Notes under the pieces: model-generated
The model's input: the letters and a program-made list of their open reading frames with translations, nothing else
Database searches by the model: none
Told to the model about the DNA's origin: nothing
Position numbers and translations under genes: made by a program
DNA from: Rhodosporidiobolus odoratus
Lineage: Eukaryota > Basidiomycota > Microbotryomycetes > Sporidiobolales > Sporidiobolaceae
Direction: 5' to 3'
NCBI GenBank assembly: GCA_034387635.1
Contig: JAOANU010000033.1
Span: 1 to 64,000, forward strand
DNA length: 64,000 bases
Part shown: one piece after another, positions 1-64,000 of the stretch
Numbering within the stretch: position 1 is the stretch's first letter
Layout: each line of letters opens with the position of its first letter

Positions 1-11
1 ACAAGCAAATA

Positions 12-83
12 TCTTTGGTAGTATAGAGGCTAGTATTCTGCCTTGTCACGGCAGCGACCCGGGTTCGATTCCCGGCCAGAGAG
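12..83 (+). tRNA. tRNA-Asp (GTC)
   Basis: Complete cloverleaf. The acceptor arms TCTTTGG and CCAGAGA pair, and the anticodon stem CTGCC/GGCAG encloses the loop TTGTCAC, giving anticodon GTC. The T-arm is the canonical GGTTCGATTCC. No intron. The D-arm (TAGTATAGAGGCTAGTA) is typical of fungal tRNA-Asp. Confidence 0.93.
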
Positions 84-327
84 TATCTCTTTTGCCGCAG
101 TCCAAACTGTATCTAAGCTTTTCTTCCTATAGACAATGACTGCACCGGTTCTTGGTGAGAAAACTTGGTCCTCCCAAAACTACATTGTAGCTAGCCACAG
201 ACCACCAAGATGGGCGCCGCATGCCGGTGAAAATGGGATTCCATGTGAATCTTTCTAAAGCAGGCAATTCAATCGATAGGCTCAAAGAGGCAAAGCTGGT
301 TTGGCTTGGAAAGTTGAGCAAAAGAAA

Positions 328-427
328 GGCGTGACTGGGGATCGAACCCAGGTTAGCTGGAGTCCGAGCCTGACAGGTTTGAGGCTTTAATCAGAACCAA
401 CTGTACTAACCACTATACGATCTCGCC
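328..427 (-). tRNA. tRNA-Gln (CTG) with intron
   Basis: On the minus strand the D-arm (GTATAGTGGTTAGTAC) and T-arm (CTGGG TTCGATC CCCAG) are clear. The anticodon stem GTTGG/CCAGC encloses a TTCTGA..T loop, giving anticodon CTG, interrupted after position 37 by an intron of about 29 nt, the standard tRNA intron site. The acceptor stem has one A-A mismatch at the fifth pair, so a slightly degenerate gene is possible. Confidence 0.8.
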
Positions 428-2994
428 ATGGTAGTTTGTCTTCTGGTTAGATACGCATATATTCCAAAAAACGCAGCCTTGAGTGCCACACAGACAGCAG
501 AGCGCTATATTAGTGAAGGAAGACATAACCAGATTACACAGTAGAAGGATGACATATGTTACCTATTGGAAGCCCCTCCTAACGTTCCTTGTAAGCAGTT
601 GCTTCGTGAATATCAGGATATACCCAAAAAGGACAATGTCTCCCCCATTTGGGTTCCTTGTATTCCACTGTACCTTGAGCTTATGCATGTTTCCCTTGGA
701 GAGAGACTCTACTGGTTCACCTACTCTTTCACAGGTCAACAGCTGGCCTGAGAGAGATTGCTCAGCACAGCAGGCACCTCCATGCCTGACCATGAAATAC
801 CGACCGTTGAGTACGTGACCCCAGCAGCAACATAGGTAACAAGCAGCTAAAGACTGCCTTGCCAAAGAAAAGAGGCCGGAAAAGGGCATGTTCACCTGGC
901 TGAAAACGAAACTCCATTCCCTACTGCTTGGACCACTCTACCCTATTTGGTGCCCTGTACAGCTGGTAGATGGCAACCGAGCTACTCTGATACAAGTCAG
1001 GAGCGGGACAACATATTGTGTTGCTAGACCGAGAGGTCAGTGGCTTTGAAGTGAAGGGAATCACACAGACTTTGGCCTACGAACCTTGGGTCATACCTTC
1101 CAACTCTCCCTCTGGCTCATCAACACTCTGTGCTGGCTGGTCTGACAAGTAGCCAAGCCATAGCTACATAGCTGGCCCCTCAAGGGAGCATGGACGTTGG
1201 ACTTGGTTATAACACCTGCCGTCAGCTGGTGTAGGCCTAGGCAATCCAGCAACATCTGTCAATACAGAGAAGCTGATGGACAGCGCCCAAAAAAAAAATG
1301 AGCAGAGTGACCACAGCAGCTGAGATGTCTGCAGAGTTCAGCAGAGCACACTGCCAAGCAATGAGGCGCGGGCACATTAACCTGCATGGTAAATGAACAT
1401 CAGGCATCTCACAGGCTGTTCTTGAAAGGCTCAGTATGCTCACGAGCAGCTGTCCAGCTGCAAGCACTGAACTTCCGCAGCCTCTCCGCCCTCGCAGTAA
1501 CCAAGGCCGAGTCCTCTCCCACACTGCTTTTGAGATGTGTCTCACAGCATTGTTTGAGTGTTCCTCTTGCAGAACCTTGCCACCCCAACCACACCTGTGT
1601 GAGAAGGGTGATATGGACGCAAAGAAGGTTGATGGGGATAAGAACGGGAAGCAGAAGGAGACTTGTGTAGAAAAGGCGGTGAGGCGGGTGCGTGAGCTTT
1701 CTTTCTCCAGTTGCTCACCGCATCTTACTGCCCGCCGATAGCTCGCTTCGCAGCCGTCCCATCAGAATCGTCTACCTGATGCTGAAACAGGATGTTATGC
1801 AAGGAGGATCTGCACCAGGGTATGTAGCCCATCTCCTCATTGTCTTCTTCTTATGCGTCTACTGTAGCACTCGCTACCGCTTTTCTTTGTTCTGCCGTCT
1901 CCTTTGCCTCGGCCATAGGCTCCTTTTGCTTATCAGTCTTGTTCTGCCGCCCACCAGTGCTCTGGCCCTCCCTCTATCTCCTGTCAGCTGCCTGCCTTGC
2001 CTCCAGCTTGATGGAGTGGGAGTGGGGAGGCTGTACTTCAGCCCAGCTGACGATTATGTTGCTGAGTTCTGCTTGCCCTCTCTGCAGCTCTGACCACATT
2101 CATCCTCTGCCTGCTTGTTACGTTTGCTTGGATCTACAAGGGCCTGGGCTGACAAGTTGCCAGGGCTACCACAGTGGAGTATGAAGGGTTTGTGTACCAG
2201 GTGCCTCCACACATAGCAAGTGTGTGTTCCAAGCTTTAGGGCTGGGCACCCAAACTGTGGCAGTTTGTACATAGCAGTGTCACACTGGCAAATCCTGCTG
2301 TGATTGTACTGCCACACAGCTGTGTCTCTACAAGTGTCTCATCAAGCAGACATCAATCTTCTAGCAATACATAAAGTTTTCACCTTCAAGCAAGGGGCGG
2401 CAAAGACCGGACTTTTCGACCCGAGCGTCGCTTGGACCTCCCGCTGAGGTTTGCGGTGGTGCAAGTGCCAGTCCCAGGCAGACTTTGCTCTGTCCCTGTC
2501 GCCACATTCCCTCTGCTGTGCTGCCAACTTGGCACTGGGCACTTTGCAGTCTCATCAACTGCCATACGCTGTGGCTGCCCTCAAAGGAAGTCCCGTCTTC
2601 ACAAGCAAGCGTAGAAGAGGTCCGAGCCACAGAATGTTTTCCAATTTGTCCCTTACCTTCAACCTCCCGGCAAAGCATTCTTTTTGCAGCCTCCATTCCA
2701 GTAATAGGACACTCACCAGAGGCGGGGGCCAAGCAAAGCACACGAGACGCGGGGAGAGGAGTTGCTGTGCAGAAGGCAACACTGGATGACGGCTGTGCAT
2801 GTTGCATGCATGACTCAAGAAAGGGAGAGGGGTTGAGGTCGAGATGAGCTGACACCCTCCGGTCCTTTGCGGACCAGTCTTCCTGCCCGTGCCAGAGGCT
2901 TCAAAAGGAATCTCTTGATCGGGGATTAAAGCTTGTTGAGCTGGTAGCAGGCACACATAATCAAAGTCAGCAGAGAAAACGGGAAAAATAGAAG
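428..2994. other. Intergenic stretch without recognisable gene
   Basis: About 2.5 kb between two tRNA genes. The open frames here are short and overlap on both strands, and none has a recognisable domain or a consistent splice structure. An A-run lies near 1289. The composition is less GC-rich than the coding block to the right. It could be decayed mobile DNA, but I see no terminal repeats or polymerase fragments. Confidence 0.5.
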
Positions 2995-3096
2995 GCCCAC
3001 TGCCAGAATTGAACTGGCGACCACCTCAAGTCACACTCGCAATGCGAGCTGGCTAGAAAACCCGAATGAGGTATCATACGACTAGACCAAGTAGGC
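2995..3096 (-). tRNA. tRNA-Pro (CGG) with intron
   Basis: Minus-strand cloverleaf. Acceptor GCCTACT pairs with AGTGGGC. Anticodon stem CCTCA/TGAGG encloses the loop TTCGGG..T (anticodon CGG), interrupted after position 37 by a 31-nt intron that folds on itself. T-arm GCCAGTTCAATTCTGGC. Confidence 0.88.
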
Positions 3097-3469
3097 TTCT
3101 GGTTGTTTTAGTTAAAAAAGGTAATAACTATACATGATATAATCTGTTCAGGCTCACACACCTTTCCTGTTCTCATAAGTCACAACCTTGACCATTTCCA
3201 AGCCTACAACAATCCAGCCTGAGTGACCCCTCCAACTCGTGTGCAAGGTGCAGGGCCATTTTTGGCAATACAGGTGACGTGGTTCTGTTGCCAACATCAG
3301 TCATCTGCTCTGGCTTCCACCTCACAACTCAGGTAGCATGGGTGTGACACTGCCAGAGCTGGTATGCCCAAGTCTCGGCATCAGTAAACAAGCACAGCAA
3401 GCAGGGCAGCAGTGTGCACTCAGCTGTGAAGGGGCCAATGGTGTTGCTGTGCGCTCAGACCAAACCCTT
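3097..3469. other. Intergenic between tRNA-Pro and MIA40
   Basis: About 370 bases that should hold the MIA40 3' UTR and terminator and the upstream region of the tRNA-Pro gene. I see no further gene. Confidence 0.5.
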
Positions 3470-4416
3470 TTACTCCAGACTTGCTGCGGCTTCTGCCTCC
3501 TTCCTCGTAGGTGCCTCCTCTGCAACCTTGTGCAAGAAATGCTCATCTGGTAGGGCAAGAGCCGCCTCCGCCCGCGAAATGAGGTCAAAGCCCTCGTCCT
3601 GCGCCTCTTCCTCCAGGTCTTCTGCGTCTGCTCCGAAGCGACAAGTAGCGTGAGCGGAACAGCCTGGTTGTTGGAGAGCGTGAACGTACCACTGCCATAG
3701 ATGTCGGGGTACTTGCGGAAGCACTCCTGCATCCCTCGGAACTTCTCCACGCAGTCAATCCCCTTGGGCTCGGCTTCGCTGTAGACGAAGCACGAGAAGG
3801 CGGCCTTGAAGTCTTCGCCACAAGGACCGTCCGCCATGCCGCCCAGGCACGGGCAATCCCAATTGATCTCGCCGGTTTCTGGGTTGAAAGCAGCGGCCTG
3901 GGATGATCCGCTCGATGGGGTAGACGCCGCGTCGGCAGCAGTCTCTGACGATGACGGTGCCGAGGAGTCAACCTCCGATTTTGCTGGCGTGGCAACCTCA
4001 TGCCGAGCTGAGGAGAAGAAAAGGTCAGCATAGTTGCCCAGAGAAGCTGGATGGCTTCGGCGTGAGCCTAGAATCAAAAGGAGCGTCCATTCGAGCCCGG
4101 ACACCGTCCTCCGGTGGTAGCGCCTGCCCGTTGTTTCGGATTCCGAAAGTCAGAGAAGGAGCGAGAACTGACCCTGCTTCGCCGCGTCCGCATCCTTGCG
4201 CTTCTTACTGCCCTGTCCGCCTACAGTCAGGATGGCCGCCGTCCATCCGAGAAGCGCCGCCAGTCCGAGCGAGGCGTAGGCGACGGGATTGGTGGTTTGG
4301 GATTGGTAAACGGCGAAGCGGCGCTGAGCGGAGGAAGTGGACTGCGCCCGGAGGCTAGGGACAGCGGCTGGTGTTCTCAGAGTACGAGGGAGGGTTCGGA
4401 GAGGCGCGCAGAGCAT
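3470..4416 (-). CDS. MIA40: Mitochondrial intermembrane-space oxidoreductase Mia40
   Basis: Oxidative import receptor of the mitochondrial intermembrane space. It introduces disulfides into small cysteine-motif proteins and is re-oxidised by Erv1. Exons (high to low): 4416-4173, 4007-3690, 3627-3470, giving 239 residues with phases that close exactly. Exon 1 encodes an Arg/Ser-rich presequence followed by one membrane anchor (about residues 45-65). The core shows the redox CPC motif (133-135) and twin CX9C pairs (144/154 and 167/177), then an acidic tail. This is the membrane-anchored fungal form. It lies upstream of and in the same orientation as the tRNA-Pro gene, with the SF3b2 gene behind it on the same strand. 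The 62-nt last intron is inferred; reading through it would replace the acidic tail with a basic one. Confidence 0.93.
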
Positions 4417-4711
4417 AGTGGCGGGATGAGGAGCGGTGAACTACTCAAAGTGCGTAAGCAGAGAGAGCGGTCGGCAGTCAGCAGCCGGCAAAGCCTCTCT
4501 GGTGTGCCAGTCGCATGGCGAGTCTCTACAGCGTACAAGCCCAGATCGCGACACCAGACAAGGGAAGCAGATGTGCACAATCTCAGTACAGAGTACCCCA
4601 TCAGAAATTGTACTTTTCCTTCTGCTGGTCCCGCTTCTTCCCCTCCGCTGCGAATAGCGAGAGCAGGAGGTTAGTAAAGGTAGCTAACGAACGGAGGCAG
4701 GGGGAAGGATA

Positions 4712-6859
4712 TCAGAACGCACCCATCTTCCTCCGCTTCGCCACTTCCGCCGCTGCAAAGTCGGAAAAGTCCTCGTGCACCCCCCGACCCTGCTTGCTCG
4801 CCTGCTCATAGCGGTTGCGCAGATCCGCTTCGGACAGGCCTTCCAAGTCTGCTGCATCCAGCGCGACGTCGATCCCGCCCGCTTTCCGCTTCGTCCCGCG
4901 GTCTTCCTGCCCGAGAACCGGCGGCGCGGCTTGACCCGCCACGCCCGAAACGTCGTACACCCGGTCGCTGCCCATGAAGCCGCGCATGCGACTCTCGCGC
5001 TCGGGGAGAACCTGGTAGAGCTGCTTCGGTCCCTCGTCGACTTCGGTTTCATCGCGCCGTTTTCGAAGTTCGAGGAAGTCGGGCGTTTCGAGGCCGCCGG
5101 GTACAGTCGAGGTGACGGAGGCGAGACCAGAGGGCGTCTCCATGCCGGAAGGTGTCTGCAGGCCGTCCGCTGGTGACGGTTCTTCGTCTTCGTCCTCTTC
5201 TTCTTCCTCCGACTCCTCGTCGTCCGAAGCTGCAGTACGTCAAGACGAGTGATAAATACTCGTACATACGGAAGAGGCGCAACACAGAGCATACCTTCCT
5301 CCTCCTCGGGCTCAAGCTCGCCCCACGTTGTTCGCTCAATAGGTTCTCCGGCCTGTCACGCAGACAAAAAGAACACTCAGCGATCACAACGCCCTGACCA
5401 GGAGAGCGATCGTAACGCACCTGAGCATCATTCGCTGACGGCGTGACCCCATAGATGTCGCCATACAGGGGCCGGCCATACTCGTCGAGAGGCGGTTTGC
5501 CCCATCCACCAGGATGGAAACCCCAGGCAGCTCTACAATACAAAGTGTCATCAGCACGGCAGGGGCGCAGCATGACAAGGAAGGCGAACGCACCCTTCAG
5601 GGATAGGCGCGTTCAGTCCAGCAATACGAAGATTGGGGTAGCTTGGCGGGGGACCATAGCGTTGCATGCTGATGAGCCAGGGTGGGGGTGCCAGCGGAGG
5701 AATAGAGAGTGCCTCCTTGAGCTCCTGCGACAGGTCTCCTGGCCTCTTCTCCTTGAGCTTCGTCTCGTACTCCTTACCCTCGTAATAGCTAAAGTCGGAA
5801 GACCGGTCAGATTCAGTTCGTCCGACACAGACTAAAGAGGCACGCACAGCTCGCCAAACTCAGACATCTTCGGCTTCGTCTGAAAGCGGAAGAAGGCGTC
5901 GTGGAGCTTTTGGTAGTCGATGTCGATCTTGCCCATCTTCGGCTGCACACGCTCACGCGTCTTCTGCTTCAGCGACTGCTGTTCCTCCTTCTCCTTGACG
6001 GCGTCACGTTGCGTTGCGATTCCTGTGTCGGCGATGAAGCCTTTAAAGTTGCGAGGTGAGCTAGGCGAACGGAATAGGAAAGGAGGAGGAATGACGGCGC
6101 ACTCGGAAGCTGATACGCAGGTTTCTCCATACCCCTCTTTCCCTGCAAGTAATCGCGCTTCTGTCCCCAGTGCTGAGGGATAGGGATGGTGTTGCGATGA
6201 CTCTTGATCTGTACGAGCAGGCGAGGGTCGGTAGCAGAGACGTCAACCCATTCGACGACTTCCGGCTTCTTGACCAGCCGCTTCAGCTCGGCAACGGTGA
6301 GACGGTTGAGCTTGCGCTGCTTCCGCTTTGACATCTCTTGCTGCTCCTCGTCGTCCTCGGACGGCATGTCGTCGTCGGAGTAGATGACCTGCCCTTTCTC
6401 ACCCAAACCGTCATCGTCGCCGCCTTCGCCCTGCATACACAACAGTTAGCGACGGGTCCTCTCGTGACAGAGTAATGCCATCGATGTACCTTGACGTCTT
6501 CCGTAGGAATCTGGAAGTGGGCAAAGACATGGGCAAAGCCATCCGGCACACCAGCGGGAGCATCCTCCTCCACCTTGACCTCCACAGTTTCGGCAGCGCT
6601 CGGCTTCTCCTGTAGATAGAGAGAGCATCAATACCTGCAGAAGCTGCATCAAGAATTGGAAGATTCGTGAGAATGGGCAACTCACTTCAGATGGTGGCCT
6701 CTCGAGCGGGCGATCGTCCAGCTCTGCCGCGTCTGCGGTGCCATTTGCGACTGCCGTCTTTGCCTTTGCCTTCTTCTTCAGGCGTTTTAGCTGACCGCGC
6801 GACTTGTTTGATGTCGAGACAGCGCCGTTGATGGCGGGGGCGACGGCGACCTCAGCCAT
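4712..6859 (-). CDS. CUS1: Splicing factor 3b subunit 2 (Cus1/SAP145)
   Basis: U2 snRNP component that helps anchor U2 to the branch site, in the nucleus. Exons: 6859-6686, 6609-6490, 6430-6103, 6040-5848, 5788-5594, 5532-5421, 5352-5295, 5229-4712, giving 565 residues with every phase closing. The N-terminus is Lys-rich. The conserved DUF382 region carries PKMGKIDIDYQKLHDAFF and PPPWLISMQRYGPPPSYPNL, followed by the PSP motif region (GWGKPPLDEYGRPLYGDIYG), an acidic run, and a C-terminal TPDFLELRK segment. It is shorter than the human protein because the N-terminal extension is reduced. Seven short introns use GTGCGT, GTGAGT, GTACAT or GTATGC donors. Confidence 0.96.
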
Positions 6860-7152
6860 AGGCAGAATGAGGTGGGGGACTTGGAGAGATGGGCAGGGAG
6901 TTTGATTGTGTGTTCAGACACGTATGTCGAGCAGTCGCGATCGATTCGAGCCAGAGTCAGAAGACGAGGAAGGCGACAAGGGAAAGTGGGAGGAAGAGAC
7001 GTTCACGATGACGGTCGGCCGATTCGTTCTCTTGAAGGAACAAGCAGCAGCAGACTTCACAGAGACCAGCTTGGGGCCTGCAAGACGCGGTGTGAATACA
7101 ACAGACATGAAATCCCGCGGAAAAACGATCTATGCAAGTCCCTCCGGCCCGC

Positions 7153-8712
7153 TCAACCTGCTCGCTTGGCGGTGTTGGTAAAGCCAGTCCCGACACAGCT
7201 GAACACGTGCGCTTCGACAGTAGAGGTGGGTGCTTTCGCCACTGCCGCCGTCATCTCGACATCCCCGCCTTCTTCTTCTGCCGATTGTGGGAGAACCGGT
7301 ACCACGGGCTTGATCTTGAAGGTCGTGCCAAAGAATACCTTGAGATCCCGAATGTGTTCGATGCTGTTTGGGAGAGCAGGGACTGTCAGTGAGGGGAATC
7401 AGCGCAAGGGAGACAGACTGAAACGCACAAGAAGGCGTCAAAGGGTCCACCCAGCATCACCTTGCCCACATCTTCCCCTCCCAGCACCAGCATCGTCGTG
7501 ACCAGCCACTCCCATCCTCGATCTACGCAGCCCCCCCGCTTGATCTCCTCGAGCAGGAACCGGGCAACTTGTACGCCCAGGTCTTCTGGCACAGGCGGAG
7601 TGAAGCGTTCGGCTGGCGGGTCAGATGCGGATGTAGGCGGCGGACAGGAAGAAGCTTCGGCGGAGTGGAGGACATGTGAAGTAGACGAGGAGACAAGCGT
7701 GATGGCGTAACCGGGTGATCTGCACGAACACCTAGTGAGCAAGTTTACATTAGGGGATTGAGAGAGTACCAACTTACTTGCCGCTGTCTTCCCCTCGATA
7801 AACATCGGTATAGATGTAGATATCGGGGATGTAGCGGTTGAGAATAGAACGAGCCGAGGCAACTAGTCGATTTGCGAGCTGAGGCGAGACACGGACGGAG
7901 TGGCTGAGAAGGGGGACATGGCTGTCAGCTGAGGGACCTACCAGAGAGTGACAGAGTGGGTATCGACGCACGCAATTCCCCGGATCTTTCCTATCCTCCC
8001 AACATTGGTGAAATCGAAGCCGCTCTTGATTGCTCGAACAGATGGGCAAGTGAAGGTCACCTCTCCGCCGCCCAGGGGAGGATGTCCTCGTTTGGTTATC
8101 TGTAACGAGCGATGTGAAAGAGGCAGGTCAGCCAGCCGGAACCAAGAAGGTAGGGGGCAACGGAAAGAGGAAAAACAACGCACCCTCAGCTCGACGCCCT
8201 CGACATCCAGAAACATGGCCAAGTGCGGCAGACCGCTCGTCCTGATCGTGTCCACGCTCGCATCCCTGCCGTCCGTCGTGATGCCTCTCAATGTCAAGTT
8301 GAGGTCCTTCTTTCCGAACGGCGCGAGGGCAAGCAACGGCTCGAGGAACCAGCCGACGGCGCGGTCGTTCGGGCACTGGTGGGTGACCGAGCCGCCTTGG
8401 ATGGTACCAGGGTGGAAGAGAAGGGAGGTACCGGTGTAGGAGATTTCGAGGCGGGAACCTTGAGTAAGCTTCTCAATCAGGCGGAGAAAGGAGACCTCGT
8501 GAGGTTGAAGTCCGGGTTGATCGTCATCTGGTCGTATAGCGTCAATGCGTACGGGTCTTCGGGAGAGGAGGGAGAGGACGAGGCGATGGCGGAAGTGAGC
8601 CTGTCCAGAGAAGGAGAGGACGCGAGATGAGGAAGGTTTGTCGGCTGGTGCTGGCCTGCGGAGGCGAATCGTGAGCACCGTTGGAAAGCTAGAGAGCTCA
8701 GGATACCTACAT
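7153..8712 (-). CDS. RCL1: RNA 3'-terminal phosphate cyclase-like protein Rcl1
   Basis: Nucleolar factor needed for early 18S rRNA processing in the small-subunit processome; the family resembles RNA cyclases but is not one. Exons: 8712-8711, 8655-8184, 8099-7972, 7903-7778, 7719-7429, 7363-7153 (409 residues). Family motifs seen include PHEVSFLRLIEKLTQGS, EISYTGTSLLFHPGTIQGG, RGHPPLGGGEV, DVYRGEDSGK and the end GFTNTAKRAG. The only in-frame start is created by splicing: AT at 8712-8711 joins G at 8655 across a 55-nt intron with a TGCTCAC branch and CGCAG end. Without this splice the frame lacks an ATG before residue 150. The gene faces RPN8 across a 371-bp shared promoter region. Confidence 0.93.
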
Positions 8713-9083
8713 TGTGGTCTATGGCGGCTCAAGAGCTAGACGAGCGAGTCCAAGTTGACTTTCTGAAGCTCAGCCAGAGATGAGGAGGACAAGATGGTCC
8801 AACTTAGAGTAATTCTGAAAGTGTATGAGTAAACCACTAAATCCAGTAAAACAGGGTAAGGTCTGGATCCGACAAGGTCCCGACAGAGTTACGCTGAATT
8901 GATTTCTCCCCCTCCTCGAATGGAAGACGAGGGCGAAGTTGGACTCTATTCACCCCCACTTGGGCTTCCTTGGCCTGTTTCACACACGACTACACCTGTA
9001 CGCACGCCAGACAGCTAGCTACACCACCCGCTCGTCCAATCACTCGCCCAGTGGTTCCCCTTCAGCGTCGTCATCCTCGAGTA
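8713..9083. promoter_or_regulatory. Bidirectional promoter region RCL1/RPN8
   Basis: 371 bases between divergent starts. It contains a pyrimidine-rich stretch near 8901-9080 upstream of the RPN8 start. No specific factor site can be named. Confidence 0.4.
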
Positions 9084-10464
9084 ATGGCTTCAACTTCAGA
9101 TCTCGCAGCTGTAGCAGCCAAGGACTGCGTCGTACACCCTCTCGTCCTCCTGTCCATTCAAGACCACTTTCATCGCGTCGCCAAGAATACGAGGAAGAGG
9201 GTCGTGGGAATCCTTCTCGGACAGGACTTGGGACCAAAGGGCTACAACATTGCAAACTCGTTCGCCGGTACGTTCACTGCCTCACGACAATCACTACGTA
9301 AGGGCCGAGGGAAGCGGGCCGAGTCGCGACATCGTTGAGGGGGACGCAGCTTGACCGTATCTCCCACTTCGGACCGTACTCATCTGCGGTTCTGTCGCTT
9401 GTCCCCCTGCAGTACCTTTCGAAGAAGACGAGAAGGACCCGCGAACATGGTTCCTCGACCACAACTATATCGAATCCATGAATGACATGTTCAAAAAGGT
9501 CAACGGTCCGTCCCGCTTCTTGCCTTTTCGGATTTTCCTTTCTCCCGCTCACTCTCTTCGCTGTTCTGTCCCTGCAGCTCGGGAGAAGCTCATCGGATGG
9601 TACCATACTGGCCCGACACTCCGCGCCTCTGACCTCGAGATCAACGAGGTCATCAAGCGGTATACGCCCAAACCCGTCATGGTCATCGTTGACGTACGGC
9701 CAGATTCCGAACGAGGGGGAGGTGGCATCCCGACGGACGCGTACTTTGCGGTCGAGGAGATCAAGGATGTACGCAATTGCTACTTCCTGCTACTACCGGC
9801 TGAACTGACATGATCGCCTTTCTTCTCCTGTTTGCAGGACGGCACAGCGACTCAAAAGACCTTCCTCCACGTTCCCTCGTCGATCGAAGCAGAAGAAGCG
9901 GAGGAAATCGGCGTTGAACACCTGTTGCGCGACGTCAAGAACCTCTCGGTCGGCACGCTGTCCTCCCGAGTGACGGATCAGCTGTCGTCTCTACGAGGCC
10001 TCAGCACCCGACTCGGTGAGATCAAGGACTACCTCGAACTGGTCGTCGCCGGTACCCTGCCTGTCAACCACCAGATCATCTACAACCTGCAAGACATCTT
10101 CAATTTGCTGCCCAACCTCGAGGCGGCAGCTCGAGGTGGCGACGACGCGGACGCATCGAAGCGTCCGTTCACGGTGGCGACCAACGACCAGCTGCTCGTC
10201 ATGTACCTGTCGTCGTTGATCCGCGCAGTAATTGCGCTGCATGACCTCGTGCTGAACAAGCAGACGGCGGCCGAGGGCGGAAACGAAGCAGACGAGCAGC
10301 AGGAGGAGGACGACAAGAAGAAGAGGAAGAGTGAGGAGGAGGGAGGGGAGGGCAAGGCAGACAAGTCGGGCCAGTCGAGCGCGGAGAAGGCCAAGGAGTG
10401 GTTCAGCGGAGATGACGCTGGGAAGAAGGATGGGACGGGCGGCGGGGATAAGGGCGGCAAGTAG
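9084..10464 (+). CDS. RPN8: 26S proteasome regulatory subunit Rpn8
   Basis: Non-catalytic MPN-domain subunit of the proteasome lid that pairs with the deubiquitinase Rpn11. Exons: 9084-9267, 9413-9505, 9578-9768, 9838-10464 (364 residues, phases close). The MPN domain starts with [14 protein letters not shown] and RVVGILLGQ. The [17 protein letters not shown] segment stands where Rpn11-type enzymes carry the JAMM metal site; the second His and other ligands are absent, as expected for Rpn8. The C-terminal coiled helices ([16 protein letters not shown]) end in a lysine/glutamate-rich tail. Confidence 0.96.
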
Positions 10465-10634
10465 CAGAAGTCTAGTGAATGACAGTCAAGTGAAAACGCC
10501 ATCAGCAGTCGTACGCGATGTTTAAGCGGAGAATGCGAGGGAAGTGGGGGAAGAGAACGAGTTGATCTCCTGTTTTCATCATCACTTCACCTCGGCTTCT
10601 CATCTTGCCCGGAAAGGGCTGGTACGGATCGAGA

Positions 10635-12863
10635 ATGAACTTTAGCACGTTTGCCAGCAACTTACTTGCGTCCAATGCTCCGTCACAAGCTCCCCTCTTC
10701 TACTCAACCCGAACCAACTTGGCACCTCGAACACAATTCGATGAATCAACGGACGACATCTTGGGAGCATCGTATGGCTCTGAACCACCGACACAACCCA
10801 GCCGTGACCGCAACTCGTCATTTTCGAGTCAAGATAGCACATCCCGACCTGCCTCTCCCCCTATCGAATCGACTCGCCCACCTACACAACCCAGAAGTGT
10901 AGCAGCTGGAGGAGCAAGTCATCTCGCAGCTGTACCTGCTTTCGTCACCCGACTTGGTCGATCGGCCTTGCCAGCCTCACGAGGTTGGAAAGCGTACGAA
11001 TCCCTCGCCGCCCCACCCGTCGACGACCGACGCGCCTTCTCGAGCGGCGAAGACACGGACGAAGACGACGACGGACCTCTGCCCGGCGCATTCGTCTCCA
11101 TCCCACATGCAAGCACCTCTCGCCCCCCTGCCCCTCTTCCAGCAAATGCTCTGGACGAACCCCTTCTCGGCAAGCGGACGCTGTTCGTCTACCCGATTCC
11201 GGGACCCGGAGGCGGAGTCAACGCACGAGATAGGTATACCGACTCTGGATGGATAGCGATCTACGGGGTAGCCCTGAGCGCAGTGCTGATCCTCGCCTTT
11301 CGGACCTGGTACTCTGCACCACCCCTGCCCGCTGGCGTACCCTCCGCCTCACTCTTTTCCACCCTGCCGACGCTCTCCCTCCTCTCTCTCATCTCGGTCG
11401 TAGCCGGTGCCGCTACACTCGGCTACATCCTTACAATCCAGCACGCCCTCGCAACCCTCATGACCCTTTCCATCTTTGGCGGCCCGCTTCTCTGCGCCGG
11501 CACGGGCGTCGTGGCCTTTGCCGGGTCATTCTCGCGAGTAGGAGTCTCCAGCGATACTGGGTGGAAAGTTGGCGTGCGGTGGTTCGCGGTGTTGTGCTTT
11601 GTGATTGCCTTCGTTTTGGGTAGGACAGCACTTTCCAAGCGGAAGCAGTTGAACCGGGCTGCCATGGTCGGAGAGGCACGCCTGCTGTCTTACAACCACC
11701 TCTTCGGGCTATCAAGCTGACATCGACATCGTGTCTCCAGCTCGCCTGCCAAACCATCCTCAGTCATCCCCCGCTTATCCTCCTCGCGCTCACCCTTTCT
11801 CTCGCGTCGACCGTCGTGACCCTCCCCCTCATCTCCCTCATCACAAACCTTCTCGCGCACACGCCTGATTCTCCCGCTCTCGCTGGCTGGGGCGCGGCCT
11901 TGACGCTGCTCGTCTACCTGTGGACGCTAGCGATCGGGCGAGGGCTATCGCATGCTGTCGTTGGCGGATGTATAGGGACGTGGTATTTCGAGCGGGAAGG
12001 AGAAGAGTACAAAGGACCGCTTGAGGTCACAAAGGCATCTCTAGGTGTGACAGGCAGCCTTCTCAATTTTCCCCCTCCCGATCCTCATTGACAGTCTCGT
12101 CTCTGCAGCCCGTGCGACCGGTCCCTCCTTTGGGACGATCATCGCCGCTTCGTTCTTCATCGCCGTCTTCGAATCCTTATCCGTCTTCCTTCGAGCCATC
12201 GAGCGCGGTCTCCGGTCCTCTCGCCTTCCCAACCTCCTCCGACCCTTTACTATCTCTGCACCCTTCTTCGCCGCCATGGCCGGTTACGCCGCGTTCTTCA
12301 ACTCGTACTCGTTGTCTTACGCCGGAATGACAGGGGAGAACTGTTGGTCCAGCTCGCGAGAGGTTGCCGCACTCTTGCGGGCGAATCGAGCTCGCAACAT
12401 CCGAGACAGTGCGTCAGTCTTTCTTACACTCTCGTCCAATCCTGACTCAAACCATGCTACTGTGTCACATGACAGCCGCCCTCCTCCGCCTGACCCTCTT
12501 CATCTCCTCAACGGGCTGGGGCCTCCTCGCCGGCCTACTCGCTTTCTTCCTCGCCTCGAACCAACTCGACGCCCACTCGGGCAGTTTCGCTCCCATGCTC
12601 GCCGTCCTCTCCTACGCCATTCCCATGTACACCGTCAAGCTATGTCACAACCTCATCTCGGATGCGGTCGATGCGTTGTTTGTGGCCACGCATCTGGATG
12701 CCGAGAATCAACTGTCGCATTGTCCTAAAGCGGTGGAAGCTGTGCGTGTTCCTTCCCCTTGTCCTCAACCTTCCTGTGCACTCTACAGGCTCTGCTAACG
12801 CCTCGACTGGATACCCTGCAGTTTGGCCAACCCGAGGCGGAAAGCCTTCATTCGTTTGTATAG
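10635..12863 (+). CDS. PNS1: Pns1/choline-transporter-like (CTL) membrane protein
   Basis: Multi-pass membrane protein of the CTL family; in fungi the substrate is unsettled. Exons: 10635-11666, 11741-12044, 12109-12408, 12476-12741, 12822-12863 (647 residues). Residues 1 to about 195 form a Ser/Pro- and Asp/Glu-rich cytosolic tail. About ten hydrophobic segments follow, beginning with SGWIAIYGVALSAVLILAF, with the family's GPSFGTIIAASFF, an Asn/Cys-containing loop (AGMTGENCW) and the conserved ISDAVDALFVATHLDAE near the end. It is co-oriented with RPN8, 170 bases downstream. The first intron (donor GTCGGA) is the least certain boundary. Confidence 0.88.
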
Positions 12864-13371
12864 ACTGTCCACCCGGTTTTTCTCTCGCGCGCACTGTTTT
12901 CTGTGCCCCCTGCCTGCTTCTCCAGATTCTAGCTGTTGCCCTATCTTCTGTGTCGTTTGCTGTCAGGTTCCTCTCTTCCTTACCTCCGTTGTCTTTTCCA
13001 TACCTCCCTGCTACTGTTGTGATTTTACCGTTCAGACTGCTCTCTCGTTTCCTCTCGTCGCACCCCCCTCCTGAGCTGCAGAGGAAGAAAGCTGAAAGGT
13101 CAGAGACATAACGACACTAAGTCTTGCAAGGCAGTAAGAGGGTAAACAAGCAACTTGTAGGGGCGAGGCAAAGACAGGCTTTGGACGGAAAGACAGGCTT
13201 TGGACGGAAAGACAGGCTTTGGACGGAAAGTGCAGAAGAGAGGGAAAGACTGGACACTGTAGGACGTGTATAGACGAGATTAGGGGTATAGTCAGACGAG
13301 AGGAATGTAGACGTAGGGGAACTGTCAAGGGGAATAGGAAAACATGGGGTGAAAAGACGAAGTAAGGGGGA
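12864..13371. other. Convergent intergenic region with 19-bp minisatellite
   Basis: This holds the 3' ends of the CTL gene (plus) and the kinase gene (minus). Positions 13173-13229 contain three exact 19-bp copies of GACAGGCTTTGGACGGAAA. Otherwise nothing recognisable. Confidence 0.7.
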
Positions 13372-17261
<3,890 letters not shown>

Positions 17262-17859
17262 GCTCCCTGAAGGAGTTGCCAGAGGTTGAGAACTGCCGAG
17301 AGATTCAAGAGGAGTGTGGGGGAAGGGTCGAGTCGACTGCAAAGTGACACTCAAACGGGGGTGGACGAAGCGCGCCAGTACTGATAGAGTGCTTGAGTCT
17401 AGCTGCGTAGTCGCCTGTAGTAGCTTGAGATGTGAATGACAGAGATTGAATACAAGAGGAGTTTATAATTCAACACGAGTCGGCAAACCCATCCCTCACT
17501 CCAATCTACAAGTGCTGTCTTGGACTGACTGCCCTATATACACCATCTACTATGCTGCCCACCGCGCCACCTACCCTCGGAATGACTCTTCGCTCACACG
17601 CCATTCTCATCAGTTGAACCATGTCCATCCATCTACTCTCAATGCCGTCGACTCGCTCAGACTGCTAAACCAGCACCGTACATACCACCCTCAGCGCCTA
17701 GAGATGACGCTGCCGTGCCTCGTCTATTGCCAGATGGCATCTCAGGAATGACCTCACCCAGTTCACTTCCACATCGAACTTGAAAGTCGGTCGCCCTTCT
17801 CTTTCTCTCTCGCTCACTTGCCCTATTGCTTCTGCTTCTACACTCTACACGCTTGCACT
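17262..17859. promoter_or_regulatory. Bidirectional promoter region kinase/ALO1
   Basis: About 600 bases between divergent starts. On the kinase strand TTTGCAG near 17341 could be the acceptor of a 5' UTR intron. No coding exon is supported here. Confidence 0.4.
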
Positions 17860-20133
17860 ATGGGCGCGTCTCATCAAGCACCCCTCAGCCCAAAGCTACT
17901 CGAGCAACTCACCCATGAACCCACTCTCCGCCCTTACCTCAAAAAGTAAGCCCCGCCTCTCCTCACGTTCATCCCGTCGTTTACCATACGCTGATACCCA
18001 CTCCCCTCCTCTTCCCTCCCCTCCCCTCCTCCACGCTCGCCACAGCTGGTCCTCAACCTACAACCTGACCCCGTCCCTCCTCTTCCACCCCGTCTCGACC
18101 CGCGAACTCTCCCTCATCCTGTCCGAAGCCCACAAGCGGGGCAAGCACGTCCGCGCCGTAGGAGAACACCACAGTCCTGGGCCCATCTGGCACAGCGATC
18201 AGGTGGGGCACCTTTTCTCCTTTCTTTCGGTTGTATATACCGCAGCGGACGACGTGGGCGGGTGGGAACGTCGTCGAGCGCGGGTAGCGCTCGATGAGTT
18301 TTCTCCGAGCGAAGCGGGAGCCAGCGAGTCGCGGTTCCTGCTGGCGCCTGCGGCACGATACTGCGTCTACGCTTGCGGACTCGACAAGCTCAGGTCTCTA
18401 CCGCCAGGCCAGGCGCGGGTGCTTGGCGCCTGCGGCAGTATCGCACTTTGGGGCCGGCGGCATTATACATTCGACCGGCCGCCGCTCGACCGCACAGCAG
18501 CGATCTAGCTACCTTTCTTCCGACAAGATGGACACTGACCCTCTCTTTACTCGATGTCTGCAGTGGCTCATCTCGATGCGACACTTCAAGCAAGTCCACA
18601 TCAACCAGAAGCACCGTACTGCCCGACTCGGCGCGGGTCTGACCCTCCGAGAAGCGAACCCTCTCTTGGCCGAGTTTGGCTTGTCCTTCACCATTATCGG
18701 GTCTTTGCCCGACGTCTCTATCGGAGCGTTCTTCAGTGGACCGGATCATGGGTCGTCGGCGTTTCATAGCCTTTGCCCCAACATGGCACTGTCGGCAAAG
18801 ATTGTCCTTCCCTCCGGCGAGGTTGTCGAGGCGAAGAAGGGAGAAGAGCTGTATAGAGCTGCTGGAGGCGGTGTGGGTGGAGTTGGGGTCGTGACGGAGG
18901 TGGAGTGGCAGTTAGATGAGGCGTTTGGGTTGGAGGTCGAGATGGAAAGGGTCCGACTGGAGGATTACTTGAAGGACAAAAGTGGGAGAAGCTTGTGGGA
19001 GTTGGCTAGGAGTAGGGAGTTTGTCAAGGTGAGCTTCCCTTTCCTTGGCAAACTAGCCCTAAAGCACGCGACTGACCGAGCCTCACGATCGCCTCCGCAG
19101 ATGTGGTACTTCCCCCACCCGACTCTCCCTATGACCGGCGGAGCGAACACCGTCCTCTGGCGCGGTCGTCGCGTTCCCATGCCTCCCGCTCAACAACCTT
19201 CCCTATTCTCCAACTTCACGGCGCTCCTCTTCCGAGTCCTTCACGGTCTCCTCCTCCTCTTCACCCTGTACCTCTTCCCACGCGCGCAGCAGTTCGTCAA
19301 CGGGCTGCTGTTCTGGATGCAGGGCGCAAGCTTGCCCGCCACGACTGTTGGGCGGAGTTACGAGATGCAAGCCATGGACTGCCTCTACAACCAACTCGCC
19401 AACGAATGGACTATCCCTCTCCCCGCTCCTCCGGCATCCACTTCTACTCGTTCTTCTGCCGCTCCCAAGTCGCCCGCTATCGATCTCTTACGGTCTCTCG
19501 TCGCCTACTTCGACTCTCCGGCTGGCAAAGACCTCGGCATGCACGCTCCGTTCGAGATCCGCTTCAATCGATGCGACGAGGAGGGCAAAGAGTTTTACCT
19601 TTCGCCCACTGCGCCGATTCGACGACCTCAAGGCGACTCCACGGCCGAGCAAAAGAAGGACGATTTGGTAGTGTGGCTGGAACCCATCATGTGCGCTTCC
19701 TTCTCTTCCGTCTCTATATGCCTAGCCAACTGACACTCCCCCTGGAATGTTTCTCAACAGCTACCGCCCTCTCAACCTCCCTACCCCCTCCCGCTTTTAC
19801 GCCTTCAACCAATTCTGGGAATCCCTCCTCCGAACCGCCACTCCCGGTTTCACTTCCGGCCGACCTCACTGGTGCAAAGCCCACTTCCCCACCTCTCCCG
19901 CCGAATCGGCTCGCATGTTCCCAGAGGGGAACGTCGAGGCTTTCCATCGAATCAGGAAGGGAGTTGATCCCAAGGGGATTATGTGGAGTGAGTGGTTGGA
20001 GGGGAGGGTGCCGACTCCTCCTTCTCTTGTTTCTGATGAGGAGAGGAAGGGGAGGGAGAGTACGAGCTGGGAGAGCGAGACGGAGGCCAAGGCGGCAAGG
20101 AAGTGGGAGGATGTGATGGGGAGTCGGAAGTGA
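17860..20133 (+). CDS. ALO1: Sugar-1,4-lactone oxidase (D-arabinono-1,4-lactone oxidase type)
   Basis: FAD-linked oxidase for the last step of erythroascorbate synthesis, probably at the mitochondrial outer membrane. Exons: 17860-17945, 18046-18202, 18564-19028, 19101-19690, 19761-20133 (556 residues, phases close). The FAD-binding half shows RGKHVRAVGEHHSPGPIW and the loop GAFFSGPDHGSS. The C-terminal ALO domain ends with the HWCK (HWxK) motif and FHRIRKGVDPKGIMWSEW. A hydrophobic segment (about residues 300-330) may anchor it to membrane. Intron 2 is 361 nt and contains the GC-rich repeat also present in the neighbouring kinase gene; the other introns are under 110 nt. Confidence 0.92.
18241..18510 (+). 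repeat. GC-rich hairpin repeat inside ALO1 intron 2 (introner-like)
   Basis: The repeat lies inside intron 18203-18563 in the same orientation as the transcript. Positions 18269-18356 match the sense strand of kinase intron 2. It includes CGTCGTCGAGCGCGGGTAGC, CTCCGAGCGAAGCGGGAG and two GGCGCCTGCGGCA motifs. An open frame runs through the intron into exon 3, but the splice-closed model fits the ALO family. Confidence 0.8.
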
Positions 20134-20394
20134 GGGACGGGGTAAGATTGTCTAGGCTCAGGCTTAGATGCAAGGCAGGAGGAGGAGGAGCGCGGGCGGG
20201 CGTCGATGGTGCGTGAATTGGCGGCATTGTCTAGGCGTTTTTTGATGGCGGGAACTGTTTTTCAACCTTCTTCAATGTGGCCCAATCCGGATTCTCCGCG
20301 GGTTTGGGTGACCCTCTGCTGAATCGCTTGTGCGGCCGCGCGCGCGCTCTTCTCGCCTCACTGCTTTCCATCAAGACGGCAGATCTCCAGCGGC

Positions 20395-22150
20395 ATGTCT
20401 AGCCGGATTCCCCACCAGACTCGGAATGAACTGGACGAGAACTCGAAGCCCACTCTCGAGAACCGCTTCGAAGCGGCGGTGACGCTCGTGCAAGCCCTGC
20501 GGGAATCAGGGTCACCACAAAAGCTCTTCTACGCCGGTACGTCCTTCTCTCTGTCTGGAAGAACAGGAACAGCAGACTAAGCCGCATGTGCTACTGAACC
20601 GCCTAGGTGATGTCGCGCTTGCCGCCCTTACGAAGGACTCGCTCAAGCCGCTCGTTCATAATTATTCAGCCAACCTGCAGCATTGGGCACAGGCTAAAGG
20701 GGATGTGATGGAACGGGCTTTGCTGGATCGCGACGGGCTGGTACTTGCTCTTCTTCTTGCTGAACCATCTCTTCTCGTCCACAAGTCTAACTCCCTCGAC
20801 CGTTATCAGGGAGTCGAAACCTACGTCGCTGGGCAGACCCTGTATGGGGCACTTGAGACGGGTCTCGAGGTCAAGGTAGAAGGACACGAGTTGGCCGAGG
20901 CCGAGGCAAAGGAGTACAATCTGGCCAGAGTATACAAGGTGTGAGAGTCCTCTCTCGCTATATCCTTTCGCCTCGCCTCACCTCCTGCCCCCTTGCTGCG
21001 CCGCCCCTGATGTACAGGACTCCCGGCCAGCCTCAGGGATATTTGAGGCGCAAGGCAATACCTTTAGTTGGCACCCAGTCGATAACGAAGAGCATACAGA
21101 GGGGATGCCGGTTCCTTTTGGTACGCCGCTCCGTCTCTGCCTGACATCGTGCGCTCATTTGAGTTAATCTGAGCACTGATGGTGTTCGCTATGCAGTCGA
21201 TCTCGATGCAACCTACAACTCTCCGTTCCACATGCTATTCGGAGATGCCAAGAACCAGCCCATCAACCCTCGAACACGTTTTCTCTCGAACCCCAAGCGT
21301 TTCTTTCCTCATGTCACTGTACAAAACTGGGACAAGCAGACGATCGAGCATCACTTCTACATCTTCAGCTCGCCTCTGCTCATTCTGACAACCATCGCCG
21401 AGATCTTCCATCCCGACCGCCGTCAGTCGGATCATCAACGCACTGGCGTGGACCAGCACTGGTGGGCGTTGAAGATCTTACATGACGATCAAGGCCGCAG
21501 TCAACATACAACACATCACGATGGAGACCATTGTGCGACCATTTACAAGTCGGTCAATTGGGACGAAGTGCAGCGCTTGCGGGCAGAGCTCCAGAAGACG
21601 AAAGAGGACGGCGTTACCATAGGGCGTCTTGCCAAAACTGAGGTCGAGCTATTGAGGAAGACGGGGCATCTGAGCACAGCGGCAGGTCAGGAACTGAAAG
21701 CACGGGCGGAGGGGTCTTGGACTGCCTGCTTGAACGTTCTGTCGAGTTTTCTTTATGACGTGGGTGAGCATCATGTGAGTTCTCACCCATAGATATCCCA
21801 CCACAGGTCGCACAAGAACTGATGCTGCTGTCTCCCGCAGGATCCCAAGTGGTCAGGCGTGAGTCACCCGCCTTCACTTCCTCTATTGTGACTGTTCTGG
21901 AGCAGAGTTACTTACGGCTTCTGTTCAGATCAAACCTGAGTGGAGGTTTCACAACGGAGGTCCTCTCGGACCAATGTATAAAGATGTGGCCGGCGCAAAC
22001 AACCCGAACACAGGGACTCCTCGCCCTTTAAAAGTCACACGAGACGGCAGAGGACATCCGCGGTCTCGTCACCAGCACACAGCGCCGACAGCGGACAAGA
22101 TTCAGCGGCTATCCAAGGAGAACGAGCGGAAAGGCATGGCAAGCATGTAG
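20395..22150 (+). CDS. Orphan protein, 464 residues
   Basis: Not recognised. Exons: 20395-20536, 20607-20938, 21018-21120, 21197-21774, 21841-21858, 21929-22150; all phases close and all introns are 60-80 nt with canonical ends, so it is very probably a real gene. Exon 5 is only 18 nt and codes six residues (DPKWSG). The protein is hydrophilic, with a His-rich patch (HTTHHDGDH, about residue 280), a coiled-coil-like helix (VQRLRAELQKTKEDG) and a basic C-terminus. No signal peptide or membrane segment. It sits downstream of ALO1 in the same orientation, with its own 260-bp upstream region. Confidence 0.75.
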
Positions 22151-23188
22151 TAGTTGTACTGGACAATGGCAGTGTAGTCTTCCCACGTACTATCTCTTTC
22201 ATGTTAGGTCTCGAGCGAGTGGCAAAGATTGGTACATCAAATCACGCTTATGGAAAGGTCAGGTTGGGAAAGTCAAGAAAAATCTCACTCTGATGCTCCC
22301 TCTCGCCAATCCTGCTTTCATCGTTTGGTATGCTTGCTATGACTGGCAGCAGCCTTCACGGAATCTGCGCAACCCGTTGAAACTGTCAAGGTTCAGAAGT
22401 TTGTAGAAGACATGGCTCACTGTCACTCACCTGTCGCCCAACGCAATGCCCTGCTAGTCCGGACCTCTTTCGTATTCCTGTCCTGAGACATCGTCGCTGA
22501 AAGGGGTTGACGTCCAATCTTGTACATGGCTAGGCTGCTCTCAGGTGAAGATGTGTTTTTTTTTTTGTGTTTTTGTGGTATGGAAGCATGCGGATCAAGC
22601 TCATAAGCTAAAGTTGCGGCTGAACATCGTAAGGAGTGACTGGGGGCCTGGTCCCAACCTCCAAGAGAAGCTCGGCCAGGCATTGCCAGAAATAGCCATT
22701 CTTCCTGAGCGGAGAAGGCAATAACGGACGCCAAAAGGCCACTCTCAGGCCTGCTTCTGCCCATTGCAAGCTATATGAGCTAGAATGCTTACTTGAACAT
22801 CCCCATTTGCTGTAGGAGCTGCCTAGAGACACAGAAACGTGTACTGGAAACCACTTAGGCTAATACCGAAACTCGGGCAACTCCTTACTGGGGACGAGCC
22901 CGGACTGGTCGGGCTGCTTGGGCCCCGACCGCGAGAAAGTTCCGGTCGTTAAACTTGGCTACATCCCCGGCCCTGCCAAGCCCTCTCGGTAAAGTCGGGC
23001 TCGGGCGGTAGTATCATACACTCCACCTCACATCTCCTAATGCGAGTGACACTTTCAACCTTCCAAGTTCTTGCTGCAAGTGGTAGCGACCCTCAGTGAC
23101 CTGACACCTGACACAAATCTACACGACAGCTTTCACTGATTAGTAGAGGACTTAGCTTACCTGTCAAGTGTCTCGGCATGTCACGGAA
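22151..23188. other. Intergenic, no gene seen
   Basis: About 1 kb between the orphan gene and the first multicopy-family unit. It has a T-run at 22556-22565 and short overlapping frames only. It may contain the orphan's 3' end and decayed repeat sequence. Confidence 0.5.
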
Positions 23189-24830
23189 TTGAGAAGGTCA
23201 TAACGGGTCACTTGATTGCACCGGCCCACGCATCCTCCATGCCTGCATGACAAGCGCAGCCCAATCCCCACACTGCCTATACCTTCCCAGCTTTCTGCAC
23301 CAGACACAACGCCCCTCCGATCACGGTATATCATGTGGTTTCCATTGCGGATCACAGCGCTCCCTGTTCAAGCAAGAAGTATCCTATTTGACAGGCTTGT
23401 AAGCTTGTGTACATCTTTACTCCGCTCTCCTCCTGATTCTGAGGTCCATACATCTTGCCTGCCCATGAGACGGAGTAGAACCTCTCTGGCAGGATCCCCT
23501 GGATCCCATGTCTCTTCCTGCTGTACTGAATTACCCTCTATTGTCAACATTGAAAATCAGCGTACTTATGAAGGTGGAGTGCCAAAAACTAGCTTCGTCA
23601 ACTTGCCATAGTGCTGTTGACAAAGGCATGATGTGCGGGCCCGGAATGGGCAACCGGAGGAGTGTGGCAGTTGTTCAACCCACGGCGCTACAGCAAACGA
23701 GATACACAGAGTCAGCGAGGGAATCACTCGTGTAATATTACTAGGAAGACAGGGCACATCATAGGGAGAATACAAATTGAGAAGAAAACATAGTGGAAGC
23801 AGCTGTTACTGTCCTGGACCCAGGACTGGATGAGCCAGAAGTCCCTGCCTAGCTTGTGGCTGGTGCAGCATGCTGAGCGCTGTAATAGAGAGGCAGTATC
23901 AGCGGCCAAATCATCTCAAGCAAGCTTGACGGGGAAAACAGCGCTGTTCACCGTTGTCAGGTGGTGGACTACACGGAGGCTCCGGTTCTGAGTCTTCCCC
24001 GACATCAGGAGTATGATCCTCATGTTTCCTCTGAATCTTTTTTTCCGAGTCCAGGCGTGACTTGACTTGAGCGGCGGTGTAGCACCTGTTCTCGCCTGGT
24101 ACCCACTGACCTGGTTTCTCCACTTTACGAGGCTCTCATGTATGCCGCAAACCTTGGGTTTGGAGTGGTGGCCGTGGATCCGGCTGTCCTCAATGTAGTA
24201 GGTGGGGCACTGTTAAGTCCGCTGCAGCTGCAAAGACCTTGCCAAATTGTCAGGTGTCTTTTTGATCCGGCGCTGACCTGCTCGCGACGCGTATGTGAGC
24301 ACAAGGGCAGTCCAGCAGGGGCAGCTAAATAGCACATCTCATTTACGTACCTGGAGCGCAAGGTGGCCAGCTGAGTGGGTATATCATCCAAATCCCCAGC
24401 TTCAATCTGCCCTTATCTCCATCATGCCTTGACTCACTCACATTTGTTCCACTGAAGACGCCAAACATGCTTGAGTCGGAGGCAGAAGCACGGTTTGAGG
24501 CTTGACTCCCTTGCGCACAGGGTTGAAGGGTAGTAGTGGGGGAATCACGTGTATTGCGCAAGCTAGGAGCAGCGGCAGCGAAATTGAGGGGGAGGGACAG
24601 ACTGAGAGAGGGTTTCAATCACCAATGTCGTTGAGGGCGTGAGAACCCCGCCAAGGATGATTCCGCAATATCTCATCGACAAGGAAGTGAAAGGCTGCAT
24701 CGCGGTCAAAACGCCTTTAGACGGTTTGTCTGCGGAAGAAAGCGGGCTGAGTTGGGCCTGAGTGCCGAGTAAGGTGACCGCAGAGAATACAGGATTCGAG
24801 CGCCGAGCGGTGCACAAATCAAGTCCGCAA
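23189..24830 (-). pseudogene. Multicopy gene-family unit A (decayed copy)
   Basis: This is a degenerate copy of the gene in unit B, head-to-tail with it. It is bounded on the left by the 12-mer TTGAGAAGGTCA (23189-23200). Fragments on the minus strand correspond to unit B exon 2 (24120-23911: YTAAQVKSRLDSEKK, then SEPEPP), exon 3 (about 23890-23800: HQPQARQG) and the C-terminal block (23550-23368: EVLLRLMGRQDVWTSE). An in-frame TAA after QLQRT and length changes break the exon 2 frame. The 5' block (ACCTTACTCGGCACTCAGG, about 24770-24750) is shared with other units. Confidence 0.75.
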
Positions 24831-26451
24831 TTGAGAAGGTCAACAAGGCCATTGTACTCTGGTTACACTGGCCCACACATCCTCCATGTGCCTTTAGAAC
24901 AGTCCCAATCCCTATGACTGCACTATCCATAGCTCTGTAGCCCCCTGTCATGGCCCGCACAATACACCCTATAAATCATGTAACTTCATTCGGGTCCCAG
25001 TGCCCATGATGCTGCCGCTGAGCCCATGTTGTGTGCTGCGGAAAGGCTTCATCCGTCAGCTTGTGTAGATCTTCTGTCTGCTTGCCCTTCGAATGTGTAG
25101 CTCAGAGGTGCGTACATTGGGTTGCCCCATCAGATGGAGTAGCTCCTCATCAGCAGAGTCTTTTGGTTGCCACGAAGGGTTTGCCGCCTGCTGCAAGGGG
25201 TTGCCCTGCACAAATAACTCAGAAATCAGCTGGTAATTGGAGAAGGACTTCTGGGATCTGACTCCGTTGACTTGCCATATTGTTCACGAGAGAGGCACAA
25301 CGACTTGGCCCTGAATGAAAGTCAGCTGCGTGCTGCAACAAATAAGACGACCAGGATAGCCAAACACATCAATGAAGAGTCACCGGATGGGCAGAGCAGG
25401 CCGCTGCGGAAAAAGCAAACATACCGGAGGCAGCTGTTGCTGTGCTGGAGCCAGGACCGGATGATCGAGAGGTTCTTCTCTAGCTTGTGGCTGGTGCACT
25501 CCACTGAGCGCTGTGATAGAGAGGCATCAGCGCCAAACCATCTCAAGCGAGCTTGACGGGGGATAGAAGGGCCACTCACGTTTATCAGGTGGTGGACCAC
25601 TCGGAGACTCTACTTCTGAGTCCTCCCCGATATCAGGATCATGCCGCGCCCCCCCATGTTTTTTCTGACGTTTTTGCTCCACGTCCAGGCGCGCCTTGAC
25701 TTGAGCGTGGGTATAGTACCTGTCCTCGCCTGATACCCACGGACCTGGTTTCTCCACTCCACAGACCTTCAGGTATGCCGCAAGGACCTCGGGTTTGGAG
25801 GCGTGGTAGCCGTCGATCCGGCTACCCTCAATGTACCAAGGGCGGTACTGATTACTCCGCTGCAGCCGCAAAGACTTTGCCTCGCGGTCGGACATCTGTT
25901 TGATCTGGCGCTGACCTGCTCGCTGATGTATGTGAGCACTAGGGCATTCCAGCAGGGCCAGTTGAAGAGCGCACCTCGATGCAGTACCTCGAGCGCCCTA
26001 TCATCCCAAATCTCCCGCTTCGACCTCAACTTGTCCATGCCAGCTACACTGATGACACCGAACGTGGTTTTGAGGAGGAGGCGGAACCGCGACTGGAGGT
26101 TTGATCCGGGTTCGACTTAGCGCCTGGCAGGGTTGAAGCGTAGTGTTGGGGGGGAGGGGGGGGGGGAGGGGGGTTGCGTGTATTGCGCGGGCCAGGAGCA
26201 GCGGCAGCAGAGATAGATAAGCGGGACAGAGACACAGAAAGAGCGAGAGTGTCAGGAGGCTAACCTCATACAGGAGCGGCGAGCCCGCGGAGCGGTGCTT
26301 CCGCGAAAGTCGAGGCGGTGAACCTCCGGACCGCGGTGTCGGACCTTCCATGGACGGGTCGTCTGCGGTTCGACGAGGGCTTTGAGCTGCCGGTAAGGTG
26401 GCAGTCGAGCGCTCAGAGTTGAGACTCCGCCAACTGTAGTTGAAAACGCGG
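24831..26451 (-). CDS. Multicopy gene-family unit B, unknown function
   Basis: Probable intact member of an undescribed family. Exons: 26038-25975, 25915-25580, 25510-25425, then one or more C-terminal exons down to about 25040. Exon 1 ends WDDRALEVLHRG with a phase-1 intron. Exon 2 begins GQRQIKQMSDREAKSLR and contains VLAAYLKVCG, YYTHAQVKARLDVEQKRQKK and an acidic GEDSEVESPSGPPPDK. Exon 3 encodes GVHQPQAREEPLDHPVLAP. The C-terminal block is FVQGNPLQQ..DEELLHLMGQ. Exon phases and the 86-nt exon 3 are identical in unit C. The unit is bounded by TTGAGAAGGTCA at 24831-24842 and TTAAGAAGGTCA at 26452-26463. No membrane segment. Function unknown; the coiled basic helix suggests nucleic-acid or protein binding, but this is only inference. 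Confidence 0.7.
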
Positions 26452-26463
26452 TTAAGAAGGTCA

Positions 26464-27112
26464 AAAGGAGCGAGGGAGAAAGGTGGGAGTCTCGCTCAAC
26501 AGGTGCCTCACCGCTGCACGCATTGCCGGTACAGGTCAACGAAAGCGCAACGACTAGCCTTCTACAGAGCCTACCTGCTCGCGAGTCGACCCCGGCATCG
26601 AGCATCGCCGCCAGTCTTCTCGTTTCTTACTGCATTCGACGCAAAATGCCTTCCGTTTCTTCTCTTTACTGATGTGTACAGCCCGACGCTCTCGCTCCCA
26701 GCCTCTTGGCGCACTCAGAGAGCAGCGCACGCCGCAAGACTTCTTTCGCTCCGTAAACCTCCTACTCAATTCTCGCCTTTCCTTGCCTCGCTGAGCGCGA
26801 GCCGCGACAGGTCTATTTCCATAGAAGAGAGGCCTGAGCGAGGACAAGAGATAGAGAGAACAGAACTGCGATACTCCACGACGTACAAAAGGGAATGATA
26901 ACGAGAAGCAGAACCGCGAGAACAGTCACGAGAGAAGCTCACCAGAGAAAAACAACCCCGAGAATGAAAGAGTAGGCACAGATGAATGGAAATGATGCAG
27001 GGGTGTACAGTTCGTGCGGTGCGGCTAAAACGATGGGGGAAGGGAGGAAGAATACAGTGCATGATGCGAAGAAGGAGAGATGAAGCGAGAAAGTCGGATG
27101 CCTCCCTTGCCT
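26464..27112. other. Intergenic, no gene seen
   Basis: Between unit B and the cyclin stop codon. Short overlapping frames only. It probably contains the cyclin 3' UTR. Confidence 0.5.
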
Positions 27113-30100
27113 TTACTCGACTTGCATCTCCGCCTCGTTCCCTCCTGCTCCCTCCACCCTCTCCCTCTCCGGCTCCCTCCCCCAACTCGCACTACTCCCC
27201 CTCCTTGAACTCCCACTTTTCCTATCCAAATCCGGACTATCCGCCGGACTCGGACTCGCGGTACTCCACCCATCGTCAAACTTGATCTTCTCCCTAACCC
27301 TGTCCATCCTAGCCTGCCTTCCTCTTTCCCACCTTTCCTCGTCGTCGTCCTGTCCTTCTTCGTCTCCATCATGCTCCCCGTCGTTATCCTCATCATCCTC
27401 GACTTCCGAGTTGAACCCTCCCCGGGAGGAAGAGAGCGTTCGAGTCGTACTCGGCGTGCCAGGCGTGACGGTACTCGAAGAGACAGAAGAAGCGACACTA
27501 GCAGCTGAGGAGAATGAAGTTGTCGATGTGTGAGAAGGGTGGGTGTAGGTTGGAGGACGCTTGGTAGTTGTCGTCGTGGTCGAGGTCGAGGTCGAGGTGG
27601 TTGGTTTGGATGAGGAAGATGGGCGAGGAACGGGAGCATTGGCCGTTGGGGATGAGACAGAAGGAGTCAAAGTCGAAGTCGAACCGGACGGGCGCGGCAT
27701 GCCTTCATCTACCACCTTCGCTTGGCCAGCGAAGCCAGCCCATTTCCACTGTGCCGCTGTGGATCCTTCACTCGGTGATTCCGGACGAGCGGGAGTACCT
27801 TTGTCCTGGCTAGGGCTAGGTATAGGACGAGGTACAGGCGGAAGCGGAAGAGGGTTCGAAGACGGATGAGGGGTCTTGCGATCCCTTCCGACCCAATAAA
27901 GGATGAGTTGGTCGGCGTAGCGTTGCAGTTCGTCGGTGGGGATTTTGAGGCGGAAGTCGTTCAGGAGGAGGAATTGCAGTTCGAGTTGGTTGAGCTCGGA
28001 GAGAGGGAGACCGCCGACCTGCGAAGTCGAGAACGGAGCGGCAAACGAAGGACAATATATGCAAGGCGAGGGAGGTAGATACTCAGCATTGTCCGGTGCC
28101 CGAAGGAGGAGGAAAAGAAGAGGTTGTTGACAAGGACCCGACAGGCGAGAGCCTAGAGGGAGGAAACAAAAGGGGAAGTAAACGCACCTTGGCATACCTC
28201 GAATTGGTATAAAACACATCCGAAAAGAACTTGCTCGCGACCGTAATCCCGGCAATAACCAGTCGATGAACGTTGAACGAGTCGATGGCGAACAAACCGG
28301 CTGCGGCGGGGTCCTTCTCTTCCGCCTTGGCTCCCTCACCGACTCCCTCACCGTCTTTTTCTCCATCCGCCCCTCCTCCTCCCCCTCCCAGAGAAGGTCG
28401 TTCCCCCGCCCCTCCACCCACATTCGAATGCCTCCGTCCAGGCAACCCCAACCTCTTCGCCTCCAATCCAACCCTAGCCATCCTATCCAAATAAACCAGT
28501 AGCGCCAGGAAAACCTCATTCGTAGTCGGGCAGTATTTGAGGATCCTGAGGAGGTAGGCTTCGATCGAGATGGCCGGAACGTTGCGGGCGTGGAAGCAGA
28601 GGGTTGCGGAGGGACTTGAGAGGGCTAGGGCGGAGGCGGTTAGGAGGGAGGTTGGAGGGGGGGTGGGAGAGGTTAGGGTACCGGATTGGAGGGTGTTGAA
28701 GGAGGTTGAGGGGGAGGTTGAAGAGAGGGGATGAGCCGGAGGTCGAGTAGAGGTAGAGGTAGAAGCGGAGGGAGGCTGCGATGTCGACGTCGCAGAAGAA
28801 GAGGAAGGAGCAGAAAGCGGAGTCATCCCTCCTCCGATCCCTCCCAATCCCGCCAACCCAGCTCCTCGATTCCTGATAAAGCTGCTTCCCCTCCGTCTCG
28901 CCAAGGGTTGAGGTCGATGCGTCCCTCCCAGACTAGGCATGAACCCCTCGACACACCCCCTATTCCCCGTCTGGCGGAGAAGATCCATTCCAGGAGTGAG
29001 CGGGACATCGTCTTCTTCCTCCTCCTCCTCATCGTCAGAATCAGAGTACTCCTCGTCCATAGCGTTGTCTAGGATTCCCGGTCCGCCTTCACCGCCCAGC
29101 TTCCTCCTCCGCCTCGCCCTAGGCGTAATCGGCGTATTGAGCGGAGCGGCATCGAATCTCCCCTTAGCCCAGCTCTCCTCCCCTTCAACGTCCTCCGCAG
29201 ACCTTTGACTGCTTACAGCCGGTGTCGAAGTCGCGTTCGAAGTCGAGGCGGCGTCGGCAGCGCAAGTCCGAGCCTTGACATTCCTGGCACCGTTCGCTTG
29301 AGCGATTTGTTCTAGCAACGCGGCTAGGAGACGCAGAAGGTCGGCAGAAGGGTAAGAGACGATATCGACGTGTTGTTCAGGTGACAGAGAGATGGAAGGT
29401 GCGGTAGCGATGCCAGCTTCGTTCTTCTTCTTCTTCGGGTCACTTGCAGCATCAACCGGTCGAGGATCGGGAGGAGGGGCATGGCGCTGAGTAGGGTGAG
29501 CAGAGGTAGAGTGTTGACGGCGAGGGGTGGGTCGAGTACGCTGCTGTGATCCTTGTTGAGATGATTGCTGCGGGTTTGGGGGCGAAGCTGGTTGTTGCAG
29601 TGAAGGCGAAGAAGGCAACTTCGTACAGGCGGCCTCTGATGGCGCCCACGACATTTCCGTCGCACTCGCGTCACTGACCGACAGCCCTTCGATCCTCTTC
29701 CTCTCCCTCTCCGCCTCGTTCTCCTGGGCCACCTCGACTTCCATCGGGACGCCTCTCGCAACCCGACCTTCGGGCTGTTCTTCTTCTCCTCCTCCTCCTC
29801 CTCCATCTTCTGGCTTCGGACTCCCATCCCCACTCCCACTCCCACTCGAAACCGTCGTCGCCAAACTCCCCACACTCCCTCCTCCGTGACTTCTCGGCGT
29901 CCTCCCCCCGACCCCCACTGCAGATCCAGCTCCCCCAAGCTGTTGAGACCTGCCAAATTCATCGGTATCGGCGACGGGGGCATGGTTCGGATCCTGGTCG
30001 AACACCATTGAGTCTCGACCTGAGGAAGTTGAAGTTGAAGAGGTTGAAGCGACGGAGGACGAGATGGATGAGGAGGAAGAGTGGGCGGGAGAGACAGTTT

Positions 30101-30323
30101 CGTCTCGATGCTCTTCTTCGGCTGCTGTTGTAGAAGAGGCGGCGGAAGGAGGCTGAGGCTGACGTTGAGACGAAGACGGAGACGAGGAGGAGAAAGAAGG
30201 TTGCGAAGAGGACACCGAGGGAAAATCCCGCGGATGAGAGTAGTGGTTGAAGGGAGAATGCGAATGGGTGGGCAGCGAGGGATGCTGCGAAGGAGGAGGC
30301 GGAGGATAGGCGGTCGTCGACAT
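27113..30323 (-). CDS. Pho80/Pcl-type cyclin
   Basis: Cyclin of the PHO80 family (partner of a Pho85-like CDK). Two exons: 30323-28188 and 28018-27113 (1013 residues). An in-frame ATG at 30650 would add 109 residues. The cyclin box spans the intron: IPAISIEAYLLRILKYCPTT, VFLALLVYLDRM, NVHRLVIAGITVASKFFSD, then VGGLPLSELNQLELQFLLLN and IPTDELQRYADQLI. An insertion of about 45 residues (GGGAGERPSLGGGGGGADGE) lies inside the box. The first 550 residues are Ser/Pro/Gly-rich and disordered, and the tail is Ser/Thr- and Asp/Glu-rich. It is much larger than yeast Pho80 (293 residues) but similar in layout to other basidiomycete PCL cyclins. Confidence 0.88.
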
Positions 30324-32073
30324 GGAGGCGAGGGGGTGGTCGTCTGCCGCCTTACTGGGCAGGGGTGGAGGGAGGAATGGTGGACTTGGTAAGCAGGGGA
30401 ATTTGGAGCGTGGGGTGCGTTGGCCTAGCGCAGGTAAACTTGTGTCTTGGGTACAGATGCAGCTGAACCGTGGACGAGGAGGAGACGAGAAATAGGTCAG
30501 CGACGGGCGGGACAAAAAGAAGTCCTCAACCTGCAGACGTCCAGCTGTGCGCGTGGCACTCGCAAGTGTCGTCTGTTGCTCCCCCATGCGCTGCCGTGTC
30601 TGTCCTGCTGTAACAAGCCTTGATGGCTGGACTGAAACATCTCCCGACATGGACGTCGCGAGATGCCAACCTCACTCGAACCAGCTGTCCTGACCTGCAC
30701 TGGGTGTACCAGCACCTCGCAACTGTCGAGGAAGCTTGACAGGGTTCGCGTGGGTCGAGGTGCCGAGGTGAAGCTAGAAAAGTGGCGGCGACGCATACAC
30801 CCCCTCGAAGTTCACCAGTCGACTAGGATGACAGATGGAGCCGGCGTGCGAGCACAAGAGACTGGGAGAGAGAGAGCGCACCTTGCTAGTAGTCTACTTT
30901 GTCAAGTTGTTGTAAGAGTGATTGGAGGTTGATGAATGAACGTAAGGAGACGATGAGAAACAGGAGAGTGAGACGCAGTCGTCAATCACAACCACAGCTG
31001 GACCGGAGAGAGGCGGAGTCTTGTCAACGAACCCGTGCGAACCTGCGGGTGGTACTCGCTTGGCCTCCGATTCGACACAGGACTAAATCCAGCCAAGCCC
31101 ACATGGGCACCATCATTCCTTTTTCCAGCCAGTCTCGCTTTTTTTCTCGCTTTATGTACCAGACAGACTACCCGGTCAGAGGCAATTACATCGTTCAAAG
31201 CGCCCAAGTCCGAACCGCAAACTCGTTTTGACTGAAAAGGTCTGCTCAGCGTTGCCAGTTGGCGGGCCGCCGCGGGCCGTCCCCGTGTAAAGCGACTGCC
31301 CAGTGCACACTACGCGCTGACCTGCAGGCTACACAACTTCGAGAAGGGGGATGTGGCTCTGCCAGGAAAGGGGTCAAGTCGCCGAACGCGGGCAAATCAT
31401 GCAACAGAGAAAGAACAAAAACTGGAGAAAGTGGTCTGCAACCCGTTCGTACCGCATGGAGCACGATTCGGCCTCGTCGAGGGTCGGTGTCTCGCATTTG
31501 CGCAGGTCGCGTAGACGCCAGGGGCATTGGAGACAGAAGTACGAGTAGCGACTTCGCGGAGGAGAAGAGGAGGATGAGGTGGACTTCAGCAAGCGGCAGG
31601 GCGTACGCGCTGGCAATCACGGTCGCAGCGTATCGTCAATGGTGATGGCGGAGGCAGAGCATACGGTTAGAGTCATGGATATTGGCCGAGGCTGCAGGAA
31701 GCGAGATCGTCGAGTACCAGGAGGAAGGGAGGGGACACGGACTTATATGCTACCCTGTCACCGGTCGTACCGACGTCGAAAGGACATTGTGCATGGTCCA
31801 GAGGACTTCAGGCGATCACGCGGACCCTGCGATGGCCAACGATGAGGCTTGTTGATGTGATTCAGGAAGAGCGAGTGCTGCAGTGCGAGTATGGCGAGGG
31901 CAACGAGCGCAGCTGACCATGACGACCTCTGATGTACTTGTCAGTTGAGCGATCACGCTATAGCCAGCTTCCAAACGAGGTGAGCGAGGTGGGAAAGAGC
32001 AGATTGCGAACGGCGGGGACTCTCAACTTCGATTCCTCGACTCGCTACCGGCAGGTATAGCTAATACGTGTAC
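30324..32073. other. Intergenic region left of the triplication
   Basis: This contains the cyclin 5' region and about 1.4 kb without a convincing gene. Frames on both strands near 31246-31645 overlap and lack family features. On the plus strand 31955-31972 reads SQLPNE before a GTGAGC donor, an F-box-like start that may be the original 5' end of the LRR-like gene continuing into copy 1. Confidence 0.45.
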
Positions 32074-33649
32074 GGCGTACTATGCGGAGCTCCCAAAGTA
32101 CCGTGGACTGATCGATCAACGCCCCTCTTGCGATCGACGGGTTCTCTTTCGACCTTTGGTTTCCTCGCCTTATTGCGGCTGCCACTCATCAAGGTCCGTA
32201 ACAGCCATTCTTTGGACTCGTACACGCTCACTCCCGTCAAGCTCAGCTTGCAGCATTGGCCAAGCTCCGCGCACCCGAATCACATCCCCTTCATCGCCGA
32301 CATGTCCCTCTCCCCCTTCTCTTCTTTCCCTCCTTCTCCAATCCGCTCTCCACCCAGACTGCCAACCGCCACTCTGACCAGCCTCCCTATCGAGTGAATC
32401 TCCCAGATAGCCACTGACGTTCCCCGATCCAGTTTCCTAGCCTTTCCCCTTGTCTTCTCCTTCAACCCATACCGCTTCACCCCTTCCCTGTACAAGCACG
32501 TCAAGCTCGCATTTGCCAGCCTCGACGAGGATCAAGTCACCTTGGCGCGAGTGGAGGAACGCATGGTGGCAGCTCTGTCCGGCATGATTCGCAGCCCGGC
32601 GAATATCAAGAAGCCAATCGCAAACTCGAGCTGAGAGGTTTTCCGGGCGAGTAGTATGACGAGGGTTACTGCCGTCACTGCTCGGCTTTGTCGTGAGCCG
32701 CACAGTCAACCTAAAAGAGTTCAAGCTCGTAAGTTTTCCCGTCAATTTTGCCTTGTGTCATTCTCGCGACATTCCACATACTTGAATCCCGAACGCGCAG
32801 ATCGGTCAAGAAACCAGCGACCGCACCTTCTCTCCCTTTCGTCAATCTCTTTCACAAAAGCCTCGGCGCATTGCCGCATCTACGCAAACTTGGACTAGAC
32901 CGCTGTCCTCTACTGCCAGCCCTCAACCTTGACACCTTCCCCGCCTTACAAGAGCTCCATTTGGCGCACTACCATGTCCAAGTTGATCGAGATGGAGCCC
33001 TACCCTCGACCCTCACGCGCCTGAGGCTCGAAAATGTCACCGTCACCGCTTCGCAACTCGGTAACGACGTCAAGCCATGAGTTGACGCAGACGTGTTGGC
33101 ATCTCTCGAGGTCTTGGTCCTGGTCGACGTGGGTTTGCTGTCGCTTCACTCGCTGCTTGTGGCCATATGTTTGTCGGTCGGGTTTGAACCTCGTCCTTTT
33201 CCTCCTTCTCCAATTCCATACTTCGACCAACGACTCCCTCAACGCCGTCGCCGTAGTCTACGTCCATGTATCACACCGCCCGCATAGACCTGTATCGAGA
33301 GGTTTCCCTCCTCTTCAAGCACCCTCTGCCGCGTCTCCCTCGACCTGCACACCTCACCCGGCCTCCCCGATCCCGTCAACTCCCATTCCATCGCCCTCCG
33401 ATCCATCCTCTCCACCGTCTCTCAACTCGAAACTCTCTCCTACCTAAAGAAAGGAAGAGTGGGGGGGAAGGAGAGGACGGGAGGTAAGGGGTTTGGGGGT
33501 TGGAGAAGGAGGAGGTGAGGGAGGGGAGGCTTATGGGGGGGAGGATGAGTTAATGTGAGAGTGGTGAAGATGAATCAGAGGCGGAGGCTACCCGGACAGA
33601 CGAGGACGAGTACGAAGACGAAGACGAAGACGGGTTGGGGCAAGATTGA
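31940..33649 (+). pseudogene. F-box/LRR-like gene, copy 1, probably decayed
   Basis: The plus-strand frames read like a fungal F-box/LRR protein: LPNE at 31960; LYKHVKLAFASLDEDQVTLA near 32490; LPHLRKLGLDRCPLLPALNL and FPALQELHLAHYHV near 32870-32980; LASLEVLVLVDVGLLSLHSL near 33100; QLETLSYLKKGR near 33430; and an acidic tail YEDEDEDGLGQD ending at 33649. A TGA at about 33078 separates two LRR blocks in the same frame. It could only be removed by a 30-nt intron, shorter than any other here. The first exons are unclear. Recognition is by pattern only. Confidence 0.5.
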
Positions 33650-34153
33650 ACTTGACTGACGAGGCGGTAAGACGAAGCGACTTGGTCGAGCAGTCCCTGC
33701 ATTACCCGGATTTCGTCCGGATCCGCCACTCTTTTGAGTACGGGTCCTGAGTAAGTCTCTTTATTTTCCTGAGTAAGTATATTGATGTATTCTGGGAGTC
33801 CTCTTGAGAGGGTGTGAAAGGCTTGCTGATCGCTAGGGAGAGCGAGACTAAGTACGAGAAAATACGGATATTGCGGAATAGGACCAAGGTCAAGAAGGAA
33901 AGAGGAGAGGGAAAGTAGGACTAAGAATCAGGAGGAGCGGAGCGGACGCGCGCGTGAGAGAGAGACAGCGAGAGAGAGAGGAAGAGGGCACTGCTAGAAC
34001 GACTACTACTGTAAGAAAGAAGGGATTAAGAAGCGAATAACTTGAGCGTGGATGTGAAGAAACGCGACGGCGAGGCGAGGTGCAAGGGCCGGGAGTAGGG
34101 GGGAAAATGAAGAAAAGGGTCGACTCGAACCACCTAACTCCCGTTCTGCACTC

Positions 34154-35476
34154 TCACATCTGACCCTCACTCCAAAGTACCGGTAAAAGCACGACACAAG
34201 CCGTCCAAAACACCTTTACGGCCTTGATTCCCAATCTGGGGTACTCCCTCACGGTTGGTTTTTGATTCCGGGGGGAGAGGGCAGGAGAGGTGAAGAGGAG
34301 GTAGATTGAGTAGAAGGCTACTCGGAAAAAGTGGTAGAAGAGGAGGGAGGGGGAGGGGCGGAGACTGTTCGGCGGGGCAGGAAGGTGAGGCATGGGGGCA
34401 TGGAGGGTATTAGCAAGCAGCCTCGACGCGAGAGACGAGAGCGGAGAATACGAGGTAGGGAGAGAGACCTACGCAGACAACAACGACACGGGACCTTGAA
34501 CGCATTCGCCTCCCAACTCGAAATACTTGAAACAGCCCGCTTTGAGAATCTCGAGGTTGTCGTCTGCGCAGAGAGAAGCGAAGCCGCGAGAAAGCGTAGA
34601 GGGTTTTCGTGTCGTTTCGGTTCGTTCAGTCGTTGGCGAGGCGAGATAGATGAGGTGGGTCGAGGTGCGAGGTGCGAGGTGCGAGGTACAAACGCGAATG
34701 CGGGGCGAGAATGAGAGGAAGGAAGGAAGGAAGGAAGGAAGGAAGGAAGGAAGGAAGGAAGGAAGGAAGGAAGGAAGGAAGGAAGGAAGGAAGGAAGGAA
34801 GGAAGGAAGGAAGGAAGGAAGGAAGGAAGGAAGGAAGGAAGGAAGGAAGGGAGGAAGGGAGGAAGGGAGGAAGGGAGGAAGGGAGGAAGGGAGGAAGGGA
34901 GGAAGGGAGGAAGGGAGGAAGGGAGGAAGGGAGGAGGGGGAGGGGAAGGGAGGAAGGGAGGAAGGGAGGAAGGGAGGAAGGGAGGAAGGGAGGAAGGGAG
35001 GAAGGGAGGAAGGAAGGAAGGAGTAGAGGGGGAAACAGAGTCAATAAACAAAGACACGTATGTGGCAAGGAAAGGAAAGGAAAGGAAAGTCAAGGACACG
35101 AAAAGAACCCCCGCAACGTACCTTCAGCCCCAAACAACGAATACAGCGCCAAACTCAGCACGTTGACACAACTCGCCACCCCTTTCCTCCTCCAATGCCA
35201 CTCTTCCAACCTCTCCCCGACCTCCAACCAACTCTCCAACAGGACCTTTCCTCTCTGATCCTTCTCAATCTCGCCAACTTGATCCGTCTCGTCCCCTCCC
35301 AGGAGAGAAGTGAGAATGACTGCGTCGGAACAGGCGACCGTCATCCCCCCTCCTGTCAACGGATGACGCATATTCAACGCATCCCCAGCGAGTAAAGCCC
35401 CCTGAACGTCTCGGCCTTGAGGATGAGCCGGTAACCAACTGTTCGGCATGCTCCTCAACCTATACTTTTTGTCCTC
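34154..35476 (-). pseudogene. ERG1 3' fragment, copy 1
   Basis: Last third of squalene epoxidase without its N-terminal 340 or so residues. The frame starts at the segment junction (35476) with the RSMPNSWLPAHPQG region, continues through GDALNMRHPLTGGGMTVACSD, and keeps the microsatellite intron and both terminal exons (stop at 34154). The full gene has Phe where this copy has Cys in TVAFSD. It lacks the FAD-binding start and cannot encode an active enzyme. Confidence 0.92.
34717..35022 (+). repeat. (GGAA)n/(GGGAGGAA)n simple repeat, copy 1
   Basis: About 130 bases of pure GGAA followed by about 165 bases of GGGAGGAA-type units. In the ERG1 sense strand this is TTCC/TTCCTCCC, a polypyrimidine run inside the next-to-last intron. 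Confidence 0.97.
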
Positions 35477-37051
35477 GGCGTACTACGCGGAGCTCCCAAA
35501 GTACCGTGGACTGATCGGCGAACGCCCCTCTTGCGATCGACGGGTTCTCTTTCAACCTTTGGTTTCCTCGCCTTATTGCGGCTGCCACTCATCAAGGTCC
35601 ATAACAGCCATTCTTTGGACTCGTACACGCTCACTCCCGTCAAGCTCAGCTTGCAGCATTGGCCAAGCTCCGCGCACCCGAATCACATCCCCTTCATCGC
35701 CGACATGTCCCTCTCCCCTTCTCTTCTTTCCCTCCTTCTCCAATCCGCTCTCCACCCAGACTGCCAACCGCCACTCTGACCAGCCTCCCTATCGAGTGAA
35801 TCTCCCAGATAGCCACTGACGTTCCCCGATCCAGTTTCCTAGCCTTTCCCCTTGTCTTCTCCTTCAACCCATACCGCTTCACCCCTTCCCTGTACAAGCA
35901 CGTCAAGCTCGCATTTGCCAGCCTCGACGAGGATCAAGTCACCTTGGCGCGAGTGGAGGAACGCATGGTGGCAGCTCTGTCCGGCATGATTCGCAGCCCG
36001 GCGAATATCAAGAAGCCAATCGCAAACTCGAGCTGAGAGGTTTTCCGGGCGAGTAGTATGACGAGGGTTACTGCCGTCACTGCTCGGCTTTGTCGTGAGC
36101 CGCACAGTCAACCTAAAAGAGTTCAAGCTCGTAAGTTTTCCCGTCAATTTTGCCTTGTGTCATTCTCGCGACATTCCACATACTTGAATCCCGAACGCGC
36201 AGATCGGTCAAGAAACCAGCGACCGCACCTTCTCTCCCTTTCGTCAATCTCTTTCACAAAAGCCTCGGCGCATTGCCGCATCTACGCAAACTTGGACTAG
36301 ACCGCTGTCCTCTACTGCCAGCCCTCAACCTTGACACCTTCCCCGCCTTACAAGAGCTCCATTTGGCGCACTACCATGTCCAAGTTGATCGAGATGGAGC
36401 CCTACCCTCGACCCTCACGCGCCTGAGGCTCGAAAATGTCACCGTCACCGCTTCGCAACTCGGTAACGACGTCAAGCCATGAGTTGACGCAGACGTGTTG
36501 GCATCTCTCGAGGTCTTGGTCCTGGTCGACGTGGGTTTGCTGTCGCTTCACTCGCTGCTTGTGGCCATATGTTTGTCGGTCGGGTTTGAACCTCGTCCTT
36601 TTCCTCCTTCTCCAATTCCATACTTCGACCAACGACTCCCTCAACGCCGTCGCCGTAGTCTACGTCCATGTATCACACCGCCCGCATAGACCTGTATCGA
36701 GAGGTTTCCCTCCTCTTCAAGCACCCTCTGCCGCGTCTCCCTCGACCTGCACACCTCACCCGGCCTCCCCGATCCCGTCAACTCCCATTCCATCGCCCTC
36801 CGATCCATCCTCTCCACCGTCTCTCAACTCGAAACTCTCTCCTACCTAAAGAAAGGAAGAGTGGGGGGGAAGGAGAGGAACGGGAGGTAGGGGGTTTGGG
36901 GGTTGGAGAAGGAGGAGGTGAGGGAGGGGAGGCTTATGGGGGGGAGGATGAGTTAATGTGAGAGTGGTGAAGATGAATCAGAGCGGAGGCTACCCGGACA
37001 GACGAGGACGAGTACGAAGACGAAGACGAAGACGGGTTGGGGCAAGATTGA
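35477..37051 (+). pseudogene. F-box/LRR-like gene, copy 2, 5'-truncated
   Basis: Same reading blocks as copy 1 but lacking the 5' start, because the segment junction is inside the gene. It shares the internal TGA. One base is lost in the acidic tail (GAATCAGAGCGG against GAATCAGAGGCGG, about 36980), shifting the frame. Confidence 0.6.
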
Positions 37052-37550
37052 ACTTGACTGACGAGGCGGTAAGACGAAGCGACTTGGTCGAGCAGTCCCT
37101 GCATTACCCGGATTTCGTCCGGATCCGCCACTCTTTTGAGTACGGGTCCTGAGTAAGTCTCTTTATTTTCCTGAGTAAGTATATTGATGTATTCTGGGAC
37201 TCCTCTTGAGAGGGTGTGAAAGGCTTGCTGATCGCTAGGGAGAGCGAGACTAAGTACGAGAAAATACGGATATTGCGGAATAGGACCAAGGTCAAGAAGG
37301 AAAGAGGAGAGGGAAAGTAGGACTAAGAATCAGGAGGAGCGGACGCGCGCGTGAGAGAGAGACAGCGAGAGAGAGAGGAAGAGGGCACTGCTAGAACGAC
37401 TACTACTGTAAGAAAGAAGGGATTAAGAAGCGAATAACTTGAGCGTGGATGTGAAGAAACGCGACGGCGAGGCGAGGTGCAAGGGCCGGGAGTAGGGGGG
37501 AAAATGAAGAAAAGGGTCGACTCGAACCACCTAACTCCCGTTCTGCACTC

Positions 37551-38819
<1,269 letters not shown>

Positions 38820-40385
38820 GCGGAGCTCCCAAAGTACCGTGGACTGATCGGCGAACGCCCCTCTTGCGATCGACGGGTTCTCTTTCAACCTTTGGTTTCC
38901 TCGCCTTATTGCGGCTGCCACTCATCAAGGTCCATAACAGCCATTCTTTGGACTCGTACACGCTCACTCCCGTCAAGCTCAGCTTGCAGCATTGGCCAAG
39001 CTCCGCGCACCCGAATCACATCCCCTTCATCGCCGACATGTCCCTCTCCCCTTCTCTTCTTTCCCTCCTTCTCCAATCCGCTCTCCACCCAGACTGCCAA
39101 CCGCCACTCTGACCAGCCTCCCTATCGAGTGAATCTCCCAGATAGCCACTGACGTTCCCCGATCCAGTTTCCTAGCCTTTCCCCTTGTCTTCTCCTTCAA
39201 CCCATACCGCTTCACCCCTTCCCTGTACAAGCACGTCAAGCTCGCATTTGCCAGCCTCGACGAGGATCAAGTCACCTTGGCGCGAGTGGAGGAACGCATG
39301 GTGGCAGCTCTGTCCGGCATGATTCGCAGCCCGGCGAATATCAAGAAGCCAATCGCAAACTCGAGCTGAGAGGTTTTCCGGGCGAGTAGTATGACGAGGG
39401 TTACTGCCGTCACTGCTCGGCTTTGTCGTGAGCCGCACAGTCAACCTAAAAGAGTTCAAGCTCGTAAGTTTTCCCGTCAATTTTGCCTTGTGTCATTCTC
39501 GCGACATTCCACATACTTGAATCCCGAACGCGCAGATCGGTCAAGAAACCAGCGACCGCACCTTCTCTCCCTTTCGTCAATCTCTTTCACAAAAGCCTCG
39601 GCGCATTGCCGCATCTACGCAAACTTGGACTAGACCGCTGTCCTCTACTGCCAGCCCTCAACCTTGACACCTTCCCCGCCTTACAAGAGCTCCATTTGGC
39701 GCACTACCATGTCCAAGTTGATCGAGATGGAGCCCTACCCTCGACCCTCACGCGCCTGAGGCTCGAAAATGTCACCGTCACCGCTTCGCAACTCGGTAAC
39801 GACGTCAAGCCATGAGTTGACGCAGACGTGTTGGCATCTCTCGAGGTCTTGGTCCTGGTCGACGTGGGTTTGCTGTCGCTTCACTCGCTGCTTGTGGCCA
39901 TATGTTTGTCGGTCGGGTTTGAACCTCGTCCTTTTCCTCCTTCTCCAATTCCATACTTCGACCAACGACTCCCTCAACGCCGTCGCCGTAGTCTACGTCC
40001 ATGTATCACACCGCCCGCATAGACCTGTATCGAGAGGTTTCCCTCCTCTTCAAGCACCCTCTGCCGCGTCTCCCTCGACCTGCACACCTCACCCGGCCTC
40101 CCCGATCCCGTCAACTCCCATTCCATCGCCCTCCGATCCATCCTCTCCACCGTCTCTCAACTCGAAACTCTCTCCTACCTAAAGAAAGGAAGAGTGGGGG
40201 GGAAGGAGAGGAACGGGAGGTAGGGGGTTTGGGGGTTGGAGAAGGAGGAGGTGAGGGAGGGGAGGCTTATGGGGGGGAGGATGAGTTAATGTGAGAGTGG
40301 TGAAGATGAATCAGAGGCGGAGGCTACCCGGACAGACGAGGACGAGTACGAAGACGAAGACGAAGACGGGTTGGGGCAAGATTGA
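38820..40385 (+). pseudogene. F-box/LRR-like gene, copy 3, 5'-truncated
   Basis: Truncated at the junction like copy 2, with the same internal TGA. The acidic C-terminal tail is in frame, unlike copy 2. It lies convergent to ERG1, whose stop codon is about 500 bases downstream. Confidence 0.6.
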
Positions 40386-40884
40386 ACTTGACTGACGAGG
40401 CGGTAAGACGAAGCGACTTGGTCGAGCAGTCCCTGCATTACCCGGATTTCGTCCGGATCCGCCACTCTTTTGAGTACGGGTCCTGAGTAAGTCTCTTTAT
40501 TTTCCTGAGTAAGTATATTGATGTATTCTGGGAGTCCTCTTGAGAGGGTGTGAAAGGCTTGCTGATCGCTAGGGAGAGCGAGACTAAGTACGAGAAAATA
40601 CGGATATTGCGGAATAGGACCAAGGTCAAGAAGGAAAGAGGAGAGGGAAAGTAGGACTAAGAATCAGGAGGAGCGGACGCGCGCGTGAGAGAGAGACAGC
40701 GAGAGAGAGAGGAAGAGGGCACTGCTAGAACGACTACTACTGTAAGAAAGAAGGGATTAAGAAGCGAATAACTTGAGCGTGGATGTGAAGAAACGCGACG
40801 GCGAGGCGAGGTGCAAGGGCCGGGAGTAGGGGGGAAAATGAAGAAAAGGGTCGACTCGAACCACCTAACTCCCGTTCTGCACTC

Positions 40885-43360
40885 TCACATCTGACCCTCA
40901 CTCCAAAGTACCGGTAAAAGCACGACACAAGCCGTCCAAAACACCTTTACGGCCTTGGTTCCCAATCCGGGGTACTCCCTCACTGTTGGTTTTTGATTTC
41001 GAGGCGAGAGGGCAGGAGAGGTGAAGAGGAGGTAGATTGAGTAGAAGGCTACTCGGAAAAAGTGGTAGAAGAGGAGGGAGGGGGAGGGGCGGAGACTGTT
41101 CGGCGGGGCAGGAAGGTGAGGCAAGCCGGCATGGAGGGTATTAGCACGCAGCCTCGACGCGAGAGACGAGAGCGGAGAATACGAGGCAGGGAGAGAGACC
41201 TACGCAGACAACAACGACACGGGACCTTGAACGCATTCGCCGCCCAACTCGAAATACTTGAAACAGCCCGCTTTGAGAATTTCGAGGTTGTCGTCTGCGC
41301 AGAGAAGAGCGAAGCCGCGAGAAAGCGTAGAGGGTTTTCGTGTCGTTTCGGTTCGTTCAGTCGTTGGCGAGGCGAGATCGGCGAGGCGAGATAGATGAGG
41401 TGGGTCGAGGTGCAAGGCGCGAGGCGCGAGGAGCGAGGTACAAACGCGAATGCGGGGCGAGAATGAGAGGAAGGAGGAAGGAGGGAGGAAGGGAGGAAGG
41501 GAGGAAGGGAGGAAGGGAGGAAGGGAGGAAGGGAGGAAGGGAGGAAGGGAGGAAGGGAGGAAGGGAGGAAGGGAGGAAGGGAGGAAGGGAGGAAGGGAGG
41601 AAGGGAGGAAGGGAGGAAGGGAGGAAGGGAGGAAGGGAGGAAGGGAGGAAGGGAGGAAGGGAGGAAGGGAGGAAGGGAGGAAGGGAGGAAGGGAGGAAGG
41701 AGTAGAGGGGAGAACAGAGTCAATAAATAAAGACACGTATGTGGCAAGGAAAGGAAAGGAAAGGAAAGTCAAGGACACGAAAAGAACCCCCGCAAGGTAC
41801 CTTCAGCCCCAAACAACGAATACAGCGCCAAACTCAGCACATTGACACAACTCGCCACCCCTTTCCTCCTCCAATGCCACTCTTCCAACCTCTCCCCGAC
41901 CTCCAACCAACTCTCCAACTGGACCTTTCCTCTCTGATCCTTCTCAATCTCGCCAACTTGATCCGTTTCGTCCCCTCCCAGGAGAGAAGTGAGAATGACT
42001 GCGTCGGAAAAGGCGACCGTCATCCCCCCTCCTGTCAACGGATGACGCATATTCAACGCATCCCCAGCGAGTAAAGCCCCCTGAACGTCTCGGCCTTGAG
42101 GATGAGCCGGTAACCAACTGTTGGGCATGCTCCTCAACCTATACTTTTTGTCCTCCTCCCCTTTTAGACTCTTCTCGGCTTTCTCGATTGCTTTCTGGAA
42201 GGAAGGGAGGATGGAAGGGGGCAGGATTGGAGAGGCGTGGGTGAGGAGGAAGGAGGGGAGGGTTTGAGAGGGAGGGAGTCGAGGACCTCGGATATCGAGT
42301 AGCATGCGGGTTTCGGAGGGGTAGCCTTGAGGGTGCGCTGGGGAAGGTGGGAGGGAGGGAGAGAGTTGGTAGACTAAGACGGGGCCGAGGGTTGGGGCGT
42401 CTTTGTCTTCGCTTTCTGATGATGGTGCGGGTGTGAGGGCTGGTGCAGGAGAGGAAGATGAAGGAGGTTGACGTAGAATCACGTGACCATGTTTCGGAGC
42501 CGGTAGGTCGGCGTCCTCCAATACCAGACCAACGAAATGACTCCTCGTACTAGCCTTGACATGGTCAGGTACCAGTTCCCTCCTAAACTTACTCAGACAC
42601 CCATCCGCCACAATCGTCAAGGTCGCTTTGTACTCGAGGGGAGTCGAGTCTGAACGTCCTCGAGGAGTGGCTCGTACGCCAGTAATGATTGATTCGGCGG
42701 AAGAAGAGGAGAGGAGAGAGTTGACGGTCGCTTCGACGAGAGTGACATTCTTGGCGGTCGAAGCATGCCGCCGGAGGGATTGGATGAACCGACCGTGGTG
42801 GAACGAGGCGCCCAGTTGCTTCTTCTCCTCTTGCCCCTCCTCCTTTCCCTCCTCCTTCTCCTTCTGCTGCACTGCCTTGGACGCGGAAGAGGAAGCCTCC
42901 CTCCTCCACCCCTTGACAACCTCCTCCTCCGGATAAGGAATCCCTACCTCTTTATCCCCCCAAAACACCCTATACCCCTCACACTCGACCCTCCCCTCCT
43001 CGCCCAACCCCTCCAAACACTCTCCCATCCCCAGTTGCTCCAACGCATAGACTCCTCCGGGTTGTAAGAGTTCACCTACGATTCGGTCGGGTTCGGAGAG
43101 GTCGCGTTCGAGAAGCAGGACGGTGCGACCGGATCGACCGAGGGAGGATGCCAGGGCTGAACCGAGGATTCCGGAACCGATTAGAGCTATGTCGTAGGTT
43201 GATTGGGAGGCGAGCTGGGGGAGAAAAAGAGAAGGAGGAGGGTGGGGGGTTAGTTGTTATGATCATTGAGGAAGGAGGGGAGGGGAGAGAGACGCAAGAA
43301 GAGACAACATACGACAGGGTCTGCAGAGGGTATCCGCTCGAGTGTGGCAGTCATTGTCAT
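40885..43360 (-). CDS. ERG1: Squalene epoxidase (squalene monooxygenase)
   Basis: Converts squalene to 2,3-oxidosqualene in the ER; target of allylamine antifungals. Exons: 43360-43316, 43214-41801, 41294-41204, 41095-40885 (586 residues, phases close). FAD-binding GSGILGSALA lies near residue 28, ERDLSEPDRIVGELLQPGG follows, and GDALNMRHPLTGGGMTVA is the second FAD motif. The C-terminus has [20 protein letters not shown] and hydrophobic helices (FYHFFRVAFYSIYLLF). It is longer than yeast Erg1 (496) because of Ser/Glu-rich loops, including one near residue 90. Intron 2 (41295-41800, 506 nt) is mostly a TTCCTCCC repeat. The 3' part lies in tandem copy 3. Confidence 0.95.
41468..41701 (+). repeat. 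(GGGAGGAA)n simple repeat in ERG1 intron 2
   Basis: About 28 units of the 8-mer GGGAGGAA, without the pure GGAA run of the other two copies. On the ERG1 strand it reads as a pyrimidine tract within the intron. Confidence 0.97.
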
Positions 43361-43841
43361 TGTAGCTTGTTCAGGGTGAAGGTGTGGTTCGATTCAAGGG
43401 GATGAGGAGAGCTGAACGCGACGAGTGACAGTCAAGCGAAGCGAGAAAGGGTAGCCCTGACAGTTTGAGCCTGAAGGGGTTGTACGAGTCTGTTCAAGCA
43501 CGAGTGGGAAGAGTTGAGATTGTCAAGAAGGAATCCGAATCCCCGAGATGATCACTGACAACTCTAAATTCTCTTCTCGACATCGAGCACAGGTCCATGT
43601 TTGAGACGCTCACAGCACTGTCACAAGCTCCTCTCAAAACGCCACGAGCATCCTCAGTCCAGGCCGTAACGATCGACAACATCCCTGACCGCTCCACCTG
43701 CCATAAACACACCGACGCTCAAGCCCAGATAGCCTCCCCCGAGTGCGAGGGAAAATAGGTAGTATGACAAAGAAGTGAGAGGAAAAGAAACGATGCCATG
43801 TCGAGAGGAGGAGAAAGAGGCGGAAGAAAAGGCGTGGTAGT
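43361..43841. promoter_or_regulatory. ERG1 upstream region / TMA7 3' region
   Basis: 481 bases between two co-oriented minus-strand genes. I see no sterol-regulatory element that I can name. Confidence 0.4.
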
Positions 43842-44875
43842 CTACTTCTTTCCCGCCGATTTCTACCCAAAATAGCCACGACAAGGTTTCAAAGTGCAAC
43901 GTGAGCAATCAAGAAGAAGAAGCAGTAGTAGTAGTAGAAGAGAGGGAAGGAGGATCAGCTCTCGAGATAATCTGAAAGCGAGAGAAAAGAGAAAACGGCA
44001 CCTTGATCCCCGCCCCACCCATCGGTCCACCCTTTGCAGCCCTAGCCTGAGCATCCTTGAGCTTGGCCGCGTCGGCTTTTTGTTTCGCCTTGAACTGTGA
44101 GCGCGGCCGCCAGTCGGGTCAGCAAGGGTGCGCGCGCCAGAGACGGTAGGGTAGGAGCGGATATAGGGGGGGAGGAAGATGGGGCAGCAAGAGGGAAGAG
44201 AAACGGACGGCGGCATCGTCCTCGTCTTCATCGTTCTTGGTCTTCTTGGCGGCCTTGCTGTTTTGTGGCCAAGTAGGCGAGTGAGGTGCCGGTGAGGTAA
44301 GGAGAGGAAGAAAAAGGGCCGCGAGAACGAGAGAATCTGTCAGGATCTCCCGAGAAGTAGAGGAAGGAGGAGAAGGGGCTTACAGCGGCTTGAGTTTGCC
44401 TGTAGTAGTAGCGCGACACCGAGGACAAGTAAGTCCCAAAAAGGTCAGCCCTCAGCCCATGCCAATTCCGCAGGAAAGCGAAGTGCCTCCTCGGACCGAA
44501 CAACCTGCTTGTCCACTTCTGGGGCGTGTCGACGCTCGTTTGCGCACTGGTGACCTAGCGCCCGGTCATCCTCGTACTTCCTTTGTCTCGAAGTGACCAT
44601 TTGGCCGTTGAAAGGCGCCTGCCGTCCCCGTCTCCCTCTGCACTGCACTGAGCCATGCTTGAGCCCCCCGCTGAGAGGCAGGCAGGCAGGCAGCCTATAG
44701 TAGCTTGGATGCTGTCCTGAACTATATCGCTCGTGCTAGTTGAGGCGAGTGCTGGGGGTCAAGTCGAGTCGGATCGAGGACGGCGGAACGGGAGAGGTCG
44801 ACATGTCGTGGGCTGTTGGTTGGACGGAGTCTGGTGAATGTATGGGATGGATGTACCTCCTTGACGTCCAGACAT
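43842..44875 (-). CDS. TMA7: Translation machinery-associated protein Tma7
   Basis: Very small ribosome-associated protein. Five exons: 44875-44857, 44399-44384, 44257-44209, 44094-44002, 43862-43842 (19, 16, 49, 93 and 21 nt), 65 residues with all phases closing. Motifs: the start MSGRQGGKLKPLK, acidic KNDEDEDDAAFKAKQK, GGPMGGAGIK and the end KKSAGKK, matching the family length of about 64. Each exon is flanked by canonical signals (for example GTACAT..TACTACAG for intron 1, 457 nt). The coding part is under a fifth of the gene span. It is divergent from the gene at 45012. Confidence 0.9.
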
Positions 44876-45011
44876 GTTCTGTACCTAGATTACAGTAGCT
44901 GACGGGGGTTCAAGATGAACAAAAAGTTTCCTCAACAACTTGAACTTCTATTCTCTCTCGACCTACACAGGCTAAACTAGGCAGAGGGACGGGGGCAAGG
45001 GCTATCTACGT
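44876..45011. promoter_or_regulatory. Short bidirectional promoter TMA7 / glycosyltransferase-like gene
   Basis: Only 136 bases separate the two divergent ATG codons. It includes TTCTATTCTCTCTCGACC on the plus side. Confidence 0.45.
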
Positions 45012-46555
45012 ATGGATGCAGCATACTCAACCTCAGGTTCACAGTCAGTTTCCTCTCCTCTCCCGCTTCTCTCTTCCCCACTTTCCTCATCCAAACTCGA
45101 TTCACCCTTGTGGCCTGCAGTCAACCTCCGCCTCGACCCTCTCCCTGAACCCACTACCGCCACTCCCTCATCCTCGTTCCCGTTCTCGTCCTCATCGTCC
45201 AGTAGAGGTCGAATAGCCGTCCCACCTACTCTCCCACCGGGGATACTAGGCTTTAAACCTCCTCCTTCCACCTCCTCATCCTCCAACTCTGACTCACGAC
45301 GCTTGTCAACGTCCCCTTCTTCTCACCACCACCACTACCAACAACAACAACAACGAGGATGGGAATGGAAATGGAAATGGAAGAAAACCTGGATCAAACT
45401 CGGCAGTAAAATCGCAAGGCGATTCCCTCTCCTCCGACCTCGAATAGGAGTAGGAGCTGGAGCTGGAGCGGAATCGACCATGAGAGAGGCGGCGAGAAGG
45501 TTCGTGTCGCTGTGGTGGGTTAGCCTTCCTGCTATCGAAAAGGATGCATATGGCGATGATGACCCCGCCGACGGCAACAAGGACCACCTCGAACCTACGA
45601 AGAAAGCGTTATCAGCCACACGACTCGGTACAGGGTTGGGACGACGTGGACTAGTCCTCATGGCACTACTCCTGTTGCTTGGCCTGAGGGAAGTCGTCTT
45701 TTCTCCTTCCTCTTCCTACTCGACTTCCACAAGGTCTCCCAGGCAATCCGCCAGCACCAGCCGCTCTACTTCGTACCGTCCATCCACATCGTCATCCTCC
45801 AAGTCTCGGTCTTTCGCGACTTCCATACCGGGTTTTAATCGATTATGGAGATCAGGTCACGGTGCAGATGAGATAGGGGAGGATTCCCGTCCGTTTGGAG
45901 AGGGGGGAGATACGACTGCCATCGTACTCGTCAACGGCGCGCATGAGCTGCAGAATGTCAAGGAACTCGTACAGGATTTGTGCCAGTATACGTTTTTTCA
46001 GAGGGTGGTGGTTTGGATGGATTCGATGCCGATAGGTCAACGAGAAGAAGGGATGCAGGTTGACAAGGTTCGTCTTGATCTCTTCCTCTCCCTGTGGGAA
46101 GCGTCCTCCTCCTCCTCCTCCTCCTCTCCTTCTCCTCCTTCTCTCATCTCTCGGGCTCTTTTAACCAAATTGAAACCGCTGCCTTCGAGAGATAGATTCT
46201 CTCCTCCCTCACGACTATCACCTCCACCTCCACCTCGACCTGTCCACCTCACAAACTCCTCCTCTACCCCTCACCTTTCTCTTTTTCCTCCTCTCAAACC
46301 TCCTCTTCTTCTTCTTTCTCCCGCTACCTAGCGTGTCAAACCTTCTCAACCCCCTCTACACCTTATTGCTACTTCCAAGACCCTTCTCCCTCTCCCTCTT
46401 CCTCGCTCTTTTCCTCTGCGAAGGTACCGGTTCGAGCGCTTTACAGTCACTTCAAGAGAGATCCAGAGGGTCCGCCAGTGGTCGGGGTGAGGAGGACGAG
46501 GGAGGTGGTCAGGGCGGGATTGGGCAGGTGTTTCTTCTGTGAGTTCGCAGCGCTG

Positions 46556-46613
<58 letters not shown>

Positions 46614-48821
46614 CCCTTTCCTAGCCACTCTTCTGGATCTATCGATCTATCTGCGGTCAAGCTCTCGCCTTTCCATCTTCGCGTGCAATTGACCTCGTTT
46701 TGCTGACCTTCTTGACGCGGACTCGACGGGTTGTGCTCGATTTTGAACTTGATTTTCGCAGCCCTCCCGCATGATCTCCACGCCTGTCATTTTCCTCTCT
46801 CAATCTCCCACCCCAACTCTAGCGGTTCCAACCCAATAGGAGTTTTCACTTCTCTAACCCATGTTGATCGATACCTAGCCAGTCTATCTTACCTCGGTGT
46901 CAGTCGCGACGAGTTGAAACATGCGGATGAGGGGTTTGGGGTGCTGGGAGTTAGGGGGGTGGGGGAGGTGCTGCAGATTGGAGGAGGAGGAGGAAGAGGA
47001 GGGGAAGAAGAATGGGAGAGGGAGAGGAGTGATGGAGCGGACGAGGCAGACAACGAGTATATTGTAAGCCAATTTGCTCCCCTCCTTTCAGCAATGCACC
47101 AACCACGACACACTCCGCCTCGACTCGCTTTCTCGCACTGTACTGAAAACTTATTGCCGCTCTCCCTTTCTTGTACTTTACAGCATCAATACCTCCTTCA
47201 TCTCACCTCTCTCTTGAATCTCTCTTCCTCCGACTCTCCTCCCGCCGCCCTACCTAAGAGACCTAAACCAGTCGATCTAACCGCCTATCGCCGAACTTCC
47301 CGTCCGCCTCACCCAGCACCACCACATCCCTACGCTCACCACGCTCGAGCAACCTGCGCGTCTCCCTCGTCCAACGACGGAAAAGGGCCAGGAGATGATG
47401 ACGATGTGCAGTGCATCTTCTACACGAATATCGCTTTGCTGCCACCGCCGGACGCTTTGCCTTACCCTAACACATCCCTGTTTACGCCTTCGGACTCTTC
47501 CGATCTCTATTCCAACCCCAATTCTACGAATCGCAGCGTAAAAGACTGGGAACACTACCTCATCGGCGGCAGCACCAACGATACAGGCAGAGACACAGAC
47601 ACTGGCACAGACAAGGATGAAGAGGGGGTTTGGAGAACTGAGGTCGAGTGGTTTAGGGATTGGGGGTATATGAAGGCGGTGGATGGGGAGGTGGGGACGG
47701 CTTTTCGGAGTTTAGATGGTGTGTCTTCTCTTGCCTTCCTTCCTTCCTTCCTTCCTTCCTTCCTTCCTTCCTTCCTTCCTTCCTTCCTCCCTCTCACTCT
47801 CCTCCCTCCCAACTCCAAGCTAATTCAAATCCGAAAATCATGATGGGTTGTCCGTAGTTGCCAGAGAAAACGACTACCTAGCCCTCTCGCTCCTCTCCCC
47901 CCTCGATCCAGCTTGGGTTCCAGAGGTCAGACTGAATTTGGTACTTGAGGAGGCGGAGGTGGTGTTGAGGGAGGTTGGAGTTGAGGTTAGTAGAGATGGG
48001 TATGAATGGGTGCGTTCCCTTTCTTTTGGTGCTCCGCCTTCTGTCTTTCTTTCTTTCCTTTTCTTTCTCTCTCTCTTTCTTCCTCTTTCTTCCGTTTCTC
48101 TCGTGCCGTTCCTATTCCTATCCTGCAACGTGTCCTCCCTCGCCGACGCCAAGGAAGCTGACCAAGATGGCCTTCTACGATCGCGATCCCTCGACGATTC
48201 AACCAGGTCCCTGCCTCTTTACCTTTGACTACTCCTGATCGCGCTGCGTCCGAGACCAACTCGAACACGAACACGAACACAAACACGAACGTCCCCCTCT
48301 TTTACTGCCACCCCGCCACCACCTCGACGGGCCAAATCTCCACCCTTCCAAAGCCTCGATTCCCAAATTCGAAGCTACTTTCACCTCAAGGTCGAAGGGT
48401 ACGAGAGCGAGAGGTGGCGGAACTCGAGAAGGAAGAAGAAGAGGAGGAGGAGAGAGAACGGGCGAAGGGGAACGAGGGTTGGGATTGGTGGGCGAGGAGG
48501 AGGTGGAGGAGGTGGAGGTGGAAAGGGGCTAGAGAGAGGGAAAGGAGGAGGTTGAGAGAATGTTATATCGACCTCGACAGTCACCTCCACCTCGATCGCT
48601 ACCCCAGCAACGATAAGTCTCCTTCGACGGGGACAGCGAGAGCTGGAAGAGGAGGAGAGAGTGGTGAAAGCCTCGGGGAGGGATGGAAATCCGTCAGGAT
48701 TGTCATCAAAGGAGGGCAGGGGAAACAGGGGGAGAAGATGGTGGAGGAGCAGGAGAAGGAGAAGGAGAAGGTCTTGGAGGTGGGTTGGGGCATTTATGAG
48801 TTTTGGGTGACGGTTCCTTGA
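45012..48821 (+). CDS. Glycosyltransferase-like single-pass membrane protein
   Basis: Large multi-exon gene. Exon 1 (from 45012) encodes a Ser/Pro-rich cytosolic tail, a basic stretch with GWEWKWKWKKTW, a signal-anchor (RGLVLMALLLLLGLREVVF, about residues 213-231), and a luminal domain beginning TTAIVLVNGAHELQNVKELV and FFQRVVVWMDS. Downstream blocks are RYLACQTFSTP..YCYFQD (about 46320-46370), SLTHVDRYLASLSYLGVSRDE (about 46850), QCIFYTNIALLP (47410), NDYLALSLLSPLDPAW (47870) and a beta-rich C-terminus ending WGIYEFWVTVP. This order resembles a basidiomycete type II Golgi glycosyltransferase-like family (inference). Introns hold a (CT)n tract (46559-46611) and a (TTCC)n tract. Exon joins between 46060 and 46330 are unresolved. 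Confidence 0.65.
46559..46611 (+). repeat. (CT)n microsatellite in intron
   Basis: About 26 CT units directly after a GGCAG|GTGTTT donor region in the glycosyltransferase-like gene. Confidence 0.95.
47734..47788 (+). repeat. (TTCC)n microsatellite in intron
   Basis: About 13 CTTC/TTCC units in the intron that starts GTGTGTCTTC at 47721. It has the same sense-strand unit as the ERG1 intron repeat. Confidence 0.95.
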
Positions 48822-49454
48822 GCTTGATTGGCGAGGAAGGGGAGACCGGAGATGGTGGGTGAGTGGATGGGTGCGGGGCAAGCAGAGGAAGCGCAGCACG
48901 AGGACGGTTGGTCGTGGGGAAAGTGTGTAGGGGGGATGACGGAAGTAAATACAGAATGTCGTTGTTGTCTCTTCCTGGGAGGTGCGAGGTCGAAGCATCG
49001 AGGAGCCGCTTCTAGTACACGGACAGCGGAGACTGTCACTATCCAGTAGGTCGTCACCGGTGGAAGATGAGAGCTCCAGCGGGACGGATCGTTCGTCCTC
49101 ATCCTGCCTTCCATTCTGCGGGACCCCACATACATAGTAGCTCTCACCGGTCGCCCTCGCAACTACTGAAATCTCCGCTGCAGGCCTCAGATTCTCCACT
49201 CGGAGTACGCAGCTTCCACGCCGTCGGGGCAACGCAGACTTGAGAAGGTCAAGCTAAACTTGCAACAATGCTGTGCTCGCCTTCCCCGCCGCCTCCGCTC
49301 TGCACAGGACCTCAGCTTGGCTCGGGCAGGGTAAGCGCTCCGCGGAGGTGATGATTAAAAAGTTGACGTTCACGTCCATGCGGGCTTTTCTCTTCTTTCC
49401 CTTGCTTTCCCTCTTTCGATCCCGTTCGCATTCACCCTTTTCCCGTACCTCGAC
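48822..49454. other. Intergenic with solo family boundary motif
   Basis: About 630 bases without a gene. It contains TTGAGAAGGTCA at 49240-49251, the same 12-mer that bounds the multicopy-family units, here without a recognisable unit beside it. Confidence 0.5.
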
Positions 49455-50346
49455 ATGGCGGACTACGCCGCACTCGAGACCATTCGGCAGCAGCTATACT
49501 CCATCCGAGGGTGCCTTGCCAAGCTTTACCATCAAGGAGAGCTCCCTTCGACGCAAAACCTCGCTTTCGACGAGTGGGTCAGGCCGATTGATGATGGATT
49601 GAAGGAAGCTTGGAAGGTGAATCCAAGTCTGGCCATGGATATGGAGCGGAGTGTCTTACGGGAAGTCGATACAGTGATCGCGGAAATCGGTCGACAACAT
49701 CGTTCGGTCGAAACTTTGGTTCGTGCCCCTTTGAACTCTGCTATACGTGATTGGGCGGACACTGTCAATGACATCTCTCGTATACACCTCTTCTCGTCAT
49801 GGGCATCCCTTTCGCATTAGCCTCAGTTTGGTAGCCCCAAGCTCTACAATATGGCCCGTCTTTGCCTCTGCACACCCGCTTCCGCGATCGCCGTACTCGA
49901 CATGATCGCCGACGCGTTCAGACCTCATCTGCATGGGGCTGCCATGCTCCCCAGAGGGCAGATGGTACCGGCCGACGAATGGATGCGAACGCTACAAGGG
50001 ATGCTAAAAAAGGACTGGCCGTCTAAAGACGCTATCTGGCGCGCAAAGGCGGTGTCCGACGCTGAGGGAATCCTAGCCCGCGTACTGGCCAAGCCGTCCC
50101 AGGACCGGGTAGTCAGTGAACTGGTGAGTTTTTTCTGGTTTTTTCATTATCACTTGCATCAACAGGGTGATTCCCCTCGACTTTTCGGTCTGCTTGCAAG
50201 GTAGCTCGACCACAGCGCTGACCTGCTTACTTTGTCAGCTCTACCCATACTCAGTCTCCGGATTGAAAGTTGCGGCTCAACAGTCTCTTTGCCATGGACA
50301 CCACCACCCGCTTGGAATGCGACAGGCAGCGATCTACGGATTCTGA
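49455..50346 (+). CDS. Orphan helical protein with internal duplication, 222 residues
   Basis: Not recognised. Exons: 49455-49718, 49827-50123, 50239-50346, all phase 0 with canonical ends. Residues 1-88 and about 96-180 look like two diverged copies of one all-helical module of about 75 residues. Each has a hydrophobic N-helix (ALETIRQQLYSIRGCLAKLY against AVLDMIADAFRPHLHGAAML), a DEW motif (FDEWVRPIDDGLKEAW against ADEWMRTLQGMLKKDW) and a final helix ending EVDTVIAEI or AEGILARVL. No signal peptide. The last exon adds a His-rich tail. Confidence 0.65.
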
Positions 50347-50452
50347 CAGATTGATGTATCGATACTGGGTAGCAGAGGCCGCGTGGAGGTAAGGCATGAG
50401 GAAGGGAGGCAAAGCCGTGTGTGCAATGTCCTCGTTGTCACGACCTCCTGGA

Positions 50453-51114
50453 CTACCGCCCTTTTGCTCCGACGGCTCCCTTGACCTCTTCCTTCACCAT
50501 ACCAGGGCTGAGTGTGTTCTCTCCTTCTTCGTATCCTCTGATAGCGTGGGTGAGGACGCCTCCTGCTACTCCAAACGAGGCACCAGTCCCTGCTACCCAC
50601 AGCAGCGGTGCTCGTCGCAGCAAGATGGTCGTCGACATAATCTGGATTACAAGGTAGTCAGTATCTCCCTTGGCAAAATGGAACGAAAGAACAACAGGGC
50701 TGAGGGGAAGAGGAGAAGAAAAAGACTAGCGAACCGCTCCAAGCACTCCTCCAATCGCACTGTAGTCATCCGCACGTCTCTGACTCGTACTGCTGCGTAT
50801 ACGAGCGGCTTTACCTCCCAGCTCGGTCGGACTCAAGCCTTGCCAATACACCCTGCCGAGTTCTACACTTCCTCCCGCGACTGGTCCGAGGAGGAAGGTT
50901 GAGAGGGTTATTGTTCGGAGGGAGGCGGTAAGGGAAGGGGCGCGGCGTGCTAAGAGGGCACGGGCGGCGAGTAGGGGTGGTGCGAGGATGGCAAAGCCTT
51001 GAATTCCTGTGTGGATCGGAGGAACTGATGAGATGACGACAGTAACGAGGAGAAGCGGTGCAGCGTACCTTTGACGGCGGAATGCTTGAGTACGGTCTGC
51101 TGCGGGTCTGACAT
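50453..51114 (-). CDS. Small multi-pass membrane protein, 168 residues
   Basis: Function not recognised. Exons: 51114-51069, 51006-50735, 50641-50453, phases close. Start MSDPQQTVLKHSAVKG, then hydrophobic segments (GFAILAPPLLAARALL, ITLSTFLLGPVAGGSVELG, LLWVAGTGASFGVAGGVLTH), suggesting three or four membrane helices. It resembles small fungal mitochondrial-type membrane proteins in style only. It is divergent from the DUF6534-like gene, whose start is 453 bases away. Confidence 0.7.
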
Positions 51115-51567
51115 GGTATCTGGGCTGTAGTCTAGCAGCCTCTCGGGCGGCGATGGAGCGAGGTGAGGGGGGGCTTGCAAGTTGGAGAGAAAGCGATGAG
51201 GCATTGAGGCGGACGACGCTCGAACACGACTCGAACAGCTTGACAAGAGACACAGTAGCTAGGGGCCGCAGGAGACGGCAGTTAAGACCTCCTATAGAGC
51301 GCTGAGCAAGCTGCGCGCGGTCGTAAACAGCGAGGCGGGCACCCAAAACATCGTCACATCTGAATCTCCTTGTCCTCCATCGACACACAGCTTCTACCGC
51401 GCTGGAACGGCGGAGATGCATAAGCACGAGGACAAAGCGACAGAAAAGATGCTCGCACTATCGGCTTCGCCACCGCCCCGTTCGGTGGGCAGAGTCTCCT
51501 CTCTCTCTCCGCCTTCAAGAGATCCCTCGCCTCGCGTCTTCTTTTCTGCTCATTGACGCAAGCGGAC
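51115..51567. promoter_or_regulatory. Bidirectional upstream region
   Basis: 453 bases between divergent starts. The frames in it are shadows. No site can be named. Confidence 0.35.
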
Positions 51568-52786
51568 ATGGACGCCATCGATGCACTTATCAAGACGACC
51601 GTCGGGCCCGTCGTACGTCCACCTTCCCTGCCTGCTTGACATCTGCCTTCGTCTTCGTTCTTTTCCCAGCGAGGCTCAAAGCGTTGACTAGCTCGTTTTT
51701 GCACAGCTTGTCGCATGTTGCCTGTCATGCTGGACCTGTGGAATCGTCTTCTCGCTTGCGGGTACGTACTGGGCGAGGTTTACGAGGGATAGGACTTGGA
51801 TCAGGGTCTCCGTCGCCGTTGCGGCGGTTTGGGCCATGCTGGATACGGCGCTTAACTGCTCTTGGGCGGTCAGTACCCTTTCCCCTCACACTCAATCTTT
51901 GGTAAGGAGAGCTGACGAGCGCTTATTGGACAGTACAAGTGGTGTGTCAAAAATTACGCCCAGCCTACACTGCTTCCTCTTCGTGCTGACAGTATCTCGA
52001 CTTGCGTCTCTTTTCACAGGCTCGCCATGTCCTACTACCTGATCTTCAAGCCGAAGAAGCAAATCGGGGGGCTCGTCGAGACTAGCTCGCACGTCCTTTC
52101 TCAACAAAATACTCCACCTTCCAGCTTGAGCTGAAATTGTCAACATTGCCTCGGCAGCCCTATCAAGATGATTGTCCTCAAAGCCGTACAGACCAACGCG
52201 CTGAGTGCGATCTGTCAGGTCTGCATCGTTGCGCTTTACGCTCGGTGGGGTACGGCGCTCCACTAGTACGTTTCCAGTCTTTTTCCTTCCACGATTTGCG
52301 CCTTCTCATATATCGCTGACAATCTGACTGTCCTACCAGCACCTACTTCGGCTTCATCGAGACTAAGATTTGCAAGCTTCTGTTTTTCGCTTATGCTTCA
52401 ACACTACGTTCGCTGACCTCCTCATAATACATGCCCGGAATGTAATTTCCGCAGACATCGGTTCCTTCATTGCCACCCTTAATACCCGCAACCCCCACGG
52501 CAACGGCAACTTCGACTCGTCTCACTCAAAGGAAGGCCGCACAAAAGGCCTCGGCGCCATTCCCTCGCAGCAACCCGTTCATGTCTCGGTCAGGCAGGAA
52601 ATCGCCGTTGACGGGGACGAGGATGGAGACTCGCTCGGAGACATCAAGGCGTCCTTCCCAGCTCAGGGCTCCCTGGCAGCGGTTTCTGCGTCGCCTTATC
52701 ACCATGTCAGCTTTGAGCCAAATACGACGACGACGCAGGATGTCGAGAAGGGTCGCTTTCAGCAGCCGGGAATGGGTGGGTATTAA
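51568..52786 (+). CDS. DUF6534-like multi-pass membrane protein, copy 1
   Basis: Basidiomycete-expanded membrane family. Clear exons: 51568-51612 (MDAIDALIKTTVGPV), 51707-51868 (VACCLSCWTCGIVFSLAG, ending VWAMLDTALNCSWA), a probable 8-nt exon 51934-51941 (YK + TG) and 52020 onward (LAMSYYLIFKP). Then come a helix VLKAVQTNALSAICQVCIV near 52170, FGFIETKI near 52350, and a last exon from about 52456 with IGSFIATLNTRNPHG and an acidic C-terminal tail ending at 52786. The T-x-GP start, the W..LDT helix and LNTR are the family landmarks. Middle exon boundaries (52090-52450) are not resolved. Confidence 0.6.
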
Positions 52787-53664
52787 GTGCGCGTCGAGAC
52801 TCGCTCAGCTGTCCAGCGATCCCGACAAGCTATGCCTCGAGCCGTATGGCACCTTCCTCCCCGCCTCGTCCGTTCGCGATCTTCCTTTCTTTGGCAGTAC
52901 TTTCCACTGCCACCACTCCTCGTTATCGCAACGCCGCTCGTTCACACCCTTGCGTCTACGCTAGCCAACACGTCCAGCGATGCGCCAGCGCGTGAATGTC
53001 TCGATCGCGCGCACGCGCACCCTACCTGCTCGGGGTCGTGGCTTTGCGGCCCCTCCAATGCGAGCAGAGGAGAGCCCGCTGAGAGGCTAGACGCTGCCCA
53101 GAACTCGAGTGGAGGCAAACAGAGGTCGCCGCCGGCGACGGGCAGCTTCAGCACCCCCTTGGCTTTGACCTCCTTTCGAACCTCACCTCGTGTTGTTCTG
53201 ATTAGCGTGGTGGCGTTCAAAGCTCCTTGGCGGCGATGCAGCTTCTGTGCGCTTCCATGGTTACGCTCGAGGCGGAAGCGGCTGATCTTTGTCTCGCAGA
53301 TGGCAATACTCTCGCCCTTCGCGAGCAGCCGCCTTCGTCTGCCTCGCATCCTGCAACACCCACTCCGAGCCGAAACTCACGGTTCGGTGCGGCATCAGTC
53401 CGAAGAGGGCCCCGGAACCCCGAGGCTCCTGTCGCAGGCTCGTCCTCGAACGCCGCTCGCACCCCGTCCTTCTTCTCGGACGATGCACAAGCGCAACGCC
53501 TTCCACGCCACAGGCTGTCAAGTTCAGCCGGAATCGCCTCCTTCTGTTATCGCGCACCTGTCAGCGATAGTCGGTGGCTCACGTGCACAAGGTGGCACCG
53601 CCGACCCGGCTTCTTCTTCTTTTCTTTCTGTTCCCCTCCCTTCCGGCTGGAACTGCACGCGGAG
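52787..53664. other. Spacer between the DUF6534-like genes
   Basis: An uninterrupted plus frame (52787-53701) exists but has an Arg/Ser/Pro-rich composition typical of a chance frame in GC-rich DNA and no family features. I do not call it a gene. Confidence 0.45.
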
Positions 53665-54404
53665 ATGGCAAAAGCAATCGGCACAGTCACAGATCTCGTA
53701 GATGCAACCGTCGAGCCCTTAGTGCGTTCCCCCTATCCTGACCAACGTTCCGTTTTGCTTCCCTCGAGGAGATTTTCGCGGAGTGACACTGTGTCGGCGA
53801 CGTACTTTTCGCACTTTGCCGGACGGGACAAGGTGTTTTTGCAGGTCGTCGTCGGGATTTTGACCCTTACTGCGGTGGTGGACACAGTTGACTCCCTGCT
53901 TGCTATCGTGTCCCTCCTCACAGCTGCGTGCGTCTCCTCCCATGTTCTACCACCGAGGCGACCCCTACTGACGCTCTCGCCCCGGCCCCTACCGACTCTC
54001 CTGCAGTTCATGACATCTGGCAAAACAAAATGACGTATACGATCGGCGGAATGCTCGAATCCAAGACCTGTGCGCTTCAGTCATACCAGCCTGAATGCTC
54101 AGTTCCCTCGAATCGGCTGAGTCGCTGGCCTTCCCAATTCCGCCTTCTCTCCTGTCCTTTCCTCTTTGCTGCCTCACCACCTGCACTTGCACTCGCATCT
54201 GCACTGTACATAGATGTCACCTCTCTCATCGCCACTCTCAACGCTCGCTGCTCCGCCACCGCGGGCGCCTTTCAACACAGCGAAGAAGCCGCCAACAGCG
54301 GCAACCAACAGAACCAGCTTCTTCGCTTGAAAGGGTTCGGCGCCGGTGTCGGCTCTGGTCCACAGCAGCCTCAACTCGACGGGTCACGGTTGAGCGGGAT
54401 CTGA
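53665..54404 (+). CDS. DUF6534-like membrane protein, copy 2 (possibly incomplete)
   Basis: Tandem relative of the gene at 51568. First exon 53665-53720 region (VTDLVDATVEPL then GTGCGT). The central part reads ATYFSHFAGRDKVFLQVVVG and LTAVVDTVDSLLAIVSLL, matching the loop and DT-helix of the family. The last exon from about 54212 reads VTSLIATLNARCSATAG and LKGFGAGVGSGPQQPQ, ending at 54404; compare FIATLNTR..KGLGA in copy 1. It is shorter than the family norm, and several middle helices are not visible, so it may be a decaying copy. Confidence 0.5.
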
Positions 54405-54864
54405 ATGTTGATATGGATGGGAATGGGATGGGGATGGGGAGCTGGATGGGAAGAGCGGGTTTGAGTCGACGGCTGGGTTGGAGGATGGGGGTCTGAACGG
54501 AGTCAGCAGTCACGTCTTGGAATATGGAGTATGAGGACGAAGTAGGCGAAGGAGTCACTGGTATCTGGGCCATTCCACGGCAGGCGGACCTTTTCATCGC
54601 TTTTCCTCAAAAAACTGTAGGGGTATAGGTAGCATACCATTATATCATGCTTATTGAAGCGCTGGGCGGGACTACGAGGAGTTCACGTACAGCGCCGTAT
54701 AATTCCTGCCGGGTGTTTTCCCGCCTAGGCTTCCTCTCCCCGTCATTCTCAAGTGACGATGGTTCAAGAACAGCTTCTATATTACTGCTTGTATACAAAC
54801 AGTATGTACATGCAGGAACGAAGGTCCAGCCATCTATTTTTGCTCCCTCCCTTCGAGTCCTGCC
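54405..54864. other. Convergent intergenic region
   Basis: 460 bases between the 3' ends of the DUF6534-like gene and the minus-strand orphan. It contains a G-rich repeated GATGGGAATGGGATGGG run (54415-54455). No gene seen. Confidence 0.5.
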
Positions 54865-55763
54865 TCACTCCCTCAAAAGCTCCGCCAATTCCCTAGCATA
54901 CTGCTCCTCCCCTCCCACCCCACCCATCTCAGCCCTCTGCACCGTCCTCTCCCCCGCTTGCTCATCCGCCAGAGCTCTATAAACAGGCAAAGCTTCGCCC
55001 TGCTGCGCTTCTCGTTCTTCGTCTCGTTCTTGCGGTCGTCGTCGGCGGGGTGTTTCCGGGAAAGGGGTCATGGAGAAGGACGGGAGGGAGAGGGTGTAGA
55101 GGTTGGGTTCTTGAGCTTGAGGGAGGGGATAGGGAAGGTCTAGGAGGGAAGGTGGGAAGGTGGAATGAACGGGTCGAAGGGAGGAAGGACTGTTTCTTCT
55201 TCCAATCAAATCGGTGAGTCATCTCCGGCTTATGATAGATCTTACAGTCTGTGTAAGAGTACGCACCCGTGCTTCTTCCTAGCCCCCGCAGCAGCCTTAA
55301 TCAACCCCTTGACCGGTACTTTCCCAACCTTTTCCCTCCTACACCACCTGACCGCCTTTCTCAACCTCTCCTCCACAAACTTTGCCTCATCCGCCGCCCT
55401 CTGTACCGTCCTGATATGATTCTCTGTCGCTTTCCCCGCCCAACATGAAGCTTCACCGGCGGCTTTGGCGGATAAGAGGGCGATTACTCGATCTGAGAGG
55501 GAACGGAGGCGGAGGTGCCAGTTTAGGTGGAGGGCTTGCAGGGCGTGCTCTGTCAGAGGAGCAGGTGGGGTCGTTGATCGAGTACGGCAAAGGGGGAACA
55601 GGCTCAAGGCGGGTGATCCTGTAGGAGGAGGAGAAATTGTCGAATTGGAAGTTGCCGCGGAGGTTGATGGAGGAAGAGGAGGAGGAACTAGACAGGGCGA
55701 GCGCAGACTGGCGAGCGGTTCCTTGCTGCTCAGAAGACTGTATACTGCTACCACGACGCTCAT
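54865..55763 (-). CDS. Orphan protein, 273 residues
   Basis: Not recognised. Two exons, 55763-55267 and 55189-54865, with phases closing. Residues 70-165 form long amphipathic helices (LNWHLRLRSLSDRVIALLSA, FVEERLRKAVRWCRREKVG), with Ser/Pro-rich linkers before and after. The C-terminus is a charged helix (EEQYARELAELLRE). No signal peptide; the start MSVVVAVYSLLSSKE is weakly hydrophobic. It is divergent from nothing nearby; the next gene left is convergent. Confidence 0.55.
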
Positions 55764-55994
55764 CCTGCCTGTTTAGAGAGAGTCGACGGCGAGCAAGCTG
55801 AGACGGAGACGAGATAGGCCGAGCAATCCCAAGATTTCGGCCGGCGTGCTATCGCAAAGATGAGGGAGGCGCACACGGTAGATGAAAGGGCAGAGCAACG
55901 GAGAGTCGAAAAGGACGCGGGAGCTGAGCCAAAATGCCGCAACGATTAGGGCACTTTGCAACGATGACGAGAAAGGCTCCGGGCTGTGTCGCGC

Positions 55995-57663
55995 TCATTC
56001 CTTGTCTCTCTTCTTCGACACAGCCTCGTCTACTGCGTTTCTACTACGCTGCTTGAACTTATCTTGTTTGTACCACTGTACGTACAAAAAGGTAAAAAAG
56101 GGGATAGTGGGAGGGAACGAGGAGGCGGAGAGGGGAGAGAAAGCGTACCTCAACACCCGACTTGATGCCTTCTTCGAGGGATTCGATGGGTTCATAGCCG
56201 AGTACTCTTCGAGCCTACGAGACATGTGAAGACTGTCAGATGAAGCACCGCAGAAGAGGGCCATGAGAGCGAAGGAAGGGGGACAGGGAACCAAGAGCAA
56301 TGGGGACCCCCGAACGTACCCTCTCAATGTCAAAGTACATATCTTCCAGAACATACGCCATATACTTCTTCGTAACTCCCATCTCCTCCGGTTCCCTCCC
56401 CACAACCCTCGCATACGCCTCCGCCATCGTCGCGAAAAACATCCCCACCGCTCCGGGAAAGACAATGGGGTTCCACCATCGTTGAGGCTGGTTGCTGTAG
56501 GCATAGTAGACAGCTCGAGCGAAGGACCAGAAGGGTACGGGTTCGCCGTTGGTGATGAAGAAGGATTGACCGGCTACGCTCAATTGCGAAGGATCGAGGG
56601 AGGAGGAGGAGGTAGTGTGGAATTGGTCGAACCGGTTGCGGGCGGCGGGGAGAGCGAGATCCTGTTCCAACCCTTCTGGAGGTTTGGCAGAGTCGATCAC
56701 GTCTGGATATCGAGAAGTAGGGAGGACTCGTCGTCCTACTGTGCATGCTACAGGTTGAGAGCGACTTTCGAGTTCACGAGCGTCGAGTGGTGGGGCGTCG
56801 AGTTTTTCAGCGGCGAGAAGGTGCGCGTGTACGACGTTCTTAAGGGTGACAAAGTCGAAGAGGTTGAGGTTCGATCCCATCTGGAAGGCGGATTGACCGG
56901 CTTTGTAGACGCCAACGAAACCGGGGAGGACTTGGCGGTCGCCAGGGCTACACGTAGAGCGTCTCAGCATTGCCTTGACTGCGTGAGCGAGAGAGAGAGA
57001 GATAGAGCAATGGTGAAGAAGAAGAAGCGTACCCGATGATTCCTCCCAATCGCAGAGCGCAAGTCAACAGCCCATCCTTCCCATTCGAGTCCAGGACAAT
57101 CTTCTCCGCCTTGGCCTGCGCAAACCCGCACAACTGTGCATCAGTCTCGCTCCGTTAGACGGTGCAGGCAAGAAGGACTGCAGGATGTTCGCGAGATTCC
57201 GCACCTTTGTCCCAGCATACGTCGCCTCTGTCTCATCCTCCCCAATTCTCGGTACCCTCTCGTCAACATTCTTCAACCCCACTCCTTGCTCATACACTAC
57301 CGTCATCGAGCTAGTAAACACCAACTTCTTCACCCCAGCCTCTCTACAAGCTCTCACCACCTCTTTCGTTCCCTCCACATTCACCTGCTCCCAAACTTTG
57401 GCAGTAGCATTCGCGTGCGGTGAAGCGGTATGGAAGACTGTAGTAGCGGCGGAAGATGTCAAGGAAGAGACAATGGAGGTGAAGGAGGTGATGTCGGTTC
57501 GGAAGAATCTGTAGCCCGGGGTGTGGGTTCGTTGAGTCAGGCCGAAGGAGGCGACGCGTGAAGGGCCGTGTTTCTGGGTGAGAGCGGTGATAAGGGCGGA
57601 CCCGAGGAAGCCTTCGCCGCCGATTACGGCGAAGGAGTCGGGAGAGGTAGAGGGGGAGGACAT
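55995..57663 (-). CDS. ERG26: Sterol-4-alpha-carboxylate 3-dehydrogenase (C-4 decarboxylase)
   Basis: NAD(P)-dependent step of C-4 demethylation in ergosterol synthesis, acting with Erg25, Erg27 and Erg28 in the ER. Exons: 57663-57205, 57115-57033, 56947-56320, 56214-56149, 56075-55995 (438 residues, phases close). The N-terminal Rossmann motif VIGGEGFLGSAL (13-24) is followed by FHTASPHAN, VFTSSMTVVY and the catalytic YxxxK as YAGTK (Tyr149, Lys153) at the exon 1/2 join. Later motifs are LRLGGIIGPGDRQVLPG, FDFVTLKNVVHAHLLAAEKL and FFITNGEPVPFW. The end is basic (KQRSRNAVDEAVSKKRDKE). A TCACGTGA palindrome lies about 370 bases upstream. Confidence 0.94.
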
Positions 57664-58453
57664 GGTCTGGAAGATGGAGCAGGGTGGAGAGTCTGTCAGG
57701 CAGCGTGAGCGTATGGTCCGACACGTACCTAGCACGGAAGGCGACTCGCGAATTGCAAGGAGGTGCCCATCGCGAAGCGATGATGTCGACGGGACTGGGC
57801 TCACCTTGTACCGTAATAAGTGACCAGCGTCAAGTTTACTATATCTTGGCACCTATAGCGAGTAGTATAGGTCCGTTCAGCGTAGTCGACGTGTTTACGA
57901 AGCGTTTCAAGTCAGAGTCGAACGAGGTGCCAAAGTCTGGCAGAGACACCGTGCGGCTAACGTCGTGCGTGTAGGGCGTATCTACGACGACCCGAAGCAA
58001 ACGCAGCTAAAGCAGAGCGCGTAGATCGACGTCACGTGAGTGAGGGGAAGCAGTGCGGACGCACAAAGGGAGGCGATGCCGGCTCTCGTGCTTTGCTGCG
58101 TATAGCGTTCTGCAGCTACGGGACTTCCCTTTGCCGCTCCCCTGTGGCCGGGTCCGGCAGCTGCTGTAGCGGAGAATCGCCCCCAACTCCGTCCTTTCTT
58201 GTTCTTCGGTTTCCTCTTTTCCCGTTTTGCCGGCGTCCTCCGGGTCATATTCACCGACCAGGAGTTGAGAGCAAAGCTACAAAGATTTTGTTTCATGTCA
58301 AAGAGATGAGAGAGGGGTGCGAGAACTAACACTACACAGACAGACAACGGATCCCATCTCTTCCTCCTCCCTTCCTCAACCTCCGTGTCCCCTTTTCCCA
58401 CCGCATATCCATTCCTCAATGCACACCCAGCTACCAACCACGCCCTCCACCGC
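57664..58453. promoter_or_regulatory. ERG26 upstream region / 3' region of next gene
   Basis: 790 bases between co-oriented minus-strand genes. Overlapping frames here lack features. It includes the TCACGTGA site noted separately. Confidence 0.4.
58032..58039. promoter_or_regulatory. TCACGTGA palindrome (E-box) upstream of ERG26
   Basis: The perfect palindrome TCACGTGA is in the ERG26 upstream region. bHLH factors, including fungal sterol regulators of the Sre1 class, bind CACGTG-type or SRE sites. Its role here is inferred from position only. Confidence 0.3.
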
Positions 58454-59936
58454 TTACTTACGCCTGTTTCCTTGCTGGAGTAGCAAAATTCGAATTATGG
58501 AAGTAAACAAGTTTATGACATCCAAGATCATAGATACGCTCTCCCGGATGGGATCCGCCCGGATAACGCCCCTCTGAGCGAGATGGGCATTGCGACGAAT
58601 CTTTTGCGTGTCATAGAGGATCATACCGCTGAAGACAGCTATTTTCCCCGTTGCAAAACAAAGACATCAGCGACTGTTTCTTTTCGGCAAGGGAGACCGG
58701 GGAGCCGGAGGGTCGGAAGCAGAAAGACGCACCGACACCTCCGTAAGCTCCGACACGCTCGAGATTGGTCATGGTGCGAAGAGCCATTCGGGGCATGAAC
58801 ATCGGGGCGAGGTTGGCGCAGACTAGGACGCCGAGACCGGCGAGGAGGGGACCGCCTGTGCGTCACACATTCACAGCACGACAAAGGGAAGGGTCCAGGT
58901 TAGTAGGAGGTACGAATACCAGACGCGAGTCAGGAAAGGAAGGCACGAGAAAACACAAGATTGGGTGGAGAGGACAGATGAGAAACGCACCAATCCACAA
59001 GTACTTCTCACTCTCGGCCGTAGCGCCTACATAACTGATTCCACCGACGGCACCGAGGGTGTAGAGACCAGCGCGACCGAGAATGGCGGGGGCGAGGAAG
59101 AACATGGGAGAGAGGGTGAGGCCTTGCATGGTCGAGAAGGCGGCCCAGGAGGCGTAGTGGAGGGGAGAGTCGGGGGCGGTGTAGTACACGCCCTGTCAGA
59201 AGGAATAAGTGATCATTCGCCCTGTGACGGCGGAGAAAAGCCGAAGAGGGAACTAAGAGGCTCACCATCATACTGCCGATACTGAGCGCTGCACCACCCG
59301 CCATCACAGCCCAGGGGTTGGCACTCATCAGCCTCACAGCCAATCCGTTCTGGTGAGCCAAGTAGGCAGCGGCTGCCGTGATGGTCAACCCACCGGCCGT
59401 CCAGCCGAACGTCTTGCGGAGGTAGTCGCCCTCGAAGCTAGCGAGTGTACCTTCAGGCTGGTTGAGAAGGAGATTGAGAGCTACGGCACCAACGGCACCC
59501 TGTACATGTGAAACAGAAATCAGTCGATTCGGTTGATCTCAGTAGAGCGAGAAAAAGGAAGTGACTGCGAGTACACGCAGAAGGAGAGCACGGGTAGACG
59601 CAGAGGGATAACATGAGGACGTACGACTCCGAAATTGATGCCTACTTTCCTCCAGTCAACCTGCTGCTTGCCCCCACCATACGCCGGCTGCTGAACCGTC
59701 GCAATGCCCCTCTTCCCACTCGCATTCCCACCGGCCTTGAAGGCTTCACGGGATTTAATCCACGTCTGAGTTCGTTGCTGAGCTGGTGAGAAACGGAATG
59801 CGGTACGGGCTGAGGTGGTGAAGAGACGGGAGGAAGTGGAGGAAGTGGAGGAGGAAGTGGCGAGTGGTCGGAGGAGAGTTGGGGATGATCGAGTAGCGTG
59901 AGAGAGTGAGGGGAGCACGCGTGTGAAGCTTGTCAT
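58454..59936 (-). CDS. Mitochondrial Bax-inhibitor-1 family protein (GHITM/MICS1-like)
   Basis: Inner-membrane protein of the TMBIM/BI-1 superfamily; animal relatives shape cristae and affect calcium/proton exchange. Exons: 59936-59628, 59499-59266, 59192-58991, 58855-58733, 58638-58454 (350 residues, phases close). Residues 1-45 are a Ser/Arg/Thr-rich presequence. Seven hydrophobic segments follow, with motifs FGWTAGGLTITAAAAYLA, SANPWAVMAGGAALSIGSMM, LSPMFFLAPAILGRAGLYTL, VGGISYVGATAESEKYL and AVFSGMILYDTQKI. The end QQGNRRK is typical. Intron 1 uses a GTCGTA donor, like ERG1 intron 1. Confidence 0.92.
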
Positions 59937-60533
59937 GCTGTGTACGTGTGTGTAGCGGTAAGTTCTAAGAGGAAAAGAAAGAGCAAGTCGTTTCGGCAAC
60001 TGATGAAACTCGTCGTCACCGTTCTACACTCTTCCATAGCCGCTAGTTTCGAGCTGACAGGCCGCTCACAGCATACTGCATCTACTAAATCTGTCGCTAG
60101 CTGCCGCCCGCTCGCGCTCCGGTCTGCCCGTGCCGCTCTCACCCTCGTTGGCATCCTCTCGGCAAGTCGACGCCCGACGGCCACCTACCAAGCAGCCACT
60201 CTGCACAAGTCTACATTGTTCCGGTCAGGCCGTGCCGCGCCAGCCCACCACCGACAAGTCTGTCAAGAGGGAGTCGACCCGGCAAGACTTCACTGCCTCG
60301 TCTTTCTTCGCGCTTTCACACTCCGCGGGCTTACCGCTAGGGGACGGCGGTTGACGCGAAAAGGATGGCTTGCCCTGTCTCTCTCTCTTGCTTCGACTGT
60401 CTGTCGCTCCAATCTAATTCTGCTGCCGCATCGTCTGGTTCGCTGCCGCTTCTCCAGCTGTTGATCACCCCCTGGGCAGCCCAATCAAGCCTTCCGGTCG
60501 CTGTCTGATCGCCTTCAATCCACAGGAACAGCA
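59937..60533. other. Upstream region between the mitochondrial gene and family unit C
   Basis: 597 bases holding the divergent promoters. The 5' boundary of unit C should lie here, but I find no TGACCTTCTCAA motif in this stretch. Open frames are Arg/Ser-rich shadows. Confidence 0.4.
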
Positions 60534-61776
60534 ATGAGCAACTCCAGAAATGGTCTTTGGGACCCACACACTGTTAAAGGCCGTCGGGCGCTTGAACTCT
60601 TAGCTGAAGGTGCGTTTTCTAGCTGCGCTTCGCTAAGAAGATCAACCACTCAATACCTTAAACGAGCAGCTAAGCAACATGTCTATTCGAAAGACGACCT
60701 CCTCTCCGGGGCCCTGTCGAGCGTGTCAGGCCTTTACAATAACCCCAACAAGCAAGTCATCTGGTGTTTTATCGACCCTGCGGACAATTCTGCTGTCAAA
60801 GGGCCCTTCACTCGAACCACTGCCCTCGCGGAGTACATAGCGGCTCGCGCGTCAGGCCAGGAGGTTTGCCCCAATCACAAACAAATAAAGTCGCGCCTAC
60901 AGCACGAAAAGCTGCAAAGGAAAAGCCGGGGGCAGGAGGACTTGGTGTCGGGACCTTCGAGCGTTGCTCGACGTCATTACCGTGAGTGGCTCTGGTGTTC
61001 CGTGTCCGTGAGCGCCGAAGCGAGCGGGGCCTCGTGCTTGAGCTGACCCATCTCTGCCCCTCTCTTCTAGCGCACAGTAGGGTGCACCAGCCACAAGCTA
61101 GACAGGGACCTCTGGCTCGTTCGGTCCTGACTCGAGGACAGCGACCGCTGCTTTCAGTGAGATTTCTTCTCATGCTGTGATCTCTCCGCGGCTTGCCCTG
61201 TGTTCCAAGTGGAGTTCCTCGAGACTTCCTGGCTGACTGTGTGTCTCGTGCGCTGTAGCGCCCTGTCGTTGGAGATGACCACCCTCCTCCTGTTACACAT
61301 CCCGGGCCCACGCGTCTTGCCTTTGTCAACAGCACTACGGCAAGTCGGCAGAGCCATCTTCCGGTACTCCTGCTGACATCACCATGCTGACTTTCGAGTA
61401 CTTTGTGCAGAACAACCCCTTGCAGCATGTGGAACCTCCCTCCGGGCAGCGAGATAACCGTGATGACGAGGAGTTACTCCGCTTGATGGGGCAGCAACCT
61501 GTATGTACCTCCGAGTATGAGGGGCGAGCAGATGGAAGATCTAGACAGGCTGACAGACCGTTTTTCGCAGGATGCAACGCGGGTGGCCCGGCCGTGGGAC
61601 CATGGGCACTGGGACCCGAATGTGTACCGTGATTTATAGGGTGCATTGTGCGGGCCATGACAGGGGGTTAGGGAGCTATGGACAGTGCAGGAATAGGGAT
61701 TGGGACTGTTCTAAAGGCACATGGAGGATGTGTGGGCAAATGTGACCAGAGTACAATGGCCTTGTTGACCTTCTCA
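60534..61776 (+). CDS. Multicopy gene-family unit C, unknown function
   Basis: Member of the same family as unit B. Exons: 60534-60609 (ending GRRALELLAEG, phase 1), 60670-60981 (contains LAEYIAARASGQE and HKQIKSRLQHEKLQRKSRG), 61071-61156 (HSRVHQPQARQGPLARSVL), then a C-terminal part around 61384-61630 with FEYFVQNNPLQH and DEELLRLMGQQPVCTSE. Exon 3 is 86 nt and the phases are identical to unit B, although exon 2 proteins differ widely. The unit ends at TGACCTTCTCA (61766-61776). The 3' flank (61656-61776) matches the reverse complement of 24960-24831. Function unknown. Confidence 0.65.
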
Positions 61777-63457
61777 TCCGCGTTCTCAAGTCTGTCTTCT
61801 CAGTAGGGACCTTACTGGGTACTCAGGCTCAAAGCAGTGTGCTGTCCCTCCGCAGTTGACCCGTCTTAAGCAGGTCCGCCCGTGATCCGACCTATCACTG
61901 CCTTGTTGATATTTGCGGCATCATCATCCGCGGGCTCACCGTTCTCGTCGAAACGGCCGTTGTCTGGTCGCGCACACACACCTTTTGTCGTCTCGCTGCT
62001 CGCTCTTTAGGATCGTCTGCACGTCCAAAATCCCAACCAGCTCCAAACCAATCTGCCCTTCGCTCCTTCCCACCTACGCTCCCCAGAGCCAGAAGAAGCG
62101 AGGCAGCCATGAGCGAGGACAACGGTCGCCACTCTCCGGCACATACAGAAGCGTCGGCGTTTACAGGTCCAATCTATGACGAGCGCGCACTTCGGGTTCT
62201 GACTCGAGGTTCGTCTTTCTTTCTTTTTTCTCCCTCATTTGCCCACCTTGAGCTGACTTTGCACTACTGACAGGTCAACGCCATCTTCAACGCATTGATG
62301 AGCGTGAAGCACGCCGCAGCGCAGCCTTGTGGCGTCGGTCGGACCTACCGGCACCCACGGAGACCTTCAACAAGAACCGCAAATATGATCTGAAGGGCCA
62401 CCCCACCCGCTACGGACGGAACCAATTCCTCCAGGCATTCATGCACGACCGCAACGCAACAATGTTACAGGGACAGCCTTTACACTTCTGCAAATCAAGT
62501 GGCGTTTGCGACAGGACAAAGCAAAGCGTGAAAGCGGATCCAGCAATCTGCCTCTCGTTTTTGGGGGAGGAGTCTGAGCCAGAACCCAGGGAAGACGGGA
62601 GCCGTGACAAAGGTGAGTCATGGTTCTGTTTCCCCATCCCGGGACTTAGGCTAATCTGACAGCTTCGGGCTTGATCCTGGTCAGATTGTCCCAATTTTGG
62701 AGAGCCGGGCTACAAGCGCGCTTGGAAGGCACGCTACAAGAAAGTAAGCCCCTTCACTGGATAACAAGTGGTGACTGATCTGAGTCGGCTTCTGCACAGC
62801 TTGACAGACCGCTCGAAGACGCCGCGCAATGAGCACCGAGTGAGCCCGATTCCGAGAATAGCACAGCCAGTATTCACTTGGCGGGTTCCCCCTCTCCAGT
62901 TTCAGCATCCAGAAGCCCTCGTCCTTCTAGCTCTGTACATCAACCGATTGCCCGAGACAGGCTGCCTGAGACCGCACTATTCTCTTCAACAAAGCAGTCT
63001 GAAGCCTCTGAGGTATTCCCCTTTTTCTTCTACGCCTACCTGCTGAGTGGTTGACTGATCTCCTTCTTGATCCTACGACACGGGCTCCATAGCCAGGCGA
63101 TATCAACCATAAACGGCAAAATCAGATTATGTATAAACAGGATTTCACTCCACAGCTCCGGGGATTCTTCCCTCCGTCTCGTAAGTTCAGGGCGCACCCT
63201 CCTTCCAGATGTCTGCTTCAAAGATATGACTCACATCAGCTTGACTTGCAGGACTACCTGCTGAGCATGAGAAGTCTCGTGCACCACATCAGACAATAAA
63301 GCAGAGCAACGTTTAGAACAGCCATTAGCTATCAACCAAACATAGCTCTACCAAGACTGTCCTCCATATAGAAGGTAGCCTGCTGTAAGCTACTACTGTA
63401 CAGCAATAAAAGCCATGCTGCCGGCCAGTGGGAGACCTTCTCGACTGACCTTCTCAA
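61777..63457 (+). CDS. Multicopy gene-family unit D, diverged member
   Basis: Head-to-tail behind unit C. Exons: 62109-62208 (ending YDERALRVLTRG, phase 1) and 62274-62612 (GQRHLQRIDEREARRSAALW, a central TRYGRNQFLQAFMHDRN, and acidic GEESEPEPREDGSRDK, phase 1). The intron positions and phases equal those of units B and C. Exons after 62612 are unclear (a piece FGEPGYKRAWKARYKK near 62710 or an overlapping frame). The 5' block at 61805-61875 (ACCTTACTGGGTACTCAGG) is shared with the block ahead of unit A. The unit ends with TGACCTTCTCAA at 63446-63457. Confidence 0.6.
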
Positions 63458-64000
63458 TTCAGTCTCGCACTCCCGCTTTACCCCCAGAGTGCTATAGTCC
63501 ACCGTGCACCGTATCTCTCGCTTTCTAGTGTGCTTGTGGAGTGGCAGTGACCCTCAAAGCCAAATCAACAATGCGGAGGGAGAAAGCCGGAGTCAAAAGT
63601 TCGGTTCAGAGGAGATGGTATACTGATATTTTCGCTTTTATATACTCGATGGGCCGTCCGCCCCGCTACATCATCGAGTAGATATACGCCTGACGGCGAC
63701 TCAAGAGTGGTCCGGCTGGAGCATGTCCGAGCGAGTGCTACCGTGGTATAGGGCAAAAAGGTGTTCAGTGCATGGGTAAGGCCATAGTAACCGAAAAGGG
63801 ACACACAAGTGCTTGACTTCGTTGCCGACGAGGTCGATGATCGCCTTGAGATGGTGAATTCGACCTGTCTGACCTTTGGCGACCCTGTACAAATGCCTTT
63901 CTTGTCAATTGAGAAATGAAGTTGCACAGGGCCAGACTGTGGGAAAGGGAGTTGTAAGCGCTCACATACCGTACAATTGTTGGCGGATGAAGGGCCCGCG
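63458..64000 (-). other. Unidentified partial frame at window end
   Basis: On the minus strand 63892-63800 reads VAKGQTGRIHHLKAIIDLVG and continues NEVKHLC. It is preceded by a TTTGTACAG acceptor-like site and a further frame running off the window. It could be an internal exon of a gene continuing to the right. No family recognised. Confidence 0.3.

Follow-up and report, generated by a model that had tools for sequence, protein, structure and literature searches.

The 64,000-nucleotide stretch of DNA analysed here (positions 1 to 64,000 of contig JAOANU010000033.1 of Rhodosporidiobolus odoratus; hereafter, the window) contains four related gene units. Units A and B lie head-to-tail on the minus strand at ∼23.2–26.5 kb and units C and D head-to-tail on the plus strand at ∼60.5–63.5 kb, as the original prediction had placed them, and the two pairs are mutually inverted and 34 kb apart on one contig (Table 1).

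Table 1. Gene units, exons and motif copies in the window, numbered from its first nucleotide
Feature	Position	Strand	Remarks
Unit A, motif to motif	23189..24842	-	Decayed copy; 77.7% similar to B over 591 bp; stops in 3 of 4 matched pieces
Unit B, motif to motif	24831..26463	-	Intact gene; six exons, open spliced frame of 230 aa
B exon 1	25975..26038	-	64 nt; WDDRALEVLHR; phase 1
B exon 2	25580..25915	-	336 nt
B exon 3	25425..25510	-	86 nt; VHQPQAR
B exon 4	25276..25332	-	57 nt; GC-AG intron next
B exon 5	25116..25205	-	90 nt; NPLQ..DEELLHLMGQ
B exon 6	24976..25035	-	60 nt; HGHWDPN; missed in the original prediction
Unit C, coding region	60534..61639	+	Intact gene; open spliced frame of 237 aa; intron phases of B
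C exons 1-3	60534-60609, 60670-60981, 61071-61156	+	
C exons 4-6	61259-61339, 61411-61500, 61571-61639	+	
Unit D, motif to motif	61766..63457	+	Probably decayed; exons 1-2 like B; out-of-frame segment in exon 2
D exon 1	62109-62208	+	
D exon 2	62274-62612	+	Partly out of frame
TGACCTTCTCAA, 3' edge of A	23189..23200	-	Exact match
TGACCTTCTCAA, between B and A	24831..24842	-	Exact match
TGACCTTCTTAA, 5' edge of B	26452..26463	-	One mismatch; minus-strand ORF 27113-28624 ends 650 nt before
TGACCTTCTCAA, away from units	49240..49251	-	From motif search
TGACCTTCTCAT, between C and D	61766..61777	+	One mismatch
TGACCTTCTCAA, 3' edge of D	63446..63457	+	Exact match

Units B and C are intact genes. 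Both have intron phases 1,1,0,0,0 (as given by the exon lengths), standard GT-AG borders except for a GC-AG intron 4, and a third exon of 86 nt; exon 2 is 336 nt long in B and 312 nt in C. The common exon architecture claimed in the original prediction was thus borne out in its phases and third exon but was incomplete, lacking the sixth exon with HGHWDPN, and in the C-terminal block that it read as FVQxNPLQ, NPLQ does lie in exon 5 but “FVQ” is the end of intron 4. The other two units are less well preserved: three of the four matched pieces of A contain a stop codon, and the QIKWRL segment of D stands in a different frame from the exon around it. Two of the four units therefore look dead, or D has sequence errors; we regard D as probably decayed.

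Beyond the A–B similarity given in Table 1, DNA similarity was 75.4% between B and C (492 bp) and 73.9% between A and C (348 bp). When exons 1 and 2 were compared as protein, B and D were clearly alike (score 77, matched by none of 2000 shuffles), C and B weakly so (4 of 2000 shuffles as high) and D and C not at all (1823 of 2000). Likeness between B and C is very unevenly distributed, with 92% identity in the 3' non-coding DNA as compared to 60% in exon 2, which is no more alike than the adjoining introns. This contrast and the inverted tandem pairs make recombination within the cluster plausible. The dN/dS ratio between B and C was 1.35 for exon 3, 0.43 for exon 5 and 0.38 for exon 6; the value for the three together, 0.64, covers only 75 codons and is no proof of translation.

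The family had been called multicopy, lineage-specific and fast-evolving, with no known domain. Multicopy holds for the four units in the window, but whole-genome DNA and protein searches, whose member counts are lower bounds, found no further member outside it; B, C and D each gave a single outside line with E between 0.044 and 0.107 and internal stops. Among 5.8 billion proteins no homologue was found at E≤10 (122 and 4302 candidates, the first search having used B with an earlier version of its C-terminus); these comparisons were made at the protein level. Neither the whole proteins of B, C and D nor cut pieces of them matched any Pfam family up to E 10, so that, as far as Pfam goes, the claim of no known domain stands. 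Exon 2 had been thought of as a TEA, homeodomain, GYF or KilA-N domain, and these candidates were dropped because none had a Pfam match up to the same threshold. A PDB sequence search gave no match for C and three lines for B (E 0.06–0.38), AlphaFold2 on exon 2 alone reached a pLDDT of 58 for C and 50 for B, and Foldseek with the C exon 2 model found no match at E≤0.001. A search for the exon-1 word D.RA around motif copies elsewhere than in the units found scattered lines only, none with the exon-1 consensus.

These results support a lineage-specific and fast-evolving family with members so far in this red yeast only. Lineage-specific tandem gene families evolve by birth and death, and the units resemble them in their tandem copies, common exon structure, decayed members and absence of a detected outside homologue; they differ in that the 3' end is conserved, with similarity falling off until exon 2 can hardly be aligned. 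B and C qualify as tandem paralogues by their shared intron phases, each having a decayed copy next to it, and D by exons 1 and 2 and the 5' flank only. With no outside homologue found, the units add to the orphan genes without detectable ancestry a case of copy gain and loss within one cluster.

All units had been predicted to end in the same 12-bp motif, TGACCTTCTCAA, which was to mark the unit boundary. Exact copies do stand at three of the ends (23189, 24831 and 63446), but the one at 61766 carries a mismatch, and no plus-strand copy within three mismatches precedes C (59900–60533). The window has six matches at ≤1 mismatch where 0.51 are expected, and five of the six are unit edges, although these copies are not independent, as some were copied by tandem duplication. 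The 5' block said to precede the units, ACCTTACTNGGNACTCAGG, does so for A and D, but those are the only two copies in the genome at ≤1 mismatch.

As a boundary peculiar to the units the motif did not hold up: it is a genome-wide element, present without units and not specific to them. There are 840 exact copies in 24.8 Mb as compared to 3 for the reversed control, and 2,544 as compared to 130 at ≤1 mismatch, i.e., ∼2,400 sites above control for a consensus of YTGACCTTCTCAANYYNGTTTT. In 272 kb, GACCTTCTCA was the top 10-mer by z even with exact copies outside the window masked. Variants at position 9 were common (299 sites; control, 3) and those at position 5 rare (16 sites; control, 8), and this sharply uneven tolerance argues for a recognised site and against a decaying repeat. 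Conservation in 65 sites extended from −1 to ∼+20, with none at −30 to −2. Literature matches to the 12-mer and its 10-mers were, among the matches listed and by title, on unrelated topics, which does not imply absence from print. A literature text search found no paper holding ACCTTCTCAA together with Rhodotorula, and a term search of PMC12093110, on Sporidiobolales genomes, did not find odoratus, intron, motif, promoter, transposable or orphan in its main text. We consider the motif weightier than the family: its 12 bases occur 280 times as often as the reversed control, one position being free and another almost fixed, pointing to a strong, sequence-specific factor at work across a basidiomycete yeast genome.

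The position of the motif relative to genes was studied in a sample whose 59 sites outside the window are all on contig 1, with loci L027–L038 chosen for close pairs. The sampled sites tended to avoid coding-like sequence: 15 of 59 fell in a stop-free stretch with a codon score above 8, whereas positions drawn at random within those loci gave 25.6±3.3, and none of 200 draws was as low. Mapping the codon score in 90-nt steps produced too much noise to be useful. Same-strand coding was stronger upstream of the motif in 21 of 26 loci (p=0.0025), and in 18 of 24 (p=0.023) with likely intronic sites left out. Some sites lie in introns, including short ones. No tRNA gene was found in 40 motif loci and no Rfam match in 17.

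The explanation we favour, and to which we give about an even chance of being right, is a local orphan family with copy gains and losses that overlaps a genome-wide cis-element. Local tandem and segmental duplication, accompanied by copy loss, would have made the units, of which B and C are intact and A and probably D decayed; exchange may keep the 3' ends alike, and the B and C proteins are presumably made. The edge motif would be one instance of an oriented genome-wide cis-element read by a sequence-specific factor. That it tends to follow a same-strand gene or to fall within an intron hints at a function in terminating or insulating transcription, and it is perhaps a 3'-end or insulator site, comparable to a Reb1 roadblock. 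Reb1, in budding yeast, and TTF-I act at roadblock terminator sites. The motif resembles such sites in its apparent orientation, with a tendency in our sample to follow a same-strand gene, and in tolerating change at one position while being strict elsewhere; it differs in that its sequence is unlike their known sites and some copies are in introns. Several observations fit this account poorly. Predicted stops ranged from inside a gene to ∼1.2 kb from the motif, and 21 of 35 were 446–1192 nt upstream, farther than expected of a simple terminator, although missed exons could explain part of this. Introns within genes are an odd location for a terminator, the upstream bias was not seen in loci with only 500 nt upstream (L047–L066; 13 of 20, p=0.26), and downstream coding direction was not significant (17 of 26, p=0.17). 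A bolder version, which we think unlikely, would make TGACCTTCTCAA the core of a previously undescribed oriented class of transcription boundary with ∼2,400 uses in one yeast genome, at which a putative factor would block or insulate transcription, both between genes of the same strand and in introns, and which young, fast-evolving arrays carry at unit edges.

The DNA that follows the motif also counts against the favoured account, being rich in pyrimidines (59% in the first 100 nt), as would suit a promoter or the end of an intron. Fungal promoters are commonly CT-rich, and the motif begins 425 and 343 nt ahead of the start codons of B and D, respectively, as it might if it served as a promoter element, or core-promoter element, in a regulon to which the unit family belongs. 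That reading is possible but on the whole doubtful: the coding bias is in the upstream gene and not in the downstream one, some sites are within gene bodies, and at +100 to +400 pyrimidines (54–56%) do not exceed the level found at −600 to −1000 (53–56%).

Alternatively, the motif may be a feature of introns: it could be an extended branch-site region, or introner-like introns could have it as their conserved core. It begins YTGAC, which resembles a branch site. Sense splice donors were found at −75 to −15 of 26 of 65 sites (40%; random positions, 18.7%; 0 of 500 draws), and an open spliced frame could be fitted to 12 of 65 sites, where random draws gave 6.0±2.1 (60 draws, none above 11). However, the remaining 53 sites fit no such frame, and the strong difference between positions 9 and 5 is not expected of neutral copies. 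Fungal introner-like elements (PMC4457414) likewise recur in the introns of genes that are unrelated, but here the recurring part is only ∼12–22 bp, no intron model fits the majority of the sampled sites, and mismatch tolerance is uneven. Rather than near-identical introns in many genes, the sampled intron-like sequences had, by eye, nothing obvious in common except the 12-mer and a weak tail. We consider an intron feature improbable, and judge similarly a 3' UTR element bound as RNA by a protein: sense orientation downstream of genes suits RNA as well as DNA, but the distances to most predicted stops are long for a 3' UTR, and antisense donors were somewhat enriched too (32% vs. 20%, a level reached in 7 of 500 random draws).

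Least tenable is the mobility raised by the original prediction, considered here in the form of units that are small transposon copies (e.g., Crypton-like or non-autonomous) inserting at TGACCTTCTCAA. Crypton and other transposons are bounded by short direct repeats, and A, B and D do lie between two same-strand copies of a short word (in B and D one copy is a mismatch off), with the similarity of B to other units starting ∼5 nt before its far motif; however, B, C and D have no Pfam recombinase, transposase or reverse transcriptase domain up to E 10, no dispersed copy was found outside the window, and in place of element-specific terminal repeats or target-site duplications the flanking word is found 840 times, also away from units, as in introns too short to hold one, and with a recognition-like mismatch spectrum, so we regard a transposon as very improbable.

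Returning to the motif as a cis-element, we also considered whether it marks a mega-family of related genes. Pfam matches were obtained for 6 of 20 ORFs from 17 loci, and these fell in unrelated families (Avl9, importin-11, MutS V, GH18, homoserine dehydrogenase and, below the cut-off, MFS). The idea was rejected, although there were contrary signs: besides the family formed by L029, L030 and L043, L008 and L031 are 75% alike over 546 bp, L035 and L038 are 71% alike over 230 bp, and L005 and L064 share a weak ORF match (E 3e-4). Within the sample, no ORF match joined any further pair of separate loci.

The four related gene units that had been proposed in the window are real, as a local orphan family: genome and protein searches show no convincing outside member. 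Units A and B form a head-to-tail pair on the minus strand and C and D lie on the plus strand, with DNA identities of 77.7% for A-B (across 591 bp), 75.4% for B-C (492 bp), and 73.9% for A-C (348 bp); the B-to-A junction aligns with the C-to-D junction, through the 12-bp motif TGACCTTCTCAA at the unit edges. The predicted gene structure holds for B and C, both intact and sharing six exons, intron phases of 1, 1, 0, 0, and 0, and a GC-AG intron 4, but it had overlooked exon 6, which encodes HGHWDPN (Table; exon predictions rest on splice signals and on comparing B with C, not on transcripts). Across exons 1-2, D matched B (no shuffle of 2000 scored as well), C matched B weakly (4 of 2000), and D did not match C (1823 of 2000). 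Unit A has a stop in 3 of 4 matched pieces, and the QIKWRL segment of D is in a frame different from the surrounding exon; two of the four copies are therefore probably dead, though D's out-of-frame segment could instead be a sequence error.

The suggestion that these units are a mobile or dispersed element is unsupported, as genome probes gave no convincing copy outside the window. The B DNA probe had no match in the whole genome beyond the window, protein probes B, C, and D each had a single genomic match outside it (E 0.049, 0.107, and 0.044, respectively), all with internal stops, and the 5′ block ACCTTACTNGGNACTCAGG has two genome copies at ≤1 mismatch, both within the window. No protein relatives were found at E≤10 for B among 122 candidates or for the B-C protein alignment among 4,302, and Pfam returned zero families for the unit proteins at a threshold of E 10. 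Exon-2 structure models were of low quality (pLDDT 58 and 50), and a structure search with the low-confidence model from C gave no match.

Identity between B and C is low toward the 5′ side and high toward the 3′ side (Table), with exon 2 conserved no more than its flanking introns and the highest conservation in the 3′ non-coding end, for which either gene conversion or selection would fit. The B-C dN/dS came to 0.64 when exons 3, 5, and 6 were pooled (75 codons) and to 1.35, 0.43, and 0.38, respectively, when each was taken alone, which may reflect weak C-terminal constraint and falls short of proving coding.

Features of the window, and exon lengths and B-C conservation along the units
Feature	Window position	Strand	B (nt)	C (nt)	B-C identity	z
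tRNA-Asp (gtc)	12-83	plus				
Second tRNA (Rfam only)	327-427	minus				
ORF near unit B	27113-28624	minus				
Tandem repeat	32073-42155					
ERG1-like ORF	41769-43256					
Exon 1			64	76	66%	2.0
Intron 1					62%	3.5
Exon 2			336	312	60%	3.4
Intron 2					67%	4.0
Exon 3			86	86	79%	14.0
Intron 3					66%	2.1
Exon 4			57	81	67%	3.7
Intron 4					71%	8.4
Exon 5			90	90	68%	11.4
Intron 5					81%	11.1
Exon 6			60	69	73%	8.5
3′ non-coding					92%	26.7

The 12-bp boundary raises a larger question than the gene family itself. Its original reading as a boundary of the units gives way to 840 exact copies across the genome, compared to 3 of the reversed word (2,544 vs. 130 at ≤1 mismatch). Variants at position 9 (1-based) number 299 vs. 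3 in the control, with C or G in 97 of 100 among those listed, and those at position 5 only 16 vs. 8; because mere decay would vary positions alike, this unevenness argues for a recognised site. Among 65 sampled sites (consensus YTGACCTTCTCAANYYNGTTTT), the conserved stretch starts at −1, where 51 have T or C, and tails off by ∼+20; no conservation is seen from −30 to −2. Pyrimidine content is 59% over the initial 100 nt downstream and 54–56% over the following 300 nt, not above that at −600 to −1000 (53–56%). The top over-represented 10-mer by z in 272 kb was GACCTTCTCA (14 vs. 1.6 expected, both strands), in a sample that includes loci selected for carrying the motif and with exact motif copies masked outside the window only, window copies being left unmasked.

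We favour the motif as a recognised cis-element that tends to sit at the 3′ side of genes, where its recognition might lead to transcription termination; an RNA element of the 3′ UTR and a promoter element are also live readings. With one site per locus, motif-strand coding was the stronger on the upstream side in 21 of 26 loci (p = 0.0025); on the downstream side it was so in 17 of 26 (p = 0.17). The upstream bias was seen in 31 of 39 eligible sites, which are not independent, and in 18 of 24 (p = 0.023) after removal of 17 likely intronic sites; as counter-evidence, loci with just 500 nt upstream showed it in 13 of 20 (p = 0.26). The window agrees in part: the motif lies at the 3′ side of all four units (with one mismatch at C) and the far motif of B follows a minus-strand ORF, but at site 49240 opposite-strand coding is stronger upstream.

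An intron function is likewise live. Motif-strand splice donors occur at −75 to −15 in 26 of 65 sites (40% vs. 18.7% random; 0 of 500 draws as high); for opposite-strand donors the figures are 32% vs. 20% (7 of 500). A spliced reading frame that stays open could be fitted to 12 of 65 sites in sense (random 6.0±2.1, maximum 11 in 60 draws) and 5 of 65 in antisense, and in an Avl9 homologue (L032) the motif falls within an intron inside the gene, judged by splice signals. Motif sites avoid coding-like sequence, yet some occur there: 15 of 59 sites outside the window lie in stop-free stretches with a codon score >8, where positions drawn at random from the same loci gave 25.6±3.3 (none of 200 draws was as low).

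A second divergent, clustered family was observed on contig 1 at 276–279, 346–350, and 364–367 kb (motif loci L029, L030, and L043); its last exon is conserved (SLAKSFIPQAR), and two copies have an 18-nt mini-exon (RPYP) immediately after the motif-bearing intron (by eye). One exon (L029:5991-6563) has seven other genome matches at E≤0.1 (27–51% identical), six of which fall within 276–367 kb on contig 1, and the seventh, a weak one (E 0.08), is on contig 2; one of the seven has an internal stop. In the copies examined, with exons assigned by eye, the motif lies within the last intron in L029, L030, and L043 and ahead of three start codons, two of them in L029 and the third in L030. Because this cluster shows the same association, the motif beside fast-evolving tandem genes is not confined to the window, but two clusters make no rule. 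At ∼5670–5820 of L030, an exact motif is followed ∼140 bp on by the degenerate copy AACCCTCTCAACTCCGGCC, a GAGTCC-rich palindromic stretch separating them.

Three other motif loci near the end of contig 1 (5.5–16.4 kb) are repeats 94–99% identical, each with the 12-mer, and are possibly subtelomeric. Two further pairs have DNA in common: L008/L031 (75% over 546 bp) and L035/L038 (71% over 230 bp).

The window comprises bases 1–64000 of a 101-kb contig in a 24.8-Mb, 45-contig genome. Its ERG1-like ORF matches R. odoratus protein JCM11641_004320 at 99% identity across 98% of the ORF's length, the second-best match (70%) being from a different species of Rhodosporidiobolus, which places the window in a basidiomycete red yeast (Sporidiobolales). 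The tandem repeat consists of three copies, 96–97% identical, of a ∼3.36-kb unit that includes low-complexity purine-rich tracts; its final copy extends into the 3′ portion of this ORF, which makes ERG1 fragments probable in the other copies. The minus-strand tRNA perhaps has an intron.
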